64,000 nucleotides of DNA, from contig RPFO01001309.1 in the NCBI GenBank assembly GCA_009746045.1, positions 2,501-66,500 of the forward strand. The letters are read 5' to 3'. Origin of the DNA: Mesostigma viride. Taxonomy: Eukaryota; Streptophyta; Mesostigmatophyceae; Mesostigmatales; Mesostigmataceae. This document shows, in pieces, positions 1 to 64,000 of this stretch (its first letter is position 1; every line of letters begins with the position of its first letter). Below the pieces are notes generated by a model. That model saw nothing but the letters and a program-made list of their open reading frames with translations. It had not been told where the DNA came from and ran no database searches. The position numbers and the translations under genes are program-made.

Positions 1-882
1 ACCCTAAACCCTAAACCCTAAACCCTAAACCCTAAACCCTAAACCCTAAACCCTAAACCCTAAACCCTAAACCCTAAACCCTAAACCCTAAACCCTAAAC
101 CCTAAACCCTAAACCCTAAACCCTAAACCCTAAACCCTAAACCCTAAACCCTAAACCCTAAACCCTAAACCCTAAACCCTAAACCCTAAACCCTAAACCC
201 TAAACCCTAAACCCTAAACCCTAAACCCTAAACCCTAAACCCTAAACCCTAAACCCTAAACCCTAAACCCTAAACCCTAAACCCTAAACCCTAAACCCTA
301 AACCCTAAACCCTAAACCCTAAACCCTAAACCCTAAACCCTAAACCCTAAACCCTAAACCCTAAACCCTAAACCCTAAACCCTAAACCCTAAACCCTAAA
401 CCCTAAACCCTAAACCCTAAACCCTAAACCCTAAACCCTAAACCCTAAACCCTAAACCCTAAACCCTAAACCCTAAACCCTAAACCCTAAACCCTAAACC
501 CTAAACCCTAAACCCTAAACCCTAAACCCTAAACCCTAAACCCTAAACCCTAAACCCTAAACCCTAAACCCTAAACCCTAAACCCTAAACCCTAAACCCT
601 AAACCCTAAACCCTAAACCCTAAACCCTAAACCCTAAACCCTAAACCCTAAACCCTAAACCCTAAACCCTAAACCCTAAACCCTAAACCCTAAACCCTAA
701 ACCCTAAACCCTAAACCCTAAACCCTAAACCCTAAACCCTAAACCCTAAACCCTAAACCCTAAACCCTAAACCCTAAACCCTAAACCCTAAACCCTAAAC
801 CCTAAACCCTAAACCCTAAACCCTAAACCCTAAACCCTAAACCCTAAACCCTAAACCCTAAACCCTAAACCCTAAACCCTAA
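1..882. repeat. Telomere, (CCCTAAA)n
   Basis: About 126 uninterrupted copies of the 7-mer CCCTAAA run from the first base to 882, where the array breaks into CCCTAAGCGG. The C-rich strand reads 5' to 3' away from base 1, so this is a left chromosome end with TTTAGGG-type repeats. TTTAGGG is the Arabidopsis-type motif, found in land plants and many green algae; Chlamydomonas uses TTTTAGGG. No degenerate repeats were seen inside the array. Confidence 0.98.
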
Positions 883-924
883 GCGGCTACACTTGTCTCA
901 CAAAGCGGCTACACTTGTCTCGCA
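881..924. repeat. 22-bp direct duplication at the telomere junction
   Basis: Two tandem 22-bp units (881-902 and 903-924), each beginning AAGCGGCTACACTTGTCTC, differ at one base. The first unit starts inside the last telomeric repeat, so it forms the boundary between telomere and subtelomere. Confidence 0.8.
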
Positions 925-944
925 TTTTGTGTGACTTAGCAGGC

Positions 945-1278
945 CGTGGACATTTCGTGATAGACTCGGCATGGACATGTGCTACACTAGACGTGACGAG
1001 CTCACCCCCGGGCAGCCTCCTGGTTTGTCTGTAATATGGAGGCAGATGGTGCGAAGGATAGGGTTTAGGGTTGGCAAGTAGTGATGAAGGAGACCACCCC
1101 CAAGCCTGTGGGGGCTCCGCGGGTGACCAAGTATGGCATTCATAGCGATTCGGGCCGCGGTGCCCACACCCCTGTAACTAGGACCTAGATAGCTTATACC
1201 ATCCATTCCATCCCATTTTCCCCTCCCACTGAGGACTTATGCTCACGTGACGCAGTCACGTGTCTATTAATTAATTAA
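945..1278 (+). mobile_element. LINE-A, 5'-truncated 3' end (334 bp)
   Basis: This matches the last part of LINE-A as seen at 39530-40373 and, inverted, at 59003-59330: the C-terminal coding end, the short 3' UTR, the hairpin CACGTGAC-GCA-GTCACGTG at 1244-1262 and a TTAATTAATTAA tail. It is flanked by a 9-bp target duplication TTAGCAGGC (936-944 and 1279-1287), so it is a separate 5'-truncated retrotransposition event. The reading frame is only a remnant. It differs from the other copies by a short telomeric insert, listed separately. Confidence 0.92.
1060..1072. repeat. Interstitial telomeric insert inside the LINE fragment
   Basis: The other LINE-A copies read GGATAGATGGCAAG here. This copy reads GGATAG, then GGTTTAGGGTT, then GGCAAG. 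Two bases are replaced by about 1.5 telomeric repeats, in the orientation opposite to the terminal array. Confidence 0.85.
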
Positions 1279-1287
1279 TTAGCAGGC

Positions 1288-1677
1288 ATGGGAACGAGTT
1301 GTAGCTTGCATAGCTAAACGCAGTAGCCACTATCCAACGCACCATGCTTTAGCTGGCCCACTCCATGTAGTATAGCCCATGGTGAATTCTCATCTACCCT
1401 TGGTGGGCAGAGCTCACTAAGAATCAATGGCCATGTGTCTCCCTACTGTGCAGGACTACTAGAACTCATTCTGAAGCTGTTGGGAGCCTGCCACAAGCTA
1501 GTCAAGGAGTTCTGGACTCCTGATACACCACAGCACATGCCCACGCATGTACCCCATTAATCGCCATGGTGGCAAGCAAGTCCAAAAATAAGCGGATCCG
1601 GTAAAAGATGCGTGGCCAATTCGCATCCTGCAAAAATATCGCCTTCCATGAGGAAATTTCTAGTGGTGGCTCGCAGG
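1288..1677. other. Unique subtelomeric DNA and ACS 3' flank
   Basis: No reading frame or repeat is recognised here. The part adjoining 1678 must hold the 3' UTR of the minus-strand acetyl-CoA synthetase gene. I see no clear polyadenylation signal. Confidence 0.5.
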
Positions 1678-4600
1678 TTACTTCCCTGACAAATCAATCA
1701 GCTGCTGGACCACGGACGGATCTGCCAGCGTGCTTATGTCCCCTGTAGCAAAATCAACCCACCACAGAATGGAACCGGCCATGTCAGTGTTGATGAAAAC
1801 TACAAATTCTTGAGATCCTTTTGACCTTCATGCACAGGCGCGTGATGGGAACATGGCGAGAAAGCAACCGATAGGATCGATGGGCATGGCATGTACGCAT
1901 GGGGGCAAGTGGGCAGGGGACGATGGCAAAGGATAATTTTCGGAAGTCGACTTTCGGTTAGTGAGGTCGTTAAGTGCTAATGGCAATAATGAAAATCAAT
2001 GTTGTTTTATTCTTAGACCCATACTGGGCAGTTCCGGTATCAACATTTTCGTCACGTACCTAATTACCCCGCAGCGTTTAGGGTTTTCCTCCCATGCGTA
2101 CCTCTCTTCCACACCCCTAACTCCCCTCGCTCGTGCCCTGCCATGTTCGAAGCCCTCTGCACCTGCCATCCTTTCCCCTCCCTCCCAAGCCCCCCTCCCT
2201 CATCCCTCCTCCACCCACCCATATTCCCACCCACCACGATTGTCTGACCATAGCACGAGCCCAAATAGCAAAGAACATTTCCAATAATTACAACCAGAAA
2301 GACCCCTGCCACTGGCATGCCAGCATCCTCAGGGAAGCCACTGAGTTGTTGAAAGACATGGCCAAGGGCTAAAAGGCATGACCATTAGGGCCACAGTCCA
2401 CAGGTGCGTTCCTACTACTAGTGCGTTAACGGATCCTGATAGCATTTCCAAAAGTCATCGTTACTTACCGCTCTGATCATTGGGAGCCCTCCACCCGCCC
2501 CATCAAACTTGCAAAAAGATCTTTCGAGGCTATCCCCTCCCACCATATCCTCACAACCCTGGACATCTGATTGTACCAAAGGCCGCCCTCTGTACCAAGG
2601 GGGGTGCTGCCGCGCCCTTCGTGAGGAAAGCATGGAATCTGGCACCTAAAGCGATGTCCAGAAGAAGGATCGGGGAGCGTATGTGCCAACACAGGTACAC
2701 GAGAACGCAAGTGTAGGTAGCATCGCGCTCGAGGCAGGGCAAGGGCATGAATCCCCCGCGCCACGTACCCAATGTCTCCAGGTCCTGGTTTGCAATCTTC
2801 CGCAGGATGCGACGCATGATCTTGCCCGATCGCTGCACGAACAGACCAGGTGGTCAGCAGTGCACCCAAGTGGGGGGGAGAAACAAATGCCGTCCAGGCA
2901 GTGCCACAGTTAAGAGACGTGAGGCAAGGGATAGGAATGCAGGTGTGCTGCTGCTAGCTACAACACCAGCACATGATGATGCAAGGAAGCCATGCCATCA
3001 GTGGGCAGCACGCGGTGCAGGGTCCACCACCCGAGAAGCAACCACAAGCACTCCCACGCAACCGCACCACAAAAAAGACAGGACACATGGCGTTCTTATG
3101 TCTGCAACAGCAAGGGGACAGGGCCAGGTCTACCACCAGATTGTAGACGCGCCGGTGGCTCAAAAGATACCGCGGTGGCATGTTTCACGTGCGCAGCAGC
3201 CATACTGGCTCGGAGGCATGTCGGGCACCCTGCGGATGCTTCAGGGGCAAGTGGCCATGCGCCGAAGGCAGGTCATGTCAACGGCTAGTTTTATTGGCAC
3301 ACCCTCCACCAGACGCAGCACATCTGGGTATTTGCCATTAAGTTCAACACAACAAACAGAAAAGCATGCCACTGATTAGACTTGGAAATGAACAAGTGCA
3401 ACTTTTAATACACAAACCAGCCAGTTGCACCATGACGTTCCTAGCATGCCATTGGTGGCTTTGCATGCAGGCGCGCGTGCCCCAGCTGGCATGTGTCGAT
3501 TATCAGCGGCAACGCACTGTATGTGCATGTCTGTGTGTTTGCGTCTGTGTGTGTGCATGTGTCAGCCGTTGCTTGCACGGCATGCGTGCTGTACGCGCGC
3601 ACCGTCTTGGGCATGGCGGGCGCCCAGTGGATCACGTCTGGCATCGCGAACGCGCCGATGCCTGTGCGCACGGCCATCTTCAGCTGCTGGCGGATGTCCT
3701 CGCTCGCGGGGATGCTGCGCACATGCACAAGGGAGCATATGCACAGAGGGCGCACATGCACAAGGGCGCACATGCTCAACCATGCACAGAGAGCGCACAT
3801 GCACAAGGGCAAACATGCACAGAGGGCGCACATGCACAGAGGGCGAACATGCGCAGACATGCATAGAGGGCGCACATCCACAGACATGCATAGAGGGCAC
3901 ATACGGACACCCACAGCAGAGGGCAGGTGATGCCACGCACATATGCCGGCGGCCACGGCATGCAACCATCAAGGGATCGTAGACGCACACGCAGGCACGC
4001 CACCTATGCACCGCAGGGCCATACGAAACCGTGTGTCCTTTCCCTGTGGCTTAAATGGATCAGCAAGAGTCACTAGCCAAGGAATTTTGACATGACGCCT
4101 CGTGCATTGTACGAGACATCCATTTGTGAGGACGCACAGCAACCTGGGGGTGCCTCCCCTTGGATGCGCCTTTCTACCCCCATTGTGCAGCCCACGCCTC
4201 CACCCCTGTTGGCGTTGGTGCCGCAAGGGGAAGCTTGGAACCTGCCTCTTGCTGGATACTTTCAAGGGGCTACGGGTGTTCGTAGCCATGTGCCCGTACG
4301 GCGAGTTTGTCAAGGGGCAATCTCTGGATAATGAGAACGGGCCACGGGCCATTGTAGAGACATGCGCCCCAGGGAAGGAGACATAGTCTTGCCGCCACAG
4401 TCACCGCTGCCCTGTTGCTAGGCACCCTCGGAACGAGCTTGTTGCGATGGCGTACAAGCCACACTGCTACTAGCAGTGGTGGCTGTCTGGGACTGCCCAA
4501 TATACTACGATTTTGTGCAGCGAAAATTTTGCGCTTCCGCAAACTGTTGCCACGTGCGAGTAGCGTGCCGCGGTGACCGCGATTGGGGGGTCGACTGTAG

Positions 4601-7600
4601 GGGTTCCCAGCACTTCTGCTAAGGAAATTTTTGTCATTCGTCAAACGGTTGACTATTTGCCACGGCACTTCGTCAAATGGTTGACTATTTGCCTCGGCAA
4701 TTCGTCAAACCTGGGGGGGGGGGGGGGGGGAGCTATATTTCTTTATCATTAACTTAAGGTGGCTCACACACGCATGTAATGCATGTGGATAAAACACAAT
4801 ATCACATGGCGGTTGTTGACAACTGCGTAAATTAAAGAATAATAAATAGTATCGTTCACAGCTAGGCCAGAGTCAAGTGTGCATAGCACCAGGCCATTAA
4901 ACAACCATCACAATCTCCAGATCCATGGTCGGTTGGGCTCATTCGTACTTTCCGTTTTCCCACCACTGCTCGCGGTCGGGCCGCTCCTTGCTATACTGCT
5001 TGTTGTCCTCCTGTCTCTGCCTTTTCGTCTTGGGAGCTGCTTTCTCTTGCCTATCTTCTTCCTTGGCTCAGAGCTGCCGCCATCATCGGCCTTGCTCCTT
5101 GCTGTCTTGGCCCCCTGCTCGCCAGATTCCTCCTCGCTAGATTCCTCGCCAGAATTCGAGGCGCTGTCAGATGATGTTGGCTGGCCACCATCGTCCTCTT
5201 CCTGCGCATTAGACCCATCCTCTTCCTCAAGCTGTACTCTCTTGCGTTTGTCGCGGCCCTGCCTGCCCTCCTATTCATCTAAACTGCGGCCTAGGTCGAC
5301 AATATTTTCCGTTGCTACCGGAACAGGTTCTCCAGCTTGCTTCTTAAACAGAGCATCTCAGGTGCTAGTCTTGAAACCTGCCAAACCGTTTTTCTTTGAA
5401 TTTATCTCGCTCATGCAACACTACCTGAACAAAGGTGGCCAGAAATCGCCGAATCTAGCGACCATTCTGCACAACTTTGGTGTGCCGCAACGCGCCATTT
5501 TGCGGCCACCGACTGGGCCAAGGTAGTGCCAGCAATGCCAAGTAAAGCTGAGTTATCGTTTTCTTGTCATGTATGACGTTTATGTATACGTTCTAGCTTG
5601 TGTAGCACATTCTTTCTTCATTATTCATGCTCTTTCTTGACCATGGCCTAGTCCCTTCCAAAAACACCATTCTAAGATGCTTCTCTAAGTCAGTTGACCT
5701 GCCATAGTGTGATGGTGATAAGTTTTAGACGCTGCTGGGTTTGAATACCTCCATATATGGTTGTTATACATTTCCCACACACATATTGCATGAGTGTGAG
5801 GCAGTTGGCTGGTCTCTGTGTCATCATCAAGCATGAAACTGGTGAGTAAAAGCTTCCCATTGTCAGCATGTGCCACCAGGTGTGCTGGCCATCACCTGGC
5901 AAGCTATAGCAGCTTAGGCCTAGTTTATCCTTGCTAGGGCAAGCTGAAATAGGCTCAACATCACTAGTTTGTTGGTGGCCGCCTCCTAGAATACATGCCT
6001 TGCGTAGGGTATCTGAACCACGTTACCTACATGCATGGACAAGGTGGCGCCTGCACACACGTGCCATGTAAGGGCAGTGTGATGATGCATTTATGTTTCC
6101 CTATGATTGTGGAAGGGAAATGCATTGTATGGCATGGTTGGTGGCCATATTACCGTAGTGGTCAAAATCACTTTGCGACAAACCTCTTTGCGAATCGACC
6201 TCGCAAACTACTTTTCATGGGCTTCATTTTGGGTCGCAAAGTTCAAAACTTACCGCGTCGCGCCTGCGCCGTGCCGCACGCAGACAGGTAGAACGAACGC
6301 GTGGCGCCAAAACTTTCGCGCCTTTTGTCACTTTGTCATGCGAAAGCCAAAGGCTTGTGCAGCCATGCACGTTGTCTTGGCACGATGGCAGAAGAGCGGG
6401 GAGGCCGGCAGGCCAGCGCCCAGCAGGCAGTCAAGCCTGCTGGCCTATAAATTTACAACATCGAGTACCTGCCACTGACCATAAACAAGTCGATGGGCTC
6501 GCAAACCTAAAACTTTGCCTTCATTTTGGGTCGCAAACTATAAATTTCACCCTGTTTTGGGGTCGCAAAGTAGGTTTGTCGCAAAGTGATTTTGACCACT
6601 ACGGTAGCCAGTAGAATACCCACCCCTACACCCCCTTGGTTGCTTTTTACCAACGGTACCCCTATAGGATGTACTGGGTGTACCTGCTGGTATACCCGAC
6701 CAAATGATGACCCCAAATCCTCAAACTGTTCAGAAACTAATTGTTTATCTTTCTTGAAGTGGTAGGTGTCTAGGTCTTATTACTTAATTCAAAATGCACA
6801 ATCTACCAAGAATGAAAAACTTGCGCCTTGACCCCCCTGACTTTGACGGTAGTTTTCTATGGCCTACCCTGCAGATATGTGAGGTTGTGATATGTCACGC
6901 CACAGGGCAACTCATGGACATGCTTGCCCTCCAAGGATAGCAATTGGATATGGGTAGGTTGGATGGCAATTGGTTTGCAAAATTATGAAGTTACAGCCGA
7001 TTTATCGGCAGGATCTCGGCCCATTTAGGGGTTAAGGCACCCTGCCACCTGGTGCACAAGCGGCGCAATGCCTTTCGCTGCCCGCTTGGCTACAGGGGGT
7101 GAAGATGGTGGCGGGTTGCGCTCGGGGTTGACATCCATCTGAACATCCGTTCTTGCCCAAGACGAGAAAGACTTTCACACACCGCGAAACGTTGAAACAC
7201 CAGGAAATGGTTGCAAAATGAGAGAACCACGCAATTGTAAAATACAACAAACAGATACTCTATTGGCATTTGCGACCCAGCTGTAATGCAAACCGATTGG
7301 AGAAAACCGCTGGGGAAGCATAATGGCTGTCTCTTTGATGATGCGCGAGATAATGTTTTAAACAATGCCCACATAATTCCTGCAACTAGTGGGCCTTGCA
7401 CCAACGTTTTTTCTTGCGAACATTGTGGCAAAACCATATATACATATGACTAGCCGGGCAAACGAGCGTGTGCCATTGATTAAGGCTTCCCCTAATTGGA
7501 TGATCATCTAACTAGCAAATACATACATACAATTATGTTCTTTAGCGTTCTTCTTCTTTTCGCGGTTTTCCTCATATTGCTGGTTTTCCTCATATAGCTA

Positions 7601-10600
7601 TTCTCAACTCCGTTCATCAATGTCAATGAATTTATAGAACCAAACGATAGTTCAACTTCAACTTGCAACCATGCTCAAGATGCCATCAAGGTCGTTGCTC
7701 ATGATGTTAGGGCCGCTCAACCGGGCAAGGGCACTTTTCGACAATCAGGTCTAGATGCAGCTCTTGAAGACTGGAAACACGTTCATTGTCGTTTCGGAAC
7801 AAGAATACATCTATTAATATACGACCAAACGATAGTTCAAACTTGAAGTGGCAATCATGCTCAAAAAGCCATCAACGTTGCAACAATGTCGTTTACAATT
7901 ATGTAAAGGCTCAACCCGTCAAAGGAGCCTTCGAAATTGCGCTCTTTAACTCTTGGGATATAACATTATGGCTTCCTTTATTGCACTGGTCACGCCTTTA
8001 CAATCCCACTCAACCACCATCATCCTTTCGGATAGGTCCGTTCATTGAGATACCTAACCGGAAACGGCCAAGTGTCTTAGCATAACACCATGGTATTAGA
8101 ATGGTGGCTACATCCTCAATTCCTAACTGAGCCAGGGCGCTCATCGCCTCCCTTTTAACCTGAGAGTAAACTTGGCTTTGCTCGCTTCACCGGAGATCTG
8201 CCACAGGGCAGGGGGGTGGTTACTCTGTACCGTGAATTGATACCATTTTACCTAACGAAGAGAAAGACGGCGCACTTTTATGGCTGAGAGACCACCCCGC
8301 AAAGCTGATCCCATTTTCCAAAGACCCCGTCGCGCTGCGTACTTTATGGCTGAGAAGCAAGACTCGAAGCTTCGGAATGGCTGTGGTCGCTGGCAAACGT
8401 AACCCGCACACTGTTTTGGAATGGCTGTGGTTGTTGGCGAGACGTATACCGCGGACTGTTCGGGAATGGCTGTGCTTGCTGGCGAGACCTAAACCGCTCG
8501 GGAGTGGGGAGCGACATACAAGGCCCACGCTCGACAAAGCACAGTCGACAATCTGTTGATCTGTGCCCTGTATGCAGACAGTTGGAAGAGGCTCATGCTC
8601 CTGTGGCAGCTCAGAAATGTGGGGGCAGTCCGGGATTGGGTCGGGCACGACTTTGGGACTTGGGCTCCAAGTACTGGAAAAAGGGACCATCAGATGCTAG
8701 GTTTGAAACTGACCACGATTTACAAAGTCGTCGATAGTCTAGTGTAGAAAGTTATGCGGTACGGCATTCACTCCAACGGACAATGTTCACTCAAGTTGCT
8801 TGGCCGGACTTGGGCTCCAAGAACTAGAAAAAGGGACCAATAGATGCTAGGTTTGAAACTGACCACGATTTACAAAGTCGTCGATAGTCTAGTGTAGAAA
8901 GTTATGCGGTACGGCATTCACTCCAACGGACAATGTTCACTCAAGTTGCATGGCCGGACTTGGGCTCCAAGAACTAGAAAAAGGGACCAATATATGCTAG
9001 GTTTGAAACTGACCACGATTTACAAAGTCGTCGATAGTCTAGTGTAGAAAGTTATGCGGTACGGCATTCACTCCAACGGACAATGTTCACTCAAGTTGCT
9101 TGGCCGGACTGGAAAGTTTGCTCGCGTTTCGTGGGACCTTAACGTGCACACATTCCATAGGCGGTTATCGTAGACTAGATAACATGCCCGGCCGGAGACT
9201 GGCCACAACCGCCGGAGAGGCACAGAATCGGTTAGCAGCGGGGGCTCGTGAGCAAGGCCCCTGTACTTGTCACAAACGCTCCGGTTGAAGATAAAACATG
9301 AGAAACATATCCCAGGGACCGTCGCCATCCATCGCAAGCTGCCAGGTGACATGGTCGAGCGAAACCACGTGCGATGGAAGTAGGCTAAACGGCGATGGAA
9401 GTAGGCTAAAGGTGCGATGGGAGAAGGCTCAACGTGCGATGGGAGAAGGCTAAACGTGTGATGGGAGAAGGCTAATGGAAGTAGGCTAATGAAAGTAGTA
9501 CTACCGCTGTCTACATAGGTGGAAGGTCTGCGTAATGTACATCAAGGCAAGTGCTTAACCGCCTGCAGAGCTCCAAAGATGCCCAAACCATTGCCCAGTG
9601 ACCAAAGGTCTGCTTGAAACGATGCGCAGCGGGGCACGCACCCTTCCATGAGCGACACAAAGGCGTAGATGCCTTGCCCCTTGACAGGGTGCTCGTAGCC
9701 CACCACCGCCGCCTGCACGTAGTGCGCCGCCACCACACACACAGCAGGCACAGGATGAAATAGGCCAGTGAGATAGCAGGACTAGAACAATTGTAAAAGA
9801 CAGCCGCACGACAGGCAAATCACCGGAGACACGGCTGCATGGCGGGGGATAGCGGATGGCTAACGCCAGCGCCATGTGCCAACCGCAGCAATGTGGGCAA
9901 GCGCAAACCCTCAATGCCCTATGCTAAGACCCGCACCCCTCAAAGCCCAGGGAGCAACCACCTTGGCCTCTCTCACCCACACAAAGCAGGTGGGACATGT
10001 CTGCCATGGGCTCACACCACATGGCTTGGACGCTGACAGCAGTGCTCCCCCCCCCCCCCGGAATGGTGATCCGGGACCTGATGTGGTCATAAAGGGTGAC
10101 ATCCGATGGCTCACCCCTGTCCTTGATGGCAGAAGACCGGGTCACGATACTGGGGTCACTTTACTGTCTACACCCGCTCCGCTAGCCAACACCTGGTCCA
10201 CCGCCAGGTACGCATCCAAGGACGCATCGCATGAGCGGTGAGGGATGTGTGCGCATGAGCGGTGAGGGCGCGCAGGAAGCCACGCGGCCACGCAACCAAA
10301 AGGATGGGGGAAGCACGCGGCTGCCCCGTGACAAGGCCAGGCATGAAACTGGAACGTGGGGCGGGCACGCACACAGAAAGGATGGGCCGCGCCTGGCTTC
10401 GCTGCAGACACCCCATCCAGCAGCAAGGTGGACTGCTCCGGGCCCATCCTACATGATGGCCTGTTTCCAAGCTCTTGTGTATTTGGCCGTGCGTGAGCTC
10501 ATCGCCCGGCTCTGTGGGACCCACCTCGGCGCAGCTTTGGGTACATTGCCCGGCACAGGTGTGTGGGACCCACCTCGGCACAGGTTTCATCTGCCACCAG

Positions 10601-13600
10601 TGCGCTCTCCACCTCCGCAGTGCCGATGCGATGGCCGCTGGCATACGCAAGCAACAGACCATAGAGATGCAGGTGGGTTGGCGTGGGTGAACAAGCGCAC
10701 AAGTGTTTGTAACGATGCTACGCGGTGGCCGCTGCCCGCACGTGGCGCGCACAGACAACAACGGTGGCAAACAAGGTTGCAAGGGCAGGGAAGGTCTCCA
10801 TGACCCAGGGCATGCCACGGACACGAGGGACAAGGGTAAGAAAGGCGCAAAGTCGACGCGCTCAGCAGACCGTGACGGAGGCCAGCCAGGCCGTGAACCC
10901 GCCAACGAGGGCATCGCACACCCACTCTGCCCGTTGCCATCAAAGGCTGTCCATATCGCACTCCCTGATGGCACATCTGCTTCCACTGGAGATGTCACCC
11001 AAGCAGTGTGCGCATCGCTCGCCCCAGCCCCATGTGCCTCGCGAACAGCCCCACGTGACGGCCCGTACGGCTCCGCATGCGTGCATCTTGTCCGCACAGG
11101 CACTGCGCGCCAAGAGCATGAGCACGAGCAACTGGCAGTTGATGACGCCATCGACGCACGTACCTGACGTTGATGACATCATCGACGCGTCCAGTGACCC
11201 AGTAGTAGCCGTCCTTGTCCCGCCGGGCGCCGTCCCCTGTGAAGTAGAAGCCTTTGTATGGCTCAAAGTACGTGGCCTCAAACCGGCGGTGGTCTCCCGC
11301 CACGGTGCGCATGGCAGAGGGCCACGCGCGCTTGATGGCAAGGTAACCCTCGCACTCGCCCTGCGCCAGGGGTACGCGGGCAGGGAATGACGCAATGCGC
11401 ACGGTGTGCACGCGTGGCAGGTCCATGCAGAACGTGAGGTGGGCGGTGGGTAGCAGCGAGGAGGGGTGGGCGGTGGGTAGCAGCGAGGAGGGGTGGGCGG
11501 TGGGTAGCAGCGAGGAGGGGTGGGCGGTGGGTAGCAGCGAGGAGGGGTGGGCGGTGGGTAGCAGCGAGGAGGGGTGGGCGGTGGGTAGCAGCGAGGAGGG
11601 GTGGGCGGTGGGTAGCAGCGAGGAGGGGTGGGCGGTGGGTAGCAGCGAGGAGGGGTGGGCGGTGGGTAGCAGCGAGGAGGGGTGGGCGGTGGGTAGCAGC
11701 GAGGAGGGGTGGGCGGTGGGTAGCAGCGAGGAGGGGTGGGCGGTGGGTAGCAGCGAGGAGGGGTGGGCGGTGGGTAGCAGCAAGGAGGGGTGGGCGGTGG
11801 GTAGCAGCGAGGAGGGGTGGACGGTGGGTAGCAGTAAAGAGGGGTGGGCGGTGGGTAGCAGCGAGGAGGGGTGGGCGGTGGGTAGCAGCGAGGAGGGGTG
11901 GGCGGTGGGTAGCAGCGAGGAGGGGTGGGCGGTGGGTAGCAGCCAGGAGGGGTGGGCGGTGGGTAGCAGCGAGGAGCGGTGGGCGGTGGGTAGCGGTGAG
12001 TAGGGGTGGGCGGTGGGTAGCAGCGAGGAGGGGTGGGTGGTGGGTAGCAGCGAGGAGGGGTGGGCGGTGGGCAACGGTGAGGAGGGCGACAAGGACGCGT
12101 GGCAGCTGGTGCATGAACTACCGGAAGCAACAGAATGCAGCAGGCAGCACAGGCATCGACAATGCACGAGCAGCTGGGCCTTTTGTGCCACACGGCAACA
12201 GCACATGGACCAGATAGCGAGCGTACCATGTTTGACAACGCTTGTATGCCCACAACAGCAAGCATGAGATGACAGATGCCAGTTGTGAGCGCAGAATGAT
12301 GCGCGAGGCGAGGCAGCAAAGGTCGCAGGAGGGTTCCAGGGCCAATGCAAGCAGCTCTGCAGCCCCAGGGCCACTTTGTGGAAACTGCCAGGGACACCAA
12401 GTCAGGGGGCCACAGCCCAGAGGCAATGCCATGAGATTGTAAACCTCGTGACCACTCCGAAGTGTAGGCAAGTGGAATGTAGGCAAGAGTGCAGGTGCCC
12501 ACACGATTGGGCACAGCCCCGTTCACATTCTCTCCCTGCCTCCTCCAGGCACACGCGTCACCGCCACATATCTCTCGTGTCATACCGCACGTGCGACAGG
12601 CACATGCCCATATGTGAGACAGGCACATGCCCACGGCGCGCAGGCCACCGACGGCGTGACATAAGGCGAGCGGCGAGGCAGAATAACAAGGCATCGCTCA
12701 CCGGCTGCTCCTCGCCCTTGTCGTTCAAGATCGCTACCTCCACGCCAAAGAACGGGAAGCACGCGGAGCCTGGCTTGAGGGGGGTGGCTCCCGGCAGGGG
12801 CGTCAACTGCCACGTGACGACCAGGTGTGATACAGTTGCGGCAGGGGAGTTGCAAATGAGCCAAAAATGTGCAGCTAGTATAGGATAACAGAATAGAAGG
12901 TTGGCCAGAAAGAATGGCATTTGGTGGCCGGAAAGGTGCAGCTTGTGCTGCTCAGGCATCTTCTGTCACTGTCCCAGTGCACGCCTCCTTGATATACCGT
13001 AATGCACATCGTACTCATGCACTCATGGCATCCACATGGATCCCGCCGCTGTTCTTCATAGTTCTGTCCGCCACCAGGTGTCCCCACCACCCCACGCACT
13101 CGCGCCGACCAACACAGCGCCCCCGCTAGCGCACGCACCAGGATGGATCCCGTCTCGGTCTGCCACCAGGTGTCCACGATCGGGCAGCGGTCGTGGCCAA
13201 TGTGGTGGTGGTACCACCTGCGCGCATGGAGGGGGCGGGGCAGGTCGCATCAAAGGGGCCTGTGTCAGACTGCCACAGCAGCTACAGCCGCGTGGGCTGG
13301 CCCTGCCTGCTCACCTTTCATGCATCCATGCATGGCTCACCATAGCCATGGACATCAGACGTAGCATAACATAGGTCACAAGGGCAATGCCATAGAGGAG
13401 CGTCTATGCCAACTAGAACCGCATCGGCCCACTTTGGCCTCAACGATGCAGCAACCGATGCTGTTGCTGTCTCGTGCACAACCCACCTGGTGAATACCAG
13501 CCCAAGTTACAATATGGTTCATTCCACTGGTGGCTCAAGTTGGTGCCAACCAACTGAGGGCTTGTAAAAGCTCTTACAGCGTGCATCTGAGAATACAATA

Positions 13601-16600
13601 AAAATAGAAAATTTTATGACAAAAAAGAAGTGTACCGATCAATGGGACTAGAAAAAATCTATGGATGATTACACACGAGGCCTCATAGATCCATGCTACT
13701 AAATGGCTGCATGCTTCAATAGCGCACACACCTCCATGCCTCCGGGTTGATGGGCTCCCATTTAGGAGTAGCGCATGTACACTGTAGCCACACTATGCCC
13801 CGCCTCACCTCCATGCCTCCGGGTTGATGGGCTCGCCCACGCTACCCAGCAGGCGCAGGGTGTTGAGCTTGTAGTGGGCGGGCCACTGGGGGCGGGTGGC
13901 GGGCACAGTGGGATGTTTGCGGGAGGACCACAAACGCATAGCATCACGCACGTGGGAGTATCCAGCTCAGTGCAGATGACTTGCTGCACACAAAAGGAGA
14001 GTGCGAGATGCTGGATGGTTGAAGAGCGCACCTGCGGATGCAAGCACAACCTCCATGCATGCCAAGAACACAGCTCACATCTGTCAAGCTGACAAGGGTT
14101 GACAGATAACAGCTGTCAACCCTTCCCTAGCCAAGCAGAGAGCTTGGCCAGGGCAGGTCTGCCCTGCGTTTGCTGCACTAGGGGGGAGATGCACGCATTT
14201 CCCGCTGGAATATCCGCTGTTTTACATGGGATGTGGCAGAATTATTCTGTTGACTACTTCAGGCCATGCTTCCATTGAGAGACAAATGAGCAGTTGGGCA
14301 CTCCATGAGCTTATGATTAACGTCTGAAAACTAGTATGCTATACATCTTCATACAAATATCAAGTTCTTAGGCTAGTTCGTGTACATCAAAGTTTCATGT
14401 TGACCTAACCAGCTGCTAACACCACAGACATGGTCAGTTTCCTGTGTGTTCTGGTTGGGAGGGATTCGGGCGGTTCGGATTAGGCTGTGAACGTTTTTTC
14501 GGGATAAAGAATTCTTAACGGCCGAATGGGGGGGGTCCGGGGAGGAGAATGCTGGCCATTCTTTCTGGGCAATACAATCTGGTAGCAGGATTTCTGTCAT
14601 GATTTTGATCCTTCCCTCAGCATTCTTACAAAACTGGGTCACCGCCTTTTGTGACGAAACCCAGGCAAGAATGGCAGCTGATGGCCCTGGGCAACTAAGC
14701 CTCAGCCTAAAAGTACCATACAAGCTACCACTGTACCAAAGTATTGCTCATGCAGTGCGCCCCCAACGCAGCCAAGCTAGTCAGCATCAGATAACACGCA
14801 CTTAGTGAAATGTGGACAGGGCCAAGCCACAGATCCAATCACCTACATCGCCTAGTAGGGGTATAAAGATATATCTAGTTGGGGTATAAAGCAAAGCAAA
14901 GATACAGATTCTGCAAACTCATGATACAGCTCAGCGGCTTCAGATAAAATAACCATCTTTGAAACCTCTGAATTCACCCGAAAAAGCCTTTCAAAGCTTC
15001 TTGTCCCTAGGTTGATGCCCAATCAATTTATAAGTTAGAGATAAGTCAGTTAGAAGTTAGTCGCAGTAATCTATTTCAAGGGGTGCCTTTCTTTTTTTTA
15101 AAAAAAAAGTGCTAGAATTTATTGGGGCGTCCAATCCTGCTTTCATCCTGCGACCATATCTTCACATTACTATAATCAATATCCTTGGGTAATAATTGGC
15201 TCAAAGAAATCATACTTGACTTGCCGTAGTTGCTTGGCTTGAGTTGAACAAAAGGAGGTTAAATGAAAAAATTACTTTTAATTGTCCCAAATTTGCGAGC
15301 AGCCATAGAAATAATTATGAGAAGTATAAAATATTTTTCTTATTTTTCTTAATACCCACTCGCCTAGCACACTACAGTTCCTGGATTTTTTCCCCCATTA
15401 TTAAAGCCCCCTGCGTTTTATCTCTGTACCCCTTTTCATAGACAAGTGCGCATCCTTCCTTCCTCTTAAGCGCCTCCATGCTGTTTTCATGATCTGCAGC
15501 GCCACACCCCCCGGTCTTCCTTCCACACACCCCGGTCTTCCTTCGCAGAATTTAAAACTACTTCTCGAACAGCTTTAAGATCGCTTCCTACAGCCTCCTT
15601 TTCTCCGTGTCTGCATTCACATATGGTCAGAAAGTCTCATGGCTTTAACCATCGGCAGCATCCACTTAGCAGACATGCATTTCGCTGCTCGCTTCTCTTT
15701 TAAGGTCCTCCGGCTGCTAGCAAAGCTTTGTGAAATATACTTGAACATCCCGATGCCTACTACCCATTGTCTACCGCGCCCATCCCCCTGCCTATCACCC
15801 ATTCGTTAGCCCAGTACATCACCGTTCAAAATATCTTCACCGACTGTTTACCCCAAACCTTACTCATAGGCCATCACATTACATTTATCCTGAAAGAAGA
15901 ATGGACATTGGGCCCACATCAGGGAAGCCACGGGGCCCACCCGTGACCAGCACATGCGGCAGCGCACAGCAGAGGCACGCTCGCTGTTCATACCCGCCAC
16001 ACGCTCCTATACCTGTTTGCAAGTGCATCACACACACCTGTTTTCCCATGCGCTGCATGCACCTATATGTTTACGCAAGTAGCATCCCTGCAGATAGCAC
16101 CCACACAACTATTCTCCCCTGCAGATTTTATCGCCCGCACATGCACCCACGTACTTGCCCCTGCAACCATCAACCCTGCAGATATTCCCACCCACACACC
16201 TCGTTGCCCATGCGCATGAGCGCGCGAATGGCGGTGGGCGCCGTGTAGAAGATTGTGACCCCGTACTTGTCGCACACCTGCCAGAAGCGGCCTGCGTCCG
16301 GGTGCGTGGGGATGCCCTCAAACACCACCTGCGTGGCGCCGGCCAGCAGAGGGCCGTACGCCAGGTAGCTGTGGCCCGTCACCCAGCCGCAGTCCGCCGT
16401 GCACCTGCGGGCAGCACCAGGCAACGCCGATGGGAACAACGGACGAGGTAAGCGGCCGCACCGAGCAAGGCAGCACCAGGCACCGCCGATGGGAACAACG
16501 GACTAGGTAGGCGGCCGCACCGAGCAAGGCAGCACCAGGCACCGCCAATGGGAACAACGGACGAGGTAGGCGGCCGCACCAAGCAAGGCAGCACCAGGCA

Positions 16601-19600
16601 CCGCCGATGGGAACAACCGCACCGAGCAAGGCAGCACCAGGCCCCGCCGATGGGAACAACGGACGAGGTAGGCGGCCGCACCGAGCAAGGCAGCACAAGG
16701 CACCGGCGATGGGAACAACGGACAAGGTAGGCGGCCACACCGAGCAAGGCAGCACCAGGCACCGCCGATGGGAACAACGGACAAGGTAGGCGGCCGCACC
16801 GAGCAAGGCAGCACCAGGCACCGCCGAGGGGAACAACGGACGAGGTAGGCGGCCGCACCGAGCAAGGCAGCACCAGGCACCGCCGATGGGAACAACGGAC
16901 TAGGTAGGCGGCCGCACCGAGCAAGGCAGCACCAGGCACCGCCGATGGGAACAACGGACGAGGTAGGCGGCCGCACCGAGCAAGGCAGCACCAGGCACCG
17001 CCGATGGGAACAACGGACGAGGCAGGCGGCCGCACCGAGCAAGGCAGCACCAGGCACCGCCGATGGGAACAACGGACTAGGTAGGCGGCCGCACCGAGCA
17101 AGGCAGCACCAGGCACCGCCGATGGGAACAACGGACGAGGTAGGCGGCCGCACCCAGCAGGGCAGCACCAGGCACCGCCGATGGGAACAACAGACTAGAT
17201 ACGCGGCCGCACCGAGCAAGGCAAGAAAGCACATGGCCTAGCCGTTGAGAAGCGCCACCCCGAAGGTACCATAAGTAGCCTGACTAGCCAGCGTCTGTGG
17301 GTTGGGATGCGCATAAACCGCGCCATCGTCGCGGTGCCAGCGAGGGGAAGCAACGCGGCATGCGCTCTTGGTCTCTGCCAGGGGTCGAGCGGATCGGTTG
17401 GACGCAACGGTGTCCCAAAAAAGACAAGCGGCGCGACGACGCGCACAGCCGACATGGGTCGCGAGTGCATAGGTTTCAACCGCCACCAGTAGCTGGGTTG
17501 CCTGAGTATGTGACATACCAGAGAGCATGCCACCGTGCACAGGTCTGTGCAAACTTGCATGGAGTATTCCAACTTTAAAAGGCACACACACGGCAGTTGG
17601 CCAAGGAATTCTGCATTACAGCCTTGGCACATGGCACATAACACAACCTTGCTTGGCCCCAACACAGAACATCCACAGGATCTCACCAGTAGGCTGCCCT
17701 TGCTTTAACGAATGCAGAAAGGTGTATTTGAACAGCATCCACCACCAACAAGCACAAAGAAAGGGTGAAACATCAACAGGCGTAACGCCAGCCGCCACCC
17801 ACCAGAAGATGTCCCCCTCGTGGTAGTCAAAGATGTACTTGAATGAGGTATAGGCTCCGACCATGTAGCCGCCCGTGGTGTGGACCACCCCCTTGGGCTG
17901 GCCGGTGCTGCCGCTGGTGTAGAGCATGAACAGCTCGTCCTCGGAGCCCATCCACTCCACCTGGTGAGGGGCGCAAGCAACCAGCACCATGGTCATAGAT
18001 ATACTAAGACAACTCCCCTCCACCTGGTGAAGGGGCGCAAGCAACCACCACCATGGTCATAGATACACTAAGACAACTCCCCTCCACCTGACACGGTTCA
18101 GACGTGCACACAAGGGGCAATAAACCAGCCGCAAAGTGCCTTGGTTTGATATGGGGAAACAACAGAGCCCTTGCAGAGGGCGCACATGCGCTGGGTAGGG
18201 TATGCACTAGGGACAGGGGCACAGGATCGCCAACCCCGTGCTGGCAAGCGGACGGCAGACAGCCACGATGCCTAGCATAGCAGCAGCCTGCAAATAGAAT
18301 GACTCAGGCTCATACCCAGGCAGGTCTCATTGGAAAGTTAGGAGGCAGGCATGCGAAGATGGTGGCGGCAGCCATGATTACCATCTTGCAGAGCGGTTCA
18401 GTTCCCGGGCTTCCACCTCCCATCCGTGCACGAGGGCAGGCTGGGAGACATGCCCACGCATGCTTGGCAGACAGAGGGGAGCAACCCCACCATCTGAAGA
18501 GCTGGGAACAACGGCTGCTGCTCCGCAGGCTTGCCCATTACACAATAGGTACAGCGGCTGCATCCAAGCATGTCCGCAAAGGCACGCTGCACCCCACTTT
18601 CTTTCCTGCCCCCCGTACCTCGCAATCGCTGGAGAAGTTCTCCACTGTGTCCTGCCACCACACGTCACGCCCGCTGGTGAAGGGCACAGCTTGCCTCTGC
18701 CACGCCCCGCACGCATGGGGCAAGAGAAAACAACGCAGACAGGCATGAACAGGCATAAACAGGAATACACAGGCATAAACAGGCATAAACAGGCATAAAC
18801 AGGCATTAACAGGCATTAACAGGCATTAACAGGCATTAACAGGCATTAACAGGCATTAACAGGCATAAACAGGAATACACAGGCATAAACAGGCATAAAC
18901 AGGCATTAACAGGCATAAACAGGAATACACAGGCATAAACAGGCATAAACAGGCATAAACAGGCATAAACAGGCATAAACAGGCATTAACAGGCATAAAC
19001 AGGCATAAACAGGCATAAACAGGCATTAACAGGCATAAACAGGCATAAACAGGCATTAACAGGCATAAACAGGCATAAACAGGCATAAACAGGCATAAAC
19101 AGGCATAAACAGGCATAAACAGGCATTAACAGGCATTAACAGGCATAAACAGGCATTAACAGGCATTAACAGGCATAAACAGGCATAAACAGGCATTAAC
19201 AGGCATAAACAGGCATACACAGGCATAAACAGGCATAAACAGGCATTAACAGGCATTAACAGGCATACACAGGCATAAACAGGCATAAACAGGCATACAC
19301 AGGCATAAACAGGCATAAACAGGCATAAACAGGCATAAACAGGCATAAACAGGCATAAACAGGCATAAACAGGCATAAACAGGCATAAACAGGCATAAAC
19401 AGGCATAAACAGGCATAAACAGGCATAAACAGGCATTAACAGGCATAAACAGGCATAAACAGGCATAAACAGGCATAAACAGGCATTAACAGGCATAAAC
19501 AGGAATACACAGGCATAAACACGCATAAACAGGCATAAACAGGCATAAACAGGCATAAACAGGCATAAACAGGCATAAACAGGCATAAACAGGCATAAAC

Positions 19601-22600
19601 AGGCATTAACAGGCATAAACAGGCATAAACAGGCATAAACAGGCATAAACAGGCATAAACAGGCATGAACAGGCATAAACAGGCATAAACAGGCATAAAC
19701 AGGCATAAACAGGCATAAACAGGCATAAACAGGCATAAACAGGCATTAACAGGCATAAACAGGCATAAACAGGCATAAACAGGCATAAACAGGCATAAAC
19801 AGGCATAAACAGGCATAAACAGGCATTAACAGGCATTAACAGGCATTAACAGGCATAAACAGGCAGAAACAGGCATAAACAGGCATAAACGGGCATAAAC
19901 AGGCATAAACAGGCACAGACGGGCACAGGCGGGCAGAAACGGGCACAACATGTCAACTGAGTCCTGCAGCAGAGGGGCCGGATGCCAAACAGCCAGCACA
20001 CCAGCACATTTTGGGAGGGCGCACCATCGCGGGATGGATCGGGAACGATCCTACCATCACAAAACCGGGCAATGGCATTGCAGAAGATTCGAGGGGCATG
20101 AACCGGGTTAGGACAATTCTTCCATGCAGCGTGCTACCATGGGCACTTATCCGTGGGGGCAGCCACAAGCTACATGCGGGGCAGGGTGGCATCCGCGGCA
20201 TGGCGGGCAGCGGTGTGTGGGAACAGGGGACGGGGAAGGAGTGCGCAGGCAGGCAAGGCCAGGCGTAGCCATCCCACCACGAGGCAGCGCTCGCCCAGCG
20301 TGATAGGTGCGCGCGCCCTTCAAGTCAGGCCCCGCGAGTTCCTGGCGATGAACAGCTTTGGTAGGGGACAACACGTGGCCACGTCAACACAAGGGATGCC
20401 CGGCGGCACAGCGGTGCCTGAGCCAGACCGCGGTGGATCGTGTGGCAAGCCTAACATGGGACGCAGAACATCCCTGGCCGCACCTCCAGGGAGTAGGTGT
20501 TGTCGAACATGCAGACATGGGAGACGTGCACGCCGCCCTTTTCCGCTGCACGGATGGCAGAGTCCACCTGCAGGGGGGGGGGGGGGGCGAACATGCAGGG
20601 GCAAGGCAAGCCAAAGACGACGCAGCGGCTTGGTACGTCGCACATGAGGCGACCGCACCATCACGCAAAGGCACACGACAAGCGGGCTGAGAGAACGAAA
20701 GCTGGTACAGTGGCTGGAGGGAGCATGTTGGAGGCGTTAGCGTATGCGAGCTGCATCATGTAATGGACGCCTCGATAGCTGCGACGCGCGAGGTGTGCGC
20801 TGCCCATGCAACCCGATGCACGCTCCTCCCCCTCCCCCCTCCCACACACGGGCAGCATTTTCGGACGCTGCATGTCCGGGCCTGCTCACCCCTGTGGGCA
20901 TGCGACACTGCGGGCATGACATGGCCATGCTATTGTGACCATGCATTGCACACTTGGGAGTGAGCAGAGTTCAGGTGAAAGGTAGGTCTACCGAAAGCAT
21001 CCACTGCTACCACCCGCAGCACCACCCACAAACTGCCTGTGCTCACTACCACTCAGAATCTTCCTGCGCTCACTACCACCCACAAAATGCCTGCGCTCAC
21101 TACCACCCACAAACTGCCTGCGCTCGCGACCACCAACAAAATGCCTGCGCTCACTACCACCCACAAAATGCCTGCGCTCACTACCACCCACAAAATGCCT
21201 GCGCTCACTACCACCCACAAACTGCCTGCGCTCACTACCACCCACAAACTGCCTGCGCTCACTTGCACTTACAATCTCCTTGAGCTTGATCAGCGTCTTC
21301 CCCCGCATGACGGCGGAGCAGGTGAGCACAACGCGCGAGCGGGAGTCCTTGATACGCCCGGCCAGCGCCTCGGCAGAGAACCCCGCAAACACAACCGAGT
21401 GCACCGCGCCTGGGCGTGGAACAAAAGGGAGGGGTGGACAGGTGGGTGTGGGTGTGTGGGCACGGTTTAGGACATGCGCGCAAACACGGCCGAGTGCACC
21501 GCGCCTGGTGAAAACAAGAAAGGGAATCAGCAGCACAACACAGTTGGGCATGCCAGCACGGCCAGACAGCGCATGCATGCGTAAACCAGGCAGCCGACAG
21601 GTGACGGCTTGCGTGGTGGCCACACGCAGCGATGGCATCGCATGCGATCACATTTGGTGCAGATGGGCATGCGCCAAGCACCACAGCGAGGTGGGAGCAG
21701 GAACAGTGTTTCCAGCGCTGCCATGCTGCAGGCCGCCGCCGCGCATCCTGCTTACCCTTGCGTGCGACCTAGCATGATGCCTGTTATACTGGGAACATGC
21801 CCTGCTTGCCGCCATGCATTGATGCGGTTCGCACATCAGCGTCAGGGTGGGCAGCCACCCCAAGCGCTGGCGAGGGCAAGGGGATTGGTGTGTGGGGGGG
21901 GGGCACGCACACAGGAATGTGTGCGCGTGTTCGCTATAGAGTTCACTGTAGCGAAGCAACAACAGTACCCAGCCACCCACCGATGCGTGCGCAGGCCAGC
22001 ATGGCGCAGCAACAACAGTACACAGCCACCCACCCATGCGTGCGCAGGCCAGCATGGCGCAGCAACAACAGTACACAGCCACCCACCGATGCGTGCGCAG
22101 GCCAGCATGGCGCAGCAACAACAGTACACAGCCACCCACCGATGCGTGCGCAGGCCAGCATGGCGCAGCAACAACAGTACACAGCCACCCACCGATGCGT
22201 GCGCAGGCCAGCATGGCGCAGCAACAACAGTACCCAGCCACCCACCGATGCGTGCGCAGGCCAGCATGGCGCAGCAACAACAGTACACAGCCACCCACCG
22301 ATGCGTGCGCAGGCCAGCATGGCGCATCAACAACAGTACCCAGCCACCCACCGATGCGTGCGCAGGCCAGCATGGCGCAGCACCAACAGTACACAGCCAC
22401 CCACCGATGCGTGCGCAGGCCAGCATGGCGCATCAACAACAATACACAGCCACCCACCCATGCGTGCGCAGGCCAGCATGGCGCAGCAACAACAGTACCC
22501 AGCCACCCACCGATGCGTGCGCAGGCCAGCATGGCGCAGCAACAACAGTACACAGCCACCCACCCATGCGTGCGCAGGCCAGCATGGCGCATGAACAACA

Positions 22601-25524
22601 GTACACAGCCACCCACCGATGCGTGCGCAGGCCAGCATGGCGCATCAACAACAGTACACAGCCACCCACCGATGCGTGCGCAGGCCAGCATGGCGGCCGG
22701 TAACTCGGGCAGCATGGGCATGTAGAGGGTCACGCGGTCGCCCCGCCCCACCCCCACCGACTTTAGGTAGTTGGCAATGCGGCACACCTGGCAGGGAGTG
22801 TGGGCCAGCACACGGGACACCCAGGGTCAATGGGCCGGCCAGTGGGCGAGGTGGCGCACCTGGCAGCGAGCACGCAGGCATCTGCCCAAGTGAGGAATCT
22901 AGGGATTAGGGCAGACCATCCTGGCCAGGGGAGGAGGAGAGGAGGGGAGGAGGGGAGGAGGGGAGGAGGGGAGGAGGGGAGGAGGGGAGGAGGGGAGGAG
23001 GGAGGAGGAGGGGAGGAGGGGAGGAGGGAGGAGGGGAGGAGGGGAGGAGGGGAGGAGGGGAGGAGGGGAGGAGGGGAGGAGGGGAGGAGGGGAGGAGGGA
23101 GGAGGGAGGAGGGGAGGAGGGGAGGAGGGGAGGAGGGGAGGAGGGGAGGAGGGGAGGAGGGGAGGAGGGGAGGAGGGAGGAGGGGAGGAGGAGGAGGGGA
23201 GGAGGGGAGGAGGGGAGGAGGGAGGAGGGGAGGAGGAGGAGGGAGGAGGGGAGGAGGGGAGGAGGGGAGGAGGGAGGAGGGGAGGAGGGGAGGAGGAGGG
23301 GAGGAGGGGAGGAGGGGAGGAGGGGAGGAGGGGAGGAGGAGGAGGGAGGAGGAGGAGGGAGGAGGGGAGGAGGGGAGGAGGGGAGGAGGAGAGGGAGGAG
23401 GGAGGAGGGGAGGAGGGGAGGAGGGGAGGAGGGGAGGAAGGGCCGAGGGGAGGAAGGGCCGAGGGAGGAAGGGCCGAGGGGAGGAAGGGCCAAGGGGAGG
23501 AGGGGAGGAAGGGCCGAGGGGAGGAAGGGCCGAGGGAGGAGGGCCGAGGGGAGGAAGGGCCGAGGGGAGGAAGGGCCGAGGGAGGAAGGGCCGAGGGGAG
23601 GAGGGGAGGAGGGGAGGAGGGGAGGAGGGGAGGAAGGGCCGAGGGGAGGAAGGGCCGAGGGGAGGAAGGGCCAAGGGGAGGAGGGGAGGAAGGGCCGAGG
23701 GGAGGAAGGGCCGAGGGGAGGAGGGGCCGAGGGGAGGAAGGGCCAAGGGGAGGAAGGGCCGAGGGGAGGAGGGGAGGAGGGGAGGAAGGGCCGAGGGGAG
23801 GAGGGGAGGAGGGGAGGAAGGGCCAAGGGGAGGAGGGGAGGAGGGGAACAGGACACAGCACAGGTAGCACGCTTGGCATGCAGAGGGATGAGGGGTCACG
23901 TGTCGCCACGTGTCATGCAACCGTGCGCATCAGTAAACATTCTTAAGAATGGGGATGTGAGCGTGGGAGTTGATGGTGGTCCCACAAGGCGCAGAGCCAC
24001 CCGCTGGAACAGTTGGCACAGGAGAAGGCACACTGCACAGAGCCACCCGCTGAATACATGCTATGAGAGAAGGCACGGCAGACTATTGGGTTATGTCGCC
24101 CGTACGGCAGGCAATTGATACAGTTGCGCCCACTGGACAAGGAAGGAGGCGAAACTAGAATCACGCGGGGCAGAAGGCGCCCGCACAACACAGTGCGTGT
24201 CATGTGGGCGTGGCACACCATGCTATACCCACGGCATCCACGACACCGCGAAAATGGCAGTGGAGGCTTGAACGTGTCATTACCACCTAACTAGCGGGTC
24301 CCTGTTGGTAACGGAGATGTTGCATCATAGCTGGTAAATCAAGTTTCACAGAAAGCTCACAAATGGTGTTCTTGCAAACGTCCTGACCATGCCATCTGCA
24401 CTGCCCCCCCACAGGCCTGCCAACCTAGGCAGCCTCACCATCGCTATTTCTAAAGTATGGAAAGCCACTCTTGCCCCTTGGACTCGCCAGCAGTCATCGG
24501 GGTCTCTATGACAAGCAGGCAAGTGCAGGCGGGCTACCCGGGACCACGTAGCGTGCGGCACACACATGAGAACCAGCGAAGAGCCAAGGCCCTCAACGGA
24601 TAAGAAGGCGAACACGCATGGGATGTCCTGTCCTCCAATATTAACGGTTCAGCCTAGGAAAGCACTGGCTTTCTCAACCTACCCTCTGTACCACGTGCTA
24701 AACCAACCTTTTTACAACGCCACAGCAGCCTGGCCTTTTTGCTACACTACACTAGACCACGTGCGTCCAGGCACCTATCGTCGCCGCACCTGAACGGAAA
24801 CACATCTCTATTAACGCACCCCTAAAGCACGCTGTCGTTTAGAACCCACACACATAGCATAAGAAAGAGGTTTCAGTGGGTATGAGACCATAGAAATGCG
24901 CCACGGCTCGTTACAGGGGGGTCGCATAAAGGCCGCATACCACACGATGCCCGAATGTGCAGGGAAAAGAAGCATTGCAACGTACCTTAGCAAGCAACTC
25001 CTTGTAGGTAAGGGAGCTGGCATTGCCGATGTCGTTGCCCTCCCAGAAAATTGCTGTCTTGTCTCCGTTGCCAGCCGCAACGTGCCGGTCCAAGGCATTG
25101 TAGCAGATGTTTGTCTCGCCGCCAGGGAACCACTTCACAAAAATCGGGCCTTTGCTCATATCAAAATTCGAAGAAGTGATCGGGGACTGCATGTGTGAAA
25201 AGTCGCGAGAAGAAACCTCAGTGTGGAGGTACTTGAGGAACAAGAATGAAAATGCAGCTACTGAACCAAGATGCACACCCTAAGATGCGCACGTTATATA
25301 CAGCACTTCACGTACGGATTGTAAATTGGACCTTATATGCAAGGCAGACTTACGCAGAAAGGCTGTTTCCAGTAAAAGCTCTTGGCAATTTCGCTCCAGA
25401 AGGTCTCAGGATCGTCGATAGACTGGCGGTACATTTCGGTGTACTGTTCCATGGATTTCACATGTGCTGCGGCGGAAACCGCGGGCGGCGGCTTGTACAA
25501 TTCTCGATGCGTGGCGGACACCAT
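1678..25524 (-). CDS. ACS: Acetyl-CoA synthetase (AMP-forming), 17 exons
   Basis: The product joins acetate, ATP and CoA into acetyl-CoA, AMP and PPi. Exons in transcript order: 25524-25354, 25186-24986, 22787-22670, 21409-21273, 20567-20484, 18696-18619, 17960-17803, 16404-16200, 13885-13809, 13217-13139, 12806-12702, 11360-11164, 10637-10574, 9712-9642, 3714-3603, 2832-2769, 1742-1678. They total 1986 nt, are in phase throughout, and every intron is GT-AG. The 661 residues match the family length (E. coli Acs has 652). Visible motifs: AMP-binding loop [11 protein letters not shown] (exon 7), DTWWQTETG of the acetate/AMP pocket (exon 10), [10 protein letters not shown] (exon 12), and [11 protein letters not shown] with the acetylatable catalytic Lys split across exons 15/16. 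ATG at 25524 is the first Met in frame. No signal or transit peptide is evident, so a cytosolic enzyme is likely, but an upstream targeting exon cannot be excluded. Introns reach 5.9 kb and carry duplicated splice junctions. Confidence 0.95.
3716..3903. repeat. Degenerate ~17-19-bp repeats abutting the intron 14 acceptor
   Basis: About ten imperfect units of GCGCACATGCACAAGGG begin directly at the 3' splice site of ACS intron 14. On the coding strand each unit copies the last intron bases before the AG (TGTGCATGTGCGC), so the array looks like an expansion of the acceptor region. Confidence 0.75.
4638..4730. repeat. 32-bp direct repeats followed by an 18-G run
   Basis: About 2.3 copies of a 32-bp unit beginning TCGTCAAACGGTTGACTATT end in an uninterrupted run of 18 G (4713-4730), inside ACS intron 14. 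Confidence 0.8.
6153..6604. mobile_element. TA-flanked MITE with 33-bp inverted ends
   Basis: A 452-bp element starts CCGTAGTGGTCAAAATC and ends with the reverse complement. About 33 bp match perfectly at the two ends, which are flanked by TA on both sides, as expected for Tc1/mariner-type (Stowaway-like) MITEs. The interior holds repeated TTTGGGTCGCAAA blocks and no transposase frame. It lies within ACS intron 14. Confidence 0.85.
8374..8505. repeat. ~47-bp imperfect tandem repeat, 3 copies
   Basis: Three tandem units start GGAATGGCTGTG and continue through GCTGGC(G/A)A(A/G)AC. They lie within ACS intron 14 and have no coding role. Confidence 0.75.
8661..9110. repeat. 150-bp tandem repeat, 3 copies
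   Basis: Three nearly identical 150-bp units begin TGGGCTCCAAG at 8661, 8811 and 8961. They are separated by few substitutions, which suggests recent amplification. They lie inside ACS intron 14. Confidence 0.92.
9370..9495. repeat. ~21-bp imperfect minisatellite
   Basis: Variants of GCGATGG(A/G)AG(T/A)AGGCTAAAC are repeated about six times in ACS intron 14, about 150 bp downstream of exon 14 in the transcript. Confidence 0.75.
10513..10586. repeat. Duplicated exon 13 end plus 5' splice site
   Basis: The junction at 10562-10586 (exon 13 ends at 10574, donor GTGGGT) has a second copy at 10513-10537 inside intron 13, 49 bp away, matching at 23 of 25 bases. The copy keeps the exon-like CCGAG followed by GTGGGTCCC. 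Confidence 0.85.
11138..11188. repeat. Duplicated exon 12 end in intron 12
   Basis: The final coding stretch of exon 12 (11169-11188, encoding part of the VDDVIN motif) is repeated at 11138-11157 just inside the intron, offset by 31 bp, with 18 of 20 bases matching. Confidence 0.8.
11436..12090. repeat. 27-bp minisatellite in ACS intron 11, ~24 copies
   Basis: The unit is GGGTGGGCGGTGGGTAGCAGCGAGGAG. Being a multiple of three and free of stops, it produces long artificial frames on both strands. I see no match to the neighbouring splice junctions. It ends about 75 bp before exon 12 in transcript direction. Confidence 0.95.
12594..12640. repeat. Short tandem duplication in intron 11
   Basis: GACAGGCACATGCCCA occurs twice in succession, about 22 bp apart, close to the 5' end of intron 11. 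Confidence 0.7.
13036..13176. repeat. Duplicated exon 10 segment in intron 10
   Basis: Exon 10 sequence at 13143-13176 (coding [10 protein letters not shown]) is repeated in diverged form at 13036-13084 inside intron 10. Two blocks match, ATGGATCCCG and CGCCACCAGGTGTCC, separated by an insertion in the intronic copy. Confidence 0.75.
13729..13834. repeat. Exact 29-bp duplication of the exon 9 donor junction
   Basis: The end of exon 9 (GEPINPEAW) with the first intron bases GTG, 13806-13834, is repeated without mismatch at 13729-13757 in intron 9, offset by 77 bp. After the copy the intron continues GTGTGTGCGC, so a second usable-looking donor exists. Use of that donor would add 77 nt and shift the frame. 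Confidence 0.93.
13886..16199. other. ACS intron 8, mostly unique AT-richer DNA
   Basis: The donor-proximal part (16086-16199) contains three diverged repeats of a GTGTGTGGGTG...TATCTGCAGGG pattern that starts at the splice site. The remaining 2.2 kb holds no recognised gene or mobile element; it is AT-richer than the exons and has scattered homopolymer runs. Confidence 0.6.
16411..17225. repeat. 59-bp minisatellite in ACS intron 7, ~14 copies
   Basis: Units of 59 bp contain GCACCAGGCACCGCCGATGG. The array abuts the intron 7 acceptor at 16405, and the last intron bases before the AG match the unit for about 30 bp, so the repeat includes acceptor-proximal sequence. One copy, near 16610, is internally shortened. 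Confidence 0.93.
17954..18090. repeat. 63-bp duplication of the exon 7 acceptor junction
   Basis: The true acceptor (CACCAG|GTGGAG, exon 7 starting at 17960) is followed upstream in the intron by a full second copy at offset 63 bp and a partial third copy at about 127 bp. Each copy retains CAG|GTGGAG, that is the AG plus six exon bases. Confidence 0.9.
18740..19950. repeat. 10-bp minisatellite in ACS intron 5, ~120 copies
   Basis: The consensus is AGGCATAAAC with AGGCATTAAC and AGGAATACAC variants scattered through it. The array lies just upstream of exon 6 in the transcript and reads as an artificial Met-Pro-Val-Tyr-Ala-Cys frame on the minus strand. Confidence 0.97.
20572..20587. repeat. 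G run, pyrimidine tract of ACS intron 4 acceptor
   Basis: A run of 16 G on the plus strand, C on the transcript, sits directly before the CTGCAG acceptor of exon 5 and likely serves as its polypyrimidine tract. Confidence 0.7.
21010..21268. repeat. 27-bp minisatellite starting at the intron 4 donor
   Basis: About ten units of GTAGTGAGCGCAGGCAGTTT plus GTGGGTG (coding strand) begin at the 5' splice site of intron 4. The true junction reads GTAAGTGCAAGTGAGCGCAGGCAG. Every unit therefore carries a GTGAGCG donor-like sequence. Confidence 0.9.
21384..21508. repeat. Duplicated exon 4 acceptor junction
   Basis: The acceptor and first 26 nt of exon 4 (21384-21413; codes GAVHSVVFA) are repeated upstream in intron 3 at 21479-21508, offset 95 bp, with two mismatches. 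The CAG|GCGCGG splice site is retained in the copy. Confidence 0.9.
21951..22680. repeat. 53-bp minisatellite made of exon 3 end plus donor, ~14 copies
   Basis: Each unit contains the last coding bases of exon 3 (MLACARIG) followed directly by the donor GTGGGTGGCTG and about 25 bp of intron. The copy at 22670 is the one that gives the conserved protein. The unit is not a multiple of three and has no stop in any frame of the minus strand, so all three frames read through the array. Confidence 0.95.
22779..22875. repeat. Duplicated exon 3 acceptor
   Basis: The acceptor CTGCCAG|GTGTGCC (exon 3 starting at 22787) has a diverged copy CTGCCAG|GTGCGCC at 22852-22875, about 73 bp upstream in intron 2. 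Confidence 0.65.
22922..23850. repeat. GGAGG-type purine tract in ACS intron 2
   Basis: About 930 bp of GAGGAGGGG variants are almost purely purine on the plus strand, with GGAAGGGCCGAG interspersed from about 23430 onward. The transcript strand is a C/U tract lying just upstream of the exon 3 acceptor. Long overlapping Pro/Leu/Ser or Gly/Glu/Arg frames here are composition artefacts. Confidence 0.97.
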
Positions 25525-25821
25525 TTTTCCTTTTCCGAACAAGATGACGAGGTTGCCGCCTACCAGTCAATTGCGGTAGCCATTATTAACTATATTAACT
25601 GCGTGCGGGATCTCCGACGCCAATGTTGTCAGCCACTCAGCCTGCCTGGCACAGGACCGCTTAGATATGACACGGCGGTTCGAGGGCAGACTGCAGCAGC
25701 TCACCCTTTATTTCCGGGTAAATGGGTATTTTTATTAACCAATAGGAATATCATTAGGTGAAGAGGTACCACGTATCGACCAGCTGGTTACCCTCTGAGG
25801 GTAGTGTGATAGGTGAAAGGT

Positions 25822-26466
25822 TTAGAAAGGAGCATTGTGTGACCAGGGGAGCCAAGTGACGCGCGTAAGGTCACCGTGAGGAATGCAAGTAAACACCCTG
25901 TTGCGTCCCAGGAGAGCATGGAAGAGCTCCAAGGGGCTGGGCCTGTCATTGTTGGGCCCGGGGTCCCACACCTTGTATTGTTCTTGCGCCAAGAGCCAAG
26001 CGCGACGCATTGCTGAGTTCCGGCAGAGGAAGATAAACCGCCTCACAACGGCGGCTTTGGTGTATTCGTGCCGCACTTTGAAAACCGTCTCGTTCCGGAT
26101 AGTCCAGATCGCGTATAGCATATTAGTTCGGAGCCATACCCAGGCTAGTTGACTGTCGGATAGCTCCTCCCCGGGGGTCCCCGCCATACCGAATATGATA
26201 CAACGCACGGATAGCGTTAGTGTGGAATGTGGTAGCGCGGTCCATGCGGACCATACGTTAAACAACCATTGCCACACCCCGCTCACTTGGCAGTAGAGAA
26301 AGCGGTGCTCAATTGTTTCCGAAGGGAAGGTGCACAGGCATGTCGCATCGTGGTGAAACCGGCTGCTGAGGGTCGCGTTTACCCCGATGGCTCTGTGCAG
26401 TAAAAGATGTTGAATGTCGGTCGCTCTGCGGTCCACCAAAGCACTACAATACGCTTCCGCGGACAC
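25822..26466 (-). pseudogene. LINE-C C-terminal zf-RVT domain
   Basis: A 214-codon frame shows the CxC...H...C pattern (CLCTFPSETIEHRFLYC) of the zinc-binding region that ends plant-type LINE reverse transcriptases, followed by Trp-rich sequence. It is cut off from the RT frame by stops and 420 bp of non-coding DNA, so it is not translated with the RT as it stands. Confidence 0.85.
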
Positions 26467-26886
26467 CTTTTTCAGCGGGGAAAGTGCCCCCGGGCTTCCG
26501 GGGCAAATTCAGCAAGCGCTGCGGAACTTAGATACTAAAATTTCGTTTTTGGTTCGTACCGTACAGCCAATCATTTTGCGCCCGGATCAAATTGTGATCT
26601 GGGCACTGAACACAAAAATTTCAGCGGAACGTACGAAAAACCAACGCAACTACAGAAAATTTTCAGTGACGAAACTGTAGTACCGTGTACCAAGCAAAGT
26701 ATAGTAGGACTTCGCTAAAATCACGTTCGGAATTTTTCCCCGCAAGATTCCCCCGCAAGATTCCCCCGCACGATTCCCCCCGCTAGGTTCAGGCTCCAGT
26801 CGATGCTCGCCAAATGGCGCAAAAAAAGAAACATATGTTAAAATCAACGGTGCAAATCCTCGTTACCGCTCGGGTAACATTCTCAC

Positions 26887-29784
26887 TCATTTCGCGTCTC
26901 CTACGAACCGTATTGTAGTGGGGTGATCGACCGCCAGGGTGATAAGTTTAATCCAACTATATCCAGGCCATTGAAAGCCCCATCGTGGGCGGCCAGGGTG
27001 GAGCTTATGGTTCTCGTGCAATAAAATGTCATAACCCCATTCTGCCGTGTACTCGTAAAGACATTTGCTGATCCTAGACATCCCCTTGGTCAGGGTCCAG
27101 CCAAATTCCAGGGGGTCCAATGGTAAAGTATCCAATCTCGTATTGCCTACGTGTAACCAAGTGATGGCCTCCGCCGGGGTCGTGGGGTCCGGCTGGAACA
27201 TGCAGGACCTTGATACTAACCACGGGACCATCCGGATACGGTGACATTGGTGGGCTGGAAGACAGACACATAATGTCGCCAACTGATTGAGGCAACCATT
27301 GTGGCCTGGAAGGGTGTCGGCCACTTGGACTTGAATTCCGGCCGGAGGCAACACTCCCCGGACCAGACCTTTGCATGTGGATGTGATCCCGTCTGGGTAA
27401 AAACTGATCCAATCACCCGGCTGTAGGGCCTTGCGTGGGGCCATCATCACAGCATGCCATGTAGCTGGGATGGCCTGGATGAGGGTGTTCCAAGCGTGTA
27501 GCGATGGCATGTTTTGCACCCAAGCATTAACTTCAGTGTATGCCCGTAACCGATATCTGTCCCCCTGCCACGCGTAGAGATCGAGCACTCTCAGAACAGG
27601 GGGTGATGCGCACAGGAAGCCAGCATAAGGGTTGTGCCCATGTAACGTGCCCAAGGGCTTGCGCGCATTGTCCACGATCAAATCATTGAAATAAAGAATC
27701 TGTCGTGCAACCTCCTCACGAGTGGTGGGAAAAACGAGGCGCCCAGGTTTGAGCTTGTGATAACCTAACCATAGGCGCGACCAGTACCAGGGGAGCCCCT
27801 TGTATGATATCAGTGTGCAGCCAAGTACTCCAGCGTCAAGGTGCCATGATGTGCCATTAGCATGGGTGTAACTAGCGGAGAGAGACTCTTTTGCCAACAG
27901 GCAGCCAGGGTGCGTGTTCACTTCCATGTACACGCTGATCACTTGTTTAGCATACATCGACCACAAGCGCCATTGTATGTTGTGTAGCCCTAGACCACCG
28001 TGCAACCATGACATAAAGGACATATCCCGGCTGATCCAACCATGTACCGTGTGAGATATCAAACCTTTCTGTTTCCAAACAAAGTTGCTGCCGATGCGTT
28101 GGATAAGCTGTATGGTATGATCGTTGGGAGGGTGTGCCAGACAGTAGTATAAAACCTTGGAGAACAAGAGTTGGTTGACGATTAGTGCTTTTCCTCGTAA
28201 GCTCATCCGCTGGACGCCACCCCACCGCCCTGCCGTGAGGAGCACTCCTGCAAGTTTGCCCACGTGGTTGGTTTCGTCATATAAAAACGCACGATGTTCA
28301 GCCAAACGTCCCTCTGGCGTGCAGCCAATGGGGCAATTGTGCAAAAGATGGTGTTCACCTGGTTTGACCCATGTCATGGCCAGGTGAGAGGGGTTTATCC
28401 GAGATGGGTTGGGTTTGCCGATGTGCAGTCCCGTGGACTTTTGCACATTACAACGTTGTTGTGAGGCCACAGAGTACGTGTTGATATTTTCCAAGACAGC
28501 ATTCACTTCCTGTAGAGAGATGCAAACATTGGTGGTGTCATCCACATAGGCTATCTGTACAATACCTTTGGCACTGCCTGCAAGCGGGAAGCCCTGCAGA
28601 CGAGGGTCGTGCTGGTGGAGCCAAAACAATCCTGCGTGTGCCAGTAGGAACAAGATGGGGGACATACAATCTCCTTGGGGGAGGGATCTTGAGCTGTGGC
28701 CAAGTGCAGATTTGTGACCGTTGATAAGGATGTACCAGGTTAGCGATTTGATCATTCCCATGATGACCGTTAGGATGCGTGGGCCAAACCCTAAGCCGAT
28801 CAATATGTGTCGGAGGTATGCCCAGCACATGCGGTCAAACGCTTTTTCAAAGTCCCAGAAGAGGATAAAGCCGGCAATGTCGTCGCGCCATGCCTTCTCT
28901 ACTATGTCCATTATGAGGGTGATGCTATCGTTGATATGGAGGTTAGCACGGAAGCCTACTTGCTCCGGGCCTATAAGGCAGTCGAGAACAGAGTAGAGCC
29001 TTTGCTGAATTATCTTGCTAATGATTTTGTACGCAACCGTAAGGAGCCGTATTGGCCGGTAATTTTTCCACTGTGTTTTGTCACCCTTTTTGAACAATAA
29101 AATGAGGGCTGTTTCGGCCCATTGACCCGTAATTTGTCCATGTTGCCAGATTTCTAGTATGCATTGATAGAAATCTACGTGTAAAAGGGACCAAAAAGTT
29201 TTCCAAAACTCGATGGGAAGCCCATCCACCCCTGGGGCACTACCGGTCCGGATGTTTTGCATGGCATTAGTAGCCTCCTCCATGGAGGGGGTTTGGTCTA
29301 GTTGGTGTTGTTGCGCAAGTGTGAGGCGGCGTGGGATAGCTTGTAAAATTTTTGCTATGGCCGCGTCGGCTTCGGGGTTGGGTTCATTTTGGAACAGCGA
29401 GGTGTAGAAACGATGTCCACTTTCTAGGATGGGGGTTGTGGCCGTGTGTGTGCCTTGTTCATCCTGGATTTCTGAAATGATTGAGTTGGATTTTAGTGGT
29501 GGAATAAGTGCGAAAAAATCTTTTGTCATGCGTTCGCCTACCTGATGCCACCACAGATTTTCAGAGTCTAAAGCTAGGGCGTGTCTTTCAAAACGGAGTT
29601 TGTCGAGTTCAGTTTGTGAACTTTGAAGTCGAGCTTGTTCGTAGTGGTTTAGGTGGGGTTTCAGCTGTGTAGCTTGTTGACTATGCGTTGGTGAATTCGG
29701 TATGCGCGTCCTTTCTCGCGACGTACGTTTAGGGAGTAGGTATGTGAATATTCTAGCATTTTGGCTAGGCCTTCCTGCATCCAC
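26887..29784 (-). pseudogene. LINE-C reverse transcriptase
   Basis: A 965-codon open frame carries the order of RT motifs: the start of the palm (YRPIRLLTVAYKI), FILFWDFEKAFDR, SLPQGDCMSP, and the catalytic AYVDD. The N-terminal residues overlap the endonuclease frame by 124 nt in another register, which marks a frameshift near 29670. It would copy the element's RNA at nicked target DNA. The frame is long and open, but the whole polyprotein is broken on both sides. Confidence 0.93.
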
Positions 29785-30659
29785 GTGCAGCAGTCAGTGT
29801 AGCTATCCTTGTGAGTTCGCCAATTGCTCCAACGTTGCATGATCTCAAAATAAAACTGATCGTCTTGTAGAAGGATTTTATTGATGCGAGGGATGCCTGG
29901 GCCCCGTGGGGCCTGGGTGTGGTGGGCTAGCGTGACAATGCATGGGTAATGGTCTGAGAAGGCTGTGGAGCGTTCTACGCTGGCGTGGCAGACTAAATCG
30001 GCCCATTTGGGCGTGATATATATTTTATCCAAACGACGGGTTGTGCGAACGCCCAGACGAGTGGCCAGCCAAGTGTGCTCCTGATCCCGTGACCGAATGA
30101 CATCCTGCAAATTCAGGTCTAGAATGTGTTGGTAAAAGGAGGCTGTACGGTGGGCAGGGTGTTCGTTTAGATCAATGTTAAAATCCCCCATAAGTACTAT
30201 TTCTTGGCCGTTGGAGATGAGATCAGAAACCATTGCAAATATATGCTGGTAGAAAAGGTTTTGTTCAGCCGGCATATCTAGGGTCGGCGCATAGATGGTA
30301 ATGAGGTAGCCCTGGCTTCCCGCCCATGTTATAGATTGTCGTGTCCATCTGCCCTGCCATCTAGCCGGGGCTGTGTCTGCTTGTAATGTCCATGGCAGGT
30401 ATGTCATGGTTGGGTTAGGTGGTTTGCGGTATTGTATGAGTGCCGTTCCCCCTTGGGTACCCCGAGCCCATCCCCATTGGCATAGTGTTCTAGGTGCAAG
30501 TGCTCGGACCGCCCGGAGGGCGGTACGTTCTGCATCTATCTGAATTTTGTGTTCTTGCAGTCCAAGCCAAATCTCGTGAGAGGGACCAACATATTGATGT
30601 AGGAGGCTATCCAATTCTACTGTAAGTTCCCGGATGCGAGTCATGGTGCGGCCCTGTCC

Positions 30660-31638
30660 CAGTGTTTTTTTTAAGGTTTTCGTTACTAGTGGCGCTAGGC
30701 CACTTGTGGCGTTTCGAACTATGAAAACTTCAGTTTACTCGGCCAATGTGTGGCTTTAAGCCAATTAAAATTGGGCTTGGCACGGCCACGTGTGGCGGGC
30801 TGGCTTTTTGGTGCAGCAAATGACCCTACCGGCAGCGGGGTCAGCGCGGCGCGGCCGGGCGCCGTACTGGCATTCCAAGTTCAAAGTAGTTCAGAACAGT
30901 ATGTTTAATTATCTTAAGTTCAAACTAGTAGAATTTATTAGAATCATTCACGCCTTAAGTTGGGTTCACGCCTGAAGTTGGGTTGACCAAAAACCTCGAA
31001 CCCAACTTAAGGCGTGAATGCCTGTACACAAGGCGGGCGAGCGTCTCCGTCTCAGGCATCGGCGCCGGGCGTACTTGGTAAATTAACAACAACGATTACC
31101 ACTACAGCCACTGCTTAACAAAACGATTACTGAAGTGCCGAAAGTCGAAACACATAGTCAATGCAATGCAGTACAGTACTGTATGGCTGGCGAGTGACTG
31201 GAACTGAGGCGCCAGCCGCCAGGCCGCCAGCCAGCTGAAGCCAGAAAATGCACACAAGCTGCAGTCTGCACAGTGCACTCTGGTCTCTGGCAGCGGGCCA
31301 CTTGCCACTTGGCACTTGGCCGGGCTCTACGTACATGCACTATGCAGTCAGTAAGTCAGTCAGTCATAGTAATACTCATAGTAGTTCTAGTACTAGGGAG
31401 GCTTGTGGCGGAACGCCGGCCGGAAGACCGGCTGACACCGCCAATTGTGGCGTAGCCTGTACTAGAGTGAACTTCAGGCACGGCCACCCTGTGGCGAAAC
31501 GAAACTACAAAGTAGAACAGCACGGCCAAATTGTGGCTTCTTGGGTGCCCTGTCCAAGTGGGTGGCACCGCCACATTTTGCCAAAAAAAGTGCCACACCG
31601 CCACATTTGGCGGTGTATCGCCACTAAAAAAAACACTG
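30660..31638. mobile_element. Non-autonomous hAT-like element (979 bp)
   Basis: The ends are inverted repeats CAGTGTTTTTTTTA, flanked by a perfect 8-bp duplication CCCTGTCC (30652-30659 and 31639-31646). An 8-bp duplication and CAGTG ends are typical of the hAT superfamily. The interior has no transposase frame; it has repeated GTGGCG/CGCCAC motifs near both ends and a large hairpin. Confidence 0.93.
30945..31020. repeat. 23-bp-arm hairpin inside the hAT-like element
   Basis: CATTCACGCCTTAAGTTGGG plus TTC at 30945-30967 is perfectly inverted at 30998-31020 around a 30-nt loop. Confidence 0.9.
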
Positions 31639-31855
31639 CCCTGTCCCACTGTGCGGACTCCGTATGTGTTAAGCCCCCTGACATTCCACGAGACTAGCGT
31701 TAGTTGGCTCATAGGATGATGTCGTGGGAAGGCAGAGGTCTTATCTGGTTTCAGGGGTCGCGGTCGCGGCGCTTGCCGGTAGCCGGTGTCGCCGACGCTT
31801 CCATGTCGGAGAGGCCCAGATCGGACGGGAGGTTGGGGTGCAGCTCACCCTTTAT

Positions 31856-32869
31856 GACTTTTCGCAAGATCTCCAAGTACCTACTTTTTAATCATTTCAG
31901 GCAACCACCGGGTGCCCAACTCGGAAAGATACTAGACTACCTACCCAACTCGGAAAGATATTTTCGTTTCGCGTCTGCTTTCTAGTATATACAAATTACC
32001 GTACAAATATGCTGATTACGTACGGAGAGGCCCAGCGCCATGCCGCAAGATATTTTGTGCGTGTGGAGAGCGCGCCACGTGCAATGACTACTGTAGTCAT
32101 AGCTAGTCATGCGGCTGCTTTCCGGCCTCGTGAGTCGTGAGTCGTGAGTCGTGACTATGTCGTGACTATGTCGTGAGTTGTCGCCACAGTATGTAAAGGT
32201 CGTACGTCGTACAGGCCTGCCTGTACGCAGCGCTTGGCTCGTCTGGAGAAGGGCCCTTGTGAGGCCGTGGCTCGTGAGTCGTGACCCGCAAGGAGTCACC
32301 CGAGCTCGTGTATGAAAAATGACACGCCATGCCTGCGCCATATTGTTAGCATCAGTTGTTAGCATCTCTAGAGAGTAAAAAGTTCAATATTAAGATCGTC
32401 ATATTGAGCTTGGTATCATGGTATTTTTTATTATTATCGATAACTACTATGCCCTTTCAATCCTCTTGCTAGTCAAGGGAACGTGAGAGAGCAAACTTGT
32501 AATCAGCAGGTGCATGCCTGGCGATTCCGCAAAACCCGGGCCGCACTTGCATCCTGGTTTCAAGCAACACCTAATTGCTCGGCGAAATAAGGAAAAGAAT
32601 ACTGCGTAGGCCGACCTGGTCATGCACGGTAGCTGCTGTTGTGGCATATCGAACGCCACCAATGGCGAGACACGGCGAGCACTATGATTGCTGAAGGATT
32701 TACCGACATGGGCTGCAGAAAGCTCCCGGGTTTCCTCAGTACCCTTAGACGGGGCTGAAACGTTCCAAGTCACCTTGTTCTTGCTATCGGTAGCCATCAA
32801 TTGCCTCTGAGCTTCAGTGTAGTTACCGACGCCCTGAACAGAATATCAAGTGTCATCGTTGCTCGAGGT
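31856..32869. promoter_or_regulatory. Intergenic region between ACS/LINE-C and the GRF gene
   Basis: About 1 kb separates the LINE-C target site from the start of the GRF gene. It likely contains the original ACS upstream region, now 6.1 kb further from its gene, and the GRF promoter; the two genes are divergent. It contains GTCGTGAGTCGTGAGTCGTGACTATG-like direct repeats (about 32126-32180), which could bind a regulator. That is inference from position only. Confidence 0.4.
32447..32797 (-). CDS. Hypothetical 116-codon frame, doubtful
   Basis: An ATG-initiated frame lies on the minus strand, 73 bp upstream of and divergent from the GRF gene. The first 40 residues have a protein-like mixed composition (MATDSKNKVTW), but I recognise no domain. 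It could be a first exon of an unrecognised gene or chance. Confidence 0.2.
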   Translation of the reverse strand: MATDSKNKVTWNVSAPSKGTEETRELSAAHVGKSFSNHSARRVSPLVAFDMPQQQLPCMTRSAYAVFFSLFRRAIRCCLKPGCKCGPGFAESPGMHLLITSLLSHVPLTSKRIERA

Positions 32870-34636
32870 ATGGCTTCCGGCAGCGAGGCTATACGGGAGG
32901 AGCCTTTAATCTTGACATCTGTTGAACTGGAATCTGCACAGGACAAGGAGGATATCGCTGCCCTAAGCCGACGCACGATGGATGCAGAAGAGCATCAAAA
33001 GGAGATTCCTGAATGTAATTGTGGACGTCCTGCGGTAGTGAAGACAGTAATTGGGGCGAATAATCCCAATAAAGGCTGCAGGTAACCAGAGGCAGATGAC
33101 ACAACCTGCGCAGATCCTTAGAAAGGCCATGCCGCCGCTCTCCCCCCTCCCCCTTCCCCCCCCCCCCCCCCCCCTCCCGCGCCTCCCATGGAGTTAATTG
33201 TTCCGCACATTCTTACACTACATGTGCTCTGAGGGTTGCGACTTGTGCATTCTGACACTGCCTGTGCTCTAAGGGTTGCTGTTTGTGGATGGGATATTGG
33301 ACAGACGGCGTTCGAGAGCTCTTTTGCCTACCTTGGATCTGTTGGGATCGGTTACCATGGACTGAGGGCTTTGGGATGCATGTAGGCTGTCCCTGGCTGC
33401 TGCAACCGCAATGTGCCAATGGCTCTATAACACAGAGACAGTCACCCTATATCGTCATGTCGTGAATGGGCATGCTGTTTGCGTCGGCCACAAACTGTAA
33501 GACAAGCACTGGCCTTTCTGAAGGCCGCCGCCGCCGTGGCTGGAGACCACAGCAAGTGGGGTGGCATACACACGATCGGGTGGCCCGCTGCGCGCTTAGC
33601 TGCGGGCTGGTCGCACACATGGGTGGGATCACAAGGCTGTTTCCCTGGCCATGCACCTTTCTACCTGGCCCCGCCCCACAGATACTGGGCATGCGCGGAC
33701 CACCAGCTCCCCTTTTACATGCGGGCCAAGAAGCAAGGCACAAAGAAGCACGGCGGCAGCGAGCAGGGGGGCGCGTCAAGCCTCGAGGATAGGGCCGGCT
33801 GTCGCATGTTCCGGTGAGGTTTCTGCCACCTGGAGGTGGCTTGACTTGCTGTCGCAGGACCCCACCCCTAGCGTCCGCGAGGGTGACCTCACTGTGGCCA
33901 GCAGGGTTGCACGCGCCTGCCTCGGCGTGGTTACTTCTTCCGTTGGTTTAGCCAATCACTGCTTACAGCCAGAGGCGGCTGCATCGGCCAGTAGCAATTC
34001 CATGGTCCACGGCTCTGGGACCCTGTTTACGTTTGTTTTCTGGCATCGGCTGTCTTCTTGTCCTTCCCCCATGAGCTGTGTTAAGAGTTGCATGTGGTGT
34101 TGCCGATGCAATTCATGGGTGGCATACACATGGCTACGCCTGGGCTGTCCCTGTGCCCGCAGCATCAAGCAAGACACATGCCCAATGTACGCCGATTCTG
34201 TGCATGCCGCTGTGTGTTTGGTTCCTCCGATACCCGGCCTTCTGTGGTGGTGCAGATGTCTGCCATGCTAATGATATCTTTCTCGCTCTGATCAACAAGG
34301 TGCGATGGCAGGCATCCAGCTGTCTACTGTGGACGCCCCAAGCGGGTAGCCTCAGGCCTCCACAAGTAATGGCGGGTGGCCCAGGCGTGCATACCCTGTT
34401 GATTCTTAGTAACAGCCGTGGAAGTGACTTTTGCAATGGCCTTGTGCCCTTGTTTCCTTATCCTGTTCCTTCATGGTTTGATGGCCGCCTGTTGTTGCCC
34501 ATGCCATGTGTCCTGTCGCATGCATGTGTCCTTGGAAACGCCCAGGTGGATCGATCCCCCACGACTAACGGGAGCAGAGAAGAAAGCAAAGGCAAAGGAG
34601 AGGTTGAGGGAGAGGGAGTTAGCTTTGTTGGAGTGA
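32870..34636 (+). CDS. GRF-type zinc-finger protein, 3 exons, 144 aa
   Basis: Exons 32870-33081, 33682-33813 and 34546-34636 join in phase with GT-AG introns of 600 and 732 bp. The GRF finger is spread over all three: PECNCGRPAVV near residue 47, NPNKGCR/YWACAD across junction 1, and CRMFR/WIDPP across junction 2, matching CxCG...NPGR.fY.C...C.fF.W.D. GRF fingers bind single-stranded nucleic acid and occur in topoisomerase III, APE2/NEIL3-type repair enzymes and small solo proteins. Here it is solo, with a 35-residue insert between the last two zinc ligands and a Lys/Arg/Glu-rich helical C terminus (AEKKAKAKERLRERE). ATG 32870 is the first Met in frame. The substrate is unknown. Confidence 0.85.
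33082..33681. other. Intron 1 of the GRF gene
   Basis: It contains a C-rich stretch with an 18-C run (about 33157-33174) and a diverged tandem duplication of about 48 bp around TGTGCTCTGAGGGTTG. Otherwise nothing is recognised. Confidence 0.6.
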
Positions 34637-35345
34637 TTGATAAGGAAGTTCGCCCGAGGGGTGCATGAGCCCAAACAATCAGTTTTGCATCACTTTCCGA
34701 ACTTGACATTGTATTGTGAGACGGTCAAAATGTTCTGATTGATAGCGTTACTGGATAGACCCAACCAAAGCATGTATGCTAGCCCCGATAATCGTGATAC
34801 TGCGTCCCGTGGTTACCAAGAATGGAACCTTCGACCCCTGTACACAGCAAGGAGGGAAACCGCCCTCGAAGTTAGCTTGCACTAGCTTCTCTTACTGCCA
34901 CAAGCTAGTGGGCAGGCCGCAGAGAACTTTCTCTGCATCATGGTGCTCGCCCAACTGTGGCTGCAGTAGTAGAGCGCTAGCCGCTACACAGCAAGGCCCA
35001 CTAACTTGTAATCAACATGTACTCCGGACGGCTGCCAGGTGCTGAACCCATACATTAAGTGAGACAACCAGCGCATGGAAGCTCGAGCCTGCCGTTATCT
35101 GATCCGCATTTTCGAGCCGTTCAGGATGATGAATATGAATGGAGATGGAAATGTTTAGCCTTGTTGATTCAATTTATTGCTGGTGTATATCGCTAAGAGA
35201 GACAAGATGACCTAGACGGTGGGGCCGGAGTCATCTTGCTTGATCAGGGCGTGTGTTTCGATCGAGCCTAACTGGCGCTGGGAGTGTCTAGTGGTGAGCA
35301 CCATTGCTGCGATCGCTCTCCCACTATGTGAGATAACATACATAC
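34637..35345. other. Intergenic, 3' of the GRF gene
   Basis: It contains the 3' UTR of the GRF gene and unique DNA up to the LINE-A target site. CACTAGCTTCTCTTACTGCC followed by ACAAGCTAGTGGGC forms a small inverted repeat near 34880. I see no coding region. Confidence 0.5.
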
Positions 35346-35357
35346 ATCAAGGAGACA

Positions 35358-35800
35358 ACCGGATCCTGCTTGCCGACGCGCCGCCGATTCCTGAGTGGCA
35401 GCACAGCTACCGTATTATGCTGTACAAAAACAAAGGTTCCCCTGACGACCCCGCCAACTACAGAGGAGTGTGCATCCAGAGCGCCGCGCTCAAGTTGTTC
35501 ATGCGCATGATCCTCAACCGCCTTCGTTCTGCTCTCGACTGTCATCTTGGGGAAAGTCAAATGGGCTTCCGTCCTGGGCGCAACACCGTCATGGCCATCT
35601 TCGTCGCGCGTCGCCTCTTCGAGGAAATCGCTCTCCTGCAACCTGGTGAGTTTCCCGCCATCCTGATCTTCGTCGACTTCATCAAGGCTTTTGATTCTGT
35701 CCTCTGGGACGCTCTATGGGCTGTACTTGCTCGCGCTCGCGTCCCCACTCCCCTGATTACCGTCATCCGCACGCTGTATGAGGGGTCCACCACTTCGGTG
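35358..35800 (+). pseudogene. LINE-A reverse transcriptase, part 1
   Basis: It codes the RT region from ILLADAPPIPEW through YRIMLYKNKG and FVDFIKAFDS to EGSTTSV. LINE-B then interrupts, and by chance the frame stays open into it, giving a misleading fused 557-codon frame from 35219 to 36892. Confidence 0.92.
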
Positions 35801-37803
<2,003 letters not shown>

Positions 37804-37895
37804 CGGTGCGCACTCAACACGGCATTACCCCGCCATGCCCACTGCAGACCGACGTCTGGCAGGGTTGCGTCCTGTCGCCGTACCTGTTTATTATT

Positions 37896-38723
37896 AATTA
37901 ATTAATTAATTAATTAAACTCGTGCTCCCGTTGGGGAGTCACGGAGCACCGAAGTGCTTTTAATCCCTGTGTGTGCACTACAGGAGAAAGGGCAGAGACC
38001 CCCAGTCTCCTTCATGCCAAAGGCATGCCACAGCTGCAATCGGGCGCGGCTAGCTAAAAGGACAGGCTAACGATCCGGCAAACTGTGGGTGCAATAAGAC
38101 CCATGTGAGCATATCATAGCAAGGAGCGTGGGCAAGTAATCTGAACATAGCCAGGGCGTAGCATGGCTGTACTAGGACTAGGCTATGGCTGGTTGTGTAC
38201 CGTGCGTTGGCGGCACGTGACTAGGTGTGTTGGCACAGCTAGGCAACATTCTAGGCATGGCTGCCTTAGCGGCAGTGACGCCAATGGTTACAAGCTAGGG
38301 CTATTGCTATTCTAGCCCGCTGGGGGCGTCCACATCTTGTGGTTGATCATCAGGTCCCCGCCCCTCCAGTACACCTTGGGCTTCTGGGGGTCCTGCTTAT
38401 GGCGGAGGTATTCCGGCCACAGGTCGCGTCGCTGCTGTTGCTGAGCGGGGGTGAGGTCGTCATCCAGCGTCCAGGTGAGGTCGTGCAACCGCTTGCGACG
38501 AGAGAGGAACCGCTGCTTATCCTCAGGGGAGGAGAAGGTGAGTAGGACTGGTGGGGGAGCCGCCTTGTCCCGTGAGTGGGGAAGGCGGTGGCACCCACGC
38601 AGTTCTACCTCACCTACCAGGCCCATGAGGGTAAGAAGCTGGTTCTTGAGCTCGTCAGCAAGAGAGGTTGACGTCTCACCTGGCTTCTGGGGGAAGCGAC
38701 GTAGCACCACTCGGCACTCGCGG
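37896..38723 (-). mobile_element. ORF1-only retroelement, 5'-truncated copy in LINE-A
   Basis: An 11-bp target duplication TGTTTATTATT (37885-37895 and 38724-38734) delimits 828 bp in minus orientation: the C-terminal part of an ORF1 protein (38312-38723), then about 400 bp of 3' UTR with the GTGCTCC...GGAGCAC hairpin and an AATT-repeat tail. The coding part is nearly identical to that at 63525-63920. Confidence 0.92.
38312..38723 (-). pseudogene. ORF1 protein, C-terminal fragment
   Basis: It reads RECRVVLRRF through LDDDLTPAQQQQRRDLWP to PKVYWRGGDLMINHKMW and a stop. This is the RRM plus C-terminal domain layout of L1-type ORF1 proteins, which coat the element's RNA. It is truncated at the 5' end by incomplete reverse transcription. 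Confidence 0.85.
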
Positions 38724-38734
38724 TGTTTATTATT

Positions 38735-39597
38735 GTAGTGGATTATGTTATGCGCCAGGCACGTGCTCGCTTTGCTAGCATTGCAGGCCGTGCCCCTGCA
38801 GGCCTAGCGATCACGAACGAGCTTGGGGAAGGGGGGCCGACTAACAAGCAGAATTTACTAGCTGACCTAATTTATGCCGACGACATCACGCTCATCGAGA
38901 AGCCGGAGTCTGCCCAACTTTGGCTGGACTGCCTGGCGCTCGAGGCTCGGGCGGTTGGTCTAGAAATCAGCCCCAAAACGGAGGCCCTGGCCCTCGGCAT
39001 GGCAGGGCCCCCACCCACACTCCGCCTCTTAGACGATGCCGAGGTCAACTACCCTCCTTCAGGCCGCTTCAAGCTGCTCGGCAGTTGGCTTCCCGACTGC
39101 GAGGACGACATGACGACACGGACCGGCATGGCGTGGGCGCACCTCCATGACCACCGCCGCTGGTGGAGCAACCCCGCCCTACCCCGGATCGTCAAGCGTG
39201 ACCTCTTCAAGGTCGTCATTCTGACGATCCTGACCTACGGCGCCGAGACGTGGGCACTGACGCAGGAGCTGGAGCAACGACTCGACGGCGCCGTCACCAA
39301 GATGCTGCGCAAGGCCTATAACATCCCCTTTGGTTTGCACATTAGTAATGAGGATTTGTACGCTGATTTGCCCTATGTTTCCCACATTATTAGGCACAGG
39401 CGCCTGGGCCTAGCCGGGCACCTGGCCCGCACAGATCAGGTAGATACCTCAGATAGACTAGCTGGCACCAAGCCCGCCCAGCCTGGGCGATATGTCCTAA
39501 CCTGGCGTGCCCCCGGCCGCGCGCGGCAGGGCCACCACCCGTGGACATTTCGTGATAGACTCGGCATGGACATGTGCTACACTAGACGTGACGGGCT
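38735..39597 (+). pseudogene. LINE-A reverse transcriptase, last part
   Basis: It covers VVDYVMRQARARF, LLADLIYADDITLIE and the conserved C-terminal helix/zinc-like region down to CYTRRDG, where the TIR element breaks the frame. It continues after 40095 for about 60 codons to the LINE-A end. Confidence 0.9.
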
Positions 39598-40090
39598 GGC
39601 CGGGCCCACTTCAAATGTTCCGCCGTCCAAGCCAAATGTGTGACACTTTTTCGCTATTTTCGCAAAAAAAAAAAAAAATTCGCACGAGTTCGCGTGATTT
39701 TCGCGTGATTTTCGCAAAATTTTCACACATTTTCGCACGATTTCGCACGATTTCGCACAATTTTGCATGATTTCGCACAATTTCGCATGGATTTCAACCA
39801 AGGGTCGTTTTGGGGAGTGACGTTTGACAAAATTTCGCATGAATTCACACACGTTGTGCACATCAAAATTTTTTACCGTCGACATTTTTCACATGAAATT
39901 TCGCACGATTTCAGCAAATTTCGCACAAATTCGCACGATTTCAGCAAATTTCACACGATTTCAGCAAATTTCGCACAATTTCGCACAATTTCGCACGACG
40001 AATCACTCTGCAGAGTGACGATCGTCGAAAAAGTCAAAAAAAACGACAAAAAGTGTCACACTTTTCGGAACATTTGAAGTGGGCCCGGCC
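39598..40090. mobile_element. 493-bp TIR element (MITE) in LINE-A
   Basis: The ends are perfect 25-bp inverted repeats beginning GGCCGGGCCCACTTCAAATG, with a further GTGTGACACTTTTT match inside. It is flanked by GGCT on both sides (39594-39597 and 40091-40094). The empty site is seen in the LINE-A copies at 1000 and 59280. The interior is an array of TTTCGCACGATT-like units and contains no transposase. Confidence 0.93.
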
Positions 40091-40331
40091 GGCTCACCCC
40101 CGGGCAGCCTCCTGGTTTGTCTGTAATATGGAGGCAGATGGTGCGCAAGGATAGATGGCAAGTAGTGATGAAGGAGACCACCCCCAATTAAGCCTGTGGG
40201 GGCTCCGCGTGTGACCAAGTATGGCATTCATAGCGATTCGGGCCGCGGTGCCCACACCCCTGTAACTAGGACCTAGATAGCTTATACCATCCATTCCATC
40301 CCATGTTCCCCTCCCACTGAGGACTTATGCT

Positions 40332-40350
40332 CACGTGACGCAGTCACGTG
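40332..40350 (+). other. LINE-A 3' hairpin
   Basis: CACGTGAC-GCA-GTCACGTG has an 8-bp perfect stem and a 3-nt loop, directly followed by TCTATTAATTAATT. It is identical in all LINE-A ends here (1244-1262, 59020-59038 inverted) and in the ORF1-only element at 45272-45290. It is likely the RT recognition structure, by analogy with stringent LINEs. Confidence 0.85.
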
Positions 40351-40449
40351 TCTATTAATTAATTAATTAATTAATCAAGGAGACATGCGTGTATGTTGGA
40401 TCGCCGGCCATGCGTCCAGGAATAGTTGTCTCACTTAATACATACATGT

Positions 40450-40671
40450 GTGTTAGCCATTAATAATAAATTAATTTTATTAAATTAACACGTGCTCCCG
40501 TTGGGGAGCCGTCGATCACGGAGCACCAGAGTGCTTTTAACTGGCTGAGTGTGCACAGCGTGCAGGGGGGCAGGTCGAGACTGAACCCCGGCCCCGGCCT
40601 TCCCTCATGCCACGGGGTGCACAATCGGATCCCCGGCGAAATTAATTATGACGGCATGTAGCCATGCTTTA
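40450..40671 (-). mobile_element. Relic 3' UTR of an ORF1-only element
   Basis: ATTAAATTAACACGTGCTCCCGTTGGGGAG and the following 180 bp resemble the 3' UTR seen at 37896-38100, in minus orientation. It is interrupted at 40672 by element X. No coding part was recognised on the far side (from 46439). Confidence 0.65.
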
Positions 40672-41373
40672 GAGGCCCAGTGAATTGAATTGAATTGTAA
40701 CATAACTCCGTTGGGAGTATATGTAGCACATAGCCCTTGAGAGGGGGCATATGGCCTATCATACATCCTAAGCTACTTCCTGCAAGGGTGGGGATGTAAA
40801 GGACCCTTGCTCTAGGTGCACCAGGGCACTTGCATCCCCATGATCTTCAAGCTATGCCCAGCGAAGGGGGAGCCTGTCATGGGGGGGAAGATCAGCAGAG
40901 CTATACAAAAAGGCTAGGGCATGGCGTCTCAGCAGAGAGTTACTCCCTGCATGGGCACAACATAGCTAAATAAAGCTAGGCATCATCTGGAGTGTGGCAC
41001 ATCATAGGCACACATGTACATGATTAAATAAAGCGTGTGGCTTAGCTAGGATAGTGCCTCTAGGAGGCGTACATGTACATGGCCACGGTCTATCTATTCT
41101 ACACTACTACTGCTGTATTCCCCTAAGCTGGGGCGTCTGGAGTCGTTGGGGCCGCGGGGGTCGCCTGCCAGGGCTTGTGGCCGACGTAGATGGCCGCCCC
41201 CTTCCAGTACACCGGCTGCCCCGCCTTGGTCTTCCGGAGCTGGAGGTAGGTGGGCCATAGCTCCCGTCGCCGTTGTTGCTGCGCCAGGGTCAAGTCGTCG
41301 TCAAGGGTGAAGAGAGTCTTCTCGAGCCGCTTGCGGCGTCGGAGAAAAGAAATCTTGTCCGCCGGGGTCTTAA

Positions 41374-43093
41374 CTCGTCGTCTGTCCCAACTCAGTCCTC
41401 ACAGGAGGACTGAGTTGACAATTTTCAACCGCATGTAGCGACTAGGTGGGGGGTCCATCCCAAATGTTTTGATGTGGATCTGGGGTGTACTAGATGTCAT
41501 TTTGTTGGCAAAAATACTGCATATGTGAAAACTTGACCCGAACACCTGAAAATTACACGGACGTTGGGCACCCCTCGCGAATTTGCATTTTTCGGGATAA
41601 GAACGAGTGGGAAAAATTCAATCAAATCCTGGGGCATGAAGAAAAAATATAGGCATGTAAACAATATAGTTCTTGAAACGTGGCAAAAAACTGGGCTCGA
41701 TTTGGCCACTGCAACTGCCTGAAACAATTAAAAAACTCTCAGTCCTCAGGAGAGGAATGGGGCTTTTGCTAACTTTGCTAGCATGTAAGTGCGGTCATAC
41801 TACACATCACCGTGGCCACCAACCATCCCAATCAACTCATTTCCCTTCAAGCATTACAGGACAACACACTTGCATCATCATACTTCAGGTATATCATACC
41901 TTATCATGTAGTGAGAGCCTATGCATGCGTGTAGGGAATGGGCTTGGATACCTACCAACAAAGGGTTATGTTATAAGTGTCAACCACCAATATAATGGGT
42001 AGGTTAAGCATATTTCCATTGTTTCTAACAACAATAGATATGGCTATAACTGTTTTGCCTTGCCATGATGTGGCCAACATAGTTGCTGGCACATGATGGC
42101 AGTGGTTTGTCACCAAGACTTTTCACTCACCCGCAAAAGCTTGAATGCACCCTTGACGCAGCCCGTGGCCACACAATCATGCAGTATGAACGTAGCAAAA
42201 GAATAACTTACATCTATGAAGGTGTTTAAACCTGCACAGCTCCTTAAACCCTGCACAACTACACTGGGTTCAGGCAAATGCCTGCTAACATCATCTGAAA
42301 AGGGGGTTTTAGAGAGGGGCAGGCAACGGTCAAGAAAGAGCATCAAGACTTGAACCTGACAACGCCTCGCAAGCTTAAACTCATGTAAGAACATCAAGAA
42401 ACGAAGAGGCAACGATTATCCGGCTTTACCTGGCACGGCTGGCGTTACCTTGGCCCAGGCGGTGCCCGCAAAAGTGGCACTCTTCGGCACATAGACCATG
42501 ACGTGACAGAATGGTCGAAATCATCAAATCTATACTGTCACTCAATTTATTCTAATACAATGCATGTTAAAATGTAGAAAGAAACCTATCAGCCATTGAA
42601 ATTGCGCCGGAAAGCAAGCGCAGTCATCGATTCCGTCGACCTGCCTTATCGCAGTTTTTTCCAGCAAGAACAGTGCCGACACCGAGTAAATCGCATCCCC
42701 GCGAGCTAAAAATTGATTTATATCATCTTTAGGGCATGTTAAATCTATTTACTGAGTTTGGACAGCTCACTCGTCCGCAAACGTAAACTGCATGCATGGG
42801 CGCGAGCCGCCATGGCTAGGTCGTGCATTTCCGGAACTCGCGTTTCACGTGGAAAAGTACCCTTACCACCTGTACTTTGACCGTACAGTTAGCCGCGCAT
42901 ACCAAATCCAAAAAAATCCCAAAAATATGTCCAAGAAAGATCTTTTCACGTAGTATTTGAATAAATTTTGAGAGAATTTTTTTGTCAAACATTCTGACTG
43001 GGGCGAATTTTCTACGAAACCCAAAAACTCGGTCCTCTAGAGAGGACTGAGTTCAACTCAGTCCTCCGTAGAGGACCAGGGACAGACGACGAG
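41374..43093. mobile_element. TTAA-flanked TIR element 1 (1.72 kb), piggyBac-like
   Basis: Perfect 15-bp inverted ends CTCGTCGTCTGTCCC are flanked by TTAA (41370-41373 and 43094-43097). Excising it with one TTAA restores the ORF1 frame of element X exactly. Just inside both ends lie palindromes of ACTCAGTCCTC. No transposase frame is present. TTAA specificity is typical of piggyBac. The interior holds possible minus-strand exon-like pieces (for example ATG at about 42502, MVYVPKSATF, ending at a GTAAAG donor), perhaps captured host DNA. Confidence 0.88.
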
Positions 43094-43453
43094 TTAAAGG
43101 TGAGAAGGAGCGGGGGCGGCCCTGCCTTACCCCGCGCGCGGGGAAGGCGGTGGGCGACCAGGTCGATCTCACCAGTAAGGCCCATGCGACTAAGAATTTC
43201 TCTCTCAAACGCACGTGCAAGCTTCTCGGAATTCTCACCTTCCTCCATGTCGAGGTTCTTGACAATGACGTTAAGGCTGCGCTTGGCAAGCTCGAGCCAT
43301 GAGCCACGAGCCACGAGCGGACATGGCTGACGGCGGAGCTCAGAACTTTTGCGTCTGAGCCCCAAATTCAGTCAGGCTACTTGCATCAGATGCGTCTTTT
43401 CAAGACGCATCTGCTAGTATAATCGGTTACGGCTGTAACGCAGTATTTTGCAA

Positions 43454-44923
43454 ATGCCACCAAAACGCAGCCTTGACAAACATTTTGAGCTGTCGTCGGC
43501 ATTCCCGTCGACAGCAGCACGTGCGACATCAACTCCTGCGGACGCCAACCTTTTTGCGCTGATCGAAGCTCTCCCCCCCGGTCTGCCTCCCTCGACGCAG
43601 TGCTCTACGCCAAATTCGTCGCCCATTCCCAAGAAAACCCGAACTTCCCATACCAAATGGGACGTCCGCCGCTTCGGCGCCGGCCAGCGGGATTTTTGCA
43701 TCTTGGAAATCTTTACGCTCACGAAGGAACAATGTGACGATGTTATCAAGTTCCTGGCCCGCCATGACGAACTTTTCCTGCCTACCCCTGGCGACAAGGT
43801 CACCAAGCCCGCCTGGGAATGGCTGCTTCAAGAACCGGAGGCGTACTTGAAGGCAGTCATCATGTGCAGCTACCTGCGCTGCGACGCCCACGACATCACC
43901 CAGATTGGCTACGCTGGCCTCAGGAGCCTCCTGCATGAGCGCAGACGGGCAGCCACAGCAGCTGCAGCATCCCCGCAGAGCAGCACCTCCCCCAGCACGG
44001 ACTCCATCCGAGCTGCAGTGGCGGAGCAGCTGGCGCCGATGGCTGAGCAGCTCGCCGCCCTGAACGCGCCTGACGGCCCACTCAACACTCTCTCGGCCAA
44101 GGTCAACAACATTGAAGCCAGAGTCGCCCTTAAGCTCCAGCCTCAGTTTACTGCTACGCAAGAGCACATTGCCACCAAAGTTTCCGAGGCCACAGCCACT
44201 GTGACCACCCGCCTTAACCAGGTGGAAGGCCGAGTCGGCCAAGGCACCGTGAAACTTGAGGCAGTTGCCGCCAAGGTAGACGCCCTGGCCACGCAGGTCC
44301 CCGAGATCGCCGAGCGAACGGCCACCATCGCCGCCCAACCTGCTGGTAGGGCTAGTGATGACCCCTCGACTCGCGCCTCCTGGGCGGACCTGCTCAAGAG
44401 CCAGGCATCCTCTACCACGACCGCCATCACCACCAAGCTCCAGGAGCTGGAAGACACGCGCCGCGAGGCCGCTGACCGCGACCGTCGCCGCTGCCGGGTC
44501 ATCCTCAGGCGCTTCGACATGCTGCCGGAGGAGACCCCAGACTCTCTTCTCGACGAGCTGAAGAAACAGCTCTTGGCGCGCATGCAGCTGCCAGGTGCGA
44601 TACTGCAGGGCGCCTACCGCCTGCCCCATCCACGGGCCAAGGCTGGGCCCCCTCCAGTGGTCCTCACCTTCAGCGACATCACAGCCCGAGTTCGGTTCCT
44701 CTCTCGCCGCAAGAAGCTGGTGGACACCTCCTGGTCGCTTGACGACGACCTGACGCCAGCCCAGCAGCAGCAACGCCGCGATCAGTGGCCCGACTACATC
44801 CGCCACAAGACCAACCCCGAGAAGCCCCAAGTGTACTGGCGGGGCGGGGACCTCTACGTCAACAAGAAACTGTGGAAGCCCCCCGGGCTTCCCCGGGATA
44901 GAGCACTCCAGCTAGTTGTCTAG
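43454..44923 (+). CDS. ORF1-like RNA-binding protein of the ORF1-only element
   Basis: An intact 489-residue frame from ATG 43454. Residues 1-160 form an unrecognised globular region with TKWDVRRFG; 160-340 are Ala/Thr/Gln-rich and heptad-like (MAEQLAALN, KVNNIEARV, KVDALATQV), probably a coiled coil for trimerisation. About 345-430 is an RRM-like domain (RRCRVILRRFDML, PPVVLTF), and the last 60 carry LDDDLTPAQQQQRRDQWP and VYWRGGDLYVNKKLW. This is the L1 ORF1 (Transposase_22-like) layout; such proteins package their RNA. The strong similarity to the C-terminal fragments at 38312 and 63525 supports one family. Confidence 0.87.
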   Translation: MPPKRSLDKHFELSSAFPSTAARATSTPADANLFALIEALPPGLPPSTQCSTPNSSPIPKKTRTSHTKWDVRRFGAGQRDFCILEIFTLTKEQCDDVIKFLARHDELFLPTPGDKVTKPAWEWLLQEPEAYLKAVIMCSYLRCDAHDITQIGYAGLRSLLHERRRAATAAAASPQSSTSPSTDSIRAAVAEQLAPMAEQLAALNAPDGPLNTLSAKVNNIEARVALKLQPQFTATQEHIATKVSEATATVTTRLNQVEGRVGQGTVKLEAVAAKVDALATQVPEIAERTATIAAQPAGRASDDPSTRASWADLLKSQASSTTTAITTKLQELEDTRREAADRDRRRCRVILRRFDMLPEETPDSLLDELKKQLLARMQLPGAILQGAYRLPHPRAKAGPPPVVLTFSDITARVRFLSRRKKLVDTSWSLDDDLTPAQQQQRRDQWPDYIRHKTNPEKPQVYWRGGDLYVNKKLWKPPGLPRDRALQLVV

Positions 44924-45271
44924 ATGGGGGCAATCGATGATGGGATAGCTTAGGCATTACAGCACTTGAAACGATATTAGCGCACAGCGTTATAGTACCT
45001 TCAATTAGCTCTGGCACCTTGTGGCCATCAGCTTGCGCCTTAATTAGCCGACGTCTTGAGCCCACCTCACATTTGTAGCATAAGCTATGCGTCAGCCTAC
45101 CTATGGTATTGCACTGGTTGTATTGCACCCACAGTGTTGCGCCCCGGCACCATGCCGTGGAGAGAGCGCTCTGTGGCCTGCCCACCTGCGGCAGTGAGAG
45201 AAGCTAGGGCGCCCTCCCTCCTTCTCACTGTGTATATAGGGTTGAAGGTTCCTTTACTCTGTATTGGCACC

Positions 45272-45290
45272 CACGTGACGCAGTCACGTG
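45272..45290 (+). other. LINE-A-type 3' hairpin on the ORF1-only element
   Basis: The same CACGTGAC-GCA-GTCACGTG hairpin and CTTATTAATTAATT tail as LINE-A, although the upstream 3' UTR is different. Confidence 0.85.
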
Positions 45291-46635
45291 CTTATTAATT
45301 AATTAATTAATTGGCAAGCTCGGCCTCCTCGCGGAGGTCAAGCGTCTGCCGCTGGAGCTGGGCTGCGACGGCGGAGGTGGTGGAGGTGGTGTGCTGCTTA
45401 AGCATGTCCGCCCAGGTCGTGATGGGAGGAGCATCGCCGGCCAGGCCAGCAGAGGTTGGCTTGGCGGCAATGTCCTTCACCGCCTGGGCGGTGAGGCCCG
45501 CGGTGTTCTGCAGGACCTCGATAGCGATGGCATTATCCTTAAGACGTTGGTCAATGTCGCGGAGCTGGGCGGTGATGGAGTCGGTGGAGGCGGAGGGGGG
45601 GGGTGGAGGCGAGGAGGGTGGCGGTGGCGGTGGGGATGGTGGGGAGCTCAGCAGCCAGCGTGCGACCCACAGCTGCCACATCTGCAGCTAGGGGCGTCAC
45701 GTGCTGTGAGATGGTTTCTTGGAGGTGGAGGAGGAAGGTGGATTCGGTCAAGGGGGAGGGGGTCCAGAGGTCCGTGACAGAGCGGTCAAGGATGGAAAAG
45801 AGGGCGGCGAGCTGAAGACGGGGGCGAGACCAGCGGGCCAGGTTCTCAGGTCGGTGAGTAAACCGGCCGTCAGGTCCAGGGCGGAGGCGGTAATGGCTGT
45901 GAAGGCGCTGGCACAGGTCGAGAATGGAGGCGTATGACCCATAAAACACGAGCTCCAGTATCTTGATGGGTGGCATGTCGAAAAAGCCGGGTCTGGCACC
46001 GTCGAAGGTGGAAAATAACCCGTCAACGTCAAAGTCGCGCTCAGACCAGCTTGGTTCGGTTGGGCGGCTGCGTTTTGGCTCGGGCGAGGCTGAGGGCGAG
46101 GCAGGAAGCCCGGGAGGGTGCTGGGCGACAACCAGTGCGCGACTAGGGTCACCACCGCCTTCCGGCCCTGATGGCGAAGCTGCAGCCGGAGCTGCAGACG
46201 TATTTTCATTGCCGAGCGCAGCCGTCAGGCTGCGTTGCGTCGATGGGCGTTTGCTCATCGTATATTGCGTAATAGCGTCGGAAAATTATATCAGCATGTG
46301 CGTCGTAGAAAGACGCGTCGATTGTGATATTCACGGCTAAATTCGGTGCTCAAACGTGAAAGTTATGAGCTCCGCCGTCAGCCATGGCTACCTCGTGGCT
46401 CGTGGCTCGTGGCTCGTGCATCTTGTGAGGCCCAGTGGGATTAGAATGATATCTAGCTACTTACAGCGTATGTTGACGTACTATAAATAAACGCACGAAG
46501 CGGCCAGGGCATGCACATCACCACCATATGCAATGACCTCTTTCTTTATTCCATTCTTGTCTTGCTATTATTATCAAGGAGACAACCAGCGCAGGCCAGA
46601 AATCCGGAGAATCCGGACCATGGTAGCTCTTGCTA

Positions 46636-46654
46636 TCATTTATTATTATTATTC

Positions 46655-46688
<34 letters not shown>

Positions 46689-47116
46689 TGATGATAAATT
46701 ACGGAGATGAGATGGGCATGCAACAGTCCGCGAGTGAGGGCGAGTGACAGGCGCTGCCACCAATACGAGGACCACGTGCGGGCACTGGGCAGACCACAGG
46801 GCGGTCTGACCCTCGAGGTCGAGGCGGTCTTCACGGCGCTGGCAGCACTCGTGGAAAAACTCCGCTGTCTTGTTGGGGCCCATGGCCCCGAATTACTCCT
46901 CAAGGACAAAGGGGATGACCCGGTGGGGCCCCACATTGCCGTAGGAGGCAAACTTGTCGCGCTCAGCCACAGCGGCAGCAGCGCCGGCATCCACAGCCGC
47001 GCGGAGGATGTGGCGACCAGAGAGCGGCCGAGTCACGGACTGACAGCGATGAGCAGGACAGCAGGTGGCAACCCTACCCGTCGTAGTCAAGCATGGTAAT
47101 GTCGGGGCGGTAATTA

Positions 47117-47190
<74 letters not shown>
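46636..47190. repeat. Segment bracketed by inverted (AAT)n and (ATT)n arrays
   Basis: Trinucleotide arrays at 46636-46690 and 47116-47190 face each other around about 430 bp. The inside, read on the minus strand, codes PHRVIPFVLEE and, in another frame, NKTAEFFHECCQRREDRLDLEGQTALW, with frameshifts and stops. I do not recognise the family with confidence; it looks like a decayed coding fragment. Confidence 0.5.
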
Positions 47191-47192
<2 letters not shown>

Positions 47193-49395
47193 AGTCATAC
47201 CCGCGTTCAGTTACGATTCTTAAGGTTACGTTGCCGCGTTAAGTTACGACGCCGAAGTTTGGGCGGCGACCGTAACTTAAGCCTGGAATCCACCGTAACT
47301 TAAGGTGAGGGTCCTATGCCAGACCCCCCAAAACCATAATATGGAATAAGATGCAAAGCTGGCCTTGGGGCACCCAAACTATGATTTTGCCATGTAAATG
47401 GGATGTGTGGGGGTCCATCCCACCCACTGATGGGGGGTATATACCCCTTTTAGTGACCGGTATTACGCAAAAACGGACAAAAGACGCTACTCTAGGGGCA
47501 TATCCCCTAGGACAATGGGGGCACAATTACTCATGTTTCAATATATTCCCATATAAAATCGTATATGGTGAGGTTGCCTACCTAATTGGAGCCCCGGAAT
47601 GATGAGTATTATTGAAGTTATTAATTTCCCCCTAAAAACCGTACTTTTCTAGGCTGAAAAAAATAAATCAAATAAAAAACACATATTTAGAGCCTGGGGA
47701 GATATACACAAATACTACACATATCGACAATTAATGCCACAAAATCTGAGCTCATTCTGAGTACAAACGTAGAAGTTATAGCGTTTGGCAGTTTGCCACC
47801 TGTGCAGACGCTAAGGAAGGCAATAGTGAGTATTAAGGCACACTAACACTTCCTATGCCATCCAAAAGGCTCCTGACCATGCCCAATTTGACCACAATGT
47901 ACAAGGAGGTGGCTGGGCACGTCATGTGCCCTTGCCTTACCTCGACACGGGCAACCTGTTGCGTGTGTGCACAACAATGAGGCAGGTAGCTCTACATGCC
48001 TAGCCAACACTTCTAATGCATATTCCAGGTTCATGGTGTGGGCATCATCCCAAAACCAAGCTGTCCGAATTCAAACACACCCTGGAAAGCCATATCCACT
48101 AATTGCCCAACCAAGGGTAACAACAGACAGTCCACAGAGAAAGCATAAGTATCATACATGCTGCTTGCCAAGGCTTCTTACCATGGTTACCTTGCCTTGC
48201 TAGCATATGAATTAGGTCTCTCCCATTAGTGGGAGAAAGGCCAACAAGACAAAGATAACCCCTACCTACGTGCAGTTCCACCCATGCAGTATGCCCCTCA
48301 GAACAACCACTGCCACCTTTCTTTCCAGCGCAATTGTTTGCCAAGAAACAAACTCAAGCTTGTGAGCCTCTAACCACAATGAGGCCGCTGCTAAGAAAGG
48401 CTGCGTCAATATTCACACAAAACTGAGTGCTGTTAGCAATCTCCTTCCAAGAAACCACTCAGCAAATCCCTGACAACTTGACGGCATGCCACGGCTCACG
48501 CTTTGACACGTCCCAGCCATGCAACGTACATAAAAACCACTAAAAGGTGCCAGGAATTTGGCGATGCGCAGCACGGAATGGCATTCTACCTGGCGCTAAC
48601 TGCACGGAAAGAAGCCGAAAACTTGCGTTGATAACCCATAAAGGAAGCGAAACATCCATAGGGTGACGCTGAGCACACGATCGTACCATTACCGGCGTTG
48701 TCCTTCGCCCAGCGGCGCAGGAAAGAACAACCTTCCATGGAATAATAAGACGCGCATCCCGCGAGCCTGGAGAGTGTCTTACCGATCATGAAGGAAATCT
48801 TGCCGAAACCCGGCATTTTTTTAAAAGCTTTACCAATAACAATTTAAACGCATCCTTGACGCTAGGTAAAGCCCATAAAACCTGACAATCACCGCCGTCA
48901 GCGTGCATTCTAATTTATTCCTCTCGACGAAAACTTCAGATTGGACCCCCGTGGCGATGGTCATCAATAAAATCATCGACACTGCAAAAAACGCGAACTC
49001 CGCTGAGAAGTAATATCATAAACTTGTCGTCTTTAAGATTAGCACAGTTTCTCTGCATGCCGCGAGCTATCTTTTTCTACTCTGCCTGAAACCACGTCGC
49101 CATGGCCAGCTCCGGTAGTGGTGCGCGCACCGTGCACCACTTTTTCACGGTACGGACGGGTACCGCGAATTTTTTCGGCGCCAAAAAATTCGCGCCGGGA
49201 CCGTCACCTTAACCCGGGTATGGCCCAATTTGAAGGCGTAACCTGGGCGTAGTAAGGCCACTTTTGACCGCGAAAATGGACAAGTCCGGACGAAGGAACC
49301 CGCCAACTGTAATGGTTTTGCAATGTGACGTTTCAGCGGCAAAGTACAACTGATCTCAACTGGTAAAAATCCTTTTAGCCATGTGCATGCAGGTT
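47191..49395. other. Non-coding or decayed DNA
   Basis: No intact gene is seen. 47200-47310 has inverted GTTAAGTTACG and CGTAACTTAAG motifs. A minus-strand 77-codon frame at 48816-48586 starts MPGFGKISFMI, and a GT donor follows its eleventh codon, so it could be a captured or relic exon. 49140-49200 contains a short hairpin around CGCGAATTTTTTCGG. Confidence 0.4.
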
Positions 49396-50009
49396 GCCCA
49401 GAGGCGTTCGTCGACGCGCTGGACATCCCGGCCAGCCATGCCCAGCTGGTCGCTGCCGTCCCGGCTTCGGCCCTTCGGCACCGGCTTCGCTGGCAAGCTG
49501 CCCGCGGCCGGGGCCCTACTGCCCCCCCGCCGCCCGCCCCGCTTCACCAGCCTACACCGGCTCCCCGCCGTCATCCAGGCCCGGCAAGCCCTACGCGACA
49601 ACCGCGACCCCGCCCGCTACGCCCGCCTCAAAGCCGATTACCACTCGGCCATCCGGCAGGCGACCAAGGAGCAGGAAGACCTCGATCATGTCCGCGAGTA
49701 CTTCGCCCACCTCAAGGACCAGCACGGCAAGTACGCCTGGACACGCCTGCGTCACGCCCAACGGCCCGCCGGCGGCGCGCCGGCGCGCAGCCGGCGCCGC
49801 GGACGCTCTCTGGCTCACCGCAGCAGCAGCTCGACCAGTGGTATTCCTCCCAGTCCCGGCTGCTCGGCGCCCCCCCGCCGCCTCCGCCGCGCTATAGGCA
49901 TGAAGGAGACTGGGGGTCTCTGCCATTTCTCCTGTTGTGCACACACAGGGATTCAAAGCACTTCGGTGCTCCGTGACTCCCCAACGGGAGCACGAGTTTA
50001 ATTAATTAC
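49396..50009 (+). mobile_element. Chimeric LINE fragment: LINE-A linker joined to ORF1-only 3' UTR
   Basis: The region from about 49401 to 49890 matches the LINE-A stretch between endonuclease and RT (EAFVDALDIPASHAQL to QQQLDQWYSSQSRLLG), frameshifted. At the CCGCCGC/TATAGGCATG junction it changes to the 3' UTR of the ORF1-only type (as at 37896-38030, inverted), with its GCACTTCGGTGC and ACTCCCCAACGGGAG hairpins and TTTAATTAATTA tail. It suggests template switching or internal deletion. Confidence 0.8.
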
Positions 50010-51336
50010 TTAACCCATAGTCCGGGAATGGGTTTTTGGCATTTTTAGACCCCTGAAAATGGAAAAAATCATAACTCATAGGCCACAACTCCAAATACCC
50101 CCAACCAAGGTGCTAGGAGTATCTACACTTCAAGGGCTTTCAGAAAATGCAATAATATCCCGAGTCCATTCAGTGCTTTGCAAGATATTTACTGCCAAAG
50201 TTGGACAAAAGACGATCATTTTCAGGCAAGGGAAATCCCCTTAGTAGTTTACCCCTGCAGGGAGGGTTCTAAAAAATTATTCTGGGGTTGGACAATGTCA
50301 ATAGATAGTGCCACCATGCTTTCCTTGGGTCAGACCGCACGGATAGCCTATCTGACCTATATAATGCGCTCACTTACGTGTGTGGGTTACGCGCGCGTAA
50401 GCAGCCATCCATGAAATGCCACACACTTATGCATTGTATACAGCCACATAGGACTGTAAAAAGTGCTGGGAAACAAAGAAGTGCTAAACCAGCACTAACG
50501 GAATGGCATCCTCCAAAGAAACACCACAAACTGAGCAGATTTGGGGCTAATAGCACTCATACAGCAGGCATGGAAACCTGCTGCAAGAGGCACTGATACA
50601 CTCGTGTAAAATGGATGTATAAACGACAGATTCCCGTGCAAACGACATGCAAACACGTTGCCGTACCTGGCTTGATCACGACCTTTCCGGGTTCTGCTGG
50701 CCGGGACCCTCATATCTCACACTGGCTAATGCTTTCCAGGCATAGGCCGCCATAGCCGCATAATGCATGCATCCGACATGATTACCAGGTTGATGTTCTG
50801 TGCAAAGATGACCTATAAACGCATCCGAATTCACAGGGACGCTGCTGCGGATGTCCCGTACCAAACCTGGGTGCTCGGGCTGGCGCAGACTGCCGGGCCA
50901 TAAGAAGAAAATCGAAATATGGCATGCCATTACTCATCTGGTACTGACGACCAAGAAAGCAGTAATGTCCTACCTGTATTTTACCAATGCTATACATCTG
51001 GCCACCCCTGACCTACGAAAATCACGCATCATCATTCTGAGCAACATTCTGAACCATTACAAGCCGCGAGACGCAAAATTTCCTTGATAACGGCACGCTA
51101 GCAGCCATATCTCGTTACGCGCGCGCGCGAGTGAAAATTTCCCGCCAAAGTCACGTGATACTGTCTCAATACACGTTGTATTTACCAGGCTATGGCGAAT
51201 ATTACCCCCAAACCTATGCATCACCTTCGTCCTTAAGTGTTCCCAGACCCACCGGACCACTGACATCCGTCACAGGTGGCGCGGCGCTCCCGGAATTGAG
51301 CGCCGCGCCACCGGGGGTCAAACAGGGCGATATATC

Positions 51337-51771
51337 TGTTAGGAGTGAGAAAACAATGTTTGCCACAAAGTTTTACTTTATTTCACTCAGATAAAAATAA
51401 GTCTCAGTCGGCAGCTGGCCGGCTGCTAGTTCCACCACAGGAGTGTGTGAGGTGTGAGGTACTAAGAGGGCAAACAAGGTGCGTAGCTTCGCCTTTTAAA
51501 CAATTCCAGGCTCAGCTACTGGGTAGCAGTTATGATCTACCTACAACGTGGCCACACCAAACCGGTTCTTTTCTGACTGTGTGGCAGTTACAATCATCAT
51601 AACGTGATCTCAAGCCAACCATTCACAACCAAAGTTCAAGGTCAGTCACAGAATGACTGGGTCACTTATGGAACAGAACTTAAACATGCGGCACATGCCC
51701 GTTCATGTAGTCCAGAGCTAGCACTAAACTATAAGTACTAGTTTCAGGCAGGTGTGTCGATACTTCTGACA
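51337..51771 (-). repeat. Copia 3' LTR
   Basis: 435 bp, TG...CA on the plus strand, downstream in the sense of transcription. It carries the extra CAT in CAATCATCATAACG compared with the other LTR. Confidence 0.96.
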
Positions 51772-51912
51772 CCCCCCTTACTCGGCACACAGGCCGGAAA
51801 ACAAACTCAAGCAAGCCAGAACAAATGTTCACTAAAAGAACTGTAGTATGGGACCAGTGTCACAGGCTAGCAAGTGTGTCCTTATGTTGTCTCATCACTA
51901 ATTGCCAGTAAC

Positions 51913-54900
51913 TCAAATACCCAACAACTTGTGTCTGAGCTCCACAAAACGTGGCTCAGGTAGTGCCTTGGTGAGCATGTCGGCGATCATCGCTGCCCCA
52001 GGAAGGTGAGACACCTGAACGGTGCCATCCGCGACCTTCGCGCGAATGTAGTGGTACTTGACGTCGATGTGCTTGGTACGCCGAGGGTGAACAGGGTCTC
52101 GTGACAGAGCCACAGCACCAGTGTTGTCGCAAAACACCTGAATTGGCCCTGAGGCCGGGTCACCCAACTCCTTGGTGATGGTGAGAAGGGGGACCACCTG
52201 CTGCGTGACACCGCACAGGGCCATGTACTCGGCCTCACAGGTGGACAGGGCTGGAGTGGGCTGCTTGCGACTGGTCCACTCCACCGCAGCACCGCGGTAC
52301 ATGACCACGTTGCCAGTGATTGACTTGCGGTCCACAGGATCGTTTGCCCAGTCGGCATCCGAGTAGGCCACCAGCCCCCCCTGCCCCGAGTAGGACAGAC
52401 CCAGGTCCTTGGTGTGTACCGCGTACTGAAGCACCCGGCGTGCCAGCCCAAGGTCGCTTACAGTAGGGTTTTTCATATTCTGAGTCAGCAGGTTGACTGC
52501 GAATGCCAGGTCAGGCCGAGTGCATCCCATCGCATACAGGAGTGCCCCGGTGATCGCTTGGTAGACGCGAGTGTCGTCCGCGTTGAGAAGCCCCCCCTCA
52601 CCACGGGGGGTGTTGGGGACGACGGGCGTCTTCACCGCCCGTGGGGAGACCCCAAAGCGCTCAGCGAGGGCCTCCAGATACGGGCCTTGGTGCAGAAAAA
52701 CTGTGCGCGCCGGCGGGTCGAGGACCAGGGAGACCCCCAGAAAGAGGGAGGGGGCATCCGTCTCGGTGATCTGGAAGCGCTGGGACACCCGTTGGGTCCA
52801 CTGCGATAGCCACTCCGCCGAGGAGTGGGAGACCAGGAGATCGTCGACATGGACGAAGGCAAAACCACCAACATACAGGAACAGACACGTGTCCGTGGTG
52901 CTCTGGACAGCGCCAGTCTCATGGATGAGGTAGTCCCGGAGCGTGTGGTGCCAGTTCCGGGGCGCCTGTTTGAGCCCATAGAGGCTCCGCCGGAGGCGCC
53001 AGAGGTACGTTTGGCCAGTGGGGTCGCGCTCCTCAAAGCCCTTGGGGGGAAGGACATACACGTCCTCCTCCAACTCAGCATAGAGGAACGCGGTGCGGAC
53101 ATCCAGCTGCCGGATGGGGTGGCCAGCAGTGCCAGCACGAGCCAAGCCCAGGCGCACGGTGGCAGCACGGACGGTGGGAGCAAAAGTCTCACCGAAATCA
53201 ATGCCCTCGCGCTGTGCAAACCCCTTGCACACAAACCGGGCCTTGCACCGCCCATCAGCTTTCTGGGCGAAGACCCACTTGGTGGGTAGGAGCTTGGCAC
53301 CGCGCGGAAGATCACGCATATGCAGAAGCTCGTAAACCTGGTGCTCCTGGAGGCTGGCCAGCTCACTCTCCATGGCCGTGCGCCATTCCGGCAAGGCAAG
53401 GGCGGCAGCGGGAGAGGAGGGCACGGACGCAGGCTGGCTATGAAAAGCAGCAGCGAAGCACAGGTCAGCGACAAGTGAGTGATGCGCGTGGATCCGTGCA
53501 GCCTTGGTGACAGGTTGATCCGGCCAGGAAGAAAGTGCGTCATCCAATACATCATCGCCCCCGAAACCAGGGGGAGCGGGGGTGTTACTGCCATGAGAAA
53601 GGTCGCCACACAAGGCAGCACCACGGGAACCCCACACGGGGAGGAGACCTGCAGAGGCACCAGGGGACGCCGGAGGAGAATAGCCGGTGCTGTCAGCCGT
53701 GCTCTCCAGGTCAACCGAGGTACTCAAATGCGGCGGAGGCATCCCCGCCCCGGCGTGTTCATATGACGCCGCAGAACGCGAGTGGCCAGAGGCCTGTCCG
53801 CGCAACAGAGGGGCATGCTGTCGAGCATCTGACACGGTGAGGTAAGATGTCGGCGCCGAGGCAGGAGCCGGAGCCGTCGGAGCATGGCCGTTCCGCACAA
53901 GTGCCTGGATGGCCGCAGCGGCGGCCGGGGGGAGAACGAAACGCTCAGGAGTCCCCCCGATGCTGACATAGCTGTCCTCACGGCCTGCGGGCAAGGCAGT
54001 GGAGGGCGTTGCCGGCCCCCCAGAGTCCTCGGCAGAGGCAGAGGGTAACTGCAAAGGGGCAGGAGTCAGCATGTCGGCGGGAAAGAGGTCGGCCTCCGCA
54101 AAGGGGGCCGCCGGGAGCCACTGCGCAGCCTGCGGGGCCCGGTTGCGCCACGTCTCGTCGAACTGCACGTGCTTGCGCTCGATGACACGCCCGCCGCCCG
54201 TCGCCTTGTCGGGCACCCATACGAGGTAGGCCGGGGAGTCAAGCTTGTATCCCACGAAGAGGCCATCCTCAGCGCGAGAATCAAACTTCTCACGGGCTGC
54301 CCCCTCAACCAAGACGTGGGAGGGGCAGCCAAACACACGCATGCCGGATAAATCCGCAGGGCGCCCATACATGAGGAAGTAGGGCGTTGCGTGCTCCGGG
54401 TTGCTGCGGCAGGGCAGCCTGTTGATGATGTAGATGGCGCATGCAAAGGCTAGAGCCCAGAACTCCTTGCCGAGGCCAGCATGCGCCAGCATGCTCCTGG
54501 TCATGCTAACTGCGACGCCCCAGAATCGCTCCGCCACGCCGTTCTGCTCCGGCGTATAGGGGGACGAGAACTCTTGCCGCACGCCATACTCGGCGCAGAC
54601 GGCGCGCCAGTCCTGGCCAGTGAAAACCGCGTCTTGGTCGGAGCGAAGCTCCACAGGCGCCGTGGCCGCGGACGCCCGGAACGGCTTGATCTCCGTGGCC
54701 AGGAAGTGACGCAGGCTCCCAACGGCAGCGTCCTTCGTCTTCAAGAAGTAAACCCAGTGAAAACGAGTGGCTTCATCCGTGATGCCCAGGACATACCGCC
54801 AGTCCCCCAACACGGCAGGGGTCCGCATGGGACCTAGCAGGTCGCAGTGCAGGCGATGGCGAGGGGTCGCGCAGCGTGGCGTCGTGCTGGGGGGAAAGCT

Positions 54901-55950
54901 GCTCCGCCGCAAGTGTCCGGCAGGGCAGGAAGGACACGTGGGAGCCTTGGGACCGTGGGTCACCATGTTTGAGGCGGGGTCGGCGGCTAGCCGAGCAATA
55001 CGATCCGCGCCAGCGTGTCCGAGGCGCAGGTGCCACTGCATCAGGTCCACGGGGGCGGCTGATGTGGCGAGGGCATGGGGCGCCACCCCGCGGAGCAAGT
55101 AAATGCCGTCACACTCCACGAGGGGGAACGTGCGGGTCCCCAAAGTGAGGCGCAGGTGCTTAAAGTCCACATCATGGCCGGCTTTAAAGAGCTGGCTCAC
55201 CGAGAGTAGGCGGGCCTGAAGGCCTGGGACATACAAAGCTGGGCCGAGGTGCACGTCCGGGGTGCCGAGCCGGAGAAGCAGAGGGCCCCTGCCGCCCGCA
55301 TGCAGATTGCCGCCCGAGCCGGTGATGCGCAGCCGGAAGGCGGGATCAAATCCATCGCCAAAGTCCGCCCGGTGAGGCGTCATGTGGTACGTGGCACCCG
55401 TGTCAACCACCCACTCCGGGGCACACCTAGCCGAGGCCGTTGCGGCCGTGTGAAGCACAGAAGGAGCGGTGGTTGAGGAACCAGCCGTCGAGTCCGAGGA
55501 GGTGCTGGGGCGGGGTGCCGAGAGACGACTGCCCGAGCGGGACGGGGAAGGCGCAAGGCCGTGCACTGGACGAAGCGAGGCCTGCCCGTGAGGCTGCACA
55601 CCGTCGCGCAGGGAAGCACCTAAAGGGTTGGCGCGCAGGGAAGCACACAAAGGGCCTCGACCCACGTGGAACGCGTACGTCGTCTCCAAGGGAGGCAGGC
55701 CTGCGTCGGTGTGATGGGCGTGCCCGGCGCCGTCACCGCGGAGGTGAGCAGGGCGCTGGGCGGGATGGGCAGTCCAGCAGGTGGCGGCGTCATGTCCAGG
55801 CTTGGCGCAGACGGAGCAGGGCGGCCCGCGACCACGCCCGACCCCTGCGCCACCACCGCGACCACCACCGCGCCCGCCGCGCCCCCCGCTGCTGCCGCCA
55901 TGGCTGTGGCCGTTGCCGTGGCCATTGCCGTGGGCGCGGCCGTTGCCATG

Positions 55951-55992
<42 letters not shown>

Positions 55993-56009
55993 TCCGTTGC
56001 CGGTGCCGT

Positions 56010-56040
<31 letters not shown>

Positions 56041-57038
56041 TCCGTTGCTGCTGCCGTTGCCGTTGCCGCGGGCACCGCCATGCCGTGGGCCACGCCCCCG
56101 GCCAGGGGTATGGTATGCGTGGTTGGAGGCAGAGCCAGAATCTGCAGGGGACGGGAGGCCACCCGTCAGCAGATCTTCAACTTCCATCAGGCGCTGCCGC
56201 AGGACCGGAACAGTCTCGACCTCGTCAAGACGGAGGGAGATTAGCGCGGGCCTGTACTCGGCGCGCAGACCGCTGAGGACGCTGGCAATGAAGGCAGCGA
56301 CTGGGAACGTAATGCCTGCAGCCTGTAGCTTGGCGTACAGCAGTTCCGAGCGGTTCACATACGGCTCCACAGTCTCGCGAGCAGTTTGACGAAGTTGGGC
56401 CATTTGTTTCCACAAGTCCAGACGCATGGACTTGGTGAGCTTGCCATGCTCATAGACCTGGATGAGCTTGGTGATGGCCAGACTGCCCAGGCGACGATCC
56501 AGGGGGAGCGTCTGCATCAAGGCACGCGCAGGCCCATCGACGACGGCCAACAAGGCAACGTAAAGGAGCCGATCCAGTTGCACGTTCTGGACAACACCTG
56601 CCAGCACTCCAAGGAGGCCAGCATAAAGGGAAACAAGGCCCAAGAAATGGTCCTTAAAAGGGATCCACAGCGTCCAATCTGAGCCGGTAAAAACCTTGAC
56701 CCCACGAACATCCTTCAAAAGCTCCTTGCAAGCCACAAAGGAGGCTCGGGCGGGGCCCCCCCCGCCGTACCGCGGCTCAAACCACCACCGTCAACCGCCG
56801 GATTCTCACCGTCGGGAGCACCGTGGGCGGCGTCCTCGTCACCACCTGGCGGGTGCAAAGCCAGGGCAGCCAGCCCAGCTGCTGCGTCAAAAAATACTTC
56901 GCCTGGGAGACCCGAATCGGTAAGAGTTACGGATGATGCAGTCAAAGCGGCCAGACCGGCAGCGTCATCGGCATCAAAATCGTTACTGCCAGCAGCGCGA
57001 CCCGCGGAAGCGACCTGGCTGCGAGTGCCGGAAGCCAT
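51913..57038 (-). CDS. Copia Gag-Pol polyprotein
   Basis: From ATG 57038 (MASGTRSQ) about 94 codons lead to a run of eight G (56756-56763), where one base out of register separates this start from a 1600-codon frame that continues to 51913. In order along that frame: gag; a Gly-Asn-rich repeat (about residues 225-290); zinc knuckle CSVCAKPGHDAATC; protease VDTGATYH; integrase with DLLGPM, RSDQDAVFTG and PYTPEQNGVAERFW; RT with RSLYGLKQAPRNW and catalytic FVHVDDLL; RNase H with YSDADWA, STCEAEYMA and DVKYHYIR. The integrase to RNase H portion looks fully intact. The G-run shift could be a mutation, a sequencing artefact or, less likely, a recoding site. Confidence 0.95.
55900..56090. repeat. 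GCCGTT hexamer repeat coding Asn-Gly run in Gag
   Basis: CCGTTG/CCATTG hexamers give a (Gly-Asn)n stretch with Ser, Thr and His interruptions between gag and the zinc knuckle. The length is probably polymorphic between copies. Confidence 0.9.
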
Positions 57039-57285
57039 TCCAGCAAAAAAACAGCAAAAAACTCCGGAAAAAAAGGTAACGTTGGCCAATAGATTCCGGC
57101 CAGGAATCGAACCAAGCACCTTTCGTATCACGCGCCAGACGGGAATCAAACCTCCGCCTACGCTGTCGTCATGCAAATCTCGCCGAAATACACAAATCTA
57201 AAGTCAACCGCGAGCAGAGCCTCGGGAAACGACTTTTACCAGCGGTAAGCAGGTCGAAAGGCGTGCGAACCGCACTCCGATGCCA

Positions 57286-57717
57286 TGTTAGGAGTGAGAA
57301 AACAATGTTTGCCACAAAGTTTTACTTTATTTCACTCAGATAAAAATAAGTCTCAGTCGGCAGCTGGCCGGCTGCTAGTTCCACCACAGGAGTGTGTGAG
57401 GTGTGAGGTACTAAGAGGGCAAACAAGGTGCGTAGCTTCGCCTTTTAAACAATTCCAGGCTCAGCTACTGGGTAGCAGTTATGATCTACCTACAACGTGG
57501 CCACACCAAACCGGTTCTTTTCTGACTGTGTGGCAGTTACAATCATAACGTGATCTCAAGCCAACCATTCACAACCAAAGTTCAAGGTCAGTCACAGAAT
57601 GACTGGGTCACTTATGGAACAGAACTTAAACATGCGGCACATGCCCGTTCATGTAGTCCAGAGCTAGCACTAAACTATAAGTACTAGTTTCAGGCAGGTG
57701 TGTCGATACTTCTGACA
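57286..57717 (-). repeat. Copia 5' LTR
   Basis: 432 bp, upstream in the sense of transcription, near-identical to the other LTR. The promoter should lie here, driving leftward. Confidence 0.96.
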
Positions 57718-57747
57718 ATATCGCCCTGTTTCCGGACTATGGGTTAA

Positions 57748-58260
57748 CTAAATATAGCCACGCGGCTCCCGCGGTCTTCGCATCTTTCGGCTTTCCTCTC
57801 CGACAGACAACTACCCTAATCCTTCTGCGACGTTGGATCATCGCCATGCATCCAGGAGGTTGTATGGTCCACACTAGGAACTCAATTTCTGAGAAAATTC
57901 TCAAAAACCCTCAATTTTCTCACCCCTAGTTTGAGAATTTTGGTGAGAAAAGTGAGAAAAATCTCAATTTTTTTCCGCAAATGCTAGGCAAAAAATCTCA
58001 CCAGGGTGAGATTTTGGTGAGGAAAAGGGGGTTTTGGTGAGATTTGGGTGAGAAAAAACCCTAAAGTGAGAAAAAAGGTGAGAATGGGTGAGAAAAAGTG
58101 AGAAAAAGTGAGAAAAAGTGAGAAAAAGTGAGAAAAAGTGAGAAAAGTGAGAAGTTTCTCACCAAGAGTATAACACGAGAAAAACCATGAGTCAACATGG
58201 TGAGAAATTTCTCACCAAGAGTGTAACACGAGAAAAATGATGAGCTTTATTTCATTAAGT
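57748..58260. repeat. GTGAGAAAAA repeat region
   Basis: Decamers GTGAGAAAAA are tandem at 58080-58150, with degenerate GTGAGA/TCTCAC words on both strands from 57880 on. ACACGAGAAAAA after CTCACCAAGAGT occurs twice (58160-58240). No gene was found. Confidence 0.8.
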
Positions 58261-58387
58261 CCTTGACGTGAAAAAAAACTCAACCACTTTGATATGCATT
58301 ATAGCGCACAAAGGTGCAATATAGGGTTATCAAACAATATAAAACAGCACATCATTCCATAAACAATGCTGTCATGCCCAAATTAAA

Positions 58388-59004
58388 TCAAAAGTCATCT
58401 TCTTCATAACTGCTGTCCGAGGGGTTGCTTGCATCAACATCATCTTCTGATGACATAGTGTCATCCCCACTAGTGTCGCAATAGTTCACAGCTTTACGCT
58501 GCCTTCCACTGGCCCTCTTTGCCATAGGGACCTCCTCAATTACAACGGTGGGCTGGCTAGGTCCAGCATCTGTGGGAGCACCACGCTTGCGGCTGCGCCC
58601 TCGAGCAGGTGCCTTGCCAGCGCGGCGCACCACGTCGCCATCACCTAGGTCTGCCGCTGCCACCTTCTTCTTCTTGGACCCCTTCTTCTAATTGCCTTTC
58701 TTCTTGCCACTATAGGCGGTGGCGGTGGCATCCGCTCACCCTCCTCAATCACTTCAAACTGCGGCATGGTGGGGAAATCTGCTGCCACGCTGTGATACAC
58801 ATGGTTACTGAGGGCAGATTGCGCCTGATGTGCCATGCTCCATGGCAGTTTGGCAGGGATTACCACCATTTCGGGAGCATAGCATTCATCGACGACATAC
58901 CCAACTGAGCTCACTGCACCTGGCAACACAAGGCACGACGACCTGGGGGCCTGTGCGCTGCTGATGACCACCAACCTCTCGTGGGCCGGGCAGGTGAGCG
59001 ACAT
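58388..59004 (-). pseudogene. C-terminal remnant of an unrecognised protein
   Basis: From 59004 leftward one frame reads PAHERLVVISS, VVDECYAPEMVVIPAKLPW and FPTMPQFEVIEEGERMPPPPP. It then passes into a Lys/Arg-rich stretch where the frame changes or a stop occurs (near 58690), and ends in an acidic tail (SSEDDVDASNPSDSSYEEDDF) at 58388. I do not recognise the family; a transposase C terminus is one possibility. LINE-A cuts it at 59004, so only the last part is present. Confidence 0.5.
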
Positions 59005-59019
59005 TAATTAATTAATAGA

Positions 59020-59038
59020 CACGTGACTGCGTCACGTG
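59020..59038 (-). other. LINE-A 3' hairpin (copy 3)
   Basis: The same 8-bp stem and 3-nt loop as in the other LINE-A copies, followed in the sense direction by TCTATTAATTAATT. Confidence 0.85.
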
Positions 59039-59093
59039 AGCATAAGTCCTCAGTGGGAGGGGAACATGGGATGGAATGGATGGTATAAGCTAT

Positions 59094-62000
59094 CTAGGTC
59101 CTAGTTACAGGGGTGTGGGCACCGCGGCCCGAATCGCTATGAATGCCATACTTGGTCACACGCGGAGCCCCCACAGGCTTGGGGGTGGTCTCCTTCATCA
59201 CTACTTGCCATCTATCCTTGCGCACCATCTGCCTCCATATTACAGACAAACCAGGAGGCTGCCCGGGGGTGAGCCCGTCACGTCTAGTGTAGCACATGTC
59301 CATGCCGAGTCTATCACGAAAAGTCCACGGGTGGCGGCCCTGCCGCGCGCGGCCGGGGGCACGCCAGGTGAGGACATATCGCCCAGGCTGGGCGGGCTTG
59401 GTGCCAGCTAGTCTATCTGATGTATCTACCTGATCTGTGCGGGCCAGGTGCCCGGCTAGGCCCAGGCGCCTGTGCCTAATAATGTGGGAAACATAGGGCA
59501 AATCAGCGTACAAATCCTCATTACTAATGTGCAAACCAAAGGGGATGTTAAGGGCCTTGCGCAGCATCTTGGTGACGGCGCCGTCGAGTCGTTGCTCCAG
59601 CTCCTGCATCAGTGTCCACGTCTCGGCGCCGTAGGTCAGGATCGTCAGAATGACGACCTTGAAGAGGTCACGCTTGACGATCCGGGGTAGGGCGGGGTTG
59701 CTCCACCAGCGGCGGTGGTCATGGAGGTGCGCCCACGCCATGCCGATCCGTGTCGTCATGTCGTCCTCGCAGTCAGGAAGCCAACTGCCGAGCAGCTTGA
59801 AGCGGCCTGAAGTAGGGTAGTTGACCTCGGCATCGTCTAAGAGGCGGAGTGTGGGTGGGGGCCCTGCCATGCCGAGGGCCAGGGCCTCCGTTTTGGGGCT
59901 GATTTCTAGACCAACCGCCCGAGCCTCGAGCGCCAGGCAGTCCAGCCAAAGTTGGGCAGACTCCGGCTTCTCGATGAGCGTGATGTCGTCGGCATAAATG
60001 AGGTCAGCTAGTAAATTCTGCTTGTTAGTCGGCCCCCCTTCCCCAAGCTCGTTCGTGATCGCTAGGCCAGGGGCACGGCCTGCAATGCTAGCAAAGCGAG
60101 CACGTGCCTGGCGCATAACATAATCCACTACAATAATAAACAGGTACGGCGACAGGACGCAACCCTGCCAGACGCCGGTCTGCAGTGGGCAGGGCGGGGT
60201 TATGCCGTGCTGAGTGCGCACCGAAGTGGTGGACCCCTCATACAGCGTGCGGATGACGGTAATCAGGGGAGTGGGGACGCGAGCGCGAGCAAGTACAGCC
60301 CATAGAGCGTCCCAGAGGACAGAATCAAAAGCCTTGATGAAGTCGACGAAGATCAGGATGGCGGGAAACTCACCAGGTTGCAGGAGAGCGATTTCCTCGA
60401 AGAGGCGACGCGCGACGAAGATGGCCATGACGGTGTTGCGCCCAGGACGGAAGCCCATTTGACTTTCCCCAAGGTGACAGTCGAGAGCAGAACGAAGGCG
60501 GTTGAGGATCATGCGCATGAACAACTTAAGTGCGGCGCTCTGGATGCAGACTCCTCTGTAGTTGGCGGGGTCGTCAGGGGAACCTTTGTTTTTGTACAGC
60601 ATAATACGGTAGCTGTGCTGCCACTCCGGAATCGGCGGCGCGTCGGCAAGCAGGATCCGGTTGCAGACGTCAAGCAGGAACCCCGTGAGCGCCGTCAGCT
60701 TAATCACCGGGGCTGGGAGCTGGTCAGGTCCAACGGCAGCATAGAAGCGGAGTTGCTTGGCGGCGGTGCTCAGCTCGAGCTCGGTGAACGGCGGGAGCTC
60801 GTTGGGGTGGGCCAGGGGTTCCGTCAGGGCTGGGTACGTGTAGTCCTGCTCAGCGGCGGGTGGCGTGGGCGGCGCAGGGACGTCCGCCGGTGCTACTGCC
60901 AGGCGTGCGGCCGCCAGAGGGCCAAGCGGCGGAGGCGGCGGGGGGGCGCCGAGCAGCCGGGACTGGGAGGAATACCACTGGTTGAGCTGCTGCTGCGGTG
61001 AGCCAGAGAGCGTCCGCGGCGCCGGCTGCGCGCCGCCGGCGGGCCGTTGGGCGTGACGCAGGCGGGTCCAGGCGTACTTGCCGTGCTGGTCCTTGAGGTG
61101 GGCGAAGTACTCGCGGACATGAAGGTCCTCCTGCTCCTTGGTCGCCTGCCGGATGGCCGAGTGGTAATCGGCTTTGAGGCGGGCGTAGCGGGCGGGGTCG
61201 CGGTTGTCGCGCAGGGCTTGCCGGGCCTGGATGACGGCGGGGAGCCGGTGCAGGCTGGTGAAGCGGGGCGGGCGGCGGGGGGGCAGTAGGGCCCCGGCCG
61301 CGGGCAGCTTGTCAGCGAGGTGCCGAAGGGCCGATGCCGGGCCGGCAGCGAACAGCTGGGCGTGGCTGGCCGGGATGTCCAGCGCGTCGACGAACGCCTC
61401 TGCGGCGCGCTTGTGGGCGCGTTTTTCAGGGAAGTCCTCCAGAGCGTCGTCAGATTTCTCGAGCAACTGAAGTGTGCGCAAATCAGGTGGTGCCACGTGC
61501 TTACGAAAGGGCGAGGGGAATCGCAGGCGGATGCGGGCGGTGACGATGCGATGATCGGAGCGCACCAGGGGGATCACATGCGAGCGAGCAGCTAGTACAG
61601 ATCCTTGATGACGCTTGCGCATTACAACATAGTCAATGCAGCGTTCAGTGCCAGTTGGCGAGGTGTGTGTGACCAAAGCATCTGGACTATGTGGAAAGCG
61701 GGTGTTGGCAGTGACCAAATCGCATGTCGTAAGCAAATCAGCAAAAAGTTCGGTGTTGGCATTGGAGACCGTACCGTTGGGGGCGTGCTGACATCCGCCA
61801 GTACCCGGTGGTAGCGTGGCGTTGGCGTCCAGCAGCAGAGCGAGGTAGTTGCGACCAGGGATGCCGTTCGCCAGGTTCTCCAGCGCTGCAAAGAAGTCCT
61901 TGCGGTCTTGTTCTGGGTGGCCGGAGTGGGGTGCGTAACCAACGCCCACCGTCAGGGCGTAGGTCGAGTGGCCCTCCATCGAATGAAAAGTGGCCACGAG

Positions 62001-62726
62001 GAGGCGAGCGTTGACCAGCTGGGGTTCGCCCATGTGGCGTACGGCGAGCGGGGAGCAGAGGAGACCGACGCCCCCGTTCCCGGTGCCGTCGCCGCCTCCG
62101 TAGTAGAACCGCCAGCCGTCGATGTCGTCAGCAACAAGGGCAGTTGATCCGCGGGCCGATGCAGTGCGCCTGTGTTCTTGGATTCCCAGGATGGCGATAT
62201 TATTGTCGATGCAGAAACCAATAAGATTGGAGACTCGATGGCACTGACAGTCGTCACTGCGCAGGCAGTGACAGCGGTCAGCGTCGGGCTGGAGCGTGCG
62301 GGCGTTGAAGGTGGCGATGACCAAGGGCGCGCGTTGACCGAAAAGGGGGGTGCAGGCGGGGGTGGGGGCGGAGATGGAGCAGGGTGGTGATGGGGGTGGG
62401 GGTGGAGGTGGTGGGGTAGGGGGGGCGGGTTGGGGACTTATGCTTTCAATCACCATTTCGATTCTTCCTGCCAACGCGTCGAGGCGACGCCGACGGTTGG
62501 CTCGGGTGGCCAGGTAGAATGAGTTTGCGTCTGCACGCATAAGAAATGCGTGCAGTCTGAGGAGGTTTCGGAGGCGGCCGCGCGAGGCGGGGCTAACCTG
62601 GCTCACTGCCGACCCGTTGCTCTCTCTCCGACAGCCCGAGGGCTGCGAAGGCAAAGGGGCGGGAAGGGGAGTTAGGCAGATCCCACTGCTAGAGCCGCGG
62701 AGCCGCGGGGCCGCGAGCGTCGTCAT
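59094..62726 (-). CDS. LINE-A endonuclease/reverse transcriptase (1210 aa)
   Basis: After a basic, Pro-rich N terminus, residues about 130-390 are an AP-like endonuclease: VIATFNARTL, ILGIQEHR, LLLDANAT, CIDYVVM, RSDHRIV. A linker rich in Ala/Pro follows, then RT from about 640: YRIMLYKNKG, NYRGVCIQSAALK, FVDFIKAFDS, GVWQGCVLSPYLF, and catalytic LIYADDITL. The C terminus has a conserved YADLPYVSHIIRHRRLGLAGHLARTD region shared with LINE-B. No stop or frameshift is seen. The ATG overlaps the stop of the upstream frame as ATGA (62723-62726), suggesting termination-reinitiation. It nicks target DNA and copies RNA in place. Confidence 0.95.
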   Translation of the reverse strand: MTTLAAPRLRGSSSGICLTPLPAPLPSQPSGCRRESNGSAVSQVSPASRGRLRNLLRLHAFLMRADANSFYLATRANRRRRLDALAGRIEMVIESISPQPAPPTPPPPPPPPSPPCSISAPTPACTPLFGQRAPLVIATFNARTLQPDADRCHCLRSDDCQCHRVSNLIGFCIDNNIAILGIQEHRRTASARGSTALVADDIDGWRFYYGGGDGTGNGGVGLLCSPLAVRHMGEPQLVNARLLVATFHSMEGHSTYALTVGVGYAPHSGHPEQDRKDFFAALENLANGIPGRNYLALLLDANATLPPGTGGCQHAPNGTVSNANTELFADLLTTCDLVTANTRFPHSPDALVTHTSPTGTERCIDYVVMRKRHQGSVLAARSHVIPLVRSDHRIVTARIRLRFPSPFRKHVAPPDLRTLQLLEKSDDALEDFPEKRAHKRAAEAFVDALDIPASHAQLFAAGPASALRHLADKLPAAGALLPPRRPPRFTSLHRLPAVIQARQALRDNRDPARYARLKADYHSAIRQATKEQEDLHVREYFAHLKDQHGKYAWTRLRHAQRPAGGAQPAPRTLSGSPQQQLNQWYSSQSRLLGAPPPPPPLGPLAAARLAVAPADVPAPPTPPAAEQDYTYPALTEPLAHPNELPPFTELELSTAAKQLRFYAAVGPDQLPAPVIKLTALTGFLLDVCNRILLADAPPIPEWQHSYRIMLYKNKGSPDDPANYRGVCIQSAALKLFMRMILNRLRSALDCHLGESQMGFRPGRNTVMAIFVARRLFEEIALLQPGEFPAILIFVDFIKAFDSVLWDALWAVLARARVPTPLITVIRTLYEGSTTSVRTQHGITPPCPLQTGVWQGCVLSPYLFIIVVDYVMRQARARFASIAGRAPGLAITNELGEGGPTNKQNLLADLIYADDITLIEKPESAQLWLDCLALEARAVGLEISPKTEALALGMAGPPPTLRLLDDAEVNYPTSGRFKLLGSWLPDCEDDMTTRIGMAWAHLHDHRRWWSNPALPRIVKRDLFKVVILTILTYGAETWTLMQELEQRLDGAVTKMLRKALNIPFGLHISNEDLYADLPYVSHIIRHRRLGLAGHLARTDQVDTSDRLAGTKPAQPGRYVLTWRAPGRARQGRHPWTFRDRLGMDMCYTRRDGLTPGQPPGLSVIWRQMVRKDRWQVVMKETTPKPVGAPRVTKYGIHSDSGRGAHTPVTRT

Positions 62727-63026
62727 TGATAGGAGAGAAGGGTTCGCAGCGCGGGCTCCGGCTCAGGTGCAAAGCGAACGAATTTATTAGGGGGACGGCC
62801 AAGCCTGGCAGCCATACCTGAGCTGAAGTTGCCCCGGCGGATCCCCACACGTGCTGGGGAGCAGGTGACCGTCGATGCCGGTGGCGATGGCGGTGACGGC
62901 GGGGGCCGAGCAGGGCCGGGCTGGGGCGCTGGCACGGCGGTATCCATGGGGGTCGCCGTCATTGGAGGAAGGTCCTGGCCGTTAATGCGGACGATGAAGA
63001 CGCCATTAAAGAGGCGGGCATAGATT
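62723..63026 (-). pseudogene. LINE-A ORF1, C-terminal part
   Basis: An open frame from the element's upstream end reads LFNGVFIVRINGQDLPP, which resembles the last strands of L1-type ORF1 C-terminal domains (LFVNG-like). It then has a Pro-rich linker and FVRFAPEPEPALRTLLSYQ, ending at TGA 62723. It shows that LINE-A itself encodes an ORF1, truncated here at 63026. Confidence 0.65.
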
Positions 63027-64000
63027 AATTAATTATCAACATCGCTCCGTTGGGAGTCAATGTAGCGCATATCCCTGAGAAGGGGCATATGGCTTTTAAT
63101 ACATCCTAGGCTACTTCATGCAAGGGTGGGAATGTAAGCTACCCTTGCTCTAGGTGCACCAGGGCACCTGCACCCTCATGGTCTATCACGCTATGCCCGG
63201 GTAAGGGGGGGAGCATGCCTGTGAGGGAGGAAGATCAGCATGGCTATACAAGAGCTAGGACATGGCTGCTCGACAGAGAGCATCTCTCTGCATGGCATAG
63301 CATGGCTAAATTCTTAATGCAACATCCATGGGGGGGTCCCATTATAGGCATGGCTTGGCTAAACATAGCCAGGGCGTAGCATGGCTGTACTAGGCTATGG
63401 CTGGTGGTGGACCGTGCGTTGGCGGCACGTGACTAGGTGTGTTGGCACAGCTAGGCAAATAGTCTAGGCATGGCTGCCTTAGCGGCAGTGACGCCAAGGG
63501 TTACAATCTAGGGCTATTGCTATTCTAGCCCGCTGGGGGCGTCCACATCTTGTGGTTGATCATCAGGTCCCCGCCCCTCCAGTACACCTTGGGCTTCTGG
63601 GGGTCCTGCTTATGGCGGAGGTATTCCGGCCACAGGTCGCGTCGCTGCTGTTGCTGAGCGGGGGTGAGGTCGTCATCCAGCGTCCAGGTGAGGTCGTGCA
63701 ACCGCTTGCGACGAGAGAGGAACCGCTGCTTATCCTCAGGGGAGGGGAAGGTGAGGAGGACTGGTGGGGGAGCCGCCTTGTCCCGTGAGTGGGGAAGGCG
63801 GTGGCACCCGCTCAGTGCTACCTCACCTACCAGGCCCATGAGGGTAAGAAGCTGGTTCTTGAGCTCGTCAGCAAGAGAGGTTGACGTCTCACCTGACTTC
63901 TGGGGGAAGCGACGTAGCACCACTCGGCACTCGCGGCGAGCGCGGTCGGTGACCTCCCGTTGCTGGGCCTGGCGGTGGTTCTCCAGCTCCTGGAGCTTTG
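63027..64000 (-). mobile_element. ORF1-only retroelement, 3' part (runs off window)
   Basis: From the window edge leftward: ORF1 coding to 63525, then about 490 bp of 3' UTR with ACTCC-CAAC-GGAG hairpin and ATTAATTAATT tail at 63027-63036. The 3' UTR matches that of element X (40690-41130), and its distal part matches 38130-38311. The 5' end is outside the window. Confidence 0.88.
63525..64000 (-). CDS. ORF1-like protein, partial
   Basis: The frame is open from the window edge (KLQELENHRQ, RECRVVLRRF) to the stop at 63525, through PPPVLLTF, SRRKRLHDLTW, LDDDLTPAQQQQ and PKVYWRGGDLMINHKMW. It is the RRM and C-terminal domain of the ORF1 family, without disruption in the visible part. Confidence 0.85.
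   Translation of the reverse strand, partial: KLQELENHRQAQQREVTDRARRECRVVLRRFPQKSGETSTSLADELKNQLLTLMGLVGEVALSGCHRLPHSRDKAAPPPVLLTFPSPEDKQRFLSRRKRLHDLTWTLDDDLTPAQQQQRRDLWPEYLRHKQDPQKPKVYWRGGDLMINHKMWTPPAG

Follow-up and report, generated by a model that had tools for sequence, protein, structure and literature searches.

Minisatellites that span intron-exon boundaries, termed "mirages", have been described in the lancelet genes for Adh3, globin (BflGb6/BflGb9), troponin C and PGBD5 (PMC3087553, PMC3902484); both reports cite a 2002 Adh paper for the original description. RT-PCR on the lancelet globin genes showed undisturbed splicing, and BflGb6 carried 6 units in one haplotype versus 3 in the other (PMC3087553, PMC3902484). 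A boundary-crossing tandem duplication is also known from the potato RdRp gene, where a new intron arose at the duplication (PMC4974935). Introner elements of Amoebophrya show direct repeats of 3-5 nt at exon-intron boundaries and introns with inverted repeats (PMC7789003), and a repair of DNA breaks that leaves direct repeats has been proposed for intron gain in Daphnia (PMC3443670). For Mesostigma viride, the published assembly of 441.8 Mb has a mean intron length of 1142 bp, with repeats occupying 30.1% of intron space (PMC6947507).

Here, we analyzed a window of 64,000 nucleotides from M. viride (contig RPFO01001309.1, hereafter C469, positions 2501-66500; assembly of 439.9 Mb in 2243 contigs). 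Telomere repeat of the CCCTAAA type fills the first 882 bases of the window, and its gene for acetyl-CoA synthetase (ACS) lies near a chromosome end. The exon-intron model of ACS was assembled by hand on the minus strand, with the start ATG at 25524 and the stop codon at 1678-1680. Its introns sum to ~21.9 kb versus 1986 coding bases. The protein aligns over residues 15-657 to a solved acetyl-CoA synthetase (2p2m; 798.5 bits), and the alignment is free of gaps at the copy-bearing introns. Judging from this match, the intact frame and the GT-AG introns, an earlier, sequence-only reading of the same DNA had identity, strand and coordinates of the gene right. Copies of splice junctions were scored by ungapped extension anchored at the junction, at offsets of 12-200 bp within the adjoining intron and with a cut-off of at least 12. 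By this measure, 11 of the 32 ACS junctions are closely copied in the intron next to them, versus 0.04-0.05 expected from 200 dinucleotide-preserving shuffles per intron, which bears out the boundary copies reported by the sequence-only reading. The gene and its junction-related features are the following (window positions).

1678..25524, minus strand: acetyl-CoA synthetase (ACS) gene; 17 exons, 16 GT-AG introns, intact 661-aa frame
22769..22870, minus strand: intron 2, acceptor duplicated at offset 72 (copy 22841-22870); match of 11 intron and 19 exon positions
21951..22695, minus strand: array at the intron 3 donor; 14 units of 53 bp, each with 26 exon and 27 intron bases
21384..21508, minus strand: intron 3, acceptor duplicated at offset 95 (copy 21479-21508); match of 4 intron and 26 exon positions
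21021..21286, minus strand: intron 4 array; 27-bp unit, ~9 units (21021-21263), similarity extending over the donor
17951..18090, minus strand: intron 6, acceptor duplicated at offsets 63/64; ~2.2 units, match covering 10 exon positions
16410..17223, minus strand: intron 7 array; 59-bp unit, stopping 5 bases short of the acceptor; ungapped match without exon bases
16031..16215, minus strand: intron 8 donor, weaker copy; offset 162, 16 exon and 7 intron positions
13729..13834, minus strand: intron 9, donor duplicated at offset 77; identity over 29 bp (26 exon, 3 intron)
13063..13175, minus strand: exon 10 bases copied into intron 10; offset 92, junction not included
11131..11188, minus strand: intron 12, donor duplicated at offset 31; match of 25 exon and 2 intron positions, weak decoy donor
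10513..10587, minus strand: intron 13, donor duplicated at offset 49; match of 14 exon and 12 intron positions, decoy scoring as the real donor
3717..3909, minus strand: intron 14 array; 17/33-bp units, stopping 2 bases short of the acceptor, without exon bases

Copies that carry exon bases are present at nine ACS junctions in 8 of the 16 introns (2, 3 at both ends, 4, 6, 8, 9, 12 and 13); including introns 7 and 14, the number of introns with a junction-related copy rises to 10. They match conserved exon sequence and sit on the intron side. The most extensive case is the donor of intron 3: the first unit of the array contains the real junction (22670/22669) and is one base off the consensus, and 13 further copies follow with the GT intact in all of them, giving 14 donors in a row that all read GTGGGT. 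MLACARIG, which 2p2m has in identical form, is encoded within this unit. At intron 4, the exon part of the copies is weak (score 4 over 14 bases), and at intron 9 the two copies are separated by 48 bp without similarity. The sequence-only reading had listed clear boundary copies in introns 3, 6, 9, 10, 12 and 13; all of these were recovered except intron 10, where exon sequence alone is copied and the junction copy is not significant against shuffled introns (P=0.085). Among the introns for which it had noted repeats of the splice-site region, introns 2, 4 and 8 indeed contain copied exon bases, while those of introns 7 and 14 are arrays near the acceptor. Its offsets of 31, 49, 53, 63, 77 and 95 bp were each found again.

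Arrays that contact no junction account for much of introns 2, 5 and 11. Intron 5 harbors a 10-bp array of ~118 copies (18739-19915) and intron 2 an 8-bp array of ~116 copies (22927-23847), neither of which touches a junction. Three near-identical units of 150 bp in intron 14 (8656-9110, 97% match) apparently stem from a recent duplication.

Our sample beyond ACS comprised two further genes, and all three lie on contig C469.

C469, 211.2-221.2 kb: CLC channel gene; 11 modelled introns
C469, 85.6-90.6 kb: DUF2252 gene; four modelled introns, Pfam match of 82.6 bits, partial protein

The best solved relative of the CLC product, queried without one small exon, is the chloride channel protein CLC-a (8iab; 596 bits), which we take to be a plant protein, from Arabidopsis. 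The same scan, which the sequence-only reading had proposed for other genes, was positive in both: exon-bearing copies are found at two CLC donors (introns 8 and 11; 2/11 introns) and copies of the donor in 2/4 DUF2252 introns. On its own, CLC shows little excess, as 2 of its 7 repeat events cross a junction versus 1.1 expected. At the last DUF2252 intron, a repeat of 869 bases begins inside the exon and is built from a 47-bp unit of mostly last exon bases followed by the donor. Approximately 18 further copies of this unit fill most of the 1051 intron bases and supply 17 extra donors within 1 of the real donor's score. The two exon-proximal copies differ while most inner copies are nearly identical, as is usual when minisatellites turn over. 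Our model of DUF2252 is incomplete; a small exon may be hidden in the intron at 89919-88807. A gene finder with ACS and CLC as training genes served as a guide and did not enter the counts; its first version, tested on these same genes, recovered 11/16 ACS and 9/11 CLC introns exactly. In a 20-kb piece of contig C1 we noted two weak gene predictions, which may be transposon-like. Just before the likely DUF2252 acceptor lies a long run of CAC/histidine-coding triplets (C469, ~90509-91157), and at 95341-103927 of the same contig 8.5 kb are open in three minus-strand frames, P/H-rich and probably one long tandem array.

The closest likeness is to the lancelet mirages. Both share tandem boundary-spanning repeats at either splice site (5' or 3'), unit lengths from tens of bases to ~160 bp and many intact splice signals (PMC3087553, PMC3902484). 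Structures of this kind are thus already described, although the sequence-only reading did not know the process as a described gene-wide pattern. Repeats with both exon and intron parts occur at ACS introns 3 and 6, weakly at intron 4, and at the DUF2252 intron; either boundary can be duplicated, and 10 donors and 3 acceptors have exon-bearing copies. Uniform inner units flanked by divergent boundary units, a further mirage trait, were seen in the DUF2252 array and not in ACS intron 3, and the conserved ACS protein is consistent with undisturbed normal splicing. In the portions of the lancelet reports at hand, however, mirages come from one animal group and affect one or two boundaries per gene, whereas here 8/16 introns of a single gene are affected, spaced non-tandem copies occur as well, and the genome has TTTAGGG telomere repeats. 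Moreover, lancelet splicing was checked by RT-PCR, while our copies are known from genomic sequence. The potato case likewise involves a tandem duplication across an intron-exon boundary in a green plant; its new intron uses the duplicated region, whereas the copies described here are known as sequence features. Introner elements of Amoebophrya share direct repeats at exon-intron boundaries, but those are 3-5 nt long with inverted repeats, in contrast to the local, exon-derived repeats in M. viride. Introners are marked by dispersal of one element through many genes; within our three genes, junction windows matched other introns no more than the 0.10 expected. The literature searched, in which subscription papers were mostly outside coverage and other sources were available in part, yielded no account of such boundary copies in a green alga.

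We consider it fairly probable that these introns lengthen partly by local, often tandem, duplication across splice junctions. A segment comprising an exon edge and the neighboring splice site would be copied into the intron, usually in tandem. The outermost copy would stay beside the intact frame, and we propose that the change is nearly neutral because use of this outermost site yields the conserved protein. Inner copies would be released from coding constraint, and some might then expand into minisatellites via slippage or unequal exchange, as in ACS introns 3 and 4 and the DUF2252 intron. The intron 3 donor and introns 4, 6, 12 and 13 of ACS, together with the last DUF2252 intron, look like tandem duplications that were partly expanded afterwards, whereas in ACS intron 9 and at the intron 3 acceptor, direct repeats seem to flank a piece of filler DNA. 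The sequence-only reading had suggested that introns grew by tandem duplication across splice sites. The copies fit local junction-crossing duplication, but intron 9 and the intron 3 acceptor are not simple tandem repeats, and many arrays touch no junction.

Chance similarity as the source of the copies was rejected on two controls. In the three genes pooled, 16 of 62 junctions score at least 12 versus 0.14 expected from shuffles. Junction windows tested against the flanks of other introns gave an expectation of 0.10 versus 14/62 for the own intron, where the target was cut to the intron piece only and therefore 14 instead of 16 junctions count. An equal rate in shuffled or unrelated introns, which the sequence-only reading had named as refuting its idea, was thus not observed. 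The score is reached at 10/31 donors and 6/31 acceptors. Exon bases are copied at 13/62 junctions (10 donors, 3 acceptors), the other three junctions with a score of at least 12, whose copies lack exon bases, being the acceptors of ACS introns 7 and 14 and of CLC intron 5.

The strongest alternative is an ordinary intronic minisatellite background, in which duplication occurs anywhere, selection cleans the exons, and junction copies are seen more often via their one conserved copy. We regard this as possible, with a probability clearly below that of junction-crossing duplication. Repeats found by TRF make up 26.5, 27.4 and 47% of the introns of the three genes and 16% of the contig outside them; with intron interiors also repeat-rich, duplication itself is thus general. 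Nearby copies exist for 28% of intron-interior positions in ACS (28-53% over the three genes), and since arrays also cover these interiors, the raw junction rate of 11/32 is not special by itself. The junction excess is visible only when clusters are treated as single events or when arrays are set aside. With a score of at least 16, 7 of 21 ACS repeat clusters cross a junction (3-45 exon bases) versus 1.5 at random placement (P=0.0005). Cluster counts depend on the chosen cut-off: 10/28 versus 2.09 at score 14, with one cluster of >45 exon bases excluded, 5/17 versus 1.18 at score 18 (P=0.005), and 5/16 versus 1.08 at score 20 (P=0.003). Pooled over the genes, with DUF2252 represented by its last two introns only, 10/30 clusters cross a junction versus 3.1 expected (P=0.0004). 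Outside TRF arrays, 12 of 58 junctions are copied versus 2.2 expected from interior GT/AG sites (P about 2e-6), interior positions in these statistics not being independent.

Part of this excess could be due to the exon-side copy decaying more slowly, because junction repeats remain visible for longer when selection holds one side of the copy. Junctions also exceed exon interiors, where 5 of 868 positions 50-120 nt from a junction have a copy in the nearby intron. If the expectation is doubled, the pooled events lose significance (P=0.09), as the background explanation would have it, and ACS events alone reach P=0.04; yet the excess outside arrays survives (P=0.002), and exon-bearing copies at 13 junctions also argue against the background explanation.

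As a second alternative, staggered breaks near junctions might have been repaired by fill-in and joining with filler DNA, so that direct repeats flank the insert. As a general account we find this unlikely; for intron 9 and the intron 3 acceptor it is a serious rival. In both, the match is far shorter than the offset (29 bp at 77 and 30 bp at 95), which fits a short direct repeat flanking filler, and the same holds for the length of the intron 2 acceptor repeat (30 bp at 72). Break repair leaves unexplained the arrays of about 9 to 19 units in ACS introns 4 and 3 and in DUF2252, as well as intron 12, whose match spans nearly the whole offset. Tandem duplication and break repair would both be routes to a copied junction.

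Could the copies instead be functional alternative splice sites or real exons? In favor of this, the 13 junctions have 45 exon-bearing copies, of which 43 keep GT or AG and 38 lie within 1 of the real site's score in small site matrices trained on the ACS and CLC sites, real sites included. The earlier expectation that intact decoy donors and acceptors are left behind thus holds. Furthermore, one minus-strand frame is open throughout the ACS intron 3 array (21651-22826), and offsets of 27, 63, 72 and 162 keep the frame. However, offsets of 31, 49, 53, 77 and 95 and the 47-bp unit shift it, and no copy is needed for the conserved ACS protein, which is given by the outermost site in every case. 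CLC and DUF2252 were modelled with outermost sites like ACS, and under these models only the outermost of the intron 3 and DUF2252 donors would give the conserved protein. We therefore rejected the copies as coding repeats, on the basis of the frame-shifting offsets and the conserved protein, and regard functional use as very unlikely. Most plausibly, the outermost site is the one that is spliced. The genes could serve as natural tests of splice-site choice, as the density of look-alikes raises the question of how the right site is picked.

Birth of introns by duplication of an AGGT-containing exon segment shares with our case the local duplication of sequence around AGGT, and several copied junctions read AG|GT. 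It predicts copies at both ends of a new intron, whereas the significant copies keep to one end of an intron that already exists, 27-162 bp away from the junction they duplicate; with entire ACS introns searched, the three best hits for each junction included no copy scoring at least 12 at the opposite boundary. We thus rejected this highly improbable explanation. Assembly error has an almost negligible probability: long arrays are difficult to assemble, but the diverged two-copy cases (introns 2, 12, 13 and CLC) are unlikely to be assembly repeats.

With junction-crossing duplication as the preferred reading, a much broader claim would be that in this lineage such copying is a main route of intron growth genome-wide and that the spliceosome reliably uses the outermost of many near-identical donors or acceptors. 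This we hold to be doubtful, though conceivable; if confirmed genome-wide, it would provide a countable mechanism for intron growth from the edges.

Beyond ACS, five of the ten long ORFs scanned in the window have a Pfam match, all of the retroelement kind.

26890-29793, minus strand: ORF with reverse transcriptase (RVT_1)
29664-30734: endonuclease-domain ORF, Pfam match just under the cut-off
35216-36889, plus strand: ORF with RVT_1
51916-56790, minus strand: Copia-type pol ORF
59097-62762, minus strand: ORF with RVT_1

Elsewhere in the assembly, AMP-binding domains occur in giant frames of 1927-5371 aa (L001-L008, contigs C2011 and C870) that look like non-ribosomal peptide synthetases, and these two contigs may come from bacteria in the culture.
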